Shown here in pieces: positions 1 through 64,000 of a stretch of 64,000 nucleotides of DNA. Both the position numbers and the translations under genes were made by a program. The stretch is from Teichococcus aerophilus (lineage in GTDB: Bacteria; Pseudomonadota; Alphaproteobacteria; Acetobacterales; Acetobacteraceae). Location: the NCBI RefSeq assembly GCF_014490485.1, contig NZ_JACTVA010000028.1, positions 1 to 64,000 on the forward strand. The letters are read 5' to 3'. Within the stretch, counting starts at the first letter, position 1. Every line of letters starts with the position of its first letter. A model generated the notes under the pieces. The model did not search any database. It was not told the DNA's origin and saw only the letters and a program-made list of their open reading frames with translations.

Positions 1-122
1 GCGGCCTTCAGGGCGCGGTCCTTCGCCGGTCGCCCGGCGCGCGCGAGCTGGCCGGCGGCGGCGCGGGCGGCGCGGGCGGCATCCTCAAGCTGGCGGGCGA
101 TGGGGTCGGCGATGGCATTCAC
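1..122 (-). CDS. proA: Glutamate-5-semialdehyde dehydrogenase ProA, N-terminal fragment (runs off the window)
   Basis: The first 40 codons of a minus-strand gene that continues beyond base 1. ProA reduces gamma-glutamyl phosphate to glutamate 5-semialdehyde in cytoplasmic proline synthesis. The peptide from the GTG at 122 begins VNAIADPIARQLEDAARAAR and goes on with an Ala/Arg-rich helix, as ProA N-termini do. It lies 95 bases after the proB stop on the same strand, the usual proB-proA order. The call rests on order and a short N-terminus, since no catalytic motif is visible. Confidence 0.7.
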   Translation of the reverse strand, partial: MNAIADPIARQLEDAARAARAAAGQLARAGRPAKDRALKA

Positions 123-217
123 GGAATAGGGTCCTTGATGACTGAGGGGTCTGGCTGCGTGACCGCCGCAGGCTGAATCAGCCGGGGTTGGGGATCAAGT
201 GGCCAGATGGCAGGGCG

Positions 218-2713
<2,496 letters not shown>

Positions 2714-2739
2714 GAGAGGTGTCTCCTAGGAAAGCCGGA

Positions 2740-3057
2740 TCAGACCGCGTTGATAGCGGAGATGCGCAGCACCGTCTGGTGCTGGCGGTGGCCGTTCTTG
2801 CGGCGGCTGTTCTGCCGGCGGCGCTTCTTGAAGATGATGATCTTGGCGCCGCGGTTCTGCTCGACCACCGTGGCGGTCACGGTCGCGCCGGCGATCGTGG
2901 GCGCGCCGACGGTCAGGCCAGCGTCGCCGCCAATGGCGAGGACGTCCTGGAACGTCACGGTCGCGCCGGCTTCGGCATCGAGCTTCTCGACGGTCAGAAC
3001 GGCGTCCGGAGTAACGCGGTACTGCTTGCCGCCGGTGCGGATCACTGCGTAGGTCAT
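2740..3057 (-). CDS. rplU: 50S ribosomal protein L21
   Basis: 105 residues, normal length. Binds 23S rRNA in the large subunit. [15 protein letters not shown] at the start and [16 protein letters not shown] near the C-terminus are diagnostic. First gene of the rplU-rpmA-obgE-proB-proA cluster, about 100 bases downstream of a sigma70-like promoter. Confidence 0.98.
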
Positions 3058-3163
3058 GGTTCGCCCTGAAGCTCTAGCCTGTCCTGGCCTGGTAAAGAAA
3101 AAACGGTTCTGAACGGCCGGACAACGGCCGCCGGCGAAACAAGGTCCCGCCGGAGAGGTGGGG

Positions 3164-3193
3164 CGTATAACGCTGCGGCAGAGGATGAGTCAA
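3164..3193 (-). promoter_or_regulatory. Probable sigma70 promoter of the rplU cluster
   Basis: On the minus strand TTGACT (3193-3188) is followed after 17 bases by TTATAC (or after 18 by TATACG, 3169-3164), close to TTGACA/TATAAT. It lies upstream of rplU in a gene-free gap and gives a leader of roughly 100 bases. Confidence 0.7.
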
Positions 3194-3292
3194 CGCCGAC
3201 GGGCCGATTCCCGCAATTTCCGCCCATACTGGCAGTTGCGCCCGCGCCCCGCCCCGCTTATACCGCCGGCCACCCGATGACCAGGGCACCGC

Positions 3293-3384
<92 letters not shown>

Positions 3385-3537
3385 ACCCTAGGTGTTCTGC
3401 GGGTTTCCGGGCCGTCCTAGGCCGCTACCCCCAAATTTACCCCAATCCGGGTGTTTGCTTCCAGCCCGTTTCGGGTGGCCGGGGCGCACGCACGCACGCT
3501 TTCGACACGCGTTTTACGCGTACTATTACGCCAAGCT

Positions 3538-3630
3538 GTCGGAACATGTCGGAGCGGTCGGAACAGCATATAAAATCAATGTCTTAAGGTGTTCCGACAT
3601 GGCTGAACCCTTGTCGGAACAGTCGGAACA
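3538..3630. repeat. Cluster of five GTCGGAACA 9-mers (left end)
   Basis: Exact copies at 3538-3546, 3557-3565, 3613-3621 and 3622-3630, plus one on the other strand at 3590-3598. A near-copy at 3547-3555 starts GTCGGAGC. The same 9-mer is clustered at the other end of the island (21375-21458) and forms part of the inverted repeat in front of the XRE regulator. Confidence 0.8.
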
Positions 3631-3949
3631 GGGTGCAGCCCCCCAAAGGCCGGGTTTAAGGTGCCTCTGACAGCCCTCCCTGCGTGGCCTGAGGACGTAG
3701 GGGTTGGGCGGTGACCTGTCGTCGCTGGCACGGGCGACCGCGTCGCAGCTCCCCTGGCGCAGGGAAGCCGGACGCTGGTCGGCGCCGTGTCAGGGACCGG
3801 CTGGTCCACGTTCCTTCTGGCTGGAGCCGATGGAAGGTGAGCATGCGTCGGCCGGCGAGCGTTGGCGGGCCTCGCCAGCGGATGCCGGGGATACGGAGCG
3901 CGGAAGGTCGAGCGCGCCCGCTTGGGCTACGGGCAGGAAAGCCTCAGGG

Positions 3950-4025
3950 TGCGGACACTGCGGACACTGCGGACACTGCGGACACTGCGGACACTGCGGA
4001 CAGCGGAGTGCGGACATGTCCGCAC
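3950..4025. repeat. Six 9-bp tandem repeats (TGCGGACAC) followed by an 18-bp palindrome
   Basis: TGCGGACAC occurs five times head to tail from 3950 to 3994 and a sixth unit, TGCGGACAG, fills 3995-4003. Immediately after, GTGCGGACATGTCCGCAC (4008-4025) is a perfect palindrome containing the same word, and further copies lie at 4028-4050 and 4137-4165. The layout resembles iterons plus an operator, of the kind seen at replication origins of mobile elements. Confidence 0.75.
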
Positions 4026-4269
4026 CAAAATGTCCGCAGTGTCCGCATCCGGTAAGCCAGCGCCGGTCAGGGCGGAGCCTTATAAGCCACTGATAATATA
4101 CGGATTATTTTGTGTCTGAAGGCTGGTGGCCTGGCGGTGCGGACAGTGCGGACACTGCGGACAGGATTTCATACCCCTTAGCTGGGGGTGCACCGGGAGC
4201 GCGAATTACCCGCGGCCCCCCACCCCCTGGGAAGGACCCAAGATGGGGGGTGGGGGGAGGGGGGGGTGG

Positions 4270-4683
4270 CTAGCGTGCCGTCGTCCTATAAAGGCGCAGC
4301 GAATTTCCTTCATCGCGTGCGATGCGGAAATAGACCGGCCTGCCCTGAGTGAGAGTGACCGCTTGCTCTATCAAAGCCCCGGCGCAGATGCCGCTCGCTT
4401 CGGCGCCAACGATCACCTCTCCAGCCGGGACGTGAAGAGTCGCAACCTCACCTGCGTTGATCCAGGCCGCCGCTTCGCCATCGACAAAAATGGTGGTGGC
4501 GCAGGCTCGGCCGCCAGCCCCGAGATCTCGCCGCACGATGACCGGGGCCGTCATCGGCAGGGGGTCAGCGAAAAGGCGCTGCTCTGTCGGAGGAATAGGG
4601 CGCGCCTCTGCCAGCGGGACCGGCGTACTGGCGCAGCCGGTCAAGAGGGCAAGCGCAGCCGTTCCCAGGATCCAAGCACGCAT
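4270..4683 (-). CDS. Small exported lipoprotein of unknown function
   Basis: 137 residues. The N-terminus MRAWILGTAALALLTGCAS is a type II signal peptide with lipobox LTGC, so the mature protein should begin at Cys17 and be membrane-anchored. The remainder looks like a small beta-rich domain (APVIVRRDLGAGGRACATTI, AAWINAGEVATLHVPAG) with two Cys that could form a disulfide. I cannot name the family; it is reminiscent of DUF2846-type lipoproteins. It stands alone in the island's left arm, probably as cargo. Confidence 0.75.
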   Translation of the reverse strand: MRAWILGTAALALLTGCASTPVPLAEARPIPPTEQRLFADPLPMTAPVIVRRDLGAGGRACATTIFVDGEAAAWINAGEVATLHVPAGEVIVGAEASGICAGALIEQAVTLTQGRPVYFRIARDEGNSLRLYRTTAR

Positions 4684-4868
4684 CGGAACATCCTCTGTGG
4701 GTTCTCCTCCGCATAGGGCCGTTCCTGTCGTTGTAACACCCCCAGGTGCGGAGGCGCTGGGTGCTCTACCGTGACGGGTTCCTTCGAAGATAGCGGGCCT
4801 GAAGCGTTCCTGGCGGGCCTGCTGAGGCGCTGGAGGCCCTTGCTGGCGGCCCTAGGAGGGCATCGGCA

Positions 4869-4906
4869 CCGCACATTTCGTCAAACGACCGTTTCGAAAC
4901 GTGCGG
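4869..4906 (+). repeat. Hairpin 1 of an inverted pair
   Basis: The outer stem CCGCAC/GTGCGG encloses a core with stem TTTCG/CGAAA, a TC bulge, then AAACG/CGTTT closed by a 2-base loop. The core reappears in reverse orientation at 4978-5021 with a different outer stem. Confidence 0.6.
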
Positions 4907-4977
4907 TCGCCGGGAGGGCGTGTCGGGGCGGGACGGGGCCACGCGGGCTGCCCTGAACACCTGCCGAGGCGGCCGCC

Positions 4978-5021
4978 GGCCATAACGTTTCCAAACGTCC
5001 GTTTGACGAAATGTTATGGCC
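4978..5021 (-). repeat. Hairpin 2 of an inverted pair
   Basis: Outer stem GGCCATAAC/GTTATGGCC (9 bp). Read on the minus strand, the core is the same as hairpin 1 (ATTTCGTCAAACG, then CGTTTGGAAAC). The cores match while the outer stems differ yet both pair, as if pairing is maintained. Confidence 0.6.
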
Positions 5022-5305
5022 TTCATCCAGCCTCCAACGTGCCGCCGGCCGCGAGCACACGCTTTCTCTCCTCCTCAAGCGACGTTCCGCAGTTCACTGC
5101 GCATCAGCCACAACCGCAGCCTTAGGGGTTAGTGGACCTCATTCGCCCGTTCGTCGTCCAAGACTGTGCTCAGCCAGTGCATACAGAAGCGGTCCAAAAG
5201 ACGACTACGCCCGAGAAGTGCCCCAAAACTCCCGACCAACACGATAAAATGGCGATATCGACCGAAATAATATGCCGTTAAGCCGATAAACAAGGCTTGT
5301 CCCTG

Positions 5306-5334
5306 TTGATGTTCTCATTTTCTTCCGATAAAAA
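5306..5334 (+). promoter_or_regulatory. Candidate promoter of ietAS
   Basis: TTGATG (5306-5311), a 17-base spacer and TAAAAA (5329-5334) lie about 37 bases before the ietA ATG in an AT-rich stretch. The match is moderate. Confidence 0.35.
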
Positions 5335-5370
5335 AGCCTCCTAAGACGATATTCGCTAGGGGCATGGCTT

Positions 5371-6579
5371 ATGGAACACTTCGCCGTCGTGCAGAGCATC
5401 ATCCGCGCGGCCATGAGCGGAGACCGTGGGGCGCTGACGAAGCAGGTTTCAAGGCTGCGAGAGCGGCTTGAGAAGGATGGGGCTGCCAAGGATGCGGCTA
5501 CCTTGGAGCGTCTCCTTGCCTCCGTCGAAGAGGCTCGCGAGATGGCGCCCAGTCGCGTTGAGACGTCGCGTATCCAGGTTCGAGGCGAGAAACTCACGCC
5601 TGAAATCCATCCGCCAATCGACCGTGAAACTGGTGCCCGGCTCTGCATGATCGACTTTGGGGAGAATGCACCTGCGGCGCCTATTCATGGTGCTGCGGTA
5701 CAAGGGGCCGTTGATGGCTTACTTCAGGAATGGGGAAACGCGGCTGCGCTGCAGTCGGTCGGAGTTGCTCCGACCCGCTCTGTTCTCATTTATGGCCCCC
5801 CAGGTTCGGGAAAGACGGTTACTGCACACTACATTGCCCAAAGCCTGAGGCTGCCGTTGATCACTGCCCGGATCGACGGGCTAATTTCTTCCTTCTTAGG
5901 AACGACAGCTAGAAATATCGCAAATCTCTTTGATTTTGCGAACCGATACGCTTGCGTTTTGTTGTTGGATGAATTTGATGCGCTTGCCAAGCTACGCGAT
6001 GATCAGCAAGAAGTCGGCGAAATCAAACGTGTCGTTAACACGTTGCTTCAGAATCTCGATCTGCGTCGCGAACACGGAATCACCATCGCGATCACGAACC
6101 ACGATCGGCTTCTTGATCCAGCAGTTTGGCGGCGATTCGAGACCCATCTTTACATTGGCGAACCAGAGGTTGGTGCACGCGAGCAACTGATCGCGCGCTT
6201 TCTGCGTCCTGTCCGTGCGGAAGCTCCCATTCTGCGGATCTTTGCTTACTGCCTCACTGGAAGCTCAGGCGCTGATCTCGAGCGCCTCTGCTCCGCAGTG
6301 AAGCGGAACTTGGCGCTGGCTGGTGAGACGCATGACGGACCTGGGCTGTTTAGATCTTTAAGCGCGGTGCTTTCACGGGCGCCGGACCACACGCATTTGC
6401 CTAAAAAGATCCTGGCCCTCGATCCTGAGGCGTTTGTGAGCCTGATCACAAGCGACGTCGATTTCGCGATGAAGCAAGCGGATATCAGTGAGGCAACCGG
6501 GTACGGACAATCAAAGGTCAGCGAACTTAAAAAGGCAAAGCGCCATCTGGCGCTGATGGAGCAAAGCGATGCCCAATAA
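5371..6579 (+). CDS. ietA: AAA-type ATPase, IetA-like partner of a subtilisin protease
   Basis: 402 residues. The N-terminal 100 or so residues are helical (possible coiled coil near 25-60). The AAA core has Walker A GPPGSGKT (Lys148), Walker B LLLDEFDAL (Asp200, Glu201) and an RRFETHLYI stretch as in AAA arginine-finger regions. The C-terminus ends in an HTH-like segment (EATGYGQSKVSELKKAKRH). The stop overlaps the ietS start by 11 bases. In the IetA/IetS pair, known first from the Agrobacterium Ti plasmid (stability and incompatibility) and later reported as an anti-phage module, the ATPase restrains the protease. Same order and architecture here; the name is by analogy. GC is visibly lower than in the flanking genes, a sign of transfer. 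Confidence 0.85.
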   Translation: MEHFAVVQSIIRAAMSGDRGALTKQVSRLRERLEKDGAAKDAATLERLLASVEEAREMAPSRVETSRIQVRGEKLTPEIHPPIDRETGARLCMIDFGENAPAAPIHGAAVQGAVDGLLQEWGNAAALQSVGVAPTRSVLIYGPPGSGKTVTAHYIAQSLRLPLITARIDGLISSFLGTTARNIANLFDFANRYACVLLLDEFDALAKLRDDQQEVGEIKRVVNTLLQNLDLRREHGITIAITNHDRLLDPAVWRRFETHLYIGEPEVGAREQLIARFLRPVRAEAPILRIFAYCLTGSSGADLERLCSAVKRNLALAGETHDGPGLFRSLSAVLSRAPDHTHLPKKILALDPEAFVSLITSDVDFAMKQADISEATGYGQSKVSELKKAKRHLALMEQSDAQ

Positions 6580-9109
6580 TCCTGTCCAGATTATCCTGAA
6601 TGATCAGGATTTTCATCAGGCGCCTGACCCAGGCCAGCCGCCACGCAACAAGGATTTCTTCGACGGCGCTGATAGAGCATTCGCCGCGCACAAGCAGGTG
6701 TTGCTCGCTGCCATAGATGCAATTAGCACTCAGCTTTCGCAAAGCCCTTACGGCCCCGCAGCGTATCTGAAGGTTCAGATGCGGAACGAGGCCTTGGCGA
6801 AGTCCTACCGGCCGGTAAGCTGGCTGTTCAAACGCGATCAGTTTCCTTGCGTGGGCGCAGATGCTGTCGGCACTCTCTACTTCCGAGCACCGTTGCTCTA
6901 CCTCCCCCATCTCCGTAGACGCATCGAAGAGGCCGAGCTCATTGTGCAGACGAAGCACAGGAAGGCTGACGGTCAACCTTATAAAGCGCCATCGATAGCC
7001 CGTGCCGAGGTAGGCGCAATTGAATTTCTTGAAATTGCTGCTCCGGAGCAGAAGAGGGCATTCTCAGTAGCCGCAGCCATAGCCGCCCTTGATGATCCAC
7101 GATGTGTGTCGGGCTACCAGGTGGAACTCTTTGAGACACCAGATGATCGTGTCATTGCCGATGATCCCCTGGGTCGCATTGCCCTACAGCGGTCATTTGA
7201 GCAACTGCTGCTTTCCCTTGGTCAGGGCGCCCGAAGCGTGGTCACGTCAGCCATTGGCAGAACGCCAGTGCTGGAACTCCAGATTACCCGCGGGACCCAG
7301 CCGGCGCTGGTGGACAACAGGTCAGGGCTTGCCCGGACCGACGCAATGCCTTCGTTGTTCTCTACTCCGGGTGAACCCGACACCAATCCGGCAAGGCATG
7401 AGGCTGCCCTAACCGCCTTGCAGAACCATCCGCTGGTCCGCACCATTCATCCTCCTATTTTACTGCAACTCACCGACGACCAGTCGGGATCTTCAGGTGC
7501 GTTGCAAACGGGAGCTCATCCCGTTGCAATACCGGAGCCGGCGGCTGGCGCGACTTATCCCATTGTCGGGGTAATCGACTCCGGGGTTGCTCAAGTGCTT
7601 GAACCCTGGGTCGTCGACCGATTCGATTACCTTGACGGAGGCGATTATGATGCGGTTCACGGGACCGGGGTTGCAGCTCTAGTTTCTGTAGGGCAACTTA
7701 CAAACGACCCTTCAGTGGCGCCGGAGGCAAATGGCTGCCAGATCTATGACGCTCCGCTGTATCCGCGCGGGCCGTTCATGGCCAAGTATCCAAACGGATT
7801 TTCCGATTTTCTAGAGGAAATGGAGCAAGCAGTAGCCGAAGCAAAGGAAAACTACGGCGTTCGGATCTTTAATCTTTCGATCAATGCTGTCTCGGACGTG
7901 GAGCGCTATCGTTATAGCATATATGCATCTCGACTGGATCAGATTGCAGACTCCTACGGGGTAGTTTTCGTCAACTCGGCCGGCAATCTTCCAAGGGCAC
8001 AGTCACGAGCGCCGTGGCCCAGACGAGCGAGCGAGGTTGTGCGATACTTTGCTTCCCGCACCTTACCAGACACGATCCTGAAACCAGCCGAAAGCGTGCG
8101 ATCCATAACGGTTGGGGCACTTAATCCACCCGGCACGGATCAGATCGAAGGTGCGCCGACAGTCTACACGACTAGAGGGCCTGGCTTACAGGTCGGCGTA
8201 AAGCCCGATGTAGCGGCATACGGCGGTGCCGGGGCGACCACACCGGGGAGCTCCTCGGGCCTGACCTCGATTACTACAACCGGCCACAGCCAAGATGTTA
8301 TAGGCACAAGCTACGCTGCACCGCTTGTGGCGCGTGCGCTAGCGGGGCTGGACGCTGCAACGGAAGGCGGGCTTGGAACTGAAGCTTTGCGTGCTATGCT
8401 CCTTCATCACGCTGTGATGCCAGAGCCTCTGAAGCAGCGCGGGCTCAAGGATCTTGCACGGCAGTTGGCAGGGTTCGGTCAACCGGTTCCGGTTGCGAAC
8501 ATGCTGGAAACGGGTGACCACCAAGTCACTCTTCTGTTTCAAAGCCGCCTTAGTATTGGTGAGCGGAAGCCTGTCATCCTGCGATTCCCATTCGTTTGGC
8601 CGCAAAGCCTTACTGATGATAATGGCCGCTGTTCCGGTCGCGCTCGGATGACCCTAGTCTATTCTCCACCGCTCGACCCAGCTTTCGGTGCGGAGTTCGT
8701 CCGAGTAAACCTTGAAGCGACTCTCAAGCAAAGACAAACCGAGCCGGCCCCGGATGGTAGCGCCCGTTACATCAACCAGATCGATCCTCGCTACCTCCCA
8801 AAATCGGCGAAACGTGCTGTTCCAGAAAAGGCACTGATCGACCACGGGCTTAAGTGGTGGCCATCCAAACAGTATGAGACAACCTTCTCAGAGAACGGCG
8901 AATCCTCGCTATGGCAACTTGAGGTGGCTAGCTCGGTACGAGCGGAGGCACAGTTTCCTGCCGAAGGCGTGCCATTCGCTGTCCTGCTGACCTTGGAAGA
9001 TCCTGAGGGATCTAGACCTGTGTTCCGTGAAGTCAGGCAACAACTTCAGACGAGCCGTGCAAATGCCCAGGATGTTCGTACCGCCGTCCGTCTGCGGCAA
9101 AGGCAATAA
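6569..9109 (+). CDS. ietS: Subtilisin-like (S8) serine protease, IetS-like toxin/effector
   Basis: 846 residues. The S8 triad is readable: Asp337 in VGVIDSG, His364 in VHGTGVAAL (family HGTxVA) and Ser581 in IGTSYAAP, with the oxyanion Asn473 in NSAGN. No signal peptide, so it is probably intracellular. About 330 N-terminal residues and 240 C-terminal residues (beta-rich) flank the protease domain. All catalytic residues are intact, so the enzyme should be active. It starts inside the ietA reading frame, implying coupled synthesis with the ATPase. In the pTiC58 system the protease is the toxic member and the ATPase the antidote. Its substrate is unknown. Low GC like ietA. Confidence 0.88.
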   Translation: MPNNPVQIILNDQDFHQAPDPGQPPRNKDFFDGADRAFAAHKQVLLAAIDAISTQLSQSPYGPAAYLKVQMRNEALAKSYRPVSWLFKRDQFPCVGADAVGTLYFRAPLLYLPHLRRRIEEAELIVQTKHRKADGQPYKAPSIARAEVGAIEFLEIAAPEQKRAFSVAAAIAALDDPRCVSGYQVELFETPDDRVIADDPLGRIALQRSFEQLLLSLGQGARSVVTSAIGRTPVLELQITRGTQPALVDNRSGLARTDAMPSLFSTPGEPDTNPARHEAALTALQNHPLVRTIHPPILLQLTDDQSGSSGALQTGAHPVAIPEPAAGATYPIVGVIDSGVAQVLEPWVVDRFDYLDGGDYDAVHGTGVAALVSVGQLTNDPSVAPEANGCQIYDAPLYPRGPFMAKYPNGFSDFLEEMEQAVAEAKENYGVRIFNLSINAVSDVERYRYSIYASRLDQIADSYGVVFVNSAGNLPRAQSRAPWPRRASEVVRYFASRTLPDTILKPAESVRSITVGALNPPGTDQIEGAPTVYTTRGPGLQVGVKPDVAAYGGAGATTPGSSSGLTSITTTGHSQDVIGTSYAAPLVARALAGLDAATEGGLGTEALRAMLLHHAVMPEPLKQRGLKDLARQLAGFGQPVPVANMLETGDHQVTLLFQSRLSIGERKPVILRFPFVWPQSLTDDNGRCSGRARMTLVYSPPLDPAFGAEFVRVNLEATLKQRQTEPAPDGSARYINQIDPRYLPKSAKRAVPEKALIDHGLKWWPSKQYETTFSENGESSLWQLEVASSVRAEAQFPAEGVPFAVLLTLEDPEGSRPVFREVRQQLQTSRANAQDVRTAVRLRQRQ

Positions 9110-9477
9110 GCCGGCTAGAGTTGCTAGAAGGGCATGGTCGCAGGCCGGTCTCCAATACAGGTTCGGAAAAGGAGCCTGAGTTCCTATTCTGATAGTTTCT
9201 GTAACATAGTATTCTAGTGGTTCCGTGCGCCGAGGCGCTCTTGGCGTACGGGATCAGGGTCACAGTTATTGTACCTCGAAATTCAGATGCAGAATGTCGA
9301 AGATCGGGAATTCGGGCTTGTAGTTGGCCACCAGCAATTGACTAGGCATGGTGCGGCAAGCCTACGCCATGACCTGGGATCAGACTGCAAAGATGGCGAT
9401 TGCTCGCCGCACAAAATGTTAGACGGCGCACTTGTTAAGCCGCTCGCCGGCAGAGCCTATCGCAGCCAAGCGGTGTG
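9110..9477. other. Gap between ietS and the convergent HAD gene
   Basis: 368 bases between two converging genes. I see no gene, RNA or clear terminator; composition changes from the lower-GC ietAS type back towards the island average. Confidence 0.5.
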
Positions 9478-10020
9478 CTACTGCGAGAATGTTGGGGCGA
9501 TATTTCCTGGGTCTGCCCTTTGCTGCGCGCCGATAAGCAAGCCAATGACGGTTCCGACGTCAGCCGCAGTGAGGCCTATGCGGAAGTCAGTCCGCATATG
9601 CTGAATTCGATGTTTCTCAAGGCCATGGGGCCAGTCATCCAGCACCACGTAGCTGTTTGCCCGATGGACGCCCAACCATCGTGCGATCTCATCGCCTCGG
9701 CTTGGCCCATCGGCATCTGTAGCCCAGTCGCTATGGAAGCGATCCGTCACGCCCGCTTCGATCAGTTGTGACCGGCAGTCTCCCTCAAGGCGCCAGCTGC
9801 TGCTGATCACCATCCGGGCGCCTGTCGCAGCAAGGATCTGGTTCAGAAAGGTGATGGGACGCGCGCGAAGGGTGCGGGGTTGCCTGGACAGGAGGGGCAG
9901 CATCATTCGTCGAGCACTGCCCAGGCCGAACCTAGCGCCTCGCGGCGTGGCGCGGGCTACCATTGGCCGTGTCGCAAGCACGCCATCGATATCGAGAAAG
10001 ATGATGCGGTCCTGCCCCAC
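9478..10020 (-). CDS. HAD-like phosphatase-fold protein (RNA-repair-associated HAD type)
   Basis: 180 residues. Motif I is IIFLDIDGVL with Asp10 and Asp12, motif II is VISSSWR, and motif IV is YVVLDDWPH. The spacing and the SSSWR motif resemble the small HAD domain family (PF18143) found in 'Swiss army knife' RNA-repair proteins and in phages, where it is predicted to remove phosphates from nucleic-acid ends. Last gene of the long minus-strand island operon, 2 bases after the gene ending at 10023. It could also be a generic nucleotidase. Confidence 0.75.
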   Translation of the reverse strand: MGQDRIIFLDIDGVLATRPMVARATPRGARFGLGSARRMMLPLLSRQPRTLRARPITFLNQILAATGARMVISSSWRLEGDCRSQLIEAGVTDRFHSDWATDADGPSRGDEIARWLGVHRANSYVVLDDWPHGLEKHRIQHMRTDFRIGLTAADVGTVIGLLIGAQQRADPGNIAPTFSQ

Positions 10021-10022
10021 GC

Positions 10023-10676
10023 TTACCTCCGCACCGTCTTGAGGGCCTGCTCAAGGGCTTTTTTGAACTCGGCAGGCGCTACAGTCTGCGCGGTCTTCAT
10101 CGTCCGGTCTTTGAACCGGAACCGAGGCTTGTACGCCGCCTTGCTCGCAAAGGAGATCAGCAGCTTCAGACCGGTTAGGAAGCCGTTTTCCCGGTTCAGG
10201 GCGCCGATGGTTCCATAGCTGCCGTCACGCCGCTTACCGCGCTCGGGGCGCTGCCAGAAGCCGCCGATCCCCTTCACCTGACCCTGGAAGACATCCTTGC
10301 GGGCCTTCAAGGTAGCGAGGGCCTTGCGAGGCAGGTTGCCGTAGGAGTTGAGCTTGGCCTTCTGCGGAATGAGTAACGCGGCCTTCTTTGGCTTCCGGAC
10401 GCCGCCTTCTTCCTGAGGCCCGAGATACTCCGCTTGCTGGGTTTTCACGAAGACCCGCGCTTCCAAGTGATTCTTGGTGGCTGGCTGGATCGCGATGCTG
10501 TTCATGGTGAACGGCGTTGGCTTGTCGAAGATGCTGGGCAGTTCCTTCCGGGTGCTACCTGCGGCGGCCTTCGCCGTCTTGGTCAGGGCCGCCGCCGTCG
10601 CGAACGGGATCTGCTTCTTGGCGAGATCGTCCAGCTTCCTTGTCATCGGCCGGAAGTCGGCCTTCATCTGGATCAT
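10023..10676 (-). CDS. Phage minor tail-like protein
   Basis: 217 residues from the ATG at 10676, which has AGAGGGA 7 bases upstream; the longer open frame has no such signal. The N-terminus (FRPMTRKLDDLAKKQIPFATAAALTKTAKAA) is a pattern I know from phage minor tail and tail-completion proteins (GpZ-like): amphipathic helices followed by a basic middle and C-terminus. It is one of only two genes in the island that look virion-related. Confidence in phage origin is fair and in exact role low. Confidence 0.55.
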   Translation of the reverse strand: MIQMKADFRPMTRKLDDLAKKQIPFATAAALTKTAKAAAGSTRKELPSIFDKPTPFTMNSIAIQPATKNHLEARVFVKTQQAEYLGPQEEGGVRKPKKAALLIPQKAKLNSYGNLPRKALATLKARKDVFQGQVKGIGGFWQRPERGKRRDGSYGTIGALNRENGFLTGLKLLISFASKAAYKPRFRFKDRTMKTAQTVAPAEFKKALEQALKTVRR

Positions 10677-10726
10677 CGGGTATCCCTCTGTATGAGGACG
10701 AGGCGGCCCAGGGCGGCCCCGCGTGG

Positions 10727-11107
10727 TCAGAGCGGCAGCAACAGGCCAAGCATCCCCAGGCGGCGTTGTTCGGCCTGCAAGCAGGATGCGAGGTTGAGAA
10801 GGGCTGCCAGGCACTTCCTCTGGAGCATGCCGGCCGGGAGGCACGGATCGTGCTCGACGGAAGCGCACCGCAGATTCTCGACCGCGGCGTTGGCTTCGAT
10901 GCCGGCCAGATCCAGCCTCATCAGATGCAGCAGGGCGTCGAGGCGATCTGCGGTCAGACGTGCCGATGCAGCCTCCGGCGCCTCAGGGTGCTCGCTGGCC
11001 GTTGCATTCGCGGCGGCCAGAAGGGCCTGCACATGGACGACGGCCGCGCGCAGAGACTGCTCGTCGGCCGTAGCCGGCCGCAGGGCGATGATGTCCTCCC
11101 GCTTCAT
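10727..11107 (-). CDS. Unknown island protein
   Basis: 126 residues, Ala/Leu-rich and largely helical, with four Cys in the C-terminal half. The start overlaps the stop of the preceding gene in an ATGA (11104-11107), supporting both the frame and co-translation. I do not recognise a family. It lies among phage-like genes and may be an accessory assembly or DNA-handling factor. Confidence 0.55.
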   Translation of the reverse strand: MKREDIIALRPATADEQSLRAAVVHVQALLAAANATASEHPEAPEAASARLTADRLDALLHLMRLDLAGIEANAAVENLRCASVEHDPCLPAGMLQRKCLAALLNLASCLQAEQRRLGMLGLLLPL

Positions 11108-11928
11108 TCGACGGGGTAGTTCCCATTGCGCGGGCGGTTTACTTTGTTCACCTGGGGATCATCGAATGCGGCTTCCTTCCGCCGTATCATCTCCGCGAAC
11201 TCGGCTTTCCTGGCTCGGACAGAGGCCGCATGCTCGTCCAGGCTTTCGAGGCGTTCCAGCCCCGAGCAGCGGAGCATCTCATCGCTTCGAGGAAGGATAG
11301 CGTCTTCAGCGCAGAGCCTTCCCTGGGCGTCCGGCATCTGTACCATGCGCCGAAGCAGGCTCAGGCCGAGCGGCCTACTGGGGAAGCCGGTGGCCTCTGC
11401 CAGGGGCGGCTGATTCTCGTCGGCCTGCTTCGCCCAGCGCTCCTGGCCCAAGGACCATAGCCGGAAGGCGGTCTCGGCCTCTGCCTCTAGCGCCAGCAGC
11501 TTCTTCACCGTGGCCAGGGCACCCGGATAGGATTTCTTCCAGGCCCCTTCCAGGGCGCCCAGCTTTTGCTGGAAGGCCTCTTCGAGCTCCTTCACCTGCT
11601 GCACGGCGTCCTGGGCCTCCGCAGTGGTGAGAAGGCCGCGGAGCACGTCCAGTGCCACCTCTATCCGCTCGGCGGTCCGCCGACGCTCCGCGACTTGCCG
11701 TTCCGCCTTCTCCATTTCCTCGTCGCTGGCGGTAAGCAGGCTGGCTTTGCGCTGCTTTTCGATCCGGTCGGCTTCGGCGCGGGCGGACGGCAGCGCCGCC
11801 GCAGCCTCATCGATCGCGGCCCGGATCTCGGCGGAAGCGAGTTTCCGACCTTCGGCCTGTGCCTTCAGGATGGACTGATACTTCATCGGGGCGGCCTTGG
11901 CTTTCTGGGGGATGGTGGAGGCACTCAC
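11104..11928 (-). CDS. Coiled-coil island protein of unknown function
   Basis: 274 residues from the GTG at 11928, which overlaps the upstream stop in a GTGA; MKYQSILKAQ at 11886 is an alternative start. Long heptad-rich helices (EADRIEKQRKASLL, EEMEKAERQVAERRRTAERIE, VQQVKELEEAFQQKL) cover about residues 30-140. No enzyme motif or membrane segment. Coiled-coil proteins in this position of phage-like operons often act in head or tail assembly, but this is a guess. Confidence 0.6.
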   Translation of the reverse strand: MSASTIPQKAKAAPMKYQSILKAQAEGRKLASAEIRAAIDEAAAALPSARAEADRIEKQRKASLLTASDEEMEKAERQVAERRRTAERIEVALDVLRGLLTTAEAQDAVQQVKELEEAFQQKLGALEGAWKKSYPGALATVKKLLALEAEAETAFRLWSLGQERWAKQADENQPPLAEATGFPSRPLGLSLLRRMVQMPDAQGRLCAEDAILPRSDEMLRCSGLERLESLDEHAASVRARKAEFAEMIRRKEAAFDDPQVNKVNRPRNGNYPVE

Positions 11929-12485
11929 CGGATCGGGTCCTTCCGCGTGACTGCCGTGCGCCGGAATGCTCTGTCCCAAGCGCTCTGAATTGAGGGGCTG
12001 GCTTTGGGAGGCTGGCCGGAGCCGCTGCCGAGAGCCGGCGAGGCGCTCGCATTCTCCAAGGCCTTGTCCCAGCTGCGCTGGATGCCCCGCGTTCCAGAAG
12101 CGCCGCCGCTGAAGGCTCTGCTATTGCCCAGGCCCCCGAGCAGCGCGACGGCCCTCCGGGCGCTCATGCTGGTGTTGAAGGCCAGGTGGCATGCCGCAGG
12201 TTCCCGGCCCTCGGCCGCTTCGGCCCCCAGAATGGCTGCGCACCGGGCGCGTTCGCGGCTTCGTGCCGCCTTCGCCACGGCATCGTCCTCGTCGTCATCC
12301 TCTTCCTCGTCGTCATCCGCCCGGCGAGCACGTGTCCGGCGACGGTCGCGTTCTTCGTCGGTCTCCTCGTCGTCGGCCTTGCGGCTGCGGCGACGGGCTC
12401 GCTCATCGTCGTCATCATCCGTTCGTGCATGGGGCGAGCCCAAAAGGCTTGAGAGCCGCAGGCCCAGGCGGGGCTTGAAGTGCAT
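11925..12485 (-). CDS. Scaffold-like phage protein with an acidic/basic repeat region
   Basis: 186 residues from the ATG at 12485 (GAGGA 5 bases upstream; longer in-frame starts lack a site). The first third alternates Asp/Glu and Arg runs (DDDDDERARRR, RADDDEEEDDDEDD). Then follows RERARCAAILGAEAAEGREP and HLAFNTSMSARRAVALL, which resembles the C-terminal region of alphaproteobacterial phage S49-type capsid proteases. No protease domain is present, so it may be a stand-alone scaffold or a shortened relic. Confidence 0.55.
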   Translation of the reverse strand: MHFKPRLGLRLSSLLGSPHARTDDDDDERARRRSRKADDEETDEERDRRRTRARRADDDEEEDDDEDDAVAKAARSRERARCAAILGAEAAEGREPAACHLAFNTSMSARRAVALLGGLGNSRAFSGGASGTRGIQRSWDKALENASASPALGSGSGQPPKASPSIQSAWDRAFRRTAVTRKDPIR

Positions 12486-12492
12486 GGAATCC

Positions 12493-12783
12493 TCAGTGGG
12501 TGTGGAGCGATGCCGGGGCGGCATCGTCGCGTGCGGGAAGGTGAGGGGCGCGGCTCCGCAATGCTTTGCGTTCCGCAGTCTCCAGGCGCTCAAGCCAGTG
12601 GTATCGGCGCTCTATGGCGCGATCCACGGCCGCCAGCCGCCCATCGCATCCGGGGCGAAGCAACATCAGATGCCGGCGGCGCTCCAGCCGTAGGATGGCG
12701 TCGGACATCCGCTTCTGCCGCGCGGCCAGACAATCAAGGTCGGCCATGTCAGGCTGGGGTAACGATTGAATGGGGCAGGGCAT
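12493..12783 (-). CDS. Small basic island protein, unknown
   Basis: 96 residues, rich in Arg (RLERRRHLMLLR, AIERRYHWLERLETAERKAL). Several Met codons are possible; the one at 12783 has GGAAGGAG 6 bases upstream, whereas the codon at 12789 touches that site. Eight bases separate it from the next gene. No family recognised; its helical, charged nature suits a nucleic-acid-binding or structural role. Confidence 0.5.
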   Translation of the reverse strand: MPCPIQSLPQPDMADLDCLAARQKRMSDAILRLERRRHLMLLRPGCDGRLAAVDRAIERRYHWLERLETAERKALRSRAPHLPARDDAAPASLHTH

Positions 12784-12855
12784 CCGCATCTCCTTCCTTG
12801 CGGGAGGTGTGCGGAGCGGCTTTTGCGGAAACAACAGTGTTTTTCCGCAGACTTC

Positions 12856-13239
12856 CTAACCTCGCTGCCCTTCGAGGATGGAAATTATCTGCCTTGTGCT
12901 GATTACCTTACCACCATTCAGGCGCGCAACCGTCTCGATCAGCGCCCGAAATAGCTCGGGATCGGTGGGCAGGACGGATGCGGTGTGGAGGCCATGCGAC
13001 AGATAGCGGCGCAACGCCATGGCGACCATGTCCGCCGCGACGGTGTGCCTGGCCTGCGGGAGCAGCTGACGGGCCTGCCGGATCAGCGCGTCCCGTTCGT
13101 CCAGGCGCCGCTGCCGGCGCTGCCACGGCGGATCGGTGAGGTGGGACAGGTCAACCACATCCTCCGGCGTCAGAACGTGCCCCGGCTGAAGGCGGGCAAG
13201 GCGACGACGGGCTAGATCCTCCGGCAGGTGCGAGCTCAT
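12856..13239 (-). CDS. Unknown island protein
   Basis: 127 residues, helical, with a basic middle (WQRRQRRLDERDALIRQARQLL). No motif recognised. Its start overlaps the preceding stop by 4 bases (13236-13239), which is the main support for it being real. A 72-base gap with little structure separates it from the next gene. Confidence 0.5.
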   Translation of the reverse strand: MSSHLPEDLARRRLARLQPGHVLTPEDVVDLSHLTDPPWQRRQRRLDERDALIRQARQLLPQARHTVAADMVAMALRRYLSHGLHTASVLPTDPELFRALIETVARLNGGKVISTRQIISILEGQRG

Positions 13240-13550
13240 GGGCGATGGCTGTTGACGCGCTGGGGGAGAGCGCGGTCGCCATGACTACGCATTGGGTTCG
13301 GAACCGCGCTCTCCCGATCTACGGTGGCATGCGTGGCGCCGGGGCGGAGGCTTGCACTGCGCAGGAGGCCGGCGACCATACGTGCCTGCGGAGTGCTTTG
13401 GGTCGCAGCGCCGGATTCGCCATGGGCTTCTGCCTGGATCGCGACGCGCTCCCGCCGCGCCTCATCTTCGGCGCTCTCGGGAGGATGCGGCTCGTGACGC
13501 CGCCATGTGTCTTGCAGGCCGGCACGCATGGTGGAGATGGCGCGGCTCAC
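13236..13550 (-). CDS. Unknown small island protein
   Basis: 104 residues, hydrophilic, probably mostly disordered. Both ends overlap neighbours by exactly 4 bases (13236-13239 and 13547-13550), as expected for a translated link in this operon. No recognisable domain. Confidence 0.45.
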   Translation of the reverse strand: MSRAISTMRAGLQDTWRRHEPHPPESAEDEARRERVAIQAEAHGESGAATQSTPQARMVAGLLRSASLRPGATHATVDRESAVPNPMRSHGDRALPQRVNSHRP

Positions 13551-16171
13551 TCGGCATCTCCCAGCAGGTCCGGCCGGATGACGAACACCCGCGTCAGGCC
13601 GCGTCCTGGGATGCGCTCCCGCTTGCCGAGGTTCCGGCCCTCGCCCAACTCAAGGAAGTTGCTGGCGGCGAGTGCACGGGCGACGAAGGCCGCATCCAGG
13701 CCCTGGCACACATCGGTCCGCCAGACCTCGGGCTCCACAAGGTAGGTTGTGCGGCCGTCCTGGGTCGGTCGGCGCCATCCGGCCTGATGCAGGATCGGGC
13801 GGCTGGTATCGACGGCTTCTTCCCACGTGCCTGCCTGGGTCCGGTGCAGCGGCACGAAGCGGCTGCGGCCATGGTTGGTCAGGAATAGCCGGACCTGCTG
13901 CACGGCAGCCACGACCTCGGCACTCTCGGCATCCTCGCCGCGGCGTTCGCGCCATGCCGCGAACAGGGTGAGGCAGGCTTCGGTAGCGCCATTCCTCTTC
14001 CATGGGAAAATGCCCCATTGGGTGGCCAGTTCACCGGCCAGTGCTACCAGGGCGAAGCGGCGCGCCACTTCACGCACCTGTGCATCAGCGTTCGGTGGCA
14101 AAGTGGCCACGAAGTGAGCCCGCAGATCGTCTGCGGCCCGCCGGAGCTCAGGCGCCTCGGCGCCACGCGCTGCTACCAGATGCTTAAGGAATGCCGGTGC
14201 GGCCGTTCCATGCTGACCGTCCAAGGCACCATGAAGGTCCGCAGCCAGTTGGTCGAAGCTGGCACGTCCGTGCAGAGCGGGCCAGCACATAGGCCCGTCT
14301 ACCGGCACGTTAGGCAGGCGGACCTCAGCACCAGCCGGCAGGCGCTGGCCGGCCTTTTCGGCCATAGTCTTGGTGTCGGTCTCTCCTGTCGACAAGATCA
14401 ACGTTCGCCAGGTGCGGCGCCGTCGTGCGGTAGAGTTTTCCCGCATGCGACCTTTGCCGGCCTCGTTCGCGATCATGTAGATGGCATGAGTGACATCTGC
14501 GGCTGGCGCTTGGTGGATCTCGTCTAGCGCCAATAGCCCGTCATTTGCTTCCTCGGCGGTGGCTTCCAGCGCGTTGGCCGTGCTGCGCCAGTCCCGCAGG
14601 TTTCCGCGCTTGGTTGGCTGGCCCCAAACGGAGCATGCCAGCTTCAGCGACAGGGTCTTGCCCGTTTTGCTAAGCCCTTGGACATGGAAGCCGCCTGAAC
14701 TTTCCCCCATCGGGAGCAGCAAAGGCCCCGCGAGCGCGGCCGCGATGCAGAACATGGCCAAGGGGTTGCCGGCAGCCAGCGCCGCAACTTGGCGCTGCCA
14801 TCCATCCAGTGTGCCGGCGACGGCCACCATTTCGGGAGCATTCTCTGCCGGATGGCGCAGAATCAGCGCTTCGGAGGATCCCCCAAACACACGGCCATCC
14901 TGCAGCAGGAACGCGTCGCCCCCTTGAGACTGCGCTTGCCAGCCCGTGCGTGGCACAACGCGAGCACGGTTGCCGGTCTGCACGCCCGCCAAGGCGCGCC
15001 GAAGCTGCACTCTTGCGGTGCCTTCGGTCTCGATCCGTAGCCCGCGGTCCACCAGTTCGGCCTCGAGCTCACCGGGCTTGGCCATCAGAAGGCGGTCGGG
15101 CATCAGCCACGTATGCGAGCGCTTGTCGCGGTCCTGCCAGCGCAGCCAGCGGCCCCAGCCTTCGCCCGCGTGGTCGCGTGCTTCGCCCAGCACTTCGAAG
15201 GGTGCGGCCAGCCAGACCGGCGGGGCTTCGCCGCCAGTGTCCGCGTAAAGCCCGTCCTCGCGCATGAAGAACCCGAAGGGCCACGCCACCTCGCCTGCTT
15301 CAGGCGGCGGCCTGCGGCGGTGCGATTCCTCCGCCTCTGTCCGCAGGCGGCTTTTCTCGGCGCGGATGGCACGGTCCAGGGCCACTACGCCCATGCCCAG
15401 CATCTGGGCGGCCTCCGCCCGGACGGTGAGGTAATCAACCTGCGACAGGCCAGCCAGCCGCTTGAGCTCGGCCGCGCGATCGCCGGCGCCATCCTGCTGC
15501 GGCGCGGCGGTGGTGAGCATGGCCGCAAGATCGGAGAGCGTCACGCCGGCCGGGGCAGGGTCGGCAAGATCCCAACCTTCCGGCCATTCCATCGGCACGG
15601 CAACGGTGGTGATGCCGGAGACGCCGGCCTCCCGCAGGTGGGCAAGGATGGCTTCGGCCGCCGCCCGCCCGGGCGCATCGTTGTCCGGCCACAGGGTGAC
15701 GCTGCGGCCGCGTAACGCGCTCCAATCGACCTTGGCGGTGGCTTTGCTGCCACCCGGCCACGTCATCGCCGCGTAGGTCGGGAAGAGGCGCTGTGCCGCA
15801 TCGGCGGCTTTCTCCCCTTCGACCAGCAGGATGGGGGCGTCAGGCCGGGCAGCCAGCCGGTCCAGGCCGTAAAGGGGGCGGGGAGCCGGCAGCATCTTCC
15901 AGCGCCAGCCATCGGCGCCGCAGCTATAGGGCAGGATCTCCTTCCGCCCGGCGATATCGAAGCGCGCGGTCGCGAAGAGCAGTGCGCCCGATGCATCGTG
16001 ATAGCGCCAGACCTGGGACGCCACGCCGTGCCGTCGGTGCCGCAGGATCTCCGGCAGGGCGCGTGGCGCCGGCAGGACGGGCTGCCACTCATCGTCCGAA
16101 GGCGTTCGCGTTGACGCGAACGCTGCGGGGCGGGGCAGGGGAGCAAACGGGTCGTTCGCGGTGTCAGCCAC
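13547..16171 (-). CDS. Phage/satellite-type primase-helicase (Toprim-like + DUF927 ATPase)
   Basis: 874 residues from the GTG at 16171, which overlaps the upstream stop by 8 bases. The N-terminal part has a Toprim-like module (ILLVEGEKAADAAQ near 112; TLWPDNDAPGR near 160), expected to bind metal for primer synthesis. The C-terminal half is a DUF927-type helicase-like ATPase with Walker A GLSKTGKT (about 500) and Walker B GLLALDEIHQA (about 550). The zinc-finger part is encoded separately just upstream, so together they make a split primase-helicase. Such genes are typical of phage satellites and integrative elements and imply autonomous replication after excision. Confidence 0.85.
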   Translation of the reverse strand: MADTANDPFAPLPRPAAFASTRTPSDDEWQPVLPAPRALPEILRHRRHGVASQVWRYHDASGALLFATARFDIAGRKEILPYSCGADGWRWKMLPAPRPLYGLDRLAARPDAPILLVEGEKAADAAQRLFPTYAAMTWPGGSKATAKVDWSALRGRSVTLWPDNDAPGRAAAEAILAHLREAGVSGITTVAVPMEWPEGWDLADPAPAGVTLSDLAAMLTTAAPQQDGAGDRAAELKRLAGLSQVDYLTVRAEAAQMLGMGVVALDRAIRAEKSRLRTEAEESHRRRPPPEAGEVAWPFGFFMREDGLYADTGGEAPPVWLAAPFEVLGEARDHAGEGWGRWLRWQDRDKRSHTWLMPDRLLMAKPGELEAELVDRGLRIETEGTARVQLRRALAGVQTGNRARVVPRTGWQAQSQGGDAFLLQDGRVFGGSSEALILRHPAENAPEMVAVAGTLDGWQRQVAALAAGNPLAMFCIAAALAGPLLLPMGESSGGFHVQGLSKTGKTLSLKLACSVWGQPTKRGNLRDWRSTANALEATAEEANDGLLALDEIHQAPAADVTHAIYMIANEAGKGRMRENSTARRRRTWRTLILSTGETDTKTMAEKAGQRLPAGAEVRLPNVPVDGPMCWPALHGRASFDQLAADLHGALDGQHGTAAPAFLKHLVAARGAEAPELRRAADDLRAHFVATLPPNADAQVREVARRFALVALAGELATQWGIFPWKRNGATEACLTLFAAWRERRGEDAESAEVVAAVQQVRLFLTNHGRSRFVPLHRTQAGTWEEAVDTSRPILHQAGWRRPTQDGRTTYLVEPEVWRTDVCQGLDAAFVARALAASNFLELGEGRNLGKRERIPGRGLTRVFVIRPDLLGDAE

Positions 16172-16475
16172 GGGGCGCGGCCTCCTGACTGATGCCCAGC
16201 ATGTCGGCCAGCCGGCGGGCGGCCTCAGCCTGGGAAATGCGGTGGATGGCGGCGGCAAGGCTGATGGCATCGCCACCTGCTTCGCCGGTCGCGAAATCGG
16301 CCCAACGGCCGGTGATCAGGTTGACACGGCAGCTGGTGCCCGGCTCACCGGACAGGCTGCCGCAGCACCACTCCCGGCCATGCCGGCGGCCCTGCGGCAG
16401 CCATCGGGCGCAGAGCATCGGCAGGTACGGCAGAGCCGCCCTGGCGATGCCCTGGAAGTCCAGGCGAGCCATCAC
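16164..16475 (-). CDS. Primase zinc-binding (CHC2-like) domain protein
   Basis: 103 residues. The arrangement WLPQGRRHGREWCCGSLSG, then SCRVNLITGRWADFATGEAGGD, is the CHC2 primase zinc-ribbon layout, although with a CC pair where the usual CHxE stands, so zinc binding is uncertain. The C-terminal helix (AEAARRLADMLGI) also fits primase N-domains. Its stop overlaps the primase-helicase start by 8 bases, so it is the detached first domain of that enzyme. Confidence 0.7.
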   Translation of the reverse strand: MMARLDFQGIARAALPYLPMLCARWLPQGRRHGREWCCGSLSGEPGTSCRVNLITGRWADFATGEAGGDAISLAAAIHRISQAEAARRLADMLGISQEAAPRG

Positions 16476-16939
16476 GCAGGCGATGCCTGCATGGTGCCGG
16501 GGAAGCTGCCCAGGACCTCGATGGCTTCGGCGAACACGAACGCGATGGCGCGGATCTCGGTATCGGCGTGCCTGTCATCCAGATTCGGGAGAAGGCAGCG
16601 CAAGGCGGCCAGCTTCGCGCTGATTTCCGCTGGGGTGACGACGGCGATATCCGCGATCTCGTCCACGATGGACGCGGCGGCGGCGTTGGCCTCTTCCTCG
16701 ATCTCGCAGGCGTGCAGGTAAGCCCGGTGATCAGGATGCTCCGGACCCTTGGCGCGGCCGTGCGCCAGTTCGGCGTGGCGGGCGGCGACAAGCCCCATGT
16801 CGCGCTTCCGCCGCAGCCGTTCACCCAATGCGAGCAACAGGGTGACGGTGCTTTCCTGGCCTTCGTCCAGTTGAAGCGAAGAGGGCGACGGCGGAGCGCC
16901 GTTGCGCGACGCCGCGCCAGGGGAAAGACGGCGGGCCAT
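16472..16939 (-). CDS. Unknown island protein
   Basis: 155 residues from the ATG at 16939, which shares one base with the upstream stop (TGATG). It overlaps the next start by 4 bases. Mostly helical (STVTLLLALGERLRRKRDMGL, EEEANAAAASIVDEIADIA). No motif recognised; conserved small proteins of this look sit upstream of primases in alphaproteobacterial elements. Confidence 0.55.
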   Translation of the reverse strand: MARRLSPGAASRNGAPPSPSSLQLDEGQESTVTLLLALGERLRRKRDMGLVAARHAELAHGRAKGPEHPDHRAYLHACEIEEEANAAAASIVDEIADIAVVTPAEISAKLAALRCLLPNLDDRHADTEIRAIAFVFAEAIEVLGSFPGTMQASPA

Positions 16940-17367
16940 CACGCCGCCTCCCGCCCGTGATCCGCGCAAAGGTCGCGGCAGAGCGACCAAACGAGGCGTT
17001 CATCGGATCCTGGCTCCGGTGCGTCGGCATCGCCGCCCGGCGCCAGCCACGTCAGCAGTGCCTGTGCCTTGGCGCGATAACCCGCCGCCGTGGTAGCGGG
17101 CAGATTGCTGAGTTGCTCGACCAGTGAGTGGTGGCGCTGGGTCAGGTGATCGAGCCGCGCGGTGACGGATGCGGGATAGCGGACTGCCACGCACTGGAAG
17201 TAGGGCGCGATCAGCCGGCAGCATTCGTCGTGGCCTGCCAGGATCTCTGCTGCGAGGCGGATGATCTCCGCATCGGCTGCGGCGTGTGCCGGTATCGATG
17301 TGCATGAAAGCCCCGCAGCAACCGGCAAGACGAGAGCGGCACGACGGGACAGGGACGGGGCGGCCAT
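16939..17367 (-). CDS. Small exported-looking protein of the island early operon
   Basis: 142 residues. The start MAAPSLSRRAALVLPVAAG resembles a signal peptide with a twin Arg pair and an AHA-A cleavage-like site near residue 28. The rest is helical (AADAEIIRLAAEILAGHDECC, TARLDHLTQRHHSLVEQLSNLPATTAAGYRAKAQALL). I know this pattern from short proteins of alphaproteobacterial prophages, function unknown. The ATG overlaps the upstream stop (TGATG). Whether it is really exported is doubtful given its neighbours. Confidence 0.55.
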   Translation of the reverse strand: MAAPSLSRRAALVLPVAAGLSCTSIPAHAAADAEIIRLAAEILAGHDECCRLIAPYFQCVAVRYPASVTARLDHLTQRHHSLVEQLSNLPATTAAGYRAKAQALLTWLAPGGDADAPEPGSDERLVWSLCRDLCADHGREAA

Positions 17368-17594
17368 CACGCACGCCCCCCAGCCAGAAAGCCCAGCAGG
17401 GCTGCCAGTCCGAAGGCGACGGGTGCCGGAAGATCCTGCCGCGTCGGCAAGGGCGGTACGCCGCCGGTTGCGACATAGGCCAGGGTGCGCCGCAGGTAGC
17501 CTGGGCGGTGAGTTGGTGAGGTCCTGGCAGGGCAAAAGGTCTTGCTGCTGGCTCGGCCAGCGGACGCAGTTGTGCTATCCACGCGATTAGCCAT
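17367..17594 (-). CDS. Small protein with one C-terminal membrane segment; first gene of the island operon
   Basis: 75 residues. The ATG at 17594 has GGAGA 8 bases upstream. A hydrophilic Ser/Thr/Arg-rich half is followed by APVAFGLAALLGFLAGG, long enough for one membrane helix. It opens the minus-strand operon that runs to 9478 and is divergent from the XRE regulator. No family recognised. Confidence 0.5.
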   Translation of the reverse strand: MANRVDSTTASAGRASSKTFCPARTSPTHRPGYLRRTLAYVATGGVPPLPTRQDLPAPVAFGLAALLGFLAGGRA

Positions 17595-17685
17595 CGCCGG
17601 TTCTCCAGAGGAACGGGTTGTGGTCAGGCCGGACAACGGGAGCTTCGACCTTCCCTGTCCGGCCGTTCTGAGATTGCTACAACCT

Positions 17686-17747
17686 CGGAACACGGTTACG
17701 ATATGCCCGAGCGCCGAGACGCGCAAGAACTTCGTAACGGTGTTCCG
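17686..17747. promoter_or_regulatory. Operator-like inverted repeat in front of the XRE regulator
   Basis: CGGAACACGGTTACGA (17686-17701) and TCGTAACGGTGTTCCG (17732-17747) are reverse complements at 15 of 16 positions, 30 bases apart. The second half ends directly at the regulator's ATG. The outer CGGAACA/TGTTCCG is the core of the 9-mers clustered at both island ends. It likely controls both the regulator and the divergent operon. Confidence 0.7.
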
Positions 17748-17984
17748 ATGTTTCCTGTTCAAAGCCGGATGGCACGTGCCGCCCTCGGATGGGGCGTTAG
17801 GGACCTTGCAACCGCTGCGAAAGTATCGCCCGATACCATCGCGCGGCTGGAGCGAGGGGATAGCTTGTACGCGCGCACCATCGAAGCGGTGCGTGCTGCC
17901 TTCGAGGCAGCAGGTGTGATCTTCATCGACCAGAACGGCGCCGGTCCTGGCGTGCGTCTGCGCGACCGGCAGCCAAGCGAGTAG
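17748..17984 (+). CDS. XRE-family HTH transcriptional regulator (probable island repressor)
   Basis: 78 residues. MFPVQSRMARAALGWGVRDLATAAKVSPDTIARLERG is a complete XRE/Cro-C1 helix-turn-helix with the recognition helix at VSPDTIARLE. The C-terminus AFEAAGVIFIDQNGAGPGVRLR is typical of short regulators of this type. The start at 17748 fits the family pattern MxxxQSRMARAALGW; an in-frame ATG at 17703 would read through the operator. It lies between, and is divergent from, the replication operon, the place of a C1-like switch. Confidence 0.85.
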   Translation: MFPVQSRMARAALGWGVRDLATAAKVSPDTIARLERGDSLYARTIEAVRAAFEAAGVIFIDQNGAGPGVRLRDRQPSE

Positions 17985-18066
17985 CTGGCACCGACTATCG
18001 CACGCCGCAGCGTCTATGCAGCGGGCAGCAGGTCGCGAGGCAGGGAGGCCAGCCGGGGCGGCATGA

Positions 18067-18426
18067 CTAAACATGCTGCGCTGCCGACGACACCGGCGGC
18101 AGGTGCTCAACCGTAACGCCGCACCATTTCAGCCAGGTCAAATGCAGCAAGGCGCTAGCCTGCGAACTGCATGCGAGAACCATGGTCCCACCGCGCGCTA
18201 GGACAGTCACCATGAGTTCGCGCCCATGAGTGCCTAGCTCTCCCATCTCGGCTGGAAGAAGCAGAAAGCCCACAAGGCCCTCAGGGCTCCGCAGGGCATC
18301 AAGCGAGGCACCCTGCGCGCTTCGCCCAATGGCAATGAATGTCCTGCCGCCACGAGCCGCAGGCCAATCGCAGATCTGGGCGAAGGCCTCATCCAAGTGC
18401 GGTGTGAGATGGACGGAATTCTGCAT
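18067..18426 (-). CDS. Unknown island protein
   Basis: 119 residues from the ATG at 18426, with GAGG 6 bases upstream. Mixed alpha/beta composition (GGRTFIAIGRSAQGASL, GLVGFLLLPAEMGE, ELMVTVLARGGTMVLAC) and a Cys/Trp-containing tail. It lies between the XRE regulator (converging) and the AlpA-like gene on the same strand. I do not recognise it. Confidence 0.5.
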   Translation of the reverse strand: MQNSVHLTPHLDEAFAQICDWPAARGGRTFIAIGRSAQGASLDALRSPEGLVGFLLLPAEMGELGTHGRELMVTVLARGGTMVLACSSQASALLHLTWLKWCGVTVEHLPPVSSAAQHV

Positions 18427-18589
18427 ATTGGCCTCGGAAGAGGGCGCAAAAATGCTGGCGCACGCAGCCCCTGGGGCGCTATGCACTTCACACTTCAACA
18501 CCCAATAGAGTTCCCCAGCAGCCCCGCCGGCCCAACCGCGCGGGGTTCGCTGTGTTTAGAGCTGCTTCATGAGATTGCCCGTAGGGAGC

Positions 18590-18853
18590 TCATGCTTCCA
18601 CGACGCCTTCTCTCAGCGCCTCGATCCCCGCAAGGATTTCGGAGCGGCGCCAGCGGGGCGACCGAGGTCCGATGCGGATGGGCGGCGGGACACGACCAGC
18701 CGCAACGTCTCGCCAGAATGTGGAAAGGGCTTGGCCGCGTTCCGCAGCAGATTCGGCCGCCGTCAGAAGTGGGTCGACAGGCCGATAGGAAGGCGAGCGT
18801 TCGCGGCGTCGTGTCGCTCGGTTTTGCGTGCTTACTGGCTGCTGGAGCGTCAC
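18590..18853 (-). CDS. AlpA-like HTH regulator / excisionase-type protein
   Basis: 87 residues. LLTAAESAAERGQALSTFWRDVAAGRVPPPIRIGPRSPRWRRSEILAGIEAL is the AlpA/MerR-like winged helix seen in regulators of P4-like and satellite elements, where they act on integrase expression or excision. The start is GTG at 18853 with GGAGG about 10 bases upstream; it lies inside an 8-base dyad (TCACAGAG), which suggests self-control. Confidence 0.7.
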   Translation of the reverse strand: MTLQQPVSTQNRATRRRERSPSYRPVDPLLTAAESAAERGQALSTFWRDVAAGRVPPPIRIGPRSPRWRRSEILAGIEALREGVVEA

Positions 18854-18943
18854 AGAGCTCTACCTCCGTCTATAGAATATCCATCTGGTCTACGGATGAG
18901 ACCGCCCGGAATCCACATTCTTATGGAGGCGTAAACTCTGTGA
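18850..18943. promoter_or_regulatory. Dyad flanking the AlpA-like promoter region
   Basis: TCACAGAG (18850-18857) overlaps the alpA-like start codon and its exact complement CTCTGTGA lies at 18936-18943. On the minus strand TTGTCA next to the distal arm, followed after 17 bases by TAAGAA, could be a promoter. A repression loop is possible but not shown. Confidence 0.4.
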
Positions 18944-18990
18944 CAAATACGCTGAGGCTTAATCTACAAGAGGCTTGCCACTCTGCTCCC

Positions 18991-19761
18991 TTAGGAGGAC
19001 GGCGATTGCCGCTCTGCCAAACCTTTATACCGACGCCACCGGGCCGCGATCGTCGACAGTTTAGGAAAGTCGGAGGTGCTTCCCCGCGCGCCAGCCTGCT
19101 TCATATGATCAAGCGTGGACGCGACGACGTCTTTGCTTTCCCGCTTGACCCATGCTGCTCGCCACGCCCGCACTGCGTTGATACTCAGTCCGACAGAAGC
19201 AGCAACCTGCTGCTCTGCGATATGCGAAGGAATGCCTTGTCCGGTCTGAATCGCGATCCAGAACCACATTTGTTTCTCAGCAAAATGCGCCCTTTCAGGG
19301 TCCGGTCCCCTGCCAGTCTTGGGCTTCGGCGTCAGAAAATCCGGTAGTTCTCCCGTGCCGCTGTCCAGTTTGAATAGCGCAGAAGAAAGCGCCTCGCGTT
19401 CGTGCGGAGGAAGGGTCGAGGGAAAAGCCGCAACGGAAAATGAAAGCTGGCTACGAGACAGATGCTCGTTGTGCGAATTGGGGTCTTTGATCGCATCATT
19501 CAGCCAAGAGAATGTTGCGCTGATCAGAGCGTTTCCCACTTCCATCGACCTAAACTGAATAGCTCCGACACGGGCTCCACCTGCGGTAGTAGCAAGTTGT
19601 TGGAGGTCGATTGCGACATCTAGAAGCACATGAAGATCATCTCTGGAAATCTCAGGCTTCTTCAGTATTTTAGCGGCAGGACGTGCAAGCTCTCTCGCTG
19701 CCACACTTAACAGTTCTTCAAGCTGATCTTCCTCGTCTTCAGTGAGACGTGCCTCTGACAT
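18991..19761 (-). CDS. Unknown island protein with a C-terminal HTH-like segment
   Basis: 256 residues. The N-terminal part is acidic and helical (EDEEDQLEELLSVAARELARP); the C-terminal part has AEQQVAASVGLSINAVRAWRAAWVKR, a plausible helix-turn-helix. Composition is lower in GC than its neighbours. It lies upstream of the AlpA-like gene on the same strand with a 137-base gap. Could be a DNA-binding regulator; no family recognised. Confidence 0.6.
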   Translation of the reverse strand: MSEARLTEDEEDQLEELLSVAARELARPAAKILKKPEISRDDLHVLLDVAIDLQQLATTAGGARVGAIQFRSMEVGNALISATFSWLNDAIKDPNSHNEHLSRSQLSFSVAAFPSTLPPHEREALSSALFKLDSGTGELPDFLTPKPKTGRGPDPERAHFAEKQMWFWIAIQTGQGIPSHIAEQQVAASVGLSINAVRAWRAAWVKRESKDVVASTLDHMKQAGARGSTSDFPKLSTIAARWRRYKGLAERQSPSS

Positions 19762-20091
19762 GCGCGTTCCGATACGCTTCCGAAGTGTTGCGGCGAGGCA
19801 GCTTGGTCGGAAGCCAAGCTTTCGGGGATCAGCCTAGCCCCGCCTATTCGAATCTAGCGATATCAGGCGCGAACGAGAAGAGAACATCGTGACGTCCTGG
19901 CGGCAAGATAGACGCGCCGCCAGGTCAAGGCCCGAAGAGCTGCCAGGTGCCTGTGGATCGACGGAGGACGCCATCCCGAGCGCCGTCCAGCCCCGGCACA
20001 GGAATGTGACGCCCTACCAGCATGCCTCTCCGCCGGGCTCGGCCTACCGTGGCCCCCACTGACTTCGGGATCTCCCGTCGCTGAAGGAACC
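19762..20091. other. Gap between divergent island genes
   Basis: 330 bases between a minus-strand gene and a plus-strand gene. It must hold both promoters. No conserved element seen beyond an AAGGAA ribosome-binding site just before 20092. Confidence 0.5.
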
Positions 20092-21237
20092 ATGATGATC
20101 CGCAGAACACTCCTGGCCGCCGCCTGCATCGCTTTGTCCGGAGGCCTTTGCGCCGTGTGGTCTCCCACCCGGGCGGAACCGCCCGCCGCCGACGCGGCCA
20201 CCTCAGGCACACTCGGTCAGGCGCTAGGCAGGCTGCCGCGTGTTGTCACGCAGAACCCCGCAGCCATCCAGGCAGTGTTTCTGGATCTCTCCGCACTGCC
20301 GAAGGCTGCTTGGCAAGATGGCCAGCTCTCGCCGGAGGCGTTCCGCCGCCTCATGCTGGCCGCCACAATGCCGCCCTTCAAGCCGCTCAGCATGCTGGGC
20401 TCCGCCTCGGCCTGGGAGCAGGCCAGCGGCATCCCCTTCGCCGCGCTGGACACGGTGACGGCCGTGGAGGACGTCGTGGCGATCTGGCGCCCACGCGACC
20501 CCGCCCGCATCCCCGCCCTGCAAACCCACATCCGCGGCCTCGGCTTCACCGCCACCCAGGGCGGCAGCCTGACCGCCGCCGAGGACACGCCCTTCACCCT
20601 GCGGATGCAGAACCCCTGGCTTGCGATGAAGCCCGGCCCCACGAGTGTCGGCAGGGACGGAGATGTTCTAATCCAGGCTGCCAGTCCAGCCGGCCTGCGG
20701 GCCTTTACCGCCGTGCCAGCCGCCGAAAGCGCCCTTGCCGACCCCGCCCTCCGGGTGGCGCTGTCCGGGCTCAACGCCCAACTCGGCCAGGGCCGCCTGG
20801 TCCAGGCCGCTATCTTCACCCCCGCCATGACGCTCCGCACCGGTGACCCTGCGCAGTTTATGGACATGACGCCGGGCCAATCCAGCGACGTCGTGCGCCG
20901 GCAGGCCGAGAGCGCCGGCCAGGGCCTGCCCCCCTACGCGCGCGGCATCATGGCCGATGTCGAGGGCGCGGCGGCGCCCGCCCTCCTGATCTCACTGGCC
21001 TACCCGGATTGCGGTACGGCGGAGGCCGCCCTCGCCCGCTTCGCCACGGCGTGGGAGGCATCGCCCCTCAACGCCGCCACCCCGTCGGACATCACCCGCA
21101 AAGCAGTGAGGGCCGAACAGGGCTGCGCGGCGGTCATAACGATCCAGCAAGAGCGGCCCGGCCTGCGCAACGTGCCCATGCAAAGCTTCCACGACGCCTA
21201 CATGCGCCGCAACCCGACGCCGCTGGACATCCACTAA
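20092..21237 (+). CDS. Exported protein of unknown function (island cargo)
   Basis: 381 residues. The N-terminus MMIRRTLLAAACIALSGGLCAVWSPTRA is a clear signal peptide ending near residue 28. AAGGAA lies just upstream of the ATG. The mature part has two related-looking stretches of alpha/beta type (AVFLDLSALPKAAW, LISLAYPDCGTAEAALARFATAW) and three Cys. High GC, unlike ietAS. I do not recognise the family; a periplasmic role is likely from the signal peptide. Confidence 0.65.
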   Translation: MMIRRTLLAAACIALSGGLCAVWSPTRAEPPAADAATSGTLGQALGRLPRVVTQNPAAIQAVFLDLSALPKAAWQDGQLSPEAFRRLMLAATMPPFKPLSMLGSASAWEQASGIPFAALDTVTAVEDVVAIWRPRDPARIPALQTHIRGLGFTATQGGSLTAAEDTPFTLRMQNPWLAMKPGPTSVGRDGDVLIQAASPAGLRAFTAVPAAESALADPALRVALSGLNAQLGQGRLVQAAIFTPAMTLRTGDPAQFMDMTPGQSSDVVRRQAESAGQGLPPYARGIMADVEGAAAPALLISLAYPDCGTAEAALARFATAWEASPLNAATPSDITRKAVRAEQGCAAVITIQQERPGLRNVPMQSFHDAYMRRNPTPLDIH

Positions 21238-21568
21238 GGCACCCCACCGCACCCAGGACCCCGATGCCGCGCCGGCCTGCCCAGCGGCAAGCACCCGGCC
21301 GGCATCCTCTCCGCCGACGCGGCTCGCCTCTCCGCGTGCGGATCTCGCCATGTCATCCTGTGGATAGTTCCGACTGTTCCGACACGGTTCCGACATGTCG
21401 GAACAGCTCTAACATACTGAAATCTAAATCGGTTCCGACTGTTCCGACATGTTCCGACAGGGTGGCGTAAACCTCTAGGAAAAACACGTATCAGACGTGC
21501 ATGCGTGCATGTCCCACATTCCCCATCTCAGAGCGTTTTTCCGCGTGAAAGAGTAGTTCCGTGTCGGA
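21238..21568. other. Island right arm: repeat-bearing gap before the integrase stop
   Basis: 331 bases with no gene. Dominated by the GTCGGAACA/TGTTCCGAC cluster described separately. Confidence 0.6.
21367..21458. repeat. Cluster of TGTTCCGAC/GTCGGAACA 9-mers (right end) with an 18-bp palindrome
   Basis: Exact copies at 21375-21383, 21440-21448 and 21450-21458, with an inverted copy at 21397-21405. Near-copies with one change lie at 21367, 21386 and 21431. GTTCCGACATGTCGGAAC (21388-21405) is a perfect palindrome. This mirrors the left-end cluster at 3538-3630, close to the integrase gene. Confidence 0.8.
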
Positions 21569-22897
21569 TCACGTCGGAACGGGGCCCCCTGTGTCTGGCT
21601 GCTGAGGCTTGGAAAGGCACCACTCGGCCCAGGCTTCCATGAGGACACGTCGCTTCTCCAGCAGGTCCGAGCGTGCATAGGCGGCTTCCGCCTTGTTCCG
21701 GACGACATGTGCCAGGGCTGCCTCCGCCACGTCTCGCCCGTCCTGGCGGGTTTCTCCGGCCCAATCCCGGAAGGTGCTGCGGAAGCCATGCGGTACCACT
21801 GCCCGGCCCTCCACGTCCCGCCAGCGTGGCTGAGTTCCCCCTGCATCTTCGTTCATGCGACGGACCACGGCAGAGAGGGTCATGTCGGAGAGCGGGACCT
21901 TCCCCCGTGTGGGGCTAGGGAAGATCAGGCTGTCATGCCCCTTGGCGTCGCGCTGGGCGCTTCTCAGGATCTCGAGGGCGGCTGCGCAGAGAGGAACCCG
22001 ATGCCGCCTCTTGGCCTTCATGCGCTCCGCCGGCACGGTCCAGACGGCTTCCTTCCAGTCGATCTCCTGCCATCTGGCTAGTCGGACCTCCCCTGTTCGG
22101 GCTGTGGTGAGGATGACGAAGGCCAGGGCTTGCACAGCCACGCCCGTACGGTCTGCAAGGGCCTGCATGAAGACCGGCATGTCCCGCCACGGGAGGGACG
22201 GGCGGTGCTCCACCCGCTTCACCCTCTGCGGCTTGGGGAGCACCTCGGCCAAGTGACCCCGCCATCGTGCCGGGTTTTCTTCCTGTCGCCATCCGCGCAC
22301 CTTGGCGAAGTCCAGCACCGCCTCGATCCGTCCCCGTAGTCGGGAAGCTGTCTCGGGTGTCTTTGGCCAGATGGGGCGCAGCACAGACAGCACATCCTCG
22401 GTGTCGATCGTCCGCACATCCTTTTCGCCCAGGTGAGGGAAGGCATAGCTTCGCAATGTGGTTTCCCATTGCGCCCGATGCTTGGGGTTGCTCCAGCCGC
22501 TTTCGCGCTCCGCCAGCATGCTTTCTGTCACCGACTGGAACGTACGCACCGACACCACGTCTGCGGCTTCCTGGGCCTCCTGAGAGGCTTTCGCGGCATC
22601 GCGTTGGTCCAGGGGGTCGTGGCCGTCCCTCAGCATCCTGCGGGCTTCCGCAGCCTTCTCCCGAGCCTCTGCCAGGGTGACGCCGCCGAACCGTCCATCG
22701 GGATCCGCACCGCCTAGGCCCATCTCACGGTCACGCCCTTTCAGGCGGTACCGAAAGAGCCAGGATTTGCTACCCCCGGCCGTGATCTGAAGATAAAGCC
22801 CGCCGCCGTCCCCAACCCGAACAGGCCTGGTGATGCCTCCGGGATGCTTCGCGGCCGCAACGCCCTTCGCGGTCAGGCCTGTGCTTCTACAAGCCAT
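21569..22897 (-). CDS. int: Tyrosine-type site-specific integrase
   Basis: 442 residues. Inserts and excises the island at tRNA-Ser(CGA). The N-terminal DUF4102-like arm-binding part has VRVGDGGGLYLQITAGGSKSWLFRYR. The catalytic domain has the first Arg in ARTGEVRLARW, then HGFRSTFRDW, then LAHVVRNKAEAAYARSD with the nucleophile Tyr407. All expected residues are present. It lies 188 bases from attR with its start towards the att site. Full length for the P4-like integrase family. Confidence 0.95.
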   Translation of the reverse strand: MACRSTGLTAKGVAAAKHPGGITRPVRVGDGGGLYLQITAGGSKSWLFRYRLKGRDREMGLGGADPDGRFGGVTLAEAREKAAEARRMLRDGHDPLDQRDAAKASQEAQEAADVVSVRTFQSVTESMLAERESGWSNPKHRAQWETTLRSYAFPHLGEKDVRTIDTEDVLSVLRPIWPKTPETASRLRGRIEAVLDFAKVRGWRQEENPARWRGHLAEVLPKPQRVKRVEHRPSLPWRDMPVFMQALADRTGVAVQALAFVILTTARTGEVRLARWQEIDWKEAVWTVPAERMKAKRRHRVPLCAAALEILRSAQRDAKGHDSLIFPSPTRGKVPLSDMTLSAVVRRMNEDAGGTQPRWRDVEGRAVVPHGFRSTFRDWAGETRQDGRDVAEAALAHVVRNKAEAAYARSDLLEKRRVLMEAWAEWCLSKPQQPDTGGPVPT

Positions 22898-23084
22898 GGA
22901 ATCCTAGCCCGCGCTTTCTCCGCCATTGGGTTTCTACCCCCAAGGCTACCCCCAAACGGGCTTGCGCTTGCCATGGATGCCCATAGATCAGCGTAGACGA
23001 CTGTAGACTGTAAGTGATTGAATCCATGCGGGAATAAAACACGCCCATGGATTTCTGTGGAGTCCCGTAGACTCGGGAATGGCA

Positions 23085-23100
23085 CCCACCCTCTCCGCCA
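23085..23100 (+). repeat. attR core
   Basis: CCCACCCTCTCCGCCA, identical to the 3' end of tRNA-Ser (3367-3382). It marks the right boundary and gives an element of about 19.7 kb. Confidence 0.9.
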
Positions 23101-23159
23101 ACCTATTGATATCGTTGAGAAGGCCGCACCGAGACTGCCTTGGGCGCCCCTGTGCTCCA

Positions 23160-23339
23160 AAATGGGGCTCCAAAGTGGAGTTCATTCGCTATCTCCGCCA
23201 GCACCCTAAGACCGGGCTGCTGCACTACCGGCGCGTCATTCCAGCCCACCTTCGGCTCCATCTCGGGGGTGGAAATATTTCGCATGGCCTTGGCCGAGAG
23301 GCCTCAGCCGCGAACTTTCAAGCTGGAGCCGGGCTTTGA
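23160..23339 (+). pseudogene. Integrase N-terminal remnant
   Basis: The frame reads VEFIRYLRQHPKTGLLHYRR and continues VIPAHLRLHLGGG, the pattern of the N-terminal DUF6538-like segment of another tyrosine-recombinase family (x-Y-x-R-R-x-I-P-x-x-L-R-x-x-L-G). The frame stops at 23339 and no catalytic domain follows. It lies 60 bases outside attR, where the integrase of an earlier element in the same tRNA would be expected. Confidence 0.45.
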
Positions 23340-23500
23340 ATTCATGGATGTCCCCGCTCCCGCGCACAGCTTCCCAAGCTCTTCACCGTTTCCGTTTCAG
23401 CCGCCTGGGACGCCTTTTTGCTCTCACCAAGCTAAACTGGGTGGTTAACTGGACAGTGCGTAAGGGAAATCCAAACGGGCGGTGGCCTTAACCAGGCAGG

Positions 23501-24799
23501 CTAAACGACCTGAATTTCCGTCGCTACTTTGCAATCAGATTCCGCTTGAAGTGCTTCCAACTGTGCCACAAGCGCTGGTCTGGCATTTCTCCCTGCACGT
23601 AAGCGGTTCAGCAAAACGTCCAAACCGACTTCTGTCTGAGCAAAGAGCCGTTTCGCTGCACTTATTGTCCAGGCGTCATCACCTGATGCCAGCGAGATTT
23701 CAAGAAGTCGACGAAGGTACGACAGGTTCGTCGGGTCGGAATCGATAGCCTCGTTTTCTGCTTGAATGGCTTCTTCAAAGTGGCCGGCCCTTGATAGGAG
23801 TGCAGCCGCCGCATGCATCACATGATTCAGGCGAAGCGCCTTGCGTTGATCTGCCGGCATGGTGCGAGCTGCGTCGACGCACTTACGTGCAAAATCTCCA
23901 GCTGCGACGAATTCATTTTTTGCTCTCAGTACCGCTGCAAGATGGATGTAACAGCGCACAACCTCCTCGCGCGGCAGAACGTCTGCATATTTTTCGAGAA
24001 TTGCTAATGACCAGGACTGGTGTCTGTCAATCGCCACCTGTGCAACATGGCGTGGCCGCATTGGGTGCAGGCGGCGCCCAATCAGAATGCGCCTCTTCAA
24101 AGACTGAATATCTTGCTTCAGGCAGGCAGAAATCATGTCGGTCGCTGCAGCCGTGTTGGCGAAGGCGCCGATGCTGTGGTGACCTGTCATGGCGACATTC
24201 AGGAGATTTGCTTGCGGGCATACGCCGTGAATGAGCTCGACATGTTTCACGTCGGGCTTTTCGAATTGATCGTAAAATAAATACACATGTCCAGAAATAT
24301 CTGCGGCCTTGATCTCCATTCCGTCATGTATTTTCTGATCGTGATGCGGAGTAAATCGATGATCGAAAGCTTCAACGACTGACGGCGAAATTGAATATTG
24401 TGGGCAGAAAGCAGCGACAGCTGTCGCGTTCAGTAACCGACTATATTTTAATGCAGCATACGCGCCCATGGAATTTCCGTAGCACAGGCGGGTCTCATAT
24501 GACGCGAGAAGGCTCCGCAGATGGTCTTCTGCCTTATGCATCGAAATGGCGGGAAACCAGTTCGGCCTCTTTGCTACGAAGCCAAGCCCGCTAATCTCCG
24601 ATTTGCGGCAAAGATTGCGCGCCCAGAAAGTGTCTCCGTCCATTTTAAAAAGCATGTTGCTAAAATTGACGAGCAAAGTGTTCGACTTGGAAGGAAAAAA
24701 TACAACTCGTAGATGGTGATCATCATAGACAATTTGGCTGACCCCGATGGGGCCATCTAGGAGTATGGAGCGTGCCGTTGGTTGGAGCATCATAGCCAC
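23501..24799 (-). CDS. Alpha/beta-hydrolase-like protein with C-terminal TPR-like repeats
   Basis: 432 residues. The first half has a short hydrolase fold: LCYGNSMGAYAALKYS carries a GxSxG nucleophile elbow and MTGHHSIGAF a plausible catalytic His, with FDHRF as an acid candidate. The second half (about 250-420) is all-helical with TPR-like units (ILEKYADVLPREEVVRCYIHL, HAAAALLSRAGHFEEAIQAE). This domain pairing occurs in proteins linked to surface glycans, but no glycan genes are nearby. GC is low for the chromosome. Unknown substrate. Confidence 0.65.
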   Translation of the reverse strand: MAMMLQPTARSILLDGPIGVSQIVYDDHHLRVVFFPSKSNTLLVNFSNMLFKMDGDTFWARNLCRKSEISGLGFVAKRPNWFPAISMHKAEDHLRSLLASYETRLCYGNSMGAYAALKYSRLLNATAVAAFCPQYSISPSVVEAFDHRFTPHHDQKIHDGMEIKAADISGHVYLFYDQFEKPDVKHVELIHGVCPQANLLNVAMTGHHSIGAFANTAAATDMISACLKQDIQSLKRRILIGRRLHPMRPRHVAQVAIDRHQSWSLAILEKYADVLPREEVVRCYIHLAAVLRAKNEFVAAGDFARKCVDAARTMPADQRKALRLNHVMHAAAALLSRAGHFEEAIQAENEAIDSDPTNLSYLRRLLEISLASGDDAWTISAAKRLFAQTEVGLDVLLNRLRAGRNARPALVAQLEALQAESDCKVATEIQVV

Positions 24800-24998
24800 C
24801 TCGTCGCCTTACCATTACTTCTACCAATTTTAACTTAGCGTAATTCGAGGAGCAGTCTAGTCTTTGTTGCGTCGCACAAGATGCGGGCTGTACGCTAAAC
24901 CGCTGGCTCTGCGGCGTGATCCGGGCTCCATCTGCCTTGGTGCTCGGGCTTCTCACCCTGTTGAAGGCAAACCAATTTGCGCCCACAAAGGTACGTCC

Positions 24999-25724
24999 AT
25001 GAACGTCTGGCAATTCACCGCTTCAGTTCTGGCGCTGACTTGTACTGTGCAGTCAGTTTCGGCAGACGATTCGCGGAGTCTGGGGGTGCCTCAAGAAAGC
25101 GAAGTTTGGCGAGCTCGCCTCGAAGCTACAAACCGAATTAGGTCTCAGGCTGATCCCTCACGCGTGCGAGTCGTGTTTCTTGGCGATTCCATCACTCGCG
25201 AATGGCCGAACGATATCTGGAACGAAAATTTTGCTTCGCTTGGCGCCGTGAATTTGGGCTTAGCCGGAGACCGCATCGAAAGTCTTCTATGGCGCCTGGT
25301 TCACGGTCAATGGGGTGTCGGATCGGATGCTTTAAGACCCAGCGTCGCAGTCGTTCTCATAGGGACGAATAACCTGGGTTCCACTAGCAGATCCGAAGAT
25401 CTGGCTAGCGGCATCAGCGCAATAGTCAGATTGATCCGAGAACGTTCTCCGAAGACGGTGGTTCTGACCTTAGGCTTACTTCCTCGCCGTTCCACTGACG
25501 AACGGACCTCGCGGCTCATTGCTGAGACAAATCAGCGGCTATCAACGCAGGCAGATGGCATAAACGTGGTTTATGCCGATATTGGCGCCGATCTGGCACG
25601 TTATCCTGATCAGGTGCGCGAAGATTTCTTTAGAGACGACGTGCATCTTTCGGAAGAAGGTTATCGTAAGATGGCCGGAGCGCTTCAGCCGCTCGTTTTT
25701 CGACTCATGAAATCAGCAATGTAA
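24999..25724 (+). CDS. Exported SGNH/GDSL-type esterase
   Basis: 241 residues from the ATG at 24999 (AAAGG 8 bases upstream). The signal peptide MNVWQFTASVLALTCTVQSVSA ends near residue 22. Block I VVFLGDSITREW gives the Ser nucleophile, block II LGLAGDR the Gly, block III VVLIGTNN the Asn and block V DDVHLSEEGY the Asp/His pair. It resembles the acetylhydrolase/GDSL_2 group that deacetylates sugars or lipids. Lower GC, divergent from the hydrolase-TPR gene; both may belong to a decayed island. Confidence 0.85.
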   Translation: MNVWQFTASVLALTCTVQSVSADDSRSLGVPQESEVWRARLEATNRIRSQADPSRVRVVFLGDSITREWPNDIWNENFASLGAVNLGLAGDRIESLLWRLVHGQWGVGSDALRPSVAVVLIGTNNLGSTSRSEDLASGISAIVRLIRERSPKTVVLTLGLLPRRSTDERTSRLIAETNQRLSTQADGINVVYADIGADLARYPDQVREDFFRDDVHLSEEGYRKMAGALQPLVFRLMKSAM

Positions 25725-26157
25725 TTAGCTATACTTCGTCTTCCGTTGTTATAGGCTGCTTGCCTTTTCCGAAAACTTAGCTAACCACGCGGTGGCCCTG
25801 CCGGCCTTGACTCTTTTGTGTTATCCGCATTGGACGGGCGCCAGGTCGAAGCGCATTTACATGGGATTACCCATGAAGCTACCAATTCTTGGCCAAATTA
25901 CTTTGGCTGAGCGACAGTCACTATCCGCCGTATCTTGTCGGGCGGACTTTACGCTGCAATGACCCCACCACTGCCTCGGTGTTGATCCTGTAGCTTGATC
26001 CAGGGCTCAGCATGGCTCGGGTATCGCGGACACTTTCGTCCAACTGACTCTTGCCGTCATCAGGCGCTTCTCGAACAGGAGCTTGTTGCCTCATGTACTA
26101 GCGAGAAAATGCGCCGTGCGTGGCGGGAAGAGGGTTCCTGTTCGGACCCCACGAGGC
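25725..26157. other. Gene-free stretch
   Basis: 433 bases between the esterase and the convergent PaiB-type gene. Composition changes from lower to high GC here. I see no gene, att copy or clear terminator. Confidence 0.5.
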
Positions 26158-26781
26158 TCAGACCGGGATCAGCTTCGCCGCGTCGCGCTCGGAGGCCCGG
26201 TCACTCCCGGCCAGCCCGGCGGCGACGCCCTGGCGGTCGGCCTCGGAGCGGTTCTGGCTCATCTTGCGCTTACCCTCCAGCCGCGTGATCGGCAGCCGCA
26301 GGCCGATGATGCCGCGAAGCTGGGCGCGGATGAAGTTCTCCGGCGCATCGGTCACCGCCCACGGCCTGGGGCGGGATTGTTCGTGCAGGTTGGTCAGGCG
26401 CGTGACGATGTCGAGCAGCCGGTCCGCATCCTCGAAGAATTCCACCGGGCCATAGGCGTGGACCGCGACGTAGTTCCAGGTCGGCACCACCTTGTGGTGC
26501 TCCAGCTTGGACGGGTACCAGGTGGGGCTGACATAGGCGTCCGGCCCCATGAACAGGGCCATGGCGTCGCCTGTGGACGGCTGCTTCCACTGCGGGTTCG
26601 CACGCGCCAGGTGCCCATACAGCGTGCCGTGCGGGCCTTCCTCCGGCGCCAGGAACAGCGGCAGCGGCGTGGCCACCAGCCCCTCGGCAGTGGCGGTGAC
26701 GAGGTTGGCCAGGCGGGCTTCCCGCATAGTCGCGTGCACGGCGGCAAGGTCGTCCTCATGGAAGGCGGGCGGGACATACAT
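26158..26781 (-). CDS. FMN-binding PaiB-type protein
   Basis: 207 residues. MYVPPAFHEDD at the start, LANLVTATAEGLVATPLPLFL, GHLARANPQW and the VSPTWYPSKLEHHKVVPTWNYVAVHAYG block are hallmarks of the PaiB family (flavin-reductase-like split barrel, annotated as a negative regulator). The start at 26781 is the family start; the longer open frame crosses the divergent promoter. It lies back to back with a MocR regulator, a frequent pairing. Confidence 0.88.
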   Translation of the reverse strand: MYVPPAFHEDDLAAVHATMREARLANLVTATAEGLVATPLPLFLAPEEGPHGTLYGHLARANPQWKQPSTGDAMALFMGPDAYVSPTWYPSKLEHHKVVPTWNYVAVHAYGPVEFFEDADRLLDIVTRLTNLHEQSRPRPWAVTDAPENFIRAQLRGIIGLRLPITRLEGKRKMSQNRSEADRQGVAAGLAGSDRASERDAAKLIPV

Positions 26782-26840
26782 GGGGCAGGGGCTCCTCGAT
26801 CGGGCTGGACCGTGCCTGCGCTTTGGCCCAGAAGAAACAT

Positions 26841-26872
26841 CCAGTTTCCCGCGAAATGAAAGGGCCAGTTTC
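26841..26872. promoter_or_regulatory. Direct repeats in the paiB/mocR divergent gap
   Basis: CCAGTTTC occurs at 26841-26848 and again at 26865-26872, ending 3 bases before the mocR ATG; TTTCCCGCGAAA between them is a short dyad. MocR proteins commonly bind spaced direct repeats, so this is a candidate operator. Confidence 0.45.
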
Positions 26873-26875
26873 GCC

Positions 26876-28351
26876 ATGGCATCCGGTGCCCCGGCACAGG
26901 CGCGAACCACCCGGCGGATCTGCGATGCCATCAAGGACCAGATCACCGCCGGTATGATCGGCCCCGGTGCGCTGCTGCCTTCCACCCGCGCTCTGGCGGC
27001 GGAGTGGGGCGTGTCCCGCACCACGGTGACGGCCGCCTACGAACAGCTCCTGGCGGAAGGCTATGTGGAGACGCGGCAGGGTGCCCGGGCACGTGTGGCG
27101 CAGGGCCTCGGCCGACAGGAGTCACCGGCGGCGGAGGCGCCCGCCCTTCCGGGAGGCACCGCGCGACTCTCGGCCTTCGGGCGGCGTTTGGAAAGTTTCG
27201 CGTTGCCACTTGCGATCGACGTGAATCCTCTGGTGGCGGATTTCCGCTATGGGGACCTGTCGTCGGCGGATTTCCCTGTCCTTGCCTGGAGAAAAGCGGT
27301 CACACGGGCCATCCTGCACCGCCAGCCGCGCCTGCGCTACGACGATCCCTGCGGTGCTTCCCGCCTCCGCATCGCCTTGCAGGGCTATCTATGGCGTGCG
27401 CGGGGCCTGCGCTGCGCGGTGGAGCAGATCATCGTGGTCAACGGCTCGCAGCAGGGGCTGGATCTCTGCGCGCGCCTGCTGCTCGACCCTGGCCAGCAGG
27501 CGGTTATGGAGGACCCTGGCTACAGCCTTGCGCGCCAGGTCTTCCTGGCGCTGGGCTCGGAGATCATGCCCGCGCCGGTGGACCGGGAGGGGATGCGGAC
27601 CGATGGCCTGCCCGGTGAGGCGCGGCTCGCCTATGTCACGCCCTCGCACCAGTTTCCGCTGGGCGTGGTGATGTCGGCCGGTCGGCGCCGGGAGTTGCTT
27701 GCCTGGGCACGGCGCAGTGCTGCCTATGTGGTGGAGGACGATTACGACAGCGAGTACCGCTTCGACATCGCGCCCGTCCCGCCGCTCCAGGCGCTGGATG
27801 AGGCCGGGCGGGTCATCTATCTCGGCACGGTGTCCAAGACGCTCTCGCCCACTCTGCGTCTTGGCTATCTCGTCGTCCCGGCGGGGCTCGCCAATTCCTT
27901 CGCCAAGGCCAAGCGTCTGGCGGACCGGCATGCGCCGGGGCTGGAGCAGGAAGCGCTGGCGGACCTCATCGAGAGCGGCGCCTATGAGCGGCATGTCCGC
28001 CGCGTTCGCCGCCGGAACGCCGAGCGCCGCGCCGGCCTGCTGGCGGCACTCTCCACCCGCCTGGGCGATGCGGTGAGCGTGGTCGGCGCCGATGCCGGGC
28101 TGCATGTCGTCGCCTGGCTGAACCAGGTGCCGCAGGGGCGGGAGGATGCGCTGATCGCCCGGGCCCGGGCGGCGGGGATCGGCCTGTATCCGGTGAGTCC
28201 GCTTTATGCCGCCGCCGCGCCGCCGGACCGGCCCGGCGTCGCGGGGCTGGTGATCGGCTATGCCGGCCTCGACAAGCGGACCATCGACCGTGGCATCCAA
28301 CTGCTCGGTGCGCTGTTGGATGACATCGCGGCTGAGGACAGCGAGCGATAG
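26876..28351 (+). CDS. MocR/PdxR-type transcriptional regulator (GntR HTH fused to an aminotransferase fold)
   Basis: 491 residues. The winged HTH lies at about 10-78 (ICDAIKDQITAGMIGPGALLPSTRALAAEWGVSRTTV). The fold-type I aminotransferase domain has the PLP lysine at about 321 (LGTVSKTLSPTLRLGY), EDDYDSEYR and VNGSQQGLDL. Such regulators sense PLP or an amino-compound adduct. It is divergent from the PaiB-type gene and probably controls it and itself. The start at 26876 avoids the upstream extension that overlaps paiB. Confidence 0.92.
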   Translation: MASGAPAQARTTRRICDAIKDQITAGMIGPGALLPSTRALAAEWGVSRTTVTAAYEQLLAEGYVETRQGARARVAQGLGRQESPAAEAPALPGGTARLSAFGRRLESFALPLAIDVNPLVADFRYGDLSSADFPVLAWRKAVTRAILHRQPRLRYDDPCGASRLRIALQGYLWRARGLRCAVEQIIVVNGSQQGLDLCARLLLDPGQQAVMEDPGYSLARQVFLALGSEIMPAPVDREGMRTDGLPGEARLAYVTPSHQFPLGVVMSAGRRRELLAWARRSAAYVVEDDYDSEYRFDIAPVPPLQALDEAGRVIYLGTVSKTLSPTLRLGYLVVPAGLANSFAKAKRLADRHAPGLEQEALADLIESGAYERHVRRVRRRNAERRAGLLAALSTRLGDAVSVVGADAGLHVVAWLNQVPQGREDALIARARAAGIGLYPVSPLYAAAAPPDRPGVAGLVIGYAGLDKRTIDRGIQLLGALLDDIAAEDSER

Positions 28352-28496
28352 GGCTACCGGCAGGGGTTTTAGCGGCGTCGGCGGCGAGCCGGTGCGCGTG
28401 GCCTGATGTCTCTACACTGGCCACGGGCGCCGCGCCGCCCAAGGGGTGGCGGGGGCCCAGGGCAGACATGGGGCGAGCCAGGCCCGCCCGGCGGCT

Positions 28497-29033
28497 TCAT
28501 CCGCCCGGCTTGTCCTGGCAGAAGCGGATGCGGTTGCTGAACGGGTCCGTCACCGTCATCACCAGGCCCCAGGCTTCGTCCTCCACGCCCGGCTTGCCGT
28601 GCTTGTAGTTCCGGCCTGCAAGTTCCTGTTGGTAGGCCCCGATCCCCTGCATCCGCACGAACACTGTGGAGCCCGGCGTCGCGTCCCCATGATGGCCGCT
28701 GAGATGCAAGGTCAACCCCGCGCGGGAGACCTGGGCGTAGAGCGGGAAGTTGTCGCCGAAGCGATGTTCCCAATCCAGCTGGAAGCCAAGGAAGCCCAGA
28801 TAGAACTCCCTGGCGATCGTCTCGTCGAAGATGCGCAGGATGGGGCAGGTCTGGCTGAAACGAATGCCGTCCGTGGCGGGCGCGTTCTCCGCCGCCAGGA
28901 TGTTCCAGTTGGCGACGCCGTGTTGGGCCGCCACGATGTCCAGCGCCGCCCCGTGCGTGATCGGGATCTGGCGCTCCTGCAACGCGGCGCGCAGGGCCTT
29001 CGCCATGGCCTTAGGCTCAAGATGGGAACGCAT
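28497..29033 (-). CDS. Glyoxalase-superfamily protein
   Basis: 178 residues from the ATG at 29033 (GAGGA 5 bases upstream). The N-terminal helical part (AKALRAALQERQIPITHGAALDIVAAQHGVANWNILAA) is followed by a VOC-type domain: CPILRIFDETIAREFYLGFLGFQLDWEHRF, HLSGHHGDATPGSTVFV and MTVTDPFSNRIRF. This is the layout of the 'glyoxalase superfamily protein' group that resembles bleomycin-binding proteins. Substrate unknown; stand-alone gene. Confidence 0.8.
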   Translation of the reverse strand: MRSHLEPKAMAKALRAALQERQIPITHGAALDIVAAQHGVANWNILAAENAPATDGIRFSQTCPILRIFDETIAREFYLGFLGFQLDWEHRFGDNFPLYAQVSRAGLTLHLSGHHGDATPGSTVFVRMQGIGAYQQELAGRNYKHGKPGVEDEAWGLVMTVTDPFSNRIRFCQDKPGG

Positions 29034-29359
29034 GGTCTTCCTCGGGTTGGGCAAATGGTCGTCAGGGCTCGCGTTGCTGACGCATTCGCCCTCGGGGAAG
29101 GAGATGCGGCGCGGAGATGTGATGACGCTTTCACCATCCCCTTGCGGGGGCGAGCGGCGGGCAGCGTCGGCCCTGCCGCGACCATAGGCTGCGCCTTCCG
29201 CCGCAGCAACCGGGGCCGCTGGCGGTCGGCCCCGAGGCAGTCTGATGTGGCCGCTGGGCGTCTTCCCGGGCGGGGTGCCGGTGCGCCATCAGGCGCCGCG
29301 TGGCATCATTGGCGCCGGCGCCTGGTGCGGTGCCGGCAAGGCCGCGGAAGGAACATGGA
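29034..29359. other. Gap between divergent genes
   Basis: 326 bases, GC-rich, with several short self-complementary words such as GGCGCCGGCGCC near 29310. No gene or recognisable RNA. Confidence 0.5.
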
Positions 29360-30514
29360 TTGATCACTACGCTGGCCGTCAGCGGCTATCGCTCGCTCCG
29401 CGAACTGGTGGTGCCGGTTGGGCGCCTGACGATCGTCACGGGCGCCAATGGCAGTGGCAAGAGCAGCCTCTACCGCGCGCTGCGCCTGCTGGCGGAGGCG
29501 GCGCAGGGCCGCCTCGTCGGCACGCTGGCGGCCGAGGGCGGCCTGTCCTCGACGCTCTGGGCCGGCCCGCAGACCATCGGGCACAGCGTGCGCGCCGGGC
29601 TGCATCCGGTGCAGGGGACGGTGCGGAAGGGCCCGGTCAGCCTGCGGTTGGGCTTCGCCGGCGACGAGTACGGCTATGCCATCGACCTGGGCCTGCCGAG
29701 CCCGGGCCACCCGTTCCCGCTCGACCCCGCGATCAAGCTGGAGACGATGTGGACCGGCCCGATGCTCGGCCGCGCCAACCGCTTCGCCGAGCGCCATGGC
29801 CCCCTCGTGCGGCTGCGCCGGGCCAGCGATGGGACCTGGCGCGAGGTGATGACCAACCTGTCGCCGTTCGACTCCATGGTGACGCATTGCGCCGACCCGG
29901 ATGACGGAGCCGAGCTCTTCAGCACGCGGGAGCGGATGCGGAACTGGCGTTTCTACGACGCGCTGCGCACCGATCCGGAGGCCCCCGCGCGGCGCCCGCA
30001 GGTGATGACCTACACCCCGGTGCTGGCTGGTGACGGCGCCGACCTCGCCGCCGCGATCGCCACCATCCAGGCCATTGGCGACGTGGCGGCGCTGGAGGAC
30101 GCGGTGGAGCACGCCTTCCCGGGTGCGCGGCTGGAGATCGGGGCAGGGAATGGCGGCCCCGGCCTGCTGCTGCACCAGCACGGATTGCTGCGCCCGCTGG
30201 GCGTGGCCGAGCTGTCCGACGGCACGCTGCGCTACCTGCTGCTGCTGGCCGCGCTGCTCTCGCCCCGGCCACCGGATCTGATGGTGTTGAACGAGCCGGA
30301 GGCGAGCCTGCATCCCTCCCTGATGCCGCCTCTCGCGCGCCTTCTGGCGGCGGCATCGCGCCGCTGCCAGATCGTGGTCGTCAGCCATAACCAGGACCTG
30401 ATCGAGGCTTTGCGGATCGAGGGCGATGCCGAACAGGTCAAGCTGCACAAGGAACTCGGCGAGACGGTTGTGCCGGAGCTGGATGCGCCACGCTGGGCCT
30501 GGCCGAAGCGATAG
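29360..30514 (+). CDS. AAA ATPase of the SMC/RecF-like (AAA_21) group
   Basis: 384 residues from a TTG at 29360 with AAGGAA 7 bases upstream; the ATG-begun ORF would add 20 unrelated residues. LAVSGYRSLRELVVPVGRLTIVTGANGSGKSSLYRALRLLAEA is the N-terminal Walker A of OLD/RecF-like ATPases; the ABC-like signature ELSDGTLRYLLLLAALL, Walker B DLMVLNEPEASLHP and VVVSHNQDLI follow. No nuclease (Toprim) domain and no partner nuclease gene next to it. Could be an orphan repair or defence ATPase. Confidence 0.82.
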   Translation: MITTLAVSGYRSLRELVVPVGRLTIVTGANGSGKSSLYRALRLLAEAAQGRLVGTLAAEGGLSSTLWAGPQTIGHSVRAGLHPVQGTVRKGPVSLRLGFAGDEYGYAIDLGLPSPGHPFPLDPAIKLETMWTGPMLGRANRFAERHGPLVRLRRASDGTWREVMTNLSPFDSMVTHCADPDDGAELFSTRERMRNWRFYDALRTDPEAPARRPQVMTYTPVLAGDGADLAAAIATIQAIGDVAALEDAVEHAFPGARLEIGAGNGGPGLLLHQHGLLRPLGVAELSDGTLRYLLLLAALLSPRPPDLMVLNEPEASLHPSLMPPLARLLAAASRRCQIVVVSHNQDLIEALRIEGDAEQVKLHKELGETVVPELDAPRWAWPKR

Positions 30515-30704
30515 GACTGGCATGGCCGATGCATGCGGAGGCAGGGGCGGCTGGCGCAATGCGTCGAATAAGGCCTAGCCTCGCCTGGACTGCAATGTTG
30601 CAAACCGCATGGCGCAGCGCGGCCTTGTCGCCGGCGCATGATTGCCGACTGGCGGGATGGCGCGCTGCCCCCGTTGGCATCGGAACCGAAGGAATCCTCG
30701 TGCG

Positions 30705-31334
30705 ATGAAATTATTGCTGGTGGGTTCGACCGGGCTGGTCGGGCAGCATGTCCTGGAGCTCGCGCTGGCCGACCCACGGGTCATCCAGGTCGTGGCCCTG
30801 GCGCGCCGCCCGCTGCCGGAGCATCCGAAGCTGGTGGCACCGATCGTGGATTTCGAGCGGCTGCCGGAGGACGCAGCGTGGTGGGGCGCCGATGCGGTGA
30901 TCTGCGCCCTGGGGACCACGATACGCGCCGCCGGTTCGCGCGAGGCGTTCAGCCGGGTGGACAAGGACTACCCGCTGGCGGTCGGCCGGCTGGCACTCCG
31001 CCACGGGGCGGAATGCTATGTGCTGAACTCGGCCATGGGGGCGGACCCGTCCTCGCGCTTCTTCTACAACCGCGTGAAGGGGGAGCTGGAGCGGGAGCTG
31101 GGCGCGCTTGGCTACCGCAGCCTCGTTCTCGCGCGCCCGGGGCTGATCGGCGGGCAGCGCCAGCAGGCCCGGCCCGGCGAGCGCGTGGCGAGCCTGGTGC
31201 TAAGCGCGTTGGCGCCGGTGCTGCCGAGGCGCCTGCGGATCAACCCCGCAGGGCGGATCGCCCGCGCGATGCTGGACGCGGCCATCGCGGCACGCCCCGG
31301 CCGGCATGTCATCGGTTCGGCCGAACTGAACTGA
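30705..31334 (+). CDS. NAD(P)-binding Rossmann-fold protein (atypical SDR, epimerase-like)
   Basis: 209 residues from MKLLLVGSTGLVGQHVLELAL, whose GSTGLVG is the dinucleotide loop. YVLNSAMGADPSSRFFYNRVKGELERELGALGY has the SxxG...Y-N-x-x-K arrangement of the HTATIP2/YbjT-like group. Length fits that family. The +1 frame is also open over this region but has no family match. Function unknown, probably an oxidoreductase or NADPH sensor. Confidence 0.85.
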   Translation: MKLLLVGSTGLVGQHVLELALADPRVIQVVALARRPLPEHPKLVAPIVDFERLPEDAAWWGADAVICALGTTIRAAGSREAFSRVDKDYPLAVGRLALRHGAECYVLNSAMGADPSSRFFYNRVKGELERELGALGYRSLVLARPGLIGGQRQQARPGERVASLVLSALAPVLPRRLRINPAGRIARAMLDAAIAARPGRHVIGSAELN

Positions 31335-32028
31335 GCGGCCCCGCCGCAGTCAGCCCGCGGAACCGCGTGCCGCCGCTGGGCGCCTGAGCCGGGAGGCTGC
31401 CGGCGCGGGCCTGGTGCCGGCGCGGTGGTGCCCAGCGGGAACGCGGCATTGGGAAGGGGCAGGGGCACGGCGCGATGCCAGTGGCGTTGCTGTTCGAAGC
31501 CGAGTGATGCTCGATCTTCCAGGACGGCGACACCGACACAGTAACGGCGGGTCTGCATGGGCCCTTGCGGCCACCGGCTGCGCCTTGGGCGCTGCCGGCG
31601 CCTGCAGAGAATATCTGGCAGAAATTCGTTGTGGCCACGTCTCTGCTGATGAATCGGGGCCTTGCTGACAAGAATTGGCAGGGGCTTGGTTTCAAAAACC
31701 TGTAGGTAGGGAAACCAATGCCGATGCGTGATGTGTTTATCGATCTTCATGTATTCATCGGAAGTGCTGGAAATGGACAAGTTGCCGCAAGAAATTCTTC
31801 CTTGTGGGCTTGCGTGTCGGGAATTTCATCACATTAGACTGGACATCGGAAAAACGATGTTCTAGAAGCACCGCAACAAAGCAGGCGTCGGCACAGGATT
31901 ACGTCAAAAATATGGCAGGACAGCGCAGCCGCTGGCCCCTGCTTGGCGTCGTTCCGTATCGTCGTCTTTGGATCGAAACAGATGGAGGTGTGTGCCCCCG
32001 CCCGGCGGACGGCAGACCATATTCAACA
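31335..32028. other. Long leader region upstream of proV
   Basis: 694 bases without a credible gene; AT content rises from about 31600. A small dyad ACATCG (31843-31848) / CGATGT (31855-31860) with a GAAAAA loop may be an operator or hairpin. I could not match a known riboswitch. The proV ATG has no strong ribosome-binding site. Confidence 0.5.
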
Positions 32029-33267
32029 ATGGAAATTGCGAACCCGACGACCGGTGATGCCGCCGTTGAACCCCAGCCGAAGATTGCGCTCCGCAACGTC
32101 TTCAAGGTGTTCGGCAGCAACCCCGAAGCCGCCGTTCAGATGGTCCATGACGGTCGCAGCAAAGACGAGATTCACGCCGAGACCGGATGCACGGTCGGCG
32201 TCAACAACGCGACCTTCGATATTCATGCCGGCGAGATCTTCGTCATCATGGGGCTCTCGGGCTCCGGCAAATCCACCCTCCTGCGCCTGATCAACCGGCT
32301 CATCGAAGCCAGCGCGGGGGAGATCCTGGTCGATGGCCAGGACGTGACCAAGATGTCCAAGCAGGAGCTGACCGAGCTCCGCCGCCGTGACATGAGCATG
32401 GTCTTCCAATCCTTTGCCCTGCTGCCCAACCGCACGGTGCTGGAAAACGCTGCCTTCGGCCTGGAAGTGGCCGGGGTGCCGGAAGCCGAGCGGCGCCAGA
32501 AGGCGCTGGCGGCCCTGCAGGGCGTCGGCCTCGGCGCCTATGCGGACAGCCGGCCGGACCAGCTCTCGGGCGGCATGAAGCAGCGTGTCGGCCTCGCGCG
32601 CGCCTTGGCGAGCGAGCCCACCGTGCTGCTGATGGATGAGGCGTTCTCCGCCCTCGACCCGCTGATCCGCACCGAGATGCAGGACGAGCTGCTGCGCCTG
32701 CAATCCGAGCAGAGCCGCACCATCGTCTTCGTCAGCCATGACCTGGACGAGGCCATGCGCATCGGCGACCGCATCGCCATCATGCAGCACGGCGTCGTCG
32801 TGCAGGTCGGCACGCCGGACGAGATCGTGATGAACCCGGCGAATGACTACGTCCGCTCGTTCTTCCGCAATGTCGATGTCTCCCAGGTGTTCCGCGCCGG
32901 CGACATCGCGCGGGAGACGCAGGTGACGCTGATCGAGCGCAAGGGCCAGGCCGTCGCCTCGGCGCTGGAGCGGATGCGCCGGCATGACCGCGACATCGCC
33001 ATCGTCGTCGGGCGGGACAAGAAGTATCACGGCATGGTCAGCGCCGAATCGCTTTCCCGCGCCGCCCGCAATGGCGATGCAGACCCGTATCACCGTGCCT
33101 TCCTGACGGATGTGGAGCCGATCGGCGCCGCCGAGACCCTCTCCGACGTCATGGGCCGCGTGGCGCAGAGCGCCTTCCCGGTTCCCGTCATCGACGACAA
33201 CCGCCGTTACCTGGGCTCGATCAGCAAGTCAGCGCTGCTGATGTCGCTGGATCGCTCGGGCAACTAA
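32029..33267 (+). CDS. proV: Glycine betaine/proline ABC transporter ATP-binding protein ProV
   Basis: 412 residues. Drives osmoprotectant uptake. Walker A MGLSGSGKSTLLR, signature LSGGMKQRVGLARAL, Walker B VLLMDEAFSALDPLI and switch His in VFVSHDLDEAM are intact. The N-terminal VFGSNPEAAVQMVHDGRSKDEIHAETGCTVGV is specific for the ProV subfamily. The C-terminal 130 residues form a tandem CBS module, used in osmosensing. First gene of proVWX, 7 bases before proW. Confidence 0.95.
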   Translation: MEIANPTTGDAAVEPQPKIALRNVFKVFGSNPEAAVQMVHDGRSKDEIHAETGCTVGVNNATFDIHAGEIFVIMGLSGSGKSTLLRLINRLIEASAGEILVDGQDVTKMSKQELTELRRRDMSMVFQSFALLPNRTVLENAAFGLEVAGVPEAERRQKALAALQGVGLGAYADSRPDQLSGGMKQRVGLARALASEPTVLLMDEAFSALDPLIRTEMQDELLRLQSEQSRTIVFVSHDLDEAMRIGDRIAIMQHGVVVQVGTPDEIVMNPANDYVRSFFRNVDVSQVFRAGDIARETQVTLIERKGQAVASALERMRRHDRDIAIVVGRDKKYHGMVSAESLSRAARNGDADPYHRAFLTDVEPIGAAETLSDVMGRVAQSAFPVPVIDDNRRYLGSISKSALLMSLDRSGN

Positions 33268-33274
33268 GGGGCAG

Positions 33275-34207
33275 ATGAACATGCAGGATTATAACCTGGG
33301 CATCGGCGATGGCGCCGATGCCGTGGTCAACTACGTGTTGGACCACTTCATGCCGGTGCTGGATGCGATCTCCGCCGCCATCGGCTTTGTCACCGACGGC
33401 ATCCAGGGTGCGCTGACCAGCCTGCCCGCCGCCGTCGCCATCGCGCTCATCGCCCTGCTGGCGCTGTGGCGCGTGGGGTGGAAGTTCGCCATCTTCGCCG
33501 TCGCCTCCCTGCTGCTGATCGTCAGCATGGGGTTGTGGGACCGCACGATGGAGACGCTGTCCCTGGTGCTGGCCGCCACCGTGGTCGCCATCGTCATCGG
33601 CGTGCCGCTCGGCATCGGCATGGCGCGCAGCGCGTGGATGCAGCTGGCGCTGCGTCCGGTGCTGGACCTGATGCAGACCATGCCGGCCTTCGTGTACCTG
33701 ATCCCCGCCGCCATGTTCTTCGGCCTGGGCGCGGTGCCGGGCACCATCGCCACGGTCATCTTCTCCATGCCGCCGGTGGTGCGCCTGACCAATCTGGGCA
33801 TCCGCCAGGTGCATGCGGAATTCATCGAGGCCGGCCAGGCCTTCGGCTGCACGCCGACGCAGCTGCTGGTGAAGGTGCAGATCCCGAACGCGCTGCCCTC
33901 CATCATGGCCGGCATCAACCAGACCATCATGCTGTCGCTCTCCATGGTCGTCATCGCGTCCATGATCGGCGCCGGTGGCCTGGGCAACACGGTGCTGACG
34001 GGTATCCAGCGCCTGGATGTCGGCACCGGCTTCGAGGGCGGCCTGGCCGTCGTCGTGCTCGCCGTGCTGTTGGACCGCCTGACCCAGAGCTTCGGCCAGA
34101 AGGGTGCCGGCTTCAGCCTGCGCCAGCTCTTCGCCAGCCGGGCCGCGAAGCCGGCCGCCGAGCCCGCCGGCCAGCCCATGGCGCAGCCCGCCATCCGCGG
34201 CAGCTGA
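33275..34207 (+). CDS. proW: Glycine betaine/proline ABC transporter permease ProW
   Basis: 310 residues. An N-terminal region ahead of about six membrane segments (VAIALIALLALWRVGW, FAIFAVASLLLIVSMGLW, LVLAATVVAIVIGVPLGIGM, FVYLIPAAMFFGLG, SLSMVVIASMIGAGGLG, GLAVVVLAVLLDRL). The EAA-type loop is EAGQAFGCTPTQLLVKVQIPNALPSIMAGI. Directly follows proV. The Ala/Pro-rich C-terminal tail is not conserved in the family. Confidence 0.95.
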   Translation: MNMQDYNLGIGDGADAVVNYVLDHFMPVLDAISAAIGFVTDGIQGALTSLPAAVAIALIALLALWRVGWKFAIFAVASLLLIVSMGLWDRTMETLSLVLAATVVAIVIGVPLGIGMARSAWMQLALRPVLDLMQTMPAFVYLIPAAMFFGLGAVPGTIATVIFSMPPVVRLTNLGIRQVHAEFIEAGQAFGCTPTQLLVKVQIPNALPSIMAGINQTIMLSLSMVVIASMIGAGGLGNTVLTGIQRLDVGTGFEGGLAVVVLAVLLDRLTQSFGQKGAGFSLRQLFASRAAKPAAEPAGQPMAQPAIRGS

Positions 34208-34230
34208 ACGCGGCGCATACCGCCGATCCA

Positions 34231-34251
34231 CGCCGGGGCCACGCCCCGGCG
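34231..34251 (+). promoter_or_regulatory. Stable hairpin between proW and proX
   Basis: CGCCGGGGC (34231-34239), loop CAC, GCCCCGGCG (34243-34251): a perfect 9-bp stem with no T-run after it. In the proW-proX gap it could protect or partly terminate mRNA so that the binding protein is made in excess. Confidence 0.6.
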
Positions 34252-34334
34252 TTCCAGCCCAACGCATGACCGTCGCCCGGGCCCGTTGGCCCCTGGTGGC
34301 GGCGTTCTGCAGTTCGAAGAATAAAGGAGCCACA

Positions 34335-35228
34335 ATGCTGCTCAACAAGCGCGCTTTCCTCGGCCTGTCCGCCGGCCTCGCCCTTTCCTCCACCGGCCTG
34401 TTCAAGCCGGCGCTGGCGCAGTCCGGCAAGACCATCAAGATCGGCTTCGCCCCCTGGGCGGATGCGGAATTCGTCACCAAGCTGGCGGCCAAGCTGATCG
34501 AGACCCGGCTGAACACCAAGGTGGAGCTGGTGCAGACCGACGTGGCGCCGCTGTACCAGGGCATCACCCGTGGCGATGTGGACGTGATGCTGATGGCCTG
34601 GCTGCCGCAGACCCATGCGGATTACTGGAAGCGCGTGGAAGGCAAGGTCGAGGAGCTCGGCCCGCTCTACACCGGCGCCAAGCTGGGCTGGGTCGTGCCG
34701 TCCTACGTGCCGGAGAGCGAGGTGGCCTCCATCGCCGACCTGGCGAAGCCTGAGGTGCGCAGCAAGCTCAGCGGCCGCATCCAGGGCATCGAGCCGGGTG
34801 CGGGCCTGACGCGCCTCTCCAACGAAGCAGTCAAGAAGTACGGGCTGGACTACACGCTGCAGGAATCCAGCGAGGCCGCCATGCTGACCACGGTGGACCG
34901 CGCCATCCGTGGCGAGCGCTGGATCGTCGCCACGGCCTGGAGCCCGCATTGGATGTTCGGCAAGTACGACCTGCGCTACCTGGCCGACCCCGAGGGTGCG
35001 TTGGGCGCGGAGGAGCGCGTGGTGGGCATCGCCCGCAAGGGCTTCGGTGCCGAACACGCCCAGGCCGACGCCTTCCTGAAGCGCCTGAACCTGCCGCTGG
35101 CCGAGCTGGAAAGCGGCATGCTGGATGCGCAGGACACCGACTATGCCAAGGCGGTGGACAAGTACATCGCCGACCACGCCGCCCGGGTGAACCACTGGGT
35201 GACGGGCGAGGGCCAGGCCCCGGCCTGA
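34335..35228 (+). CDS. proX: Glycine betaine/proline ABC transporter substrate-binding protein ProX
   Basis: 297 residues. AAAGGAG lies 7 bases before the ATG. The signal peptide MLLNKRAFLGLSAGLALSSTGLFKPALA ends near residue 28. The mature part matches the OpuAC fold: KIGFAPWADAEFVTKLAAKLIE, GDVDVMLMAWLPQTHADYW and VATAWSPHWMFGKYDLRYLADP, with the Trp residues that form the aromatic ligand box. Periplasmic partner of ProVW; last gene before a strong terminator. Confidence 0.94.
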   Translation: MLLNKRAFLGLSAGLALSSTGLFKPALAQSGKTIKIGFAPWADAEFVTKLAAKLIETRLNTKVELVQTDVAPLYQGITRGDVDVMLMAWLPQTHADYWKRVEGKVEELGPLYTGAKLGWVVPSYVPESEVASIADLAKPEVRSKLSGRIQGIEPGAGLTRLSNEAVKKYGLDYTLQESSEAAMLTTVDRAIRGERWIVATAWSPHWMFGKYDLRYLADPEGALGAEERVVGIARKGFGAEHAQADAFLKRLNLPLAELESGMLDAQDTDYAKAVDKYIADHAARVNHWVTGEGQAPA

Positions 35229-35262
35229 GCCGGCGGCCAGAGCCACAAACCAGGACGACCAG

Positions 35263-35294
35263 CGGCGCCGGGGGGAAACCTCCGGCGCCGTTTT
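35263..35294 (+). terminator. Rho-independent terminator after proX
   Basis: CGGCGCCGG (35263-35271) pairs with CCGGCGCCG (35282-35290), followed directly by TTTT. It lies 35 bases after the proX stop. Confidence 0.88.
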
Positions 35295-35387
35295 CATGGG
35301 GGAAGATGCGGCCTCCTTGTCATCGGCGCCGCGCTGGGGGACACAATCGGGGCTGATGCCGCGCTGGCCGATGCCGTGAGGACCACA

Positions 35388-36407
35388 ATGCGCCCGACCC
35401 TGACCGAAGACATCGCCAACAGCTACGCCGCCATCGCCCTGGGCCATGTGGAGCGGGAATGGCCCAACAGACCGGACCAGACCATGGCCGGGCCGCAGCA
35501 TGTCCGCACGCCGTCCGAACTACATCCGGTGTTCTACGGCAGCTATGACTGGCATTCCTGCGTGCACAGCTACTGGATGCTGGCGCGGCTGCTGCGGCGC
35601 TTCCCGCGCATGGCGCGCGCCGGCGAGATCCGCGCGTTGTTCGACCGGCGGCTGGTGGCCGCGTCCATCGCCGTGGAATGCGCCTACCTGGCCGATCCGG
35701 GCGAGCTCGGCTTCAAGCGCCCCTATGGCTGGGCCTGGATGCTGAAGCTGGCGACGGAGTTGCGCGCGCTGCCGGAACCCCGCTGGGCCGAAGCATTGGC
35801 ACCGTTGGCGGCGATCTTCGCCGACCGCTTCCGCGGCTTCCTGCCGGTGGCGACCTATCCGGTGCGGGTCGGCACCCATTTCAACACGGCCTTCGGCCTG
35901 CGCATGGCGGCCGATTTCGCCAGCGCCACCCAGGATGATGCGCTTATGGCGCTGCTGCGGGAGACCGCGCTGCGCTGGTACGGCCAGGATACCGACTGCC
36001 CCGCCTGGGGCGAGCCCGGCGGCGACGACTTCCAGTCCTCCGCGCTGATCGAGGCCGAGTGCATGCGCCGCCTGCTGCCGCCAGCGCGGTTCCTGCCATG
36101 GTTCGACCGCTTCCTGCCCCGCCTGGCGCGGGCCGAGCCCGCGACGCTGTTCCAGCCCGCCACGGTGACGGACCGCAGCGATGGCAAGATTGCGCATCTG
36201 GACGGGCTCAATCTCAGCCGGGCCTGGTGCTGGAACGCGCTGGCGGCGGCCCTGCCGGCCGGCGATGCCCGGTGGCCGCTGCTGGATGACGCCGCCGCCC
36301 GGCACCTGGCCGCCGGCCTGCCGCATCTGAGCGGCGATTATATGGGCGAGCACTGGCTGGCCAGCTTCGCCGTGCTGGCGCTGGAGGCCGGGCTGGCTGA
36401 CGCCTGA
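35388..36407 (+). CDS. DUF2891 family protein
   Basis: 339 residues. LTEDIANSYAAIALGHVEREWPN, ELHPVFYGSYDWHSCVHSYWMLARLLRRFP, THFNTAFGLRMAADFA and GDYMGEHWLASFAVLAL are hallmarks of DUF2891, a cytoplasmic alpha/alpha-barrel-like family of unknown function. Conserved His/Trp pairs suggest an enzyme acting on a sugar-like ligand. The ATG at 35388 has GAGG 7 bases upstream and is preferred over the GTG 12 bases before it. Stand-alone gene. Confidence 0.88.
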   Translation: MRPTLTEDIANSYAAIALGHVEREWPNRPDQTMAGPQHVRTPSELHPVFYGSYDWHSCVHSYWMLARLLRRFPRMARAGEIRALFDRRLVAASIAVECAYLADPGELGFKRPYGWAWMLKLATELRALPEPRWAEALAPLAAIFADRFRGFLPVATYPVRVGTHFNTAFGLRMAADFASATQDDALMALLRETALRWYGQDTDCPAWGEPGGDDFQSSALIEAECMRRLLPPARFLPWFDRFLPRLARAEPATLFQPATVTDRSDGKIAHLDGLNLSRAWCWNALAAALPAGDARWPLLDDAAARHLAAGLPHLSGDYMGEHWLASFAVLALEAGLADA

Positions 36408-36540
36408 AAGGCTGTCTCAGCGGCGTCGGGGGCGGCGCATACGCGACAGCCATGTTGGTCAGATGTCCTGGCCCCGCCCTTTGCACGTTGGAATGGCAAA
36501 TCCGGCCGCGCCCTCGGTCAGCAGGCGCGTGGAGCAGTCG

Positions 36541-37302
36541 TCAGCCGCCGCCGTCGATCGTCAGCACCGTGCCGGAGGTGTAGCCGGAGCGCGGGCTGGC
36601 CAGGAAGGCGATGGCATCGCCGATCTCCGCCGGGTGCGCCGGGCGGGCGAAGGGCATGTCCTGGAACATCTCCTGCCAGCGCTCGGCATCGCCCAGCGTG
36701 GTCTCGGCCCAGTGGCGCGCCAGCATGGTCTGCCGGTCCGTCGCCACCGGGCCGGGATTGATGCCGACGACGCGCAGCCCGTCCTTGTGGCTGCCACGTC
36801 CCAGCGCGCGGGTGAAGGCCATCAGCGCCGCGTTGCCGCTGGCGCCGGCGATGTAGGCGGTGGGGAATTTCTCGCCGGCGGCGCCGATGACGTTGACGAT
36901 GACGCCGCGCCCCCGGGCCGCCATGCGCGGGTACAGGGCGCGGGTCAGCGAGATGAAGCCGAAGACCTTCAGGTCCCACGCCTGCCGCCAGCGGTCGTTC
37001 TCCACCTGCTGCAGCGTGCCGGGCGGGATGGCACCGGCATTGTTGACCAGCAGGTCCAGCTCGCCCACCGCATCGGCCAGGCGCTGCACTTCTTCCTCCC
37101 GCGACAGGTCCGCCGGCAGGGTCTGCACCGCCACCTGGTATTCGCCGCGCAGGGTGCTGGCGGCGGCATCCAGCGTGGCGGGGTCTCGCGCCACCAGCAG
37201 CAGGCTGCACCCTTCGGCCGCCAGCGCCCGTGCCGCCGCCAGGCCGATGCCCTTTGAGCCGCCGGTTACCACCGCCCGCCAACCCTGCATGCCGAGGTCC
37301 AT
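36541..37302 (-). CDS. SDR-fold protein lacking the classical catalytic Ser/Lys
   Basis: 253 residues. VVTGGSKGIGLAAARALAAEG is the NAD(P) loop and LLVNNAGAIPPG the NNAG motif. The active-site stretch reads VNVIGAAGEKFPTAYIAGASGNAALMAF: the Tyr is present, but the Lys of YxxxK is replaced by Ala and no Ser stands at the usual place. This is the same layout as the PRK06125-type SDR group as I recall it, so it is subfamily-specific, not damage. It stands at the edge of the paa region, upstream of paaI on the other side of a 214-base gap; role unknown. Confidence 0.85.
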   Translation of the reverse strand: MDLGMQGWRAVVTGGSKGIGLAAARALAAEGCSLLLVARDPATLDAAASTLRGEYQVAVQTLPADLSREEEVQRLADAVGELDLLVNNAGAIPPGTLQQVENDRWRQAWDLKVFGFISLTRALYPRMAARGRGVIVNVIGAAGEKFPTAYIAGASGNAALMAFTRALGRGSHKDGLRVVGINPGPVATDRQTMLARHWAETTLGDAERWQEMFQDMPFARPAHPAEIGDAIAFLASPRSGYTSGTVLTIDGGG

Positions 37303-37516
37303 CTGCGTGTCCTTCCCTGTCGGCGCGCCGGCCTGGCCGCCATTGGCTGTCTGCGGCGAAGGTTAGAGCGTGATCGCCGCGGGTGACATCACCGAGTTGC
37401 GGAGCCGGAAGAAGGTGCGGGGCATGGTCTGGTTGGAAAGAACGCGCTCCATGGAAGGACGCGGCCCTACGGCGGCGGAGGCGTCATCGAAGCCGTGAGG
37501 CGGCTGCCGCCACGGT

Positions 37517-37993
37517 TCAGTCGGTGACGCTGCCGCCGATCTCGCGCGATTGGCCCTGGAACAGTGCCACGACCTCGCCCTCCGCATCGGTGATGCGGAC
37601 GTCGTAGATGCCGCTGCGGCCGGATTGGGCGGAGAGGCGGGCCTGGGCCGTCAGCACGCTGCCGGCGCGGCCGGGGCGCAGATAGGTGATGCCGCAGGCC
37701 TGGGCGACGGTGCGCCGGTTGAAGCTGTTGCAGGCGAAGGCGAAGGTGCTGTCAGCCAGGGCGAAGAGAAAGCCGCCATGACAGGCGCCATAGCCGTTCA
37801 GCATGCGTGGCTCGACCGTCATGGACATGTCGGCCTCGCCCGGGGCGACGCGCAGCAGGGTCAGGCCGAGGCCTTGGGATGCGGCGTCGTTCCGCCACAT
37901 CGCCGCCGAAGCGGCTTCGGCCCGCGCCTGGGGGTCGGGCGCCTCGGGCGCGGCGGCGTCCGGGCCGGGGGGAAGGGGGGCGTGCTGGGTCAT
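37517..37993 (-). CDS. paaI: Hydroxyphenylacetyl-CoA thioesterase PaaI
   Basis: 158 residues from the ATG at 37993 (GGAGG upstream). Hotdog fold: MLNGYGACHGGFLFALADSTFAFACNS carries the HGGxxxxLAD active-site motif, and QACGITYLRPGRAG and GIYDVRITDAEGEVVALFQG follow. In the paa pathway it releases CoA from dead-end ring-hydroxylated or misdirected thioesters. It is divergent from paaX, and a TetR-type operator lies 33 bases before its start. Confidence 0.93.
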   Translation of the reverse strand: MTQHAPLPPGPDAAAPEAPDPQARAEAASAAMWRNDAASQGLGLTLLRVAPGEADMSMTVEPRMLNGYGACHGGFLFALADSTFAFACNSFNRRTVAQACGITYLRPGRAGSVLTAQARLSAQSGRSGIYDVRITDAEGEVVALFQGQSREIGGSVTD

Positions 37994-38025
37994 TCTTGGT
38001 CCTCCGTCCGGGCAGCGTGTCATTC

Positions 38026-38043
38026 ACCGGTCGGACGGTCAAA
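38026..38043. promoter_or_regulatory. TetR-type operator site A (paaI)
   Basis: ACCGGTCGGACGGTCAAA matches the motif found at 47337, 61053 and 61107. It lies 33 bases upstream of the paaI start in the paaI/paaX gap. Confidence 0.7.
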
Positions 38044-38183
38044 CAAGCGGGGCGGCAGTGCGGTGCTAGCGAGGGTCCAAAGCATGGCCGGTGCAGCGGA
38101 GATGCCCGCACCTTGCGGTTCGTCGGCGTGGTCCGTGTCTTGGGGTGATTCCACCCTGGGCGATCCCGCATTAGAACAGGCGC

Positions 38184-39044
38184 ATGACCGCCGCGCCGCT
38201 GCAGGACATCCTGCGCCATCTGAACAATGCTCCCTCCCGCACCTGGTCGGTCGTCATCACGGTGTTCGGCGATGCGGTCGTGCCGCGTGGCGGCGCCATC
38301 AGCCTGGCGACGCTGACCGAGATCTTCCAGGGTATGGGCGTGGCCGAAGGGGCGGTGCGGACGGCGATGTCCCGCCTCTCGGCCGATGGCTGGCTGGAAC
38401 GCCGGCGCCAGGGCCGCAACAGCTTCTACCAGCTGGCCGCGAAAGGGGAGGCGACCTTCGCGGAGGCCGCCGCCCGGATCTACGGCGCCCAGCCGGCCAA
38501 CTCTCTGCCACGCTTCCGGCTGGTGCTGGCGGATAGGGGCGAGGCTCGGGCCGCCCTGTTGCAGGCCGGCTTCGGCCAGGCGCAGCCGGGGCTGTGGATG
38601 GCGCCGGAGGGCGTGAAGGTGCCCGCGGCTGCGGCAGATGCCATCACCGTCCTGGCCGATGCCAGCCAGGAGGACGCCCGGCGGCTGGCGGCGCAATGCT
38701 GGCCGCTGGAGGAACTGGCGGAGAGCTATCACCACTTCGTCGCCGCCTTCGCCCCGCTGGCACGCTGGTTGGAGCAGGGCCACGCCCTGGCGGGGCTGGA
38801 TGCCCTGGTGGCGCGGGTGCTGCTCATCCATGAATACCGCCGCGCCGTGCTGCGCCACCCGCCTTTGCCGCGCGGCCTGCTGCCGGCGGCCTGGGCCGGG
38901 GATGCGGCGCGCAGCCTCTGCGCCTCGCTGTACCGGGGCCTGATGCCGGCATCCGAGGCGTGGCTGGATGCCCATGCGGTCAGGGCCGAGGGTCCCTTGC
39001 CAGCGGCTGGCGCGGGCTTGGCCGCCCGCTTCCCCGGGCCGTAA
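38184..39044 (+). CDS. paaX: Phenylacetic acid degradation repressor PaaX
   Basis: 286 residues. The N-terminal winged HTH carries [65 protein letters not shown], the PaaX signature. The central PaaX-type and C-terminal domains follow ([25 protein letters not shown]). The known effector is phenylacetyl-CoA. It precedes paaA on the same strand with an 86-base gap holding the paa promoter, so it most likely represses paaABCDE. Confidence 0.95.
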
Positions 39045-39061
39045 AGCGTTACCGATTTTTC

Positions 39062-39089
39062 TTGGATTGCGGAGAAAATGTTTTATATT
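39062..39089 (+). promoter_or_regulatory. Probable promoter of paaABCDE
   Basis: TTGGAT (39062-39067), 16 bases, TATATT (39084-39089) in an AT-rich stretch between paaX and paaA. I do not find the enterobacterial PaaX operator word TGATTC here; the PaaX site may differ or overlap the -10. Confidence 0.5.
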
Positions 39090-39130
39090 TCCCGCTAAGG
39101 ACCCATCCCCGACGGTCCAGGAGGACGGCC

Positions 39131-40138
39131 ATGTACACCCAGGCGCTCAACGCCCGTGACGATGCCCCTGCCATTCGTCCGGCCGAGGAACTGGAGCAGG
39201 AAGCCCGCTTCCAGGCGCGCGTCGATGCCGAGGAGCGCATCGAGGCCAATGACTGGATGCCGGCCGCCTACCGCAAGACGCTGGTCCGCCAGATCTCCCA
39301 GCACGCGCATTCCGAGATCGTCGGCATGCTGCCGGAGGGGAACTGGATTACCCGCGCGCCCTCCCTCCGCCGCAAGGCCGCGTTGCTGGCCAAGGTGCAG
39401 GATGAATGCGGCCACGGCCTGTATCTCTATGCCGCCGCCGAGACGCTGGGCGTGACGCGGGAGGAACTGACGGAGCAGCTGCTCAGCGGCCGCGCCAAGT
39501 ATTCCTCCATCTTCAACTATCCGACGCTGACCTGGGCGGATATGGGCGCGATCGGCTGGCTGGTGGATGGCGCCGCCATCATGAACCAGATCCCGCTCTG
39601 CCGTTGTTCCTATGGCCCCTATGCCCGCGCCATGATCCGCGTGTGCAAGGAGGAGAGCTTCCACCAGCGCCAGGGCTACGAGATCATGTTGACGCTGTGC
39701 CGCGGCACGCCAGAGCAGAAGGCGATGGCGCAGGAGGCGCTGAACCGCTGGTGGTGGCCCTGCCTGATGATGTTCGGCCCGCCGGATGCCAGCAGCCAGC
39801 ATTCGGACCAGTCCACCCGGTGGAAGATCAAGCGCTTCTCCAACGACGAGCTGCGGCAGAAATTCGTCGATGCCACGGTGCCGCAGGCGGAGTATCTCGG
39901 CCTGACGCTGCCGGACCCTGACCTGCGCTTCGTGCCTGATGAGAGCGGCGACGCCAGCAAGGGCCACTGGGCCTATGGCGAGATCGACTGGGCCGAGTTC
40001 AAGCAGATCCTGGCCGGCAACGGCCCCTGCAACCGGGACCGCCTGGCCGCGCGCAACAAGGCGCATGACGAAGGCGCCTGGGTGCGGGAAGCCGCGCTGG
40101 CCTATGCCGGGAAGCGCCGCGCCCGCCAGGCGGCCTGA
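39131..40138 (+). CDS. paaA: Ring-1,2-phenylacetyl-CoA epoxidase, catalytic subunit PaaA
   Basis: 335 residues. Di-iron subunit that epoxidises the ring of phenylacetyl-CoA. Ferritin-like iron ligands are visible in [56 protein letters not shown] and [13 protein letters not shown] lies upstream of the ATG. First gene of paaABCDE, 10 bases before paaB. Length and sequence are typical. Confidence 0.97.
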
Positions 40139-40148
40139 GGAAACACCG

Positions 40149-40448
40149 ATGTCCACGCAGACCAACAAGACCGTCACCCCGCTGTGGGAGGTGTTCATCC
40201 GCAGCCGCAACGGCCTGGCGCACAAGCATGTCGGTTCCCTGCACGCGGCGGACGCCACGCTGGCGCTGCAGGCAGCGCGGGATGTCTATACGCGGCGGGG
40301 GGAGGGGCTCTCGATCTGGGTGGTGCCGTCCAATGCCATCACCGCCTCCGACCCCGGCGAGAAGGGCATGATGTTCGAGCCCGCCGAGAGCAAGATCTAT
40401 CGCCACCCGACCTTCTACGAGGTGCCCGACGAAGTCGGGCACATGTAA
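40149..40448 (+). CDS. paaB: Phenylacetyl-CoA epoxidase subunit PaaB
   Basis: 99 residues, normal for PaaB. PLWEVFIRSRNGLAHKHVGSLHAADATLALQAARDVYTRRGEG and SIWVVPSNAI are diagnostic. Small subunit that bridges PaaAC heterodimers in the multicomponent epoxidase. Lies between paaA and paaC with gaps of about 10 bases. Confidence 0.97.
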   Translation: MSTQTNKTVTPLWEVFIRSRNGLAHKHVGSLHAADATLALQAARDVYTRRGEGLSIWVVPSNAITASDPGEKGMMFEPAESKIYRHPTFYEVPDEVGHM

Positions 40449-40458
40449 GGGCCGGCGC

Positions 40459-41235
40459 ATGACCACGACATCGATCCGCGTCGTCGAGACGCCGCTGGTA
40501 CTGTACGCGCTGCGCCGCGCCGATGACGCGCTGGTGCTGGGGCACCGCCTCTCCGAATGGTGCGGGCATGCGCCGGCGCTGGAGGAGGACATGGCGCTGG
40601 CGAATATTGGCCTGGACCTGCTGGGGCAGGCGCGCTCCCTCTACAGCTACGCGGCCGAGATGGAGGCGGCGGGCCATACCGAGGACGACTTCGCCTTCCA
40701 CCGCGATGCCCCGCAATACCGCAACCTGCTGCTGGCCGAGCTGCCGAATGGCGACTTCGCCCGCACCATCCTGCGGCAGTTCTTCTACGCCGCCTTCGCC
40801 GACCTGTACTGGCGCGCCATGATGGCCTCGCCTGACCCGACCCTGGCGGCGATCGCCGCGAAGTCGGAGAAAGAGACCGCCTACCATCTGCGCCACTCCG
40901 CCGAATGGGTGATCCGCCTGGGCGATGGCACGGAGGAAAGCCACCGCCGCGCCGCCGATGCCGTGGCCTATCTCTGGCCCTATACCGGCGAGATGTTCGA
41001 GGCCGACGCGGCCGAGCGCGCGCTGGTCGATGCCGGCACCGTGCTGGACCCCGCCGGTTTCCGCGATGCCTGGGACAAGACCGTCAGCGATATCCTGGCC
41101 GAGGCGACGTTGGAAAAGCCGGCAGCCGGATGGATGCAGCAGGGCGGCCGCAGCGGCCGCCACAGCGAGCATCTGGGCCACCTGCTGGCGGTGATGCAAT
41201 CCGTGCCCCGCGCCATTCCCGGCGCCACTTGGTGA
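40459..41235 (+). CDS. paaC: Phenylacetyl-CoA epoxidase structural subunit PaaC
   Basis: 258 residues. Ferritin-like but inactive partner of PaaA. VLGHRLSEWCGHAPALEEDMALANIGLDLLGQAR, FARTILRQFFYAAFADLYW and KSEKETAYHLRHSAEWVIRLGDGTEES match the family throughout. Its stop overlaps a possible GTG start of paaD. Confidence 0.97.
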   Translation: MTTTSIRVVETPLVLYALRRADDALVLGHRLSEWCGHAPALEEDMALANIGLDLLGQARSLYSYAAEMEAAGHTEDDFAFHRDAPQYRNLLLAELPNGDFARTILRQFFYAAFADLYWRAMMASPDPTLAAIAAKSEKETAYHLRHSAEWVIRLGDGTEESHRRAADAVAYLWPYTGEMFEADAAERALVDAGTVLDPAGFRDAWDKTVSDILAEATLEKPAAGWMQQGGRSGRHSEHLGHLLAVMQSVPRAIPGATW

Positions 41236-41240
41236 ACGGC

Positions 41241-41750
41241 ATGACCCAGCTCGATAACGGACTGGGCGACGAAGTGCTGCGGCGGAAGGCCATCGAGGCC
41301 GCGAGCACGGTGGTGGACCCGGAGATCCCGGTACTGACCATCGCCGATCTGGGCGTGCTGCGGGACGTGACGGTGCAGGGCGGGCATGTCCGCGTGGACA
41401 TCACCCCCACCTATTCCGGCTGCCCGGCGATGAACATGATCGCGGTGGAGATCGACCTGGCGCTCTCCCGCGCCGGGATCGAGGATAAGGAGGTGCGGAC
41501 CGTACTGGCCCCCGCCTGGACCACCGACTGGATGACCGAGGAAGGCCGCCGCAAGCTGCGCGAATACGGTGTTGCCCCACCGCAGCCAGGCACTGGCCGC
41601 CGCGCGCTGTTTGGCCAGGACGTCGTCGCCTGCCCGCAATGCGGCTCGACGCAGACGCACCAGTTGGCGGAGTTCGGCTCCACCTCGTGCAAGGCACTGT
41701 GGCGGTGCGAAAGCTGCCGCGAGCCTTTCGATTATTTCAAATGCCACTGA
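41241..41750 (+). CDS. paaD: Phenylacetyl-CoA epoxidase accessory protein PaaD
   Basis: 169 residues. DUF59/MIP18-type Fe-S assembly domain (TVVDPEIPVLTIADLGVLRDV, TPTYSGCPAMNMI) followed by a zinc-ribbon tail with two Cys pairs (CPQCGST and CESCREPFDYFKCH). Thought to mature the Fe-S or di-iron centres of the epoxidase. ATG chosen; a GTG at 41232 overlapping the paaC stop (GTGA) is an alternative. The next gene, paaE, is separated by a 328-base gap filled by repeat cassette 1. Confidence 0.96.
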   Translation: MTQLDNGLGDEVLRRKAIEAASTVVDPEIPVLTIADLGVLRDVTVQGGHVRVDITPTYSGCPAMNMIAVEIDLALSRAGIEDKEVRTVLAPAWTTDWMTEEGRRKLREYGVAPPQPGTGRRALFGQDVVACPQCGSTQTHQLAEFGSTSCKALWRCESCREPFDYFKCH

Positions 41751-41779
41751 GGCGGGGGGCTTCTGCGGTTTCGGTGGGA

Positions 41780-42029
41780 GGAAGGCCGGGGGAAGAATTC
41801 CCCGGACCCCTTCTTTTTGTCTGCGAGTTTGCCGTTGCGGCCCGAAGCAGGCGCAGGCGCCATGATGATTTTATCAATGGGCCACGCGGGCTGAACACTC
41901 CGTCGCCGGAGGTCCTAGACCTCCGGCGCGAACCGGCCGTGTCTCAAACCGGCCAGGCTCTCCAACAGCCACGCCAGCCAAAACTCGAAAAAGGAAAAGG
42001 GGTCCGGAGAATTTTTCCCCCGGCCTTCC
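41780..42029. repeat. Inverted-repeat terminator cassette, copy 1
   Basis: Left arm (from 41780) with the self-complementary words CCGGGG/CCCCGG, then CCCCTTCTTTTT. The right arm (to 42029) is its reverse complement with small changes. The core hairpin GCCGGAGGTC-CTA-GACCTCCGGC lies at 41905-41927. It sits inside the paa operon between paaD and paaE, the only copy between two co-directional genes. Confidence 0.85.
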
Positions 42030-42078
42030 GCCCCGCCCTCGTGGCGCCACACCCCATTCAGCCCTGACGGGAACGGCC

Positions 42079-43179
42079 ATGTCCGCGACCACGACGACCA
42101 GCACCCCGCGCTTCCACCGCTTGCGCATCGCCGACCTGAAGCGGGAGACGCGCGATGCCGTCTCCATCGCCTTCGAGGTGCCGGCGGAGATGCGGGAACT
42201 TTATGCCTTCCAGCCCGGCCAGTACCTGACGCTGCGTACGACGCTGGAGGATGAGGAAGTCCGCCGTTCCTATTCCATCTGCTCCGGCCCGGATGATGGG
42301 GAACTGCGCATCGCGGTAAAGCAGGTGGATGGCGGCGCGTTTTCCACCTGGGCCAATACGGCGCTGCATGCGGGCGATGAGCTGGATGTGATGACGCCGA
42401 CGGGCCGCTTCGGCGTGGCGCATGCCGCCGGGCAGGCGCGCCTCCATGTCGGCTTCGCGGCGGGGTCCGGCATCACGCCGATCCTCTCCATTGCGCGTGG
42501 CATTCTGGCGCGGGAGAAGGAGAGCCGCTTCTTCCTGTTCTACGGCAACCGCTCCGGTGGCGAGATGCTGTTCCGGGAACAGCTGGAGGAGCTGAAGGAC
42601 CGCTTCCTCGGCCGGCTTTCCGTCTTCCATGTGCTGTCCCAGGAGGAACAGGACATCCCGATCCTGAACGGCCGCCTGGATGGCGAGAAGGTGCGGGTGC
42701 TGCTGCGCCACATCGTACCGGCCGAGCAGGTGGACCACATCTTCGTCTGCGGCCCCACCGGCATGAGCGACGATATCGACGCCACGCTGCGCGAGATGGG
42801 CGTGCCGGAGGACCGCGTGCATATCGAGCGCTTCGTCTCCGCCCTGGGCGGCAAGCCGCGGCCGCGGCCGGTGCCCAGCGTGGCGGAAGCCGGGGCGGCG
42901 CATCGCATGGCCTCCCTGATCGTCGATGGCAATCGGCGGGACGTGAAGGTGGCGGAGGGCGAGGCCATCCTGGACGCCGCCCTGCGCGCCGGGCTGGACC
43001 TTCCCTATGCCTGCAAGGGCGGCATGTGCAGCACCTGCCGCGCCAAGGTGGTGGAGGGCAGCGTGGAGATGGAGGTGAACTACTCGCTGGAGCCGTGGGA
43101 GACCAAGGCCGGCTTCGTGCTGACCTGCCAGGCCCGCCTGACCAGTGAGCACGTGGTGATCGACTACGATCAGATGTGA
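42079..43179 (+). CDS. paaE: Phenylacetyl-CoA epoxidase reductase PaaE
   Basis: 366 residues. The N-terminal FAD domain (RSYSICSGP; QPGQYLTL), NAD-binding part (GFAAGSGITPILSIARGIL; FVCGPTGMSDDI) and C-terminal plant-type 2Fe-2S domain (CKGGMCSTCRAKV with a later CQA) are intact. Passes electrons from NADPH to PaaA. Separated from paaABCD by repeat cassette 1, so its expression may need read-through or its own promoter. Confidence 0.96.
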   Translation: MSATTTTSTPRFHRLRIADLKRETRDAVSIAFEVPAEMRELYAFQPGQYLTLRTTLEDEEVRRSYSICSGPDDGELRIAVKQVDGGAFSTWANTALHAGDELDVMTPTGRFGVAHAAGQARLHVGFAAGSGITPILSIARGILAREKESRFFLFYGNRSGGEMLFREQLEELKDRFLGRLSVFHVLSQEEQDIPILNGRLDGEKVRVLLRHIVPAEQVDHIFVCGPTGMSDDIDATLREMGVPEDRVHIERFVSALGGKPRPRPVPSVAEAGAAHRMASLIVDGNRRDVKVAEGEAILDAALRAGLDLPYACKGGMCSTCRAKVVEGSVEMEVNYSLEPWETKAGFVLTCQARLTSEHVVIDYDQM

Positions 43180-43321
43180 GGACCGGGACGGCGGCCCCGG
43201 CTACCCATAGCGCCAGCGGGGCGGGCCGACCCAGGGTTCCCTTCCTCCCGCGCACCGGGGTCGGGCCGCCCATCCAAACGTGAAGCCTCGCCCCTGCTGC
43301 GCCGGCTGGACCTCTGCGGCT

Positions 43322-44824
43322 ATGCTGCGCCGCATGCGGCGGATATGGGCGTGGATCTGGCGGTGGCGGCGGTGGTTCCGGTGGGGGGTGGGGGCAGGCT
43401 TGCTCATCGCCGCCGGCATCTACGCGGCCCTGTGGCTGGAAGCGCGGGAGGCCCTGCTCTCCAGCGACCCTGAGCGCCGCGCGGCACAGCTGACGCTACC
43501 GGAGCAGGAAAGCGCGGTGATGCTCCGGCTGAACCTGCCACTGGAACTGCTACGCCAGGCGGCGGACCGCGCCCTGCCCGCCGAGTTCCGCCAGACCAGC
43601 CAGGACGGCGCCGCCAGCCGCTACGACATCACCATCCGCCGCACCGGCAACTTCACCCTGTCCGAGGCCGACGGCAAGCTGCGTGCCCGCGCCGGCATGG
43701 CGGTGAACGGCACGGTCGGCCTGGGGGGCGGCCTGGCCAGCTTCCTCGGTCTCGGCGAGAAGAATATCGACGCCGCCGCCGAGGTGGCGGTGGATTTCGA
43801 CATCGGCGCCGATAACCGCTGGTGCCCCTCGGTCGGCATCGTCGTCCACTATGGCTGGACGCGCACGCCGCGGCTGGAAGTCGTCGGCGGCGTCTGGGTC
43901 GGTATCGAGGAACGGGTGAAGGCGCAGGTGGAAACCGCGCTGCGCGGGTTGCCGGACCAACTGCAGGCGCTGCTGCCCTGCTCCGTCATCCGCGAACAGG
44001 CGCTGGCCCTGTGGCAGCCCCGCAGCATCGAGGTACAACTGCCGGCCGCGCCGCCGCTCTATGTCGGCTTCCAGCCGCAATCCATCGGCCTGTCCGAGGT
44101 CACGGTGGAACCGCGCAGTTTGCGGATGATGCTGGGGCTGCGCGCCCGCACCACCATGGCCTCCACCCGCCCCAGGCTGGGGCCGCCCACCACCCTGCCG
44201 GCGCTGCACGCCCTGCCGGAGCGATGGTCCGACCGCGATGGCCGGCTCCGCCTCTCCCTGCCCATCCGCGCCGGCTACGACATGGTGCGGGACTGGCTGA
44301 TGGGCGAGTTCGGCGGGCGGGACATCCCCTTCGTCACGCCGCTCGGCACCGTGCAGCTGCGGGTGAAGCAAATCTTCCTCTACCCCAGTGCCCCTGCGAT
44401 CGCGATGGCGGTGACCTTCGATGTCCGCATGCCCGACCCTTGGCCGGACACTACCGGCCAGGTGGTCTTCTCCGCCCGCCCCGTGCTGAGCCAGGGCGGC
44501 ACGCGGGTCGGCCTGACCGACCTGCGCTTCTCCCGCAACCTGGACAGCGTCACCTGGTCCCTCGCCACCATCCTGTTCGAGCAGCAAATCCGCGACATGC
44601 TGCGCGACGTGGCAGTGTACGACCTGAAGGACGTCATGGACGGCGCCGTCTCCGCCCTTCGCCAGCGCCTGGCCGACCCCAACCTGACCCACGGCCTGCG
44701 CGTCACCCTGACCCGCCCCAGCATCCGGCTGGAGCAGGTGGTGCCGGAGAACGACGCGCTGACCGTGCTGGGCACCGCCGAAGCCGGGATGGAAGCGGAG
44801 ATTACCGCGTTGCCGTTCCGCTAG
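43322..44824 (+). CDS. DUF4403 family membrane-anchored protein
   Basis: 500 residues from the ATG at 43322; a GTG 42 bases upstream extends the frame but adds nothing family-like. A basic/Trp-rich start and one membrane helix (WGVGAGLLIAAGIYAALWL, about 20-38) anchor a large periplasmic domain. NLPLELLRQAADRALP, RTGNFTLSEADGKLRARAGMAVNGTVG and LRVKQIFLYPSAPAIAMAVTFDV fit DUF4403, a likely lipid-binding beta-rich family. Unrelated to phenylacetate; it sits between paaE and the convergent paaK. Confidence 0.82.
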   Translation: MLRRMRRIWAWIWRWRRWFRWGVGAGLLIAAGIYAALWLEAREALLSSDPERRAAQLTLPEQESAVMLRLNLPLELLRQAADRALPAEFRQTSQDGAASRYDITIRRTGNFTLSEADGKLRARAGMAVNGTVGLGGGLASFLGLGEKNIDAAAEVAVDFDIGADNRWCPSVGIVVHYGWTRTPRLEVVGGVWVGIEERVKAQVETALRGLPDQLQALLPCSVIREQALALWQPRSIEVQLPAAPPLYVGFQPQSIGLSEVTVEPRSLRMMLGLRARTTMASTRPRLGPPTTLPALHALPERWSDRDGRLRLSLPIRAGYDMVRDWLMGEFGGRDIPFVTPLGTVQLRVKQIFLYPSAPAIAMAVTFDVRMPDPWPDTTGQVVFSARPVLSQGGTRVGLTDLRFSRNLDSVTWSLATILFEQQIRDMLRDVAVYDLKDVMDGAVSALRQRLADPNLTHGLRVTLTRPSIRLEQVVPENDALTVLGTAEAGMEAEITALPFR

Positions 44825-44838
44825 GGCGTTGGGGGAGA

Positions 44839-45085
44839 GGAAGGCCGGGGAAGGAATTCCCTCGGACCCCTTCTTTTCTTTTTTCGAGTTTCGGGTGGGG
44901 CTGTTAAGAGGGCTTGCTTGAGAGCCGGCTGGGTGCGCCGGAGGTCCTAGACCTCCGGCGACTGACGGTTCAGCCCGCACGGCCCATGATAAATATCATC
45001 AAGCAGCGTTTGCTCTCATCTCTGCAGCGCTTCGCGAAACTCGCAGAAAAAAGAAGGGGTCCGGGGAATTCCTTCCCCGGCCTTC
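44839..45085. repeat. Inverted-repeat terminator cassette, copy 2
   Basis: Same arms as copy 1 (CCCCTTCTTTTCTTTTTTC after the left arm; AGAAGGGGTCCGGGGAATTC in the right). The interior, including the GGAGGTCCTAGACCTCC hairpin, is in the opposite orientation to copy 1. Lies between two converging genes (DUF4403 and paaK). Confidence 0.87.
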
Positions 45086-45109
45086 AACCTTGCTTCCCCT
45101 GCAGGCCAC

Positions 45110-46426
45110 TCAGCCCTTGGGCCGCTGATCCACCACCCGGCGCATCTTGCCCATGGAGCGTTCGACGCCGCCGGGCTGTTCGATGATCACCTTGGTAGTG
45201 ATGCCGATGGTATTCTTGATCTGCTCGACCAACAGCCTGGCCTCGCGCGGCAGGCCTTCGCCGTCCCACAGGCCGGCGTGGCATTCGGTGTGGATGGTCA
45301 TGCAATCCATCCGCCCTTCGGTTGTCAGGCGGATCTGGAAGTGGCCGCTGCACCAATCCTGCGCCAGCAGGGCTTCCTCGATCTGGGAGGGAAAGACGTT
45401 TACGCCGCGCAGGATGATCATGTCGTCGGAGCGGCCGGTCACTTTCTCCATCCGGCGCATGCCGGGGCGGGCGGTGCCGGGCAGCAGGCGCGTCAGGTCC
45501 CGCGTGCGGTAGCGGATGACGGGCTGGCCTTCCTTGGTCAGGGTGGTGAAGACCAGCTCGCCCAGTTCGCCATCCGGCAGCACGGCGCCGGTCTGGGGGT
45601 CGATCACCTCGGGGTAGAAATGGTCTTCCCAGATGTGCAGACCGTCCTTCGTCTCGACGCATTCCTGCGCGACGCCGGGGCCCATGACTTCGGACAGGCC
45701 GTAAATATCGACGGCCTGCATGTCGAAGGCCTGTTCGATCTCATGGCGCATCGCGTTGGTCCACGGCTCGGCGCCGAAGATGCCGATTTTCAGCGAGGAC
45801 TGGCGTGGGTCCAGCCCCTGGCGGCGGAATTCATCCATCAGCGCCAGCATGTAGCTGGGCGTGACCATGATGATCTCCGGCTTGAAGTCGTTGATCAGCT
45901 GCACTTGCCGCTCGGTCATGCCGCCGGACATGGGGATGACGGTGCAGCCCAGCCGTTCCGCCCCGTAATGGGCGCCGAGGCCGCCGGTGAACAGGCCGTA
46001 GCCATAGGCGTTGTGCAGCTTCATGCCGGGCCGGCCGCCGGCGGCGTGGATGCTGCGGGCCATCAGCTCGGCCCAGTTGTCGATGTCGCCCTGGGTGTAG
46101 CCGACGACGATGGGCTTGCCGGTGGTGCCGGAAGAACCGTGGATGCGGGCGATCTTCTCCTGCGGCACCGCCAGCAGGCCGAAGGGGTAGTTGTCCCGCA
46201 GATCGGACTTCACCGTGAAGGGGAACCTGGCGATGTCCTCCAACTCCCGGAAGTCATCCGGGTGGACGCCCGCCGCGTCGAAGCTGCGCTTGTAGTGGGG
46301 GACGTTGTCGTAGGCATGGCGCAGGATCTTCGCCATGCGGTCGCGTTGAAGGGCGCGGATATCCTCGCGCGATGCGTGTTCCACCGCCGAGAAGACGGGG
46401 GGGTGCTGCAGGGAAGCTGCGCTCAT
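45110..46426 (-). CDS. paaK: Phenylacetate-CoA ligase PaaK
   Basis: 438 residues. Activates phenylacetate with ATP and CoA, the entry step of the pathway. The AMP-binding P-loop is RIHGSSGTTGKPIVVGYTQGD. GIFGAEPWTNAMRHEIEQ, DIYGLSEVMGPGVAQEC and the hinge RTRDLT with RRMEKVTGRSDDMIILRGVNVFPSQIE are typical. It follows paaG on the minus strand across a 43-base gap and probably shares its transcript. Confidence 0.97.
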   Translation of the reverse strand: MSAASLQHPPVFSAVEHASREDIRALQRDRMAKILRHAYDNVPHYKRSFDAAGVHPDDFRELEDIARFPFTVKSDLRDNYPFGLLAVPQEKIARIHGSSGTTGKPIVVGYTQGDIDNWAELMARSIHAAGGRPGMKLHNAYGYGLFTGGLGAHYGAERLGCTVIPMSGGMTERQVQLINDFKPEIIMVTPSYMLALMDEFRRQGLDPRQSSLKIGIFGAEPWTNAMRHEIEQAFDMQAVDIYGLSEVMGPGVAQECVETKDGLHIWEDHFYPEVIDPQTGAVLPDGELGELVFTTLTKEGQPVIRYRTRDLTRLLPGTARPGMRRMEKVTGRSDDMIILRGVNVFPSQIEEALLAQDWCSGHFQIRLTTEGRMDCMTIHTECHAGLWDGEGLPREARLLVEQIKNTIGITTKVIIEQPGGVERSMGKMRRVVDQRPKG

Positions 46427-46469
46427 GGTGTTGGTTTCCTCCGTCTTCTTTGTTCAGTCTTGCTTGGTT

Positions 46470-47255
46470 TTACTCGGATTTTTGGCCGAAGCGGGGCGGC
46501 CGTTTTTCCATGAAGGCGCGTACACCCTCGGCATAGTCGGCGGAGCGGCCGGCGCTGCGCTGCAGGTCACGTTCCAGGTCCAGCTGCGCGTCCAGCGTGT
46601 TACCGTGTGAGGCTTCCAGCGCCTGCTTGATGCGGGCGAGGCCTTCGGTGGATTGCGCGGCCAGCCGTGCGGTCAGGTTCTCGGCTTCCAGGGTCAGCCG
46701 GTCGTCGTCCACTGCCTGCCAGATCATGCCCCATTCGGCGGCGGTGGTGGCGGGCAGCGGCTCGGCGGAGAACATCAGCGCCTTGGCGCGCGCTTCGCCG
46801 ATCAGACGCGGCAGCATGAAGGTGCCGCCGGAATCCGGCACCAGCGCGATCTTGGAGAAGGACTGGATGAACCTGGCCGATTTCGCCGCCAGCACGATGT
46901 CGCAGGCCAGGGCCAGGTTGGCGCCCGCGCCGGCCGCCACGCCGTTGACGGCGCAGACCACCGGCTTCGGCAGGGCGCGGATGCGGCGCACCAGCGGGTT
47001 GTAGAAACGCTCCAGCGTGTTGCCGAGATCGGGGGCCTCCCCGGGCTTGCGGTCGCCCAGATCCTGGCCGGCGCAGAAGCCACGGCCTTCACCGGTCAGC
47101 AGGATGGCGCGGCAATCGGCGGCGTCCGTAGCCTCGCCCAGCGCGGCGTAGAGCGCGGCGTGCAGGGCCTCGTTGAAGGAATTCAGCTTCTCCGGCCGGT
47201 TGAGCACCAGCTTGTGCCAGCCATCACGCTTCTCGACCTTCAGGACCTGTTCCAT
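46470..47255 (-). CDS. paaG: 1,2-epoxyphenylacetyl-CoA isomerase PaaG (crotonase family)
   Basis: 261 residues from the ATG at 47255, which has GGAGGAAAC upstream; the longer frame lacks a site. Crotonase fold: GRGFCAGQDLGDRKPGEAPDLGNTLERFYNPLVRRIRALPKP, VAAGAGANLALACDI oxyanion hole and PDSGGTFMLPRLIG active-site loop, the pattern of PaaG. Isomerises the ring epoxide to oxepin-CoA. Divergent from the hydratase-dehydrogenase fusion gene with a perfect TetR-type operator between them. Confidence 0.94.
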   Translation of the reverse strand: MEQVLKVEKRDGWHKLVLNRPEKLNSFNEALHAALYAALGEATDAADCRAILLTGEGRGFCAGQDLGDRKPGEAPDLGNTLERFYNPLVRRIRALPKPVVCAVNGVAAGAGANLALACDIVLAAKSARFIQSFSKIALVPDSGGTFMLPRLIGEARAKALMFSAEPLPATTAAEWGMIWQAVDDDRLTLEAENLTARLAAQSTEGLARIKQALEASHGNTLDAQLDLERDLQRSAGRSADYAEGVRAFMEKRPPRFGQKSE

Positions 47256-47336
47256 CCCGTTTCCTCCCATGTCTCGCGGCCGACCATGGATGGCTTTTCC
47301 GCAAGGCCGCAAGCGGGCGGCGCATTATTCCTTGCA

Positions 47337-47356
47337 TTGACCGTCCGGACGGTCAA
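47337..47356. promoter_or_regulatory. TetR-type operator site B (paaG / paaH-paaZ)
   Basis: TTGACCGTCCGGACGGTCAA, a perfect 20-bp palindrome, in the divergent gap. TTGCAT (47332-47337) and AATAAT (47357-47362) frame it as -35/-10 on the plus strand, so binding would block the promoter. Confidence 0.82.
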
Positions 47357-47463
47357 ATAATTTCGTGCGGCTGGATGCAAAGCCTGTGTGCAGGTGCAGC
47401 ATCTTGCCAAGCAGGGGACAAGCACCGAACCTGTGTCCAAACCTACGGAGAGGAAGCAGACAC

Positions 47464-49560
47464 ATGGACAACACCGGCAACCCGGCCGTCTCGATCACGC
47501 GCCAAGGCGGCGTGGCGGTGGTGCAGGTCAGCTACGCCCCTGTGAATGCATTGTCCCGCCCCGTGCGGCAGGGGCTGCTGGAAGCGGCGCGGCGGCTGGC
47601 GGCGGATGCGTCGGTGCAAGCCGTCGTGCTGCATGGCGGGGCCGGGCGCTTCATCGCCGGCGCCGACATCAAGGAAATGGACCTGCCGCCGGATGAGCCG
47701 GTGTTGCCGGACGTGGTGGCGGCGCTGGAGGCCATCCCGCAGCCGGTGGTGGCCGCTATCGATGGCGTGGCCCTGGGCGGCGGGCTGGAAATCGCCCTGG
47801 CCTGCGACCTGCGGCTGGCGGCGCCGAAGGCGAGTGTCGGCCTGGTAGAAACGCGGCTGGGCATCATCCCCGGCTCCGGCGGCACGCAGCGTCTGCTGCG
47901 GTTGGTCGGTACCGCCAAAGCGATCGAGCTGATCGGCCAGGCCAAGGTGCTGAAGGCGCCGGACGCGGTGGCGCTTGGCATCCTTGACGAGGTGGTGGAA
48001 GGCGATCTGCTGGCGGAGGCGATCCGCAGGGCACCGCTGGCCGCCAAGCGCCGCGTCTCCGTCCTGCCCATGCCGCCGCGCGACGAGGCGGCGGAGGAAG
48101 CGGCGGCCCAGGCGGCGGTGAAGCAGGCGAAGGGCGTGCCCGCTGTCGCCGCCGTGGCCATGCTGTTGCGGGAGACGGCCGGGCTGGCCTTCCCCGAAGG
48201 CGTGCGGCGGGAGCGGGAGATGTTCCTGCCGCTGCGGGCCAGCCCGGAAGCCGCCGCGCTGCGTCACCTGTTCCTGGCGGAGCGGGAGGCATCCCGCGTG
48301 CCTGGCCTGGAAGGCGTCGCGCCCCGCAAGGTGGAGCGCGTGGCGGTGATCGGCGGCGGCACCATGGGCAGCGGCATCGCCGTGGCCGTGGCCGATGCCG
48401 GGCTGCTGGTGCATGTCGTGGAGCGCGACGCGGACGCCGCCGAAGCCTGCGCCGCGCGGCTGCGCGATACCTACGGCAAGCAGGCCAAAAGCGGCCGGTT
48501 GACCGAGGCCGTGGCCGCCGAGCGCCTGGGGCGCATCACCCCCGTGCACGACTGGAACGTGCTGGCGGAGGCCGACCTGATCATCGAGGCCGCGTTCGAG
48601 GAAATGGGCGTCAAGGCCGATATCTTCGGCCGCATTGATGCCGCCGCGAAGCCGGGCGCCGTGCTGGCGACCAACACCTCCTACCTGGACCCCGATGCCA
48701 TCGCCGGCTTCACCAGCCGGCCGCAGGACGTGCTGGGGCTGCACTTCTTCGCCCCTGCCAACATCATGAAGCTGCTGGAAGTGGTGCGCTGCGCCAAGAC
48801 GGCGCCGGACGTGCTGGCCACCGGCATCGCCTTCGGCAAGAAGCTCGGCAAGCTGCCGATCGTTTCCGGCGTGTGCGAGGGCTTCATCGGCAACCGCATC
48901 TACGCGGCCTACCGCCGCCACGCCGAGTATCTGGTGGCCGATGGCGCCAGCCCGCGCGAGGTGGATGCGGCGATGGAGGCCTACGGCTTCGCCATGGGCA
49001 TCTTCGCCGTCGGCGACATGTCGGGGTTGGATATCGCCTGGGCCATGCGCAAGCGCCGCGCCGCCACCCGCCCGCCCGGCGAACGCTACGTCACCATTCC
49101 TGACAAGCTGTGCGAGGCCGGGCGGCTGGGCCGCAAGACTGGTGCCGGCTGGTACGACTATGCCGGCGGCAAGGCGCAGCCCGACCCGGCTGTCGACGCC
49201 ATCATCGCCGCCGAACGCGCGGCCGCCGGCATCACCCCGCGCAGCTTCACGGCGGAAGAGATCCAGAATCGGCTTCTGGCCGTGATGGCGAATGAAGGCG
49301 CCAAGATCGTGGCCGAGGGCATCAGCCTGCGGCCATCCGACATCGACCTGGTCTTCACCAATGGCTACGGCTTCCCGCGCCTGAAGGGCGGGCCGCTCTT
49401 CGCCGCCGACCAGCGCGGCCTGGGGCCGGTGCTGGCCGAGGTGGAGGCCGCCGCCCAGGCCGGTGGCAGCGGTGCGGAGCCCGCGCCCCTGCTGCGGGAA
49501 CTGGCCGAGAACAACAGCACCTTCAAGGAATGGCAGCGCGGGCGCGCGACGCCCGGCTGA
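47464..49560 (+). CDS. paaH: Bifunctional enoyl-CoA hydratase / 3-hydroxyacyl-CoA dehydrogenase (PaaF/PaaH role)
   Basis: 698 residues. The N-terminal crotonase domain (about 10-190) has GGAGRFIAGADIKEMD and GVALGGGLEIALACDLR, with GIIPGSGGTQRLLRLVG carrying the catalytic Glu-site region. The 3-hydroxyacyl-CoA dehydrogenase (from about 290) has VAVIGGGTMGSGIAVAVADAG, TNTSYLDPDAIAG, GLHFFAPANIMKLLEVV and GFIGNRIYAAYR. This is the FadB/FadJ-like fusion and can do both the PaaF hydration and PaaH oxidation steps. Immediately upstream of paaZ (25-base gap). The symbol reflects pathway role. Confidence 0.9.
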   Translation: MDNTGNPAVSITRQGGVAVVQVSYAPVNALSRPVRQGLLEAARRLAADASVQAVVLHGGAGRFIAGADIKEMDLPPDEPVLPDVVAALEAIPQPVVAAIDGVALGGGLEIALACDLRLAAPKASVGLVETRLGIIPGSGGTQRLLRLVGTAKAIELIGQAKVLKAPDAVALGILDEVVEGDLLAEAIRRAPLAAKRRVSVLPMPPRDEAAEEAAAQAAVKQAKGVPAVAAVAMLLRETAGLAFPEGVRREREMFLPLRASPEAAALRHLFLAEREASRVPGLEGVAPRKVERVAVIGGGTMGSGIAVAVADAGLLVHVVERDADAAEACAARLRDTYGKQAKSGRLTEAVAAERLGRITPVHDWNVLAEADLIIEAAFEEMGVKADIFGRIDAAAKPGAVLATNTSYLDPDAIAGFTSRPQDVLGLHFFAPANIMKLLEVVRCAKTAPDVLATGIAFGKKLGKLPIVSGVCEGFIGNRIYAAYRRHAEYLVADGASPREVDAAMEAYGFAMGIFAVGDMSGLDIAWAMRKRRAATRPPGERYVTIPDKLCEAGRLGRKTGAGWYDYAGGKAQPDPAVDAIIAAERAAAGITPRSFTAEEIQNRLLAVMANEGAKIVAEGISLRPSDIDLVFTNGYGFPRLKGGPLFAADQRGLGPVLAEVEAAAQAGGSGAEPAPLLRELAENNSTFKEWQRGRATPG

Positions 49561-49585
49561 CCCAAAGACACAGGATGGGAACACC

Positions 49586-51622
<2,037 letters not shown>

Positions 51623-51647
51623 GGCGGCGGGAGGCGCTGCTTGGGGG

Positions 51648-51892
51648 GAAGGGAGGGCCGGAGAAAGAATTCCCCGGGCCCTTCTTTTTCTGCGGGTCTG
51701 GCGGGGCGCTTCAGGACTGAGCGGGCGCTGCTTGACGATTTTCATGATGGGCCACGCGGGCTGAACTCTCAGTCGCCGGAGATTAAAAGCTCCCTTCGCA
51801 CCAGTTGGCCTTGAGTCCAACGTCTCAACGGCCCCACCAGCGAAAGCTCGAAGAAGAAAGAAGGGGCCTGGGGAATTCCTTCCCCAGCCTTC
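51648..51892. repeat. Inverted-repeat terminator cassette, copy 3
   Basis: Arms conserved (AGAATTCCCCGGGCCCTTCT left; AAAGAAGGGGCCTGGGGAAT right). The interior keeps GCTTGACGATTTTCATGATG and the GGGCCACGCGGGCTGAAC word, but the central hairpin is degraded (GGAGATTAAAAGCTCC). Lies between converging paaZ and the Lrp-type gene. Confidence 0.85.
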
Positions 51893-51919
51893 TTTCCCAA
51901 CCTGACACCATTCAGCCGT

Positions 51920-52390
51920 CTAAAGCGGCAAGGCCGACGTGTTCTTGATCTCCCGCAGCGCGAAGTGCGAGGAGATGTGCTGCACCGCCGGGTTCACGAA
52001 CACGACTTCCTGCAGGAAGCGTTCGTAATGCGCGGCATCCTTGACCACGGCGCGGATGATGTAGTCGGCGCTGCCGGTCATGGAGAAGCATTGCAGCACT
52101 TCGGGCCGTTCCAGGATGGCCTTCTCGAAATCCTGCAAGGCGTCCCGGTTGTGCTTGGCCAGGGTGACGTTGGCGTAGACGGTCTGGCCGTACCCCAGCT
52201 TTGCCGCATCCAGCCGCGCGACGTATTCCAGGATCACCCCGGCATCCTGCAGCGCCTTCAGCCGCCGCCAGGTGGGGGAGGTAGAGAGGCCGATGGCGTC
52301 CGCCAGCTCCTGCACGCTCTGCCGCGCGTTCTTCTGTAGCGAGGCCAGGATGGCGCGCTCGAACTGATCCAGTTCCGGCCTGTCAGGCAT
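51920..52390 (-). CDS. Lrp/AsnC-family regulator (BkdR-like)
   Basis: 156 residues from the ATG at 52390 (AAGGA 7 bases upstream); longer in-frame starts run into the upstream palindrome. Lrp HTH: LDQFERAILASLQKNARQSVQELADAIGLSTSPTWRRLKALQDAGVI. The RAM ligand domain has VLQCFSMTGSADYIIRAVVKDAAHYERFL. Divergent from the branched-chain 2-oxoacid dehydrogenase genes, the place of BkdR, which activates bkd operons in response to branched-chain amino acids. Confidence 0.9.
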   Translation of the reverse strand: MPDRPELDQFERAILASLQKNARQSVQELADAIGLSTSPTWRRLKALQDAGVILEYVARLDAAKLGYGQTVYANVTLAKHNRDALQDFEKAILERPEVLQCFSMTGSADYIIRAVVKDAAHYERFLQEVVFVNPAVQHISSHFALREIKNTSALPL

Positions 52391-52413
52391 GGCAACTTCC
52401 TTGAGATTCAGAT

Positions 52414-52431
52414 CGGGCATGAACATGCCCG
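52414..52431. promoter_or_regulatory. 18-bp palindrome in the lrp/bkd gap
   Basis: CGGGCATGAACATGCCCG (8-bp arms, AA centre) lies 23 bases before the Lrp-type start and between the divergent genes. Candidate regulator-binding site or leader hairpin. Confidence 0.5.
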
Positions 52432-52581
52432 AATGATCAGGTGTTGGTTCAGGATCATGCCCAGGAAGAGGCATTGCGGGCAAGAATGAGAAGGGTTTTG
52501 CCGCTACGCCGGGCCTAGGCTGATCTCAACGCATCGCCGGCCGGGGAAACCTGAAGCCAGGCTTTCAACAGGGAACGGACC

Positions 52582-54678
52582 ATGGGATCGCTTGCCCGCC
52601 CCACGCCATCAATGCCGGACCGCAGCCAGGCGGTGCCCCCCGCGCTGGACTGGCGGCGGGTCGTCCATCTCCTGCACGTCTCCCGCGCGCTGGATGCGTT
52701 GGAAGAGAAGACGCTGGTGCCGGAGAAGAAGGTTCTCTACCAGTTCTCCGCCCGCGGGCACGACCTGGCGCAGATCATCCTCGGGCTTGGCCTGACGGAA
52801 CCGCACGATGCCGCCTGCGGGTATTACCGGTCCCGGCCAATGCTGCTGTCCCTCGGGGTAGAGATCGAGGATGCGCTCGGTTCCTCCATGGCCCGTGCCG
52901 GCGGTTATTCGGATGGGCGGGATATCGGTGTCGTCTTCAACTACCCGAATCCCGGCGGCGCATCGGCCCTGCCGATGTGCGGCGGAGTAGGGGCGCAGTA
53001 CACCCCCACCGTGGGCTGGGCGCAGGCCATCGAGTACCACCGCACCGTGCTGAAGGATGAGCGCTACGCCCGCTCCATCGGCGTGGTGCTGGGCGGCGAG
53101 GCCTCGGTCGCCACCAACGGCTTCTGGTCCGCGCTGACCATCGCGACGACGCAGAAGCTGCCTGTGTTGTTCTATATTGAGGATAACGGCTACGGCATCT
53201 CCGTCCCCTCCGGCTTCCAGACGCCGGGGGCGGATATCGCCGCCAACCTGGCCAGCTTCCGCGGGCTGCACGTGCTGTCGGGCGATGGAACCCATCCGGT
53301 TACCGCCGCCACGCTGATCCAGCAGGCGCAGGCGCATGTGCGGGACCGGAACGGCCCGTGTCTGTTGCGGCTGACTGTGCCTCGCTTGCAAGGCCACAGC
53401 TTCCAGGACACCCAGACCTACAAATCCGCCGCGACGGTGGAGGCCGAATGGGCGCGGGACCCGCTGCCCAAGCTGCACGCTTTCCTGGTGCCGGCGCTGA
53501 TGCCGCAATCCGAATGGGACGCCCTGGCGGCAGCGGCCAAAGCCGCGGTGGAAGCTGCCCGTGAGGCCGCCGAACAGCGCCCCGTCGCGGAGCCGGAGAC
53601 CGTGCTGCGCTACGTGTTCTCGGAGGATGCCACGCAGGTCATGGGCGGCCTGCGTGGCGCCGGCCAGGCCCCACTGGCCACCGGCGCGGCACCCCGCCCC
53701 GAAGGCGCGCGCATCAACATGGTGACCGCCATCCGCCGCACGCTGGAGCATGAGCTGGCGGTCAACCCGCGCGTGCTGCTGTTCGGCGAGGATATCGGCC
53801 CCAAGGGCGGCGTGCATGCGGTGACGCTCGGCCTGCAGGACAAATTCGGCGACAAGCGGGTGTTCGATACCAGCCTGTCCGAGGAAGGCATCGTCGGCCG
53901 CGCCGTCGGCATGGCCATGGCCGGGTTGATGCCGGTACCGGAAATCCAGTTCCGCAAATACGCCGACCCGGCGGCCGAGCAGATCAACGATTGCGGCACG
54001 CTGCGCTGGCGCACCCATAACCACTTCGCCGCGCCGATGGTGCTGCGCATGCCGGTTGGCTTCTTCAAATGCGGCGACCCATGGCACAGCCAGACCAACG
54101 AGGTGCAGTTCGTCCATTCGCCCGGCTGGAAGGTTGTCGTACCTTCCAACGCCGAGGACGCGGTCGGCCTTTTGCGCTCCGCCCTGCGTGGCGACGATCC
54201 GGTGATGTTCCTGGAACACCGCGCCATGCTGGATGCCGCCTGGGCGCGGCGTCCCTACCCAGGCGACGACTACGCCATCCCGTTCGGCCGCGCCAAGGTG
54301 ACGATGGCGGGCGAGCAACTCACCATCGTCACCTGGGGCGCCATGGTGGAGCGGTGCGAGGAAGCCGCCAGGGCCAGCGGCCACTCCGTCGAGGTCATCG
54401 ACCTGCGGACCCTGATGCCGTGGGATAGCGCCGCGGTGCTGGCTTCCGTCAGCCGCACGCATCGCTGCCTGATCGTGCACGAGGATCTGCGGACTGGCGG
54501 CTTCGGGGCCGAGATCGCCGCCGTGGTGGCGGACCAGGCCTTCATGGAACTGGACGCACCCGTCGCGCGGCTGACCATGCCGGACGTACCCAGCCCGCAT
54601 AACCCGGTGCTGCTGAACCATGTCGTCCCCTCGGTGGAGCGCATCCGCGCCCGCATCGCCGAGCTGGTGGAGTTCTGA
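52582..54678 (+). CDS. Branched-chain 2-oxoacid dehydrogenase E1, alpha and beta subunits fused
   Basis: 698 residues. Thiamine-diphosphate decarboxylase that starts oxidation of branched-chain (or related aromatic) 2-oxoacids. The alpha half (1-350) has the TPP pocket sequence GDG/ENNGYGI-type (FYIEDNGYGISVPS). The beta half (from about 375) has MVTAIRRTLEHELAVNPRVLLFGEDIG, GGVHAVTLGLQDKFG, FDTSLSEEGIVGRAVGMAMAG and PEIQFRKYADPAAEQI. The two halves, usually separate proteins, are joined by an Ala-rich linker around 320-375. E2 follows 2 bases later; no E3 in the window. Confidence 0.9.
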   Translation: MGSLARPTPSMPDRSQAVPPALDWRRVVHLLHVSRALDALEEKTLVPEKKVLYQFSARGHDLAQIILGLGLTEPHDAACGYYRSRPMLLSLGVEIEDALGSSMARAGGYSDGRDIGVVFNYPNPGGASALPMCGGVGAQYTPTVGWAQAIEYHRTVLKDERYARSIGVVLGGEASVATNGFWSALTIATTQKLPVLFYIEDNGYGISVPSGFQTPGADIAANLASFRGLHVLSGDGTHPVTAATLIQQAQAHVRDRNGPCLLRLTVPRLQGHSFQDTQTYKSAATVEAEWARDPLPKLHAFLVPALMPQSEWDALAAAAKAAVEAAREAAEQRPVAEPETVLRYVFSEDATQVMGGLRGAGQAPLATGAAPRPEGARINMVTAIRRTLEHELAVNPRVLLFGEDIGPKGGVHAVTLGLQDKFGDKRVFDTSLSEEGIVGRAVGMAMAGLMPVPEIQFRKYADPAAEQINDCGTLRWRTHNHFAAPMVLRMPVGFFKCGDPWHSQTNEVQFVHSPGWKVVVPSNAEDAVGLLRSALRGDDPVMFLEHRAMLDAAWARRPYPGDDYAIPFGRAKVTMAGEQLTIVTWGAMVERCEEAARASGHSVEVIDLRTLMPWDSAAVLASVSRTHRCLIVHEDLRTGGFGAEIAAVVADQAFMELDAPVARLTMPDVPSPHNPVLLNHVVPSVERIRARIAELVEF

Positions 54679-54680
54679 GC

Positions 54681-55877
54681 ATGGCCGACACCAACACGCT
54701 GCCCACGGTCGAGATCCTTTCCCCCGTCGCGCAGGAGGGCACGATCACCGCCATCCGCACCTGGTTCAAGCAGGTCGGTGACCAGGTGGAGGAAGGCGAG
54801 CCGCTGGTGGAGCTGGAGACCGACAAGGTGGCCATGGAGGTCTCCGCGCCGTCCTCCGGCCGCCTGGCGGCCATCCTGATCGCCACGGGCGACGTGCAGC
54901 CGGGCGCCCTGCTGGGCCACATTGCCCCAGGCGCTGCCGTGTCCGCCGCCCCTGCCATGGAGGCCATCAAGCCCCCCAGCGTCAGGCTGGAGCCGGAGCT
55001 GCGCCTCTCGCCCGCCGTGCGCAAGCTGGTCAGCGAGAGCGGCATCGATCCCACCGGCGTGGAAGGCAGCGGCAAGGGCGGCCGGCTGACGCGTGAGGAC
55101 GTGGTGCGCGCGCTGGAGCAACGCGATGCAGCGCCGCCGCCCAAGGCCGTGCCCAGCTTCGCGCCAACGGCCAGCGCACGCTCCACCAGGGTTCCACATA
55201 CCGCCATGCGCCGGCGGATCGCCGAACACATGGCGCATTCGGTGGCGACGGCCCCGCACGTCACCGCGGTGTTCGAGGCCGATGTCAGCGCCATCCTGGC
55301 GCATCGGGCCAAACACAAGCCCGGCTTCGCGGCGCAGGGCATAAACCTGACGCTGACCGCCTACTTCATCCAGGCCTGTGTCGAGGCAATGAAGGTCTCC
55401 CCCAGCGTCAACAGCCGCTGGCATGACGATGCGCTGGAAGTCTTCTCCAGCATGAATATCGGCGTCGGCACCGCGCTGGGCGACCAGGGGCTGATCGTGC
55501 CGGTGATCCATGAGGCACAATCGCTCTCCCTGCTCGGCATCGCGCAACGGCTGCAGGACGTGACCGCCCGCGCCCGCGCCGGCACGCTGGCGCCGGACGA
55601 CGTGCGCGGCGGCACCTTCACCCTGTCCAACCACGGGGTCTCCGGCTCCCTCATCGCCACGCCGATCATCATCAACCAGCCGCAATCCGCCATCCTGGGC
55701 ATCGGCAAGCTGGAGAAGCGCGTGGTGGTGCGGGAGATCGGCGGCGCCGACGCCATTCTGATCAGGCCGATGAGCTACGTCTCCCTCACCATCGACCACC
55801 GCGTCATCGATGGTGCCCAGACCAATGCGTGGCTGACCCGCTTCGTGGAGGTGCTGGAGAACTGGCCGCTGGGGTGA
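54681..55877 (+). CDS. Dihydrolipoamide acyltransferase (E2) of a branched-chain 2-oxoacid dehydrogenase
   Basis: 398 residues. The lipoyl domain (about 5-80) has the modified Lys in LETDKVAMEV. The peripheral-subunit-binding domain lies at about 105-145 (LSPAVRKLVSESGIDPTGVEGSGKGGRLTREDVVRAL). The catalytic domain has TFTLSNHGVSGS and SLTIDHRVIDGAQ with the HxxxDG active site. One lipoyl domain only. Partner of the upstream fused E1; E3 must come from elsewhere. Confidence 0.92.
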   Translation: MADTNTLPTVEILSPVAQEGTITAIRTWFKQVGDQVEEGEPLVELETDKVAMEVSAPSSGRLAAILIATGDVQPGALLGHIAPGAAVSAAPAMEAIKPPSVRLEPELRLSPAVRKLVSESGIDPTGVEGSGKGGRLTREDVVRALEQRDAAPPPKAVPSFAPTASARSTRVPHTAMRRRIAEHMAHSVATAPHVTAVFEADVSAILAHRAKHKPGFAAQGINLTLTAYFIQACVEAMKVSPSVNSRWHDDALEVFSSMNIGVGTALGDQGLIVPVIHEAQSLSLLGIAQRLQDVTARARAGTLAPDDVRGGTFTLSNHGVSGSLIATPIIINQPQSAILGIGKLEKRVVVREIGGADAILIRPMSYVSLTIDHRVIDGAQTNAWLTRFVEVLENWPLG

Positions 55878-55898
55878 GGCGGTGCTTGCTTGGAGGTA

Positions 55899-56215
55899 GA
55901 AGGCTGGGGAAGGAATTCCCCAGACCCCTTCTTTTTTCTGCGAGTCAGGGTTGGCGCCTGGCGGCACAAGGGCGCGCCTTTTGTGATGATCTATAGGGGC
56001 GCGTGGAACGAGCGCTGAGCGTCTCTGTCATGGATTGAAGCAGCCGAAGACGCGCACCACACGTCAGACATAAGTCTGACGACAGGCAGTTTTCTTCATT
56101 CGGGCGGACCGCAGCTATCTGGCTTAGCCTTGCTGTACACCAGTCCAACCTGCCCAAAGCCGCCGCTAAACTGATAGAAAGAAGATGGGGTCTGGGGAAT
56201 TCCTTCCCCAGCCTT
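55899..56215. repeat. Inverted-repeat terminator cassette, copy 4 (diverged interior)
   Basis: Arms are clear (AAGGCTGGGGAAGGAATTCC left, then CCCCTTCTTTTTTCTGCGAG; AGATGGGGTCTGGGGAATTC right), but the interior is longer and unrelated apart from TGATGATCTAT. It carries another hairpin, CGTCAGAC-ATAA-GTCTGACG at 56062-56081. Lies between converging E2 and livF and fills that gap of more than 300 bases. Confidence 0.82.
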
Positions 56216-56239
56216 TGTGCTTCGCAGCTGGCCGGACGA

Positions 56240-56971
56240 TCACACCGACACGGCAGACCGAACGCCCAGGTAGGATTCCACAATCCGCTGGTCCGCTTGC
56301 AACGCGTCCGGCTCGCCTTCCAGCATCACCCGGCCGCTTTCCAGCACGTAGCCGTAATCGGCGATGCGCAGCGCCGCACGGGCGTTCTGCTCCACCAGCA
56401 GGATGGAGACGCCGTTGTCCCGCAGGTTGGAGGCGGTTTGCAGGATCTCCCGCACGATCAGCGGGGCGAGGCCGAGGCTGGGTTCGTCCAGCATCAGCAG
56501 GCGGGGCTCGCCCATCAGCGCGCGGGCCATCGCCAGCATCTGCCGCTCGCCGCCGGAGAGGGTGCCCGCAAGCTGGCGGCGGCGTTCCTTCAGGCGGGGG
56601 AACAGCGCCCACATCTCGTTCAGCATCGGCTCGGCGCTGCCCTGGTGGCGCAGCCGGAAGCGGCCGAGGCGCAGGTTGTCCTCCACGCTCATGCTGTAGA
56701 ACAACTCGCGCTTTTCCGGCACCAGGCTCAGCCCGTCATTGACGCGGGCCTCGACGCTCTCGCCGCCCAGGGCACGGCCGGCGAAGTGAATGGCGCCCCC
56801 TGCCGGTACCACGCCCATGATGGCGTTGAGCAGGGAGGATTTTCCGGCACCGTTCGGCCCCAGGATGGTGACGATGCTGCCCTTCGGCACGGACATCGAG
56901 ACGTCGGAAACGGCGATGATTGCGTCATAGGCCACGTGCAGCGCCTGCACGTCCAGGATCGGCTGGGTCAT
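56240..56971 (-). CDS. livF: Branched-chain-type ABC transporter ATP-binding protein LivF
   Basis: 243 residues. Walker A ILGPNGAGKSSLLNAI, signature LSGGERQMLAMARALM, Walker B LLMLDEPSLGLAPLIV and switch VEQNARAALRIAD are intact. MTQPILDVQALHVAYDAIIAV is the normal LivF start and the ATG overlaps the upstream stop (56968-56971). In this neighbourhood a phenylacetate or aromatic-acid substrate is as likely as an amino acid. Confidence 0.9.
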   Translation of the reverse strand: MTQPILDVQALHVAYDAIIAVSDVSMSVPKGSIVTILGPNGAGKSSLLNAIMGVVPAGGAIHFAGRALGGESVEARVNDGLSLVPEKRELFYSMSVEDNLRLGRFRLRHQGSAEPMLNEMWALFPRLKERRRQLAGTLSGGERQMLAMARALMGEPRLLMLDEPSLGLAPLIVREILQTASNLRDNGVSILLVEQNARAALRIADYGYVLESGRVMLEGEPDALQADQRIVESYLGVRSAVSV

Positions 56972-58764
56972 GCGGCGGTTCCCAGATAGGCGTCGATGAC
57001 GGCGGGGTTGCCCTGGATATCCTTGGGGCGGCCCTGCGCCAGCTCGGCACCGAAATTCATCACCACCAACCGGTCGGTCAGGTTCATGACGAAGTCCATG
57101 TCGTGCTCCACCAGCAGGATGGTCATGCCGTCCTGCCGCAGCCGGTCCAGCAACCTGGCCAGCGCTGCCTTTTCCAGGTGGCGCAGGCCGGCGGCAGGCT
57201 CGTCCAGCAACAGCAGCACCGGGTCCAGGCACAGCGCGCGGGCAATCTCCACCAGCCGCTGCTGGCCGAGCGAGAGGTCATCCGCCACCAGATGCGCGCA
57301 TTGCGCCAGCCCGACGCGGTGCAACTGCTGCCAGGCCAGGGCGAAGATGCGGGCTTCCTCGGCCCGGTCCAGGTGAAGTGCGGCGCTCAGCGGCCCGGCG
57401 GCGCCGCGCAGGTGGGCGCCGAGCGCCACGTTGTCCAGCACCGACATGCCGCGCACCAGCTTCACGTGCTGGAAGGTGCGGGCCACGCCGCGGGTGGCGA
57501 TGTGGCGCGCCGTGCTGCCGCAGATCTCCTCGCCCAGGAAAGCGACGTTGCCCTTGGTCGCGGCCAGAACGCCGGTCAGCAGGTTGAAGGTCGTGCTCTT
57601 GCCGGCGCCGTTGGGGCCGATCAGCCCCACCACCTCGCCGGCATTCAGCGTGAAGCCGACATTGTCCACCGCCACCAAGCCGCCGAACTGCTTGCGCAGC
57701 TCGCTGGCGCGCAGCACCTCCGCGCCACGGGCCGGCTGGGCGCGCAGCGGCAGTGGCGGGGCCTCGCTGATAGGCGGCACCGGCGCCTCGGCCGGCCTGG
57801 GCAGCAGGCGGGAGACCAGCTTCATCAGGTGCGGCCACAGCCCCTGCGGGGAGAATTGCAGGATCAGGATCAGCAGACCGCCGAATACGATGGTCTCGAA
57901 ATTGCCCTGGGCGTTCAGCAGCCATGGCAGCAGCGTCTGCAACTGGTCCCGCAACAGGGTGACAATGGCGGCGCCCAGCAATGCACCGCCGATATTGTGC
58001 ACGCCGCCCGCCACGGCCATCAGCAGGTAGTCGATGCTCATGTTGATGCCGAAGGGGGAGGGGTTCACCGCGCGTTGCAGATGGGCGTAGAGCCAGCCGG
58101 ACAGCCCGGCCAGCACGCCGGCATAGACGAAGGCCAGCACGCGGGCATTGAAGGTGTTCACGCCGAAGGATTCGGCGGCCAGCGCGCCGCCACGCAGCGC
58201 CCGCACCGCGCGCCCGGCGCGGCTGTCCAGCAGGTTGCGCGTCAACAGGATGGCCAGCACGACGCAGGCGAGCACCAGCCAGTAGAAGTTCATGCTGCGG
58301 GCGAAGTCGATGCCGAACAGCGTGATGGCGGGGATGCCGCTGATGCCGTCATTGCGCTGGAAGAAGTCCAGATTGCCTGCCAGGTAGAAGAAGCTGACAT
58401 TCCAGGCGATGGTGGCGATGGCCAGGTAGTGCCCCTTCAGCCGCAGCGTGATGGCGCCGATGCCCCAGGCCAGCAGGCCGGAGACGACCAGCGCGACCGG
58501 AAGCGTCGCCCAGGGGGAGAAGCCATAGCGCGTGGTCAGGATGGCCGTGGTGTAGGCACCGAAGCCGACGAACATCGCCTGGCCAAAGGAGGTCAGCCCG
58601 GCCACGCCCACCAGCACCACCAGGCCCAGCGCCACCAGCGCGGACAGCCCGATATAGCTGAGCAGCGTGACCCAGAAGGGCGGGAAGCCCGGCAGCAGCG
58701 GCGCCAGGATGGCGAGTGCGAGCAGCAGCAGCGCCACGGCGCGGTGGGCGGCGGACATGCTCAT
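56968..58764 (-). CDS. Fused ABC permease/ATPase (LivM-LivG)
   Basis: 598 residues. The LivM-type permease half (1-310) has about eight membrane helices and LVVLVGVAGLTSFGQAMFVGFGAYTTAI and LKGHYLAIATIAWN. A Pro/Ala-rich linker (315-345) leads to the LivG-type ATPase: Walker A LIGPNGAGKSTTFNLLTGV, FLGEEICG, RTFQHVKLVRGMSVLDNV, signature LSLGQQRLVEIARAL and Walker B LLLLDEPAAGL. A single-chain LivM-LivG is a known arrangement. Overlaps both neighbours by 4 bases. Confidence 0.92.
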   Translation of the reverse strand: MSMSAAHRAVALLLLALAILAPLLPGFPPFWVTLLSYIGLSALVALGLVVLVGVAGLTSFGQAMFVGFGAYTTAILTTRYGFSPWATLPVALVVSGLLAWGIGAITLRLKGHYLAIATIAWNVSFFYLAGNLDFFQRNDGISGIPAITLFGIDFARSMNFYWLVLACVVLAILLTRNLLDSRAGRAVRALRGGALAAESFGVNTFNARVLAFVYAGVLAGLSGWLYAHLQRAVNPSPFGINMSIDYLLMAVAGGVHNIGGALLGAAIVTLLRDQLQTLLPWLLNAQGNFETIVFGGLLILILQFSPQGLWPHLMKLVSRLLPRPAEAPVPPISEAPPLPLRAQPARGAEVLRASELRKQFGGLVAVDNVGFTLNAGEVVGLIGPNGAGKSTTFNLLTGVLAATKGNVAFLGEEICGSTARHIATRGVARTFQHVKLVRGMSVLDNVALGAHLRGAAGPLSAALHLDRAEEARIFALAWQQLHRVGLAQCAHLVADDLSLGQQRLVEIARALCLDPVLLLLDEPAAGLRHLEKAALARLLDRLRQDGMTILLVEHDMDFVMNLTDRLVVMNFGAELAQGRPKDIQGNPAVIDAYLGTAA

Positions 58765-59810
58765 TCCTCCCCTTCATCCAGCAGCGCGGGTGTGCGCCAG
58801 GAGCGCCACAGCAGCACCGGGATGATGATCATGAACACCAGGACTTCCTTGAAGGCGCTGGCATGGAAGGAGGCGAAGCTCTCGACGAGGCCGATCAGGA
58901 TGGCGCTGGCGGCGGCCAGCGGGTAGCTGACCAGCCCGCCGATCACCGCGGCGACGAAGCCCTTCAGGGCGATCAGGAAGCCGGTGTCGTAGTAGATCGT
59001 GGTCATGGCCGAGATCAGGATGCCGCCCAGCGCGCCGATGCTGGCCGCCAGGGTGAAGGCCACATGGCCGCACAGCGCCGGGGAGATGGCGACCAGCTGG
59101 GCGCCCAGCCGGTTCACCGCCGTGGCCCGCAGCGCGCGGCCCATCAGCGTCCGCTCGAAGAACAGGAACAGCGCCACGATCAGCGCCAGCGTCACCAGCA
59201 CCACCACGATGGACTGCCCGCTGATGAACAGCGGCCCGATCTCCAGCGTCGTGTCCGCCAGGCTCTGGGTGCGGGAGCCCTCCGAGCCGAAGAACACCAG
59301 CCCGAGGCCCTGCAACGCCAAGTGCAGCGCCACGGAGACGATCAGCAGCACCAGCACGCTGGCATCGGCCATCGGCCGGTAGACGACGTCGTAGAGATAC
59401 GGCCCCATCGGCGCCACGATGGCCAGCGCCACCAGCACCTTGACGAGTTGCGGCGCCTGCCAGTGGATGCAGGCCCAGGCCAGGCCCGCCACCACCACCG
59501 GCAGCAGCAACGATGTTCCGATCTGCCAGGCGACCGAGCGCATCGTCGCGTGGCGGCGGGAGGCCCAGAGCCGGCAGGCGGCGGAGGCAACGCCCAGGAT
59601 GCCCAGCAGCCACACCGTGCCCGGCAGCGTGCCGGTCTCCAGCGCCGCCAGGGTCAGTGCGCCAAAGGCGACGAACTCGCCGATCGGCACCAGGATGACG
59701 CGGGTGACGGTGAAGACGATGACAAGCGCCAGGGCGAGAAGGCCGTAGATGGCACCGTTGACGATGCCATCCTGGACGAGAACGAGAAGAATCGAGAGGT
59801 CCACGGCCAT
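58761..59810 (-). CDS. livH: Branched-chain-type ABC transporter permease LivH
   Basis: 349 residues. MAVDLSILLVLVQDGIVNGAIYGLLALALVIVFTVTRVILVPIGEFVAFGA is the LivH N-terminus; about eight helices. SDLT-like loops are replaced by MGRALRATAVNRLGAQLVAISP, and GILISAMTTIYYDTGFLIALKGFVAAVIGGL closes the core. It has an insert of about 50 residues with Trp/Arg (LWASRRHATMRSVAWQIG) relative to classical LivH. Overlaps the fused permease/ATPase gene by 4 bases. Confidence 0.9.
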   Translation of the reverse strand: MAVDLSILLVLVQDGIVNGAIYGLLALALVIVFTVTRVILVPIGEFVAFGALTLAALETGTLPGTVWLLGILGVASAACRLWASRRHATMRSVAWQIGTSLLLPVVVAGLAWACIHWQAPQLVKVLVALAIVAPMGPYLYDVVYRPMADASVLVLLIVSVALHLALQGLGLVFFGSEGSRTQSLADTTLEIGPLFISGQSIVVVLVTLALIVALFLFFERTLMGRALRATAVNRLGAQLVAISPALCGHVAFTLAASIGALGGILISAMTTIYYDTGFLIALKGFVAAVIGGLVSYPLAAASAILIGLVESFASFHASAFKEVLVFMIIIPVLLWRSWRTPALLDEGEE

Positions 59811-59843
59811 TCCCCGGCGATGGTCAGGACGACAGGAGCCGGC

Positions 59844-60995
59844 TTACCGCGGCAGCGCTTGCCAGGTGCCATCCTTGATGATGGCCATCACGCGCGCCCG
59901 CTCATCCTGGCCGACATGGTCGGTGGCGGACATGTTGGCGACGCCGTTGACGTAGGTGACGTCCCGCAACCCCTCCAGCGCATCGCGCAGGGCGGTGCGG
60001 AACTCCGGCGTGCCCGGCTGCGCGGTGCGCAGCGCCACCGGCAGGGCGCGCTGCAACAGCAACCCGGCATCGTAGGCATAGGACCCGAAGGCGGAGACGC
60101 TGTTGGCGCCATGCGCCGCCTCATAGGCATCGCGGTACTGGCGGGCGATGGTGCGCGAAGGATGGTTCTCGGGCAGTTGGTCGGCCACCGTCACCGGCGC
60201 CACCGGCAGCACGGTGCCTTCCACGTCACGCCCGCCGACGCGCAGGAAATCCGCGTTGGCGACGCCATGCGTCTGGTACATCGGGCCGCGATAGCCACGC
60301 TCCCGCAGCGCCTTGGCTGGCAACGCGGCCGGTGTGCCGGCGGAGATGATGAACACCGCGTCCGGCCGCGCCGACAGCACCTTCAGCGTCTGGCCGGTGG
60401 CGCTGGTATCGGTGCGGGCATAACGCTCGGTGGCGACGACGCGGATACCGCGCGCCTCCAGCAGCGGCGCCATAATGCCGAGCCAGCCATCGCCATAGGA
60501 ATCACTGACGGCGATGACGCCGAGGGACTTCACCCCGGCCGCGGCCATGTGCTCCACCACCGCGCCGGCCATCAGCGCATCGTTCTGCGCGGTCTTGAAC
60601 ACCCAGCGGCGGCGCTCATCCACGGGCGTCACGATGGCGGCGGAACCGGCCAGCGAGATCATCGGGATGCGCTGCTCGGCCGCGACCTCCACCATGGCGA
60701 TCGAGGCGGGGGTGACGGTGGAGCCGATGATGGCATCGACCCGGTTGTCGCTGATCAGCTTGCGCATGTTGGTGACGGCGCGGGTGGTGTCCGACCCGTC
60801 GTCCAGCACGATCCATTCGATGGGCCGGCCTTCGATCTCGCGCGGCAGCAGGCGGATGGAACGGCCTTCAGGAATGCCCAGGGAGGCGCCAGGCCCGGTT
60901 TCGGAGATGACGACGCCGACCCGCACGGGATCGGCCGCCTGCGCGGCCGTGGTGAGACCGAGCGCCAGCATCAGGCCGGCGGCAAGCTTCCGCAT
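59844..60995 (-). CDS. Periplasmic substrate-binding protein of the Liv-type transporter
   Basis: 383 residues from the ATG at 60995 (AAGGAGGG upstream). Signal peptide MRKLAAGLMLALGLTTAAQA, cleavage near residue 20. Peripla_BP_6 fold: VRVGVVISETGPGASLGIPEGRS, VDAIIGSTVTPASIAMVEVAAEQRIPMISLAGSAAI and SAFGSYAYDAGLLLQRALPVA. First gene of the transporter operon; the TetR-type operator C lies 58 bases upstream, placing it in the same regulon as paaG, paaZ and paaI. Substrate likely phenylacetate or a related aromatic acid (inference). Confidence 0.9.
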   Translation of the reverse strand: MRKLAAGLMLALGLTTAAQAADPVRVGVVISETGPGASLGIPEGRSIRLLPREIEGRPIEWIVLDDGSDTTRAVTNMRKLISDNRVDAIIGSTVTPASIAMVEVAAEQRIPMISLAGSAAIVTPVDERRRWVFKTAQNDALMAGAVVEHMAAAGVKSLGVIAVSDSYGDGWLGIMAPLLEARGIRVVATERYARTDTSATGQTLKVLSARPDAVFIISAGTPAALPAKALRERGYRGPMYQTHGVANADFLRVGGRDVEGTVLPVAPVTVADQLPENHPSRTIARQYRDAYEAAHGANSVSAFGSYAYDAGLLLQRALPVALRTAQPGTPEFRTALRDALEGLRDVTYVNGVANMSATDHVGQDERARVMAIIKDGTWQALPR

Positions 60996-61052
60996 CGACT
61001 TTCCCTCCTTGGACATTGTGGGAGCTTCTGGGGCCCCATACAGTCTGGAGAA

Positions 61053-61072
61053 TTGACCAGCCGGTCGGTCAA
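61053..61072. promoter_or_regulatory. TetR-type operator site C (transporter operon)
   Basis: TTGACCAGCCGGTCGGTCAA, palindromic apart from two pairs. On the minus strand TTGATT overlaps it as a possible -35. It controls the transporter operon, 58 bases from its start. Confidence 0.78.
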
Positions 61073-61106
61073 ATCAAGGTCTTTCCGGGTCGGTTCCAGG
61101 GTTGCA

Positions 61107-61126
61107 TTCACCGACCGAACGGTCAC
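61107..61126. promoter_or_regulatory. TetR-type operator site D (TetR gene itself)
   Basis: TTCACCGACCGAACGGTCAC, a looser copy of the same motif. TTGCAT (61102-61107) and TAAATT (61127-61132) frame it exactly as at site B, which suggests autorepression. Confidence 0.72.
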
Positions 61127-61197
61127 TAAATTATGCGGGCGCTACCGGCGCCCCAAGCAGGAACCAGGCCGCAGAGCGGTCTGCGCAGGGGTGGGGC

Positions 61198-61806
61198 ATG
61201 GCTCGGACACGGGCAGATGATTACGACGAGAAGCGGCGGCAGATGCTGAAGAATGCCGCCAGCCTGTTCGCGCGGCACGGCTTCACCGGCACCTCCATCA
61301 CCATGGTGGCGAATGCCTGCGGCGTCTCCAAGGCGTTGCTCTACCATTACTATGAGTCGAAGGAGGAAGTGCTCTTCGACATTCTCCAGTTGCACCTGGA
61401 AACGCTGCTGGAAACGGTGGACCAGGCCTTCGCCTCCACCACTGAACCACGCGCCCGCCTGCACGCGCTCTCCGCCGCCCTGCTGGAAACCTATCGGGAC
61501 GCGGATGCCGAACACCAGATCCAGATCGCCAACCTCCAGCTGTTGCCGGAAGAAAAGCAGGCCACGTTGCGGGAGCTGGAGCGCCGCATCGTCGCCCTCT
61601 TCGCCGAAGCGATCGGCGAGGCGCTGCCCGAGGTCAAGGGCAGCCGCGTGCTGCTCAAGCCGCTGACCATGTCGCTCTTCGGCATGCTGAACTGGAGCTA
61701 CCTGTGGTTCCGCGACGGCCGCGGCCTGACCCGCGAAGCCTATGCCCGCCTGGCGACCGAGCTGCTGCTGGCCGGCGCCACGCGCGCGGTGGCGGAGGTG
61801 GATTGA
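61198..61806 (+). CDS. TetR/AcrR-family regulator (PaaR-like)
   Basis: 202 residues from the ATG at 61198. The N-terminal HTH is RRQMLKNAASLFARHGFTGTSITMVANACGVSKALLYHYYESKEEVLFDIL. The ligand domain ends with a TetR_C-like segment, MSLFGMLNWSYLWFRDGRGLTREAYARLA, as in regulators of acyl-CoA or phenylacetate catabolism (PaaR, FadR-type TetR). Divergent from the ABC transporter, with two operators between them and further sites at paaI and paaG/paaH. The likely effector is an acyl-CoA intermediate of the pathway. Confidence 0.88.
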   Translation: MARTRADDYDEKRRQMLKNAASLFARHGFTGTSITMVANACGVSKALLYHYYESKEEVLFDILQLHLETLLETVDQAFASTTEPRARLHALSAALLETYRDADAEHQIQIANLQLLPEEKQATLRELERRIVALFAEAIGEALPEVKGSRVLLKPLTMSLFGMLNWSYLWFRDGRGLTREAYARLATELLLAGATRAVAEVD

Positions 61807-61830
61807 AGGGCTTGGCCTGGGAAAGGTGAG

Positions 61831-62080
61831 GGTAAGGCCGGGGAAAGAATTCCCCGGGCCCCTTCTTTTTTTCTGCGAGTCTGCGTCTCGCTAGAGGCGA
61901 TGAGCGGACGCTGCTTGATGATTCTAAAGAGGCCACAAGTACTGAACCGTTAGTCGCCAGCGGTCTAGGACCTCCGGCGCACCCAGCCGTCTTCCAAGGC
62001 CGCCCCATCAACAGGTCCGCCTGAAAACTCGAAAAGAGAAAGAAGGGGTCCGGGGAATTCCTTCCCCGGCCTTCCTTACC
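61831..62080. repeat. Inverted-repeat terminator cassette, copy 5
   Basis: Arms GGTAAGGCCGGGGAAAGAAT (left) and the reverse of this word at the right end; CCCCTTCTTTTTTTCTGCGAG follows the left arm. The core hairpin is partly degraded (CGCCAGCGGTCTAGGACCTC). It has the same interior orientation as copies 1 and 3 and lies between the converging TetR gene and a solute-binding protein gene, filling that 326-base gap. Confidence 0.87.
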
Positions 62081-62132
62081 TTCCCAGCCTGAAACTAAAC
62101 CGCACCACCCGGGATGCGACGACATCCAGGCA

Positions 62133-63728
62133 TCACACGCGCTTGGCATTCCAGAACAGGTAGGTCCCGCGCACGATGTCCTGCAGATTGCTCCGCCAGG
62201 CGCTGTCGTAGAAGTACTGGCCGGTCGGCAGGTACGGGACCTCGTCCAGTGCCGCCAGTTGCAGGTCGGCGGCGATCTTCTTCTGCGTGGCCTGGTCCGG
62301 CGCATCCAGCCAGGCGGCACGCAGCGTCTCGATGCGGGGGATGTCCGGCCAACCGAAGAAGGCCTTGTCGCCATTGGCGCGCAGCACTTGTTCGACCATC
62401 GGGTTCAGCATGTCCACGCCGTTCCAGGTGGTATGGAACATGTTCCAGCCGCCCTGGCTGGGCAGCGCCTTGCTGGCGCGGCGCTGTACCACGGTGCCCC
62501 AGTCGGCCAGCACGTAGTCCACCTCCATGCCCAGCTTCACCAACAGGTCGCGCCCCACCTCGCCGAGGGCGTTGAGGATGGGATTATCGCTGGCGGCCAT
62601 CAGGACCACCTTCTCCCCGTTGTAGCTGGATTGCTTCAGCATCTGCCGGGCGCGTTCCAGGTTGCGCGGTTCGGCCAGCCGCTCCAGTCCCGCATCGGTC
62701 GCCATCGGCGTCTCGGGCGTGAAGATGCCGACGCCGGCGCGCATCATGCTCGGGTCCGTGCCCGCCGCCGCCGTCATGAAATCGGTCTGGGAGGACGCCA
62801 TCAGCACGGCTTGCCGCACGCGCACGTCGTTGAAGGGCGGGTGCAGGTGGTTGAAGATGCCGCTCCCCAGGCCGCCTTGCTCGACAATGCGATCCGTCAC
62901 CACGTTGCGGTTGCGCTTCAGCACCGGCAGCAGGTCGTTGGGCGGGTTCTCCCACCAATCCACCTCGCCATTGCCCAGTGCGGCCACGGCGGTGCCGGGG
63001 TCCGGCATCACCAGCCATTCAACGCGGTCGAAATTCACCTGCTTGGGGCCGGCGGCGTGCTCGGCCCGGCCGGGGCGGGGCACGTAGTCCGGGTTGCGCT
63101 CATATACCACGCGGGCGCCGACAATGCGTTCATCCGCCTTCCAGCGGAACGGGCCGGAGCCGATCATCTCGCTGATCGGCTTGAACGGATCGGTATTCGC
63201 CAGCCGCTCCGGCATGATCACCAGCGCCGGCGGGCCCAGCTTGGCCAGCGTGTCCAGCATCAGCCCATAGGGGCGGCTGAGCCGGATAGTGAAGACGCGG
63301 TCCTCAGGGGAGGCCATCTCCTCCACCCGCGCCATCAGCGCCTGGCCCAGCGTATCCCGCGCCGCCCAGCGCTTGATGGAGGCGATGCAGTCCCGCCCGC
63401 GCACTGGCTCCCCATCATGGAACCTCAGGCCCTCGCGCAGGCGGAAGGTCCATAGCTTGCCGTCATTGCCGACCGTATGACCCTCGACCATCTGCGGCTG
63501 CGGCTGCAGCTCGGCATCCAGGCCATAGAGCTGGTCCCACAGCATCATGGCATGGTGGCGGGTAATGTAGGCGGTGGTCAGCACCGGGTCGGTGACGGTG
63601 ACATCGGCCTGCGGCACGAATTTCAGCACGCCGCCGCCGGCGGCCAAGGCGGGGCGGGCCAACAGGCCGGGCGCCGCTGGAATGGCGGCTGCGAGGGCCG
63701 CACCCTTCAGCAAGTCACGTCGCAACAT
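62133..63728 (-). CDS. Periplasmic substrate-binding protein of a peptide/opine/nickel-type ABC transporter
   Basis: 531 residues from the ATG at 63728, with GGGAGAT upstream. The Tat-like signal peptide MLRRDLLKGAALAAAIPAAPGLLARPALA ends near residue 29. SBP_bac_5 family: LTTAYITRHHAMMLWDQLYGLD, WTFRLREGLRFHDGEPVRGRDC, IGSGPFRWKADERIVGARVVYERNPDYVPR and NHLHPPFNDVRVRQAVLMAS. No permease or ATPase genes follow (its 3' neighbour is repeat cassette 5), so they may lie upstream or elsewhere. Ligand unknown. Confidence 0.9.
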   Translation of the reverse strand: MLRRDLLKGAALAAAIPAAPGLLARPALAAGGGVLKFVPQADVTVTDPVLTTAYITRHHAMMLWDQLYGLDAELQPQPQMVEGHTVGNDGKLWTFRLREGLRFHDGEPVRGRDCIASIKRWAARDTLGQALMARVEEMASPEDRVFTIRLSRPYGLMLDTLAKLGPPALVIMPERLANTDPFKPISEMIGSGPFRWKADERIVGARVVYERNPDYVPRPGRAEHAAGPKQVNFDRVEWLVMPDPGTAVAALGNGEVDWWENPPNDLLPVLKRNRNVVTDRIVEQGGLGSGIFNHLHPPFNDVRVRQAVLMASSQTDFMTAAAGTDPSMMRAGVGIFTPETPMATDAGLERLAEPRNLERARQMLKQSSYNGEKVVLMAASDNPILNALGEVGRDLLVKLGMEVDYVLADWGTVVQRRASKALPSQGGWNMFHTTWNGVDMLNPMVEQVLRANGDKAFFGWPDIPRIETLRAAWLDAPDQATQKKIAADLQLAALDEVPYLPTGQYFYDSAWRSNLQDIVRGTYLFWNAKRV

Positions 63729-63942
63729 GGTCCATCTCCCGGAGATCATCCGATGAAGCCATGCCGTGTGCGGGGCGTTGCTGTTCCTCTTGCCGGTTAG
63801 CTGACCGTGAAACCGCGCGGCTGGCAAGTTGGATTTCGCTGGCTGCTTGTTGCGCCGGCACCACACCGCCGCGCTTCCGTGCTCCCGCCCGCAACCAGGG
63901 GTGCTAGGCTGCCGTTTCGCAGCGGAATGCAAGGCAGGGCGG

Positions 63943-64000
63943 ATGGTGAGGCGGCGCACGCGCAAGCTCTGGTGGCTGACACGGCAGACCGTTCTGGGCT
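63943..64000 (+). CDS. Start of an unidentified gene (runs off the window)
   Basis: From the ATG at 63943 the frame reads MVRRRTRKLWWLTRQTVLG and is open to the end; AAGGCAGGGCGG lies upstream. A basic start running into hydrophobic residues suggests a membrane protein, but 19 residues do not allow a call. Confidence 0.35.
   Translation, partial: MVRRRTRKLWWLTRQTVLG

What the first reader, a model, noticed from the sequence alone, without database searches (positions are those of the whole stretch)
41780..62080. A family of about 250-bp inverted-repeat cassettes, five copies within 20 kb
Seen at 41780-42029, 44839-45085, 51648-51892, 55899-56215 and 61831-62080. Each arm is itself a palindrome (CCGGGGAA...TTCCCCGG) followed by CCCCTTCTTTTT, that is, an intrinsic terminator; the right arm is the same on the other strand. 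Between them lie a conserved interior (GCTTGATGATTTTATCATG-like, GGGCCACGCGGGCTGAAC-like) and a hairpin core. Four of five lie between converging genes. Copy 2 has its interior reversed relative to copies 1, 3 and 5, as if the interior flips or the element inserts either way. None occur in the first 41 kb, including the island. I do not know a described family that matches.
Basis: partly seen in the sequence, partly recalled or inferred. Interest (0 to 1): 0.78.

Follow-up and report, generated by a model that had tools for sequence, protein, structure and literature searches.

The report
Double-terminator repeat cassettes between genes
This bacterium carries several hundred copies of a roughly 250-base cassette made of two inward-facing hairpins that look like transcription stops, usually around a shared core, found in about four of ten sampled gaps between genes that run towards each other; it looks like a spreading repeat that now ends many genes.

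Summary
Five cassettes lie at the stated places and belong to a large family: 659 directional arm sites in the 5.66 Mb genome, 0 for the reversed pattern. In 830 kb sampled, 89 inward-facing pairs make up 2.9% of the DNA and occupy 46 of 111 convergent, 37 of 457 tandem and 5 of 107 divergent gaps. Folded window arms form a bulged stem with an NGAA loop and a U-tract; one stem pair uses all four Watson-Crick types. Four of five window copies share a core with a palindrome kept through base changes; copy 4 does not. The core occurs in 10 of 17 genomes of the genus and in a second genus, partly with other arms. In relative G006, 9 of 17 matched gaps lack a cassette and 5 hold the core with other, mixed or truncated arms. 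No RAYT transposase in the own genome; no target duplication established. Best reading: a MITE-like repeat whose arms act as paired terminators. Termination, movement and mobilizer are inferred, not shown.

The parts
41779..42029 (+). Cassette 1 (type A): arms 41779-41830 and 41981-42029, core 41861-41946 (+); between two tandem + genes
   Evidence: arms; core 86.1 bits; flanking genes; matched gap in relative G006 is 27 nt without the cassette
44838..45085 (-). Cassette 2 (type A): arms 44838-44891 and 45037-45085, core 44919-45003 (-); between converging DUF4403 and AMP-binding enzyme genes
   Evidence: (98.4 bits); matched gap in relative G006 is 63 nt with a simple hairpin and no cassette
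51651..51894 (+). Cassette 3 (type A, decayed core palindrome): arms 51651-51691 and 51845-51894, core 51731-51814 (+); between converging Aldedh/MaoC and AsnC-type genes
   Evidence: (57.2 bits)
55898..56215 (.). Cassette 4: same kind of arms (55898-55945, 56174-56215) but a different, longer interior and no type-A core; between converging 2-oxoacid_dh and ABC_tran genes
   Evidence: no core match
61831..62076 (+). Cassette 5 (type A): arms 61831-61880 and 62025-62076, core 61914-61996 (+); between converging TetR-type and SBP_bac_5 genes
   Evidence: (72.8 bits)
45037..45085 (-). Example arm read on the - strand: stem with a 3-nt ACC bulge, NGAA tetraloop and U-tract; terminator-like for the gene at 45110-46426
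   Evidence: Fold -21.2 kcal/mol, z -1.38 against shuffles
44936..44960 (.). Core palindrome of cassette 2, CGCCGGAGGTCCTAGACCTCCGGCG
   Evidence: family D6; helix with both-sided changes in 61 core copies

Best explanation
It is a high-copy, non-coding repeat family of one lineage of Acetobacteraceae (the genus that includes Pseudoroseomonas cervicalis). A copy has two inward-facing hairpin-plus-U-tract arms around an interior that usually holds a conserved palindromic core. Each arm ends transcription coming from the gene behind it, so that in a convergent gap the pair stops both genes before they collide. Shown here: the sequences, their arrangement, their place at gene ends, arm and core palindromes kept through base changes, and positions that differ between species. 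Inferred: that the arms terminate transcription in the cell, and that copies spread as a non-autonomous, MITE-like element moved by an enzyme not identified here, with the core as a likely recognition or protein-binding site.
For: Copy number far above chance (659 vs 0; 286 vs 0). Cassettes occupy 46 of 111 convergent, 37 of 457 tandem and 5 of 107 divergent gaps (Fisher p 2e-11 against divergent, 1e-15 against tandem; home-made gene calls). Of 203 placeable own-genome arms 154 run in the direction of the gene behind them, median 30 nt from its stop. Four window arms fold as a stem with NGAA loop and following U-tract. Stem pair 6/23 is CG, TA, GC or AT, paired in 191 of 205 arms against 113 expected if independent; in 32 of 88 elements the two arms differ there yet each pairs within itself. 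Of 100 own-genome neighbour pairs of arms within 1 kb, 89 face inward. In G006, 9 of 17 matched gaps have no cassette, and by eye one element is nested in the core of another. In a P. cervicalis plasmid a lone arm fits between two converging annotated genes, 3 and 4 nt from them.
Against: No RNA data. A plain terminator scan finds nothing at copy 2, where the bulge breaks its rule, and the arm folds are only 1.4-2.0 sd better than shuffles. Mismatches show no strand preference, which RNA-level selection would predict: G-U 33 vs A-C 41 in arms, 33 vs 27 in the core. The direction bias of arms is not significant in G006 (18 of 28), G007 (22 of 35) or G014 (5 of 8). No mobilizer: no Y1_Tnp in the own genome, and the five genes scanned inside the two wider inward arm pairs are no transposases. 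No clear target duplication; flank complementarity was not above mismatched pairs (z 0.7). Copies are not recent (51 copies: median pairwise identity 78%, maximum 92%). With no outgroup, the gaps without a cassette could be losses in G006.
Confidence: 0.6

Rival explanations
1. A purely selfish MITE-like repeat: it survives in convergent gaps because insertions elsewhere are harmful, and its hairpin-U-tract arms are terminal inverted repeats that merely resemble terminators.
For: The same logic was argued for pneumococcal repeats (PMC3049150, passages). Cassettes are AT-richer than the sampled genome (59.1% vs 68.9% GC). Arms and core are conserved while linkers vary, which transposition requirements alone could give. 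Mismatches show no strand preference.
Against: Lone arms of the same kind lie near gene ends in other species of the genus, as ordinary terminators would. Other terminator-like hairpins replace the arms around the same core (by eye).
Confidence: 0.25
2. A host terminator family that spreads by ordinary duplication and gene conversion, without transposition; the core is a passenger or a nucleoid-protein or gyrase site, as proposed for BIMEs (recalled).
For: No mobilizer found (limited search); arms of the same kind exist singly in the genus; in 4 of 17 matched gaps both species have a core-bearing cassette.
Against: 89 pairs in 830 kb in one species against few arms in most of its genus, 9 matched gaps without a cassette and a nested copy suggest insertion of whole units.
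Confidence: 0.2
3. REPINs moved by a RAYT transposase.
For: Paired inverted hairpins at gene ends, lone and paired units, hundreds of copies.
Against: The consensus arm begins GGGAAGGCCGG, without a GTAG or CGTC tag; no Y1_Tnp in the own genome and one weak hit in 12 genomes of the genus.
Confidence: 0.03
4. A structured small RNA gene repeated many times.
For: The core helix keeps pairing through base changes, and one core copy folds better than shuffles (z -3.27).
Against: Arms facing in from both sides should keep outside transcription from the interior (inference); no promoter-like site at copy 2; no Rfam match there; no strand preference in the core.
Confidence: 0.05

Closest known systems
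SPRITE of Streptococcus pneumoniae (terminator-like interspersed repeat)
   Same: Dispersed repeat with a hairpin and U-rich tract, enriched between converging genes and near 3' ends (PMC3049150, passages).
   Different: SPRITE is a single hairpin with 30 copies in the strain described; here two inward-facing arms surround an interior with a conserved core, in hundreds of copies in an unrelated high-GC lineage. Sequences were not compared.
REP / REPIN / BIME elements
   Same: Extragenic palindromes, single or paired inverted, high copy (PMC3733652, passages; BIME roles recalled).
   Different: No GTAG or CGTC tag, no RAYT found in the own genome, longer arms with U-tracts that point inward.
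Prokaryotic MITEs (Correia, ERIC, RUP and others)
   Same: Under 500 bp, terminal inverted repeats, AT-richer than the genome; nesting is known among such repeats (review PMC10969869, passages).
   Different: No parent transposon and no target duplication established; the core is shared between copies with different arms.
DNA-uptake-sequence terminators of Neisseria
   Same: One short sequence family that also forms terminators across a genome (mentioned in passages of PMC3049150 and PMC2267715).
   Different: The unit here is about 50 nt with its own U-tract; a role in DNA uptake was not tested.

Membership tests
REPIN / RAYT system | GTAG (or CGTC) tag at the foot of the hairpin | tested here: not met
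   Consensus of 51 type-A copies begins GGGAAGGCCGGGG
REPIN / RAYT system | RAYT (Y1_Tnp) gene in the genome | tested here: not met
   0 matches in G000; 1 weak match in the 12 genomes of the genus searched
MITE | Terminal inverted repeats and length under about 500 bp | tested here: met
   89 of 100 neighbouring arm pairs face inward; median length 250, 54 of 89 within 235-262 bp; pairs were sought only below 520 bp
MITE | AT-rich relative to the genome | tested here: met
   Mean GC 59.1% of 89 cassettes against 68.9% of the sample
MITE | Target site duplication | tested here: inconclusive
   Matched gaps in G006 too diverged; one possible TCATG/TCACG pair at C49:9814, by eye
MITE | Parent transposon with the same ends | tested here: inconclusive
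   Two inward arm pairs of 0.52-6 kb in the sampled DNA; the genes scanned inside them (1 and 4) are no transposases; about 85% of the own genome was not read
MITE | Presence/absence at matched sites | tested here: inconclusive
   9 of 17 matched gaps have no cassette in G006; gain or loss not told apart
Intrinsic terminator | GC-rich stem-loop followed at once by a U-tract | tested here: met
   Folds of four window arms, with bulges; a strict scan without bulges is negative at copy 2
Intrinsic terminator | Termination in the cell or in the test tube | not testable with these tools
   No expression data
SPRITE | Sequence relation to SPRITE | not tested
   No alignment made; the resemblance is architectural
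Rfam families | Covariance model match | tested here: not met
   Window 41000-63000: two matches up to E 1, both below the gathering score and neither at a cassette

The most novel reading that the evidence does not exclude
A mobile double terminator: a selfish repeat whose ends are working terminators has re-terminated about 40% of the convergent gene pairs of one species, with a conserved core that keeps its identity across two genera while the terminator arms around it are exchanged for other types.
Probability: 0.35. Interest if true: 0.78.

Novelty: new variant of a known kind. Interest (0 to 1): 0.62.

Why it matters
If true, terminators of a whole genome are being replaced by a spreading element. 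That would give hundreds of natural, half-diverged copies in which termination strength, insulation between converging genes and the spread of small repeats can be measured together. It is also a case where a repeat's ends turn over while its core persists, which the usual picture of MITEs (fixed ends, free middle) does not expect. The conserved core with no known mobilizer is a direct lead to an undescribed enzyme or binding protein.

Tried and rejected
Insertion into existing terminator hairpins: by eye the flanks looked complementary, but matched flanks scored no better than mismatched ones (47 elements, z 0.71, 0.25, 0.40 and -1.04 in four settings); the purine-rich 5' flank (70% purine) can instead pair with the arm's own U-tract, as in one folded arm. 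REPIN/RAYT: rejected. GAATTC as a genome-wide signal: it exceeds the base-composition expectation outside arms too, but by eye the sites outside arms look coding. Autonomous copy: the two wider inward arm pairs enclose a methyltransferase-domain gene and four metabolic genes. Lone arms in the own genome: many of the 26 first listed have a diverged or alternative partner by eye, some do not. Arm variants with a 20-22 nt inverted repeat at the bulge: 4 found by a strict search of the own sample. Plasmids: matches only in three P. cervicalis plasmids; phages: none.

Corrected on the way: the first gene calls labelled window copy 1 as convergent; the figures used come, where one gene set, without five short weak calls that overlap cassettes, serves for both the cassettes and the background. 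An earlier count with two gene sets gave 46 of 116, 37 of 452 and 5 of 112.

Rows dropped: 275 of 286 arms kept for the stem counts; 91 of 101 interior hits listed after removing partial ones, those crossing a locus end and those with N, and 61 of these 91 chosen by hand for diversity; 5 of 210 own-genome arms inside called genes and 2 not placeable; 1 of 89 pairs at an edge.

Full report
OBSERVATION. Each is a pair of arms of about 50 nt in inverted orientation. Copies 1, 2, 3 and 5 match a core model at 57-98 bits, copy 2 on the - strand; copy 4 does not match. Four lie between converging genes; copy 1 is tandem. No arm is found before 41779.

SCALE. In the own genome (G000, 5.66 Mb) the directional arm pattern with up to 3 mismatches occurs 333 + 326 times, the reversed control 0. 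An arm HMM on 1.58 Mb from four genomes gives 286 hits at E<=1e-3 and 0 on the reversed sequence: 210 in 830 kb of G000, 32 in 348 kb of G006, 36 in 200 kb of G007, 8 in 200 kb of G014. In G000, 89 inward-facing pairs (below 520 bp) cover 24,094 of 829,921 bases; 54 of them are 235-262 bp long, median 250. Simple scaling gives about 600 pairs for the genome. This is rough: contigs were partly chosen because they held strong copies, and density varies from 45 to 420 arms per Mb.

PLACE. With one set of home-made gene calls, cassettes occupy 46 of 111 convergent, 37 of 457 tandem and 5 of 107 divergent gaps, one cassette per occupied gap, 1 of 89 at an edge. Of 203 placeable G000 arms 154 run in the direction of the gene behind them, median 30 nt from its stop. 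In G006 (18 of 28), G007 (22 of 35) and G014 (5 of 8) this bias is not significant; median distances there are 18.5, 4 and 6 nt. In an annotated P. cervicalis plasmid a lone arm fills the gap between two converging genes; in another an arm lies between tandem genes.

ARMS. Four window arms fold as a stem with an NGAA tetraloop and a U-tract after the stem, with a 3-nt bulge in three of the four minimum-energy folds; they are 1.4-2.0 sd better than shuffles. In 205 G000 arms pair 6/23 is CG 121, TA 33, GC 26, AT 10, paired in 191 against 112.9 expected if independent; 32 of 88 elements have arms that differ there while each pairs within itself. The other inner pairs hardly vary and say little. 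This favours a hairpin within each arm over pairing between arms. Against an RNA-only reading, G-U and A-C mismatches are equally common (33 vs 41); repair of palindromes during replication could also keep stems perfect (inference).

CORE. In 61 hand-chosen core copies from three genomes (G000, G006, G007) the main helix pairs in 92.8% of cells, with both-sided changes at 5 of 11 pairs, two of them in 18 and 19 sequences. For the whole 15-pair structure there are 47 both-sided cells against 18.4 in shuffles (0 of 500 reach it) and at most 11 when slid; the number of pairs with such a change (6) is not above shuffles (4.6; 107 of 500 reach it) or slid versions (4-7). G-U 33, A-C 27: no strand preference. 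Among 51 full type-A copies pairwise identity is 0.58-0.92, median 0.78, with arms and core more conserved than the linkers, so this is not a fresh burst.

MODULARITY. An interior HMM gives 101 hits, 0 on reversed sequence: G000 56 with both standard arms and 9 without one or both; G006 8 with both, 12 with one, 12 with none; G007 3 with both and 1 with one. By eye, many of the G006 copies lacking standard arms have other hairpin arms. The core is found in 10 of 17 genomes of the genus, own included (at most 150 candidates scored per genome). In the family 7 of 120 match: G000, G006 and two genomes of a second genus strongly, three others with one weak hit each that by eye is no cassette. In a class-wide set only G000 matched, 1 of 190, with stricter filters. 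Of three loci of the second genus read by eye, two clearly show terminator-like arms of other sequence around the core. The arm pattern occurs in 16 of 17 genomes of the genus: 659 in G000, 58 in G007, 45 in G006, 0-14 elsewhere; with another pattern and 2 mismatches it occurs in 7 of 200 genomes of the family. In G014 the 8 arms have no partner within 1 kb, several with an A-tract before them; in G007 13 of 15 pairs are 132-188 bp. This suggests a series from lone terminator to paired terminators to cassette with core, but no tree was built.

GAIN AND LOSS. Of 48 collinear gaps between the sampled G000 and G006 DNA, 17 hold arms in G000; 1 of the 17 also has an arm hit in G006. By eye and from the interior hits: in 9 the G006 gap is 110 nt or less and has no cassette, among them both window cassettes tested (copies 1 and 2); some of these gaps hold a simple hairpin, and at C54:43351 a neighbouring gene is missing too. 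In 5 the G006 gap holds the core with other, mixed or truncated arms, and in 4 of these 5 G000 has a core-bearing cassette as well. 3 are unresolved. One type-B element sits by eye inside the core of a type-A element. Gain and loss were not told apart. A relative closer than G006 may exist.

MOBILIZER. No Y1_Tnp match in G000. Two inward arm pairs of 0.52-6 kb lie in the sampled DNA; the one gene scanned in the first matches a methyltransferase domain and the four in the second are metabolic. About 15% of the own genome was read, and other transposase families were not searched.

TAXON. G009 of this genus is identical over 1620 bases to P. cervicalis ATCC 49957, which by eye holds a short two-armed cassette.

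LITERATURE. Search listings. Passages seen: PMC3733652, PMC12306157, PMC10969869, PMC2267715, PMC3049150. No description of this family was found there; most subscription journals are not in the library.

Noticed in passing
G000 contig C1:1-200000 (L086-L095): Only 9 arms in 200 kb (45 per Mb) against 319 per Mb in the other sampled contigs of the same genome; possibly a plasmid or a recently acquired replicon.
   Followed up: partly
window 1-26000: Sparse native-looking gene calls and lower GC in parts (0.60 at 6-12 kb), with no cassettes; would fit an acquired island.
   Followed up: partly
C97:64085, C97:109971, C97:121363 (L045, L047, L048) and C54:42591 (L058): Elements with one arm in which a 20-22 nt perfect inverted repeat takes the place of the bulge, so that the arm could fold as a three-way junction.
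   Followed up: partly
window 3941-4163: Tandem 9-nt TGCGGACAC-type repeats with a nearby inverted copy.
   Followed up: no
G006 loci such as L138 and L150: Runs of 20 N inside palindromes in several G006 copies; left as they are.
   Followed up: no
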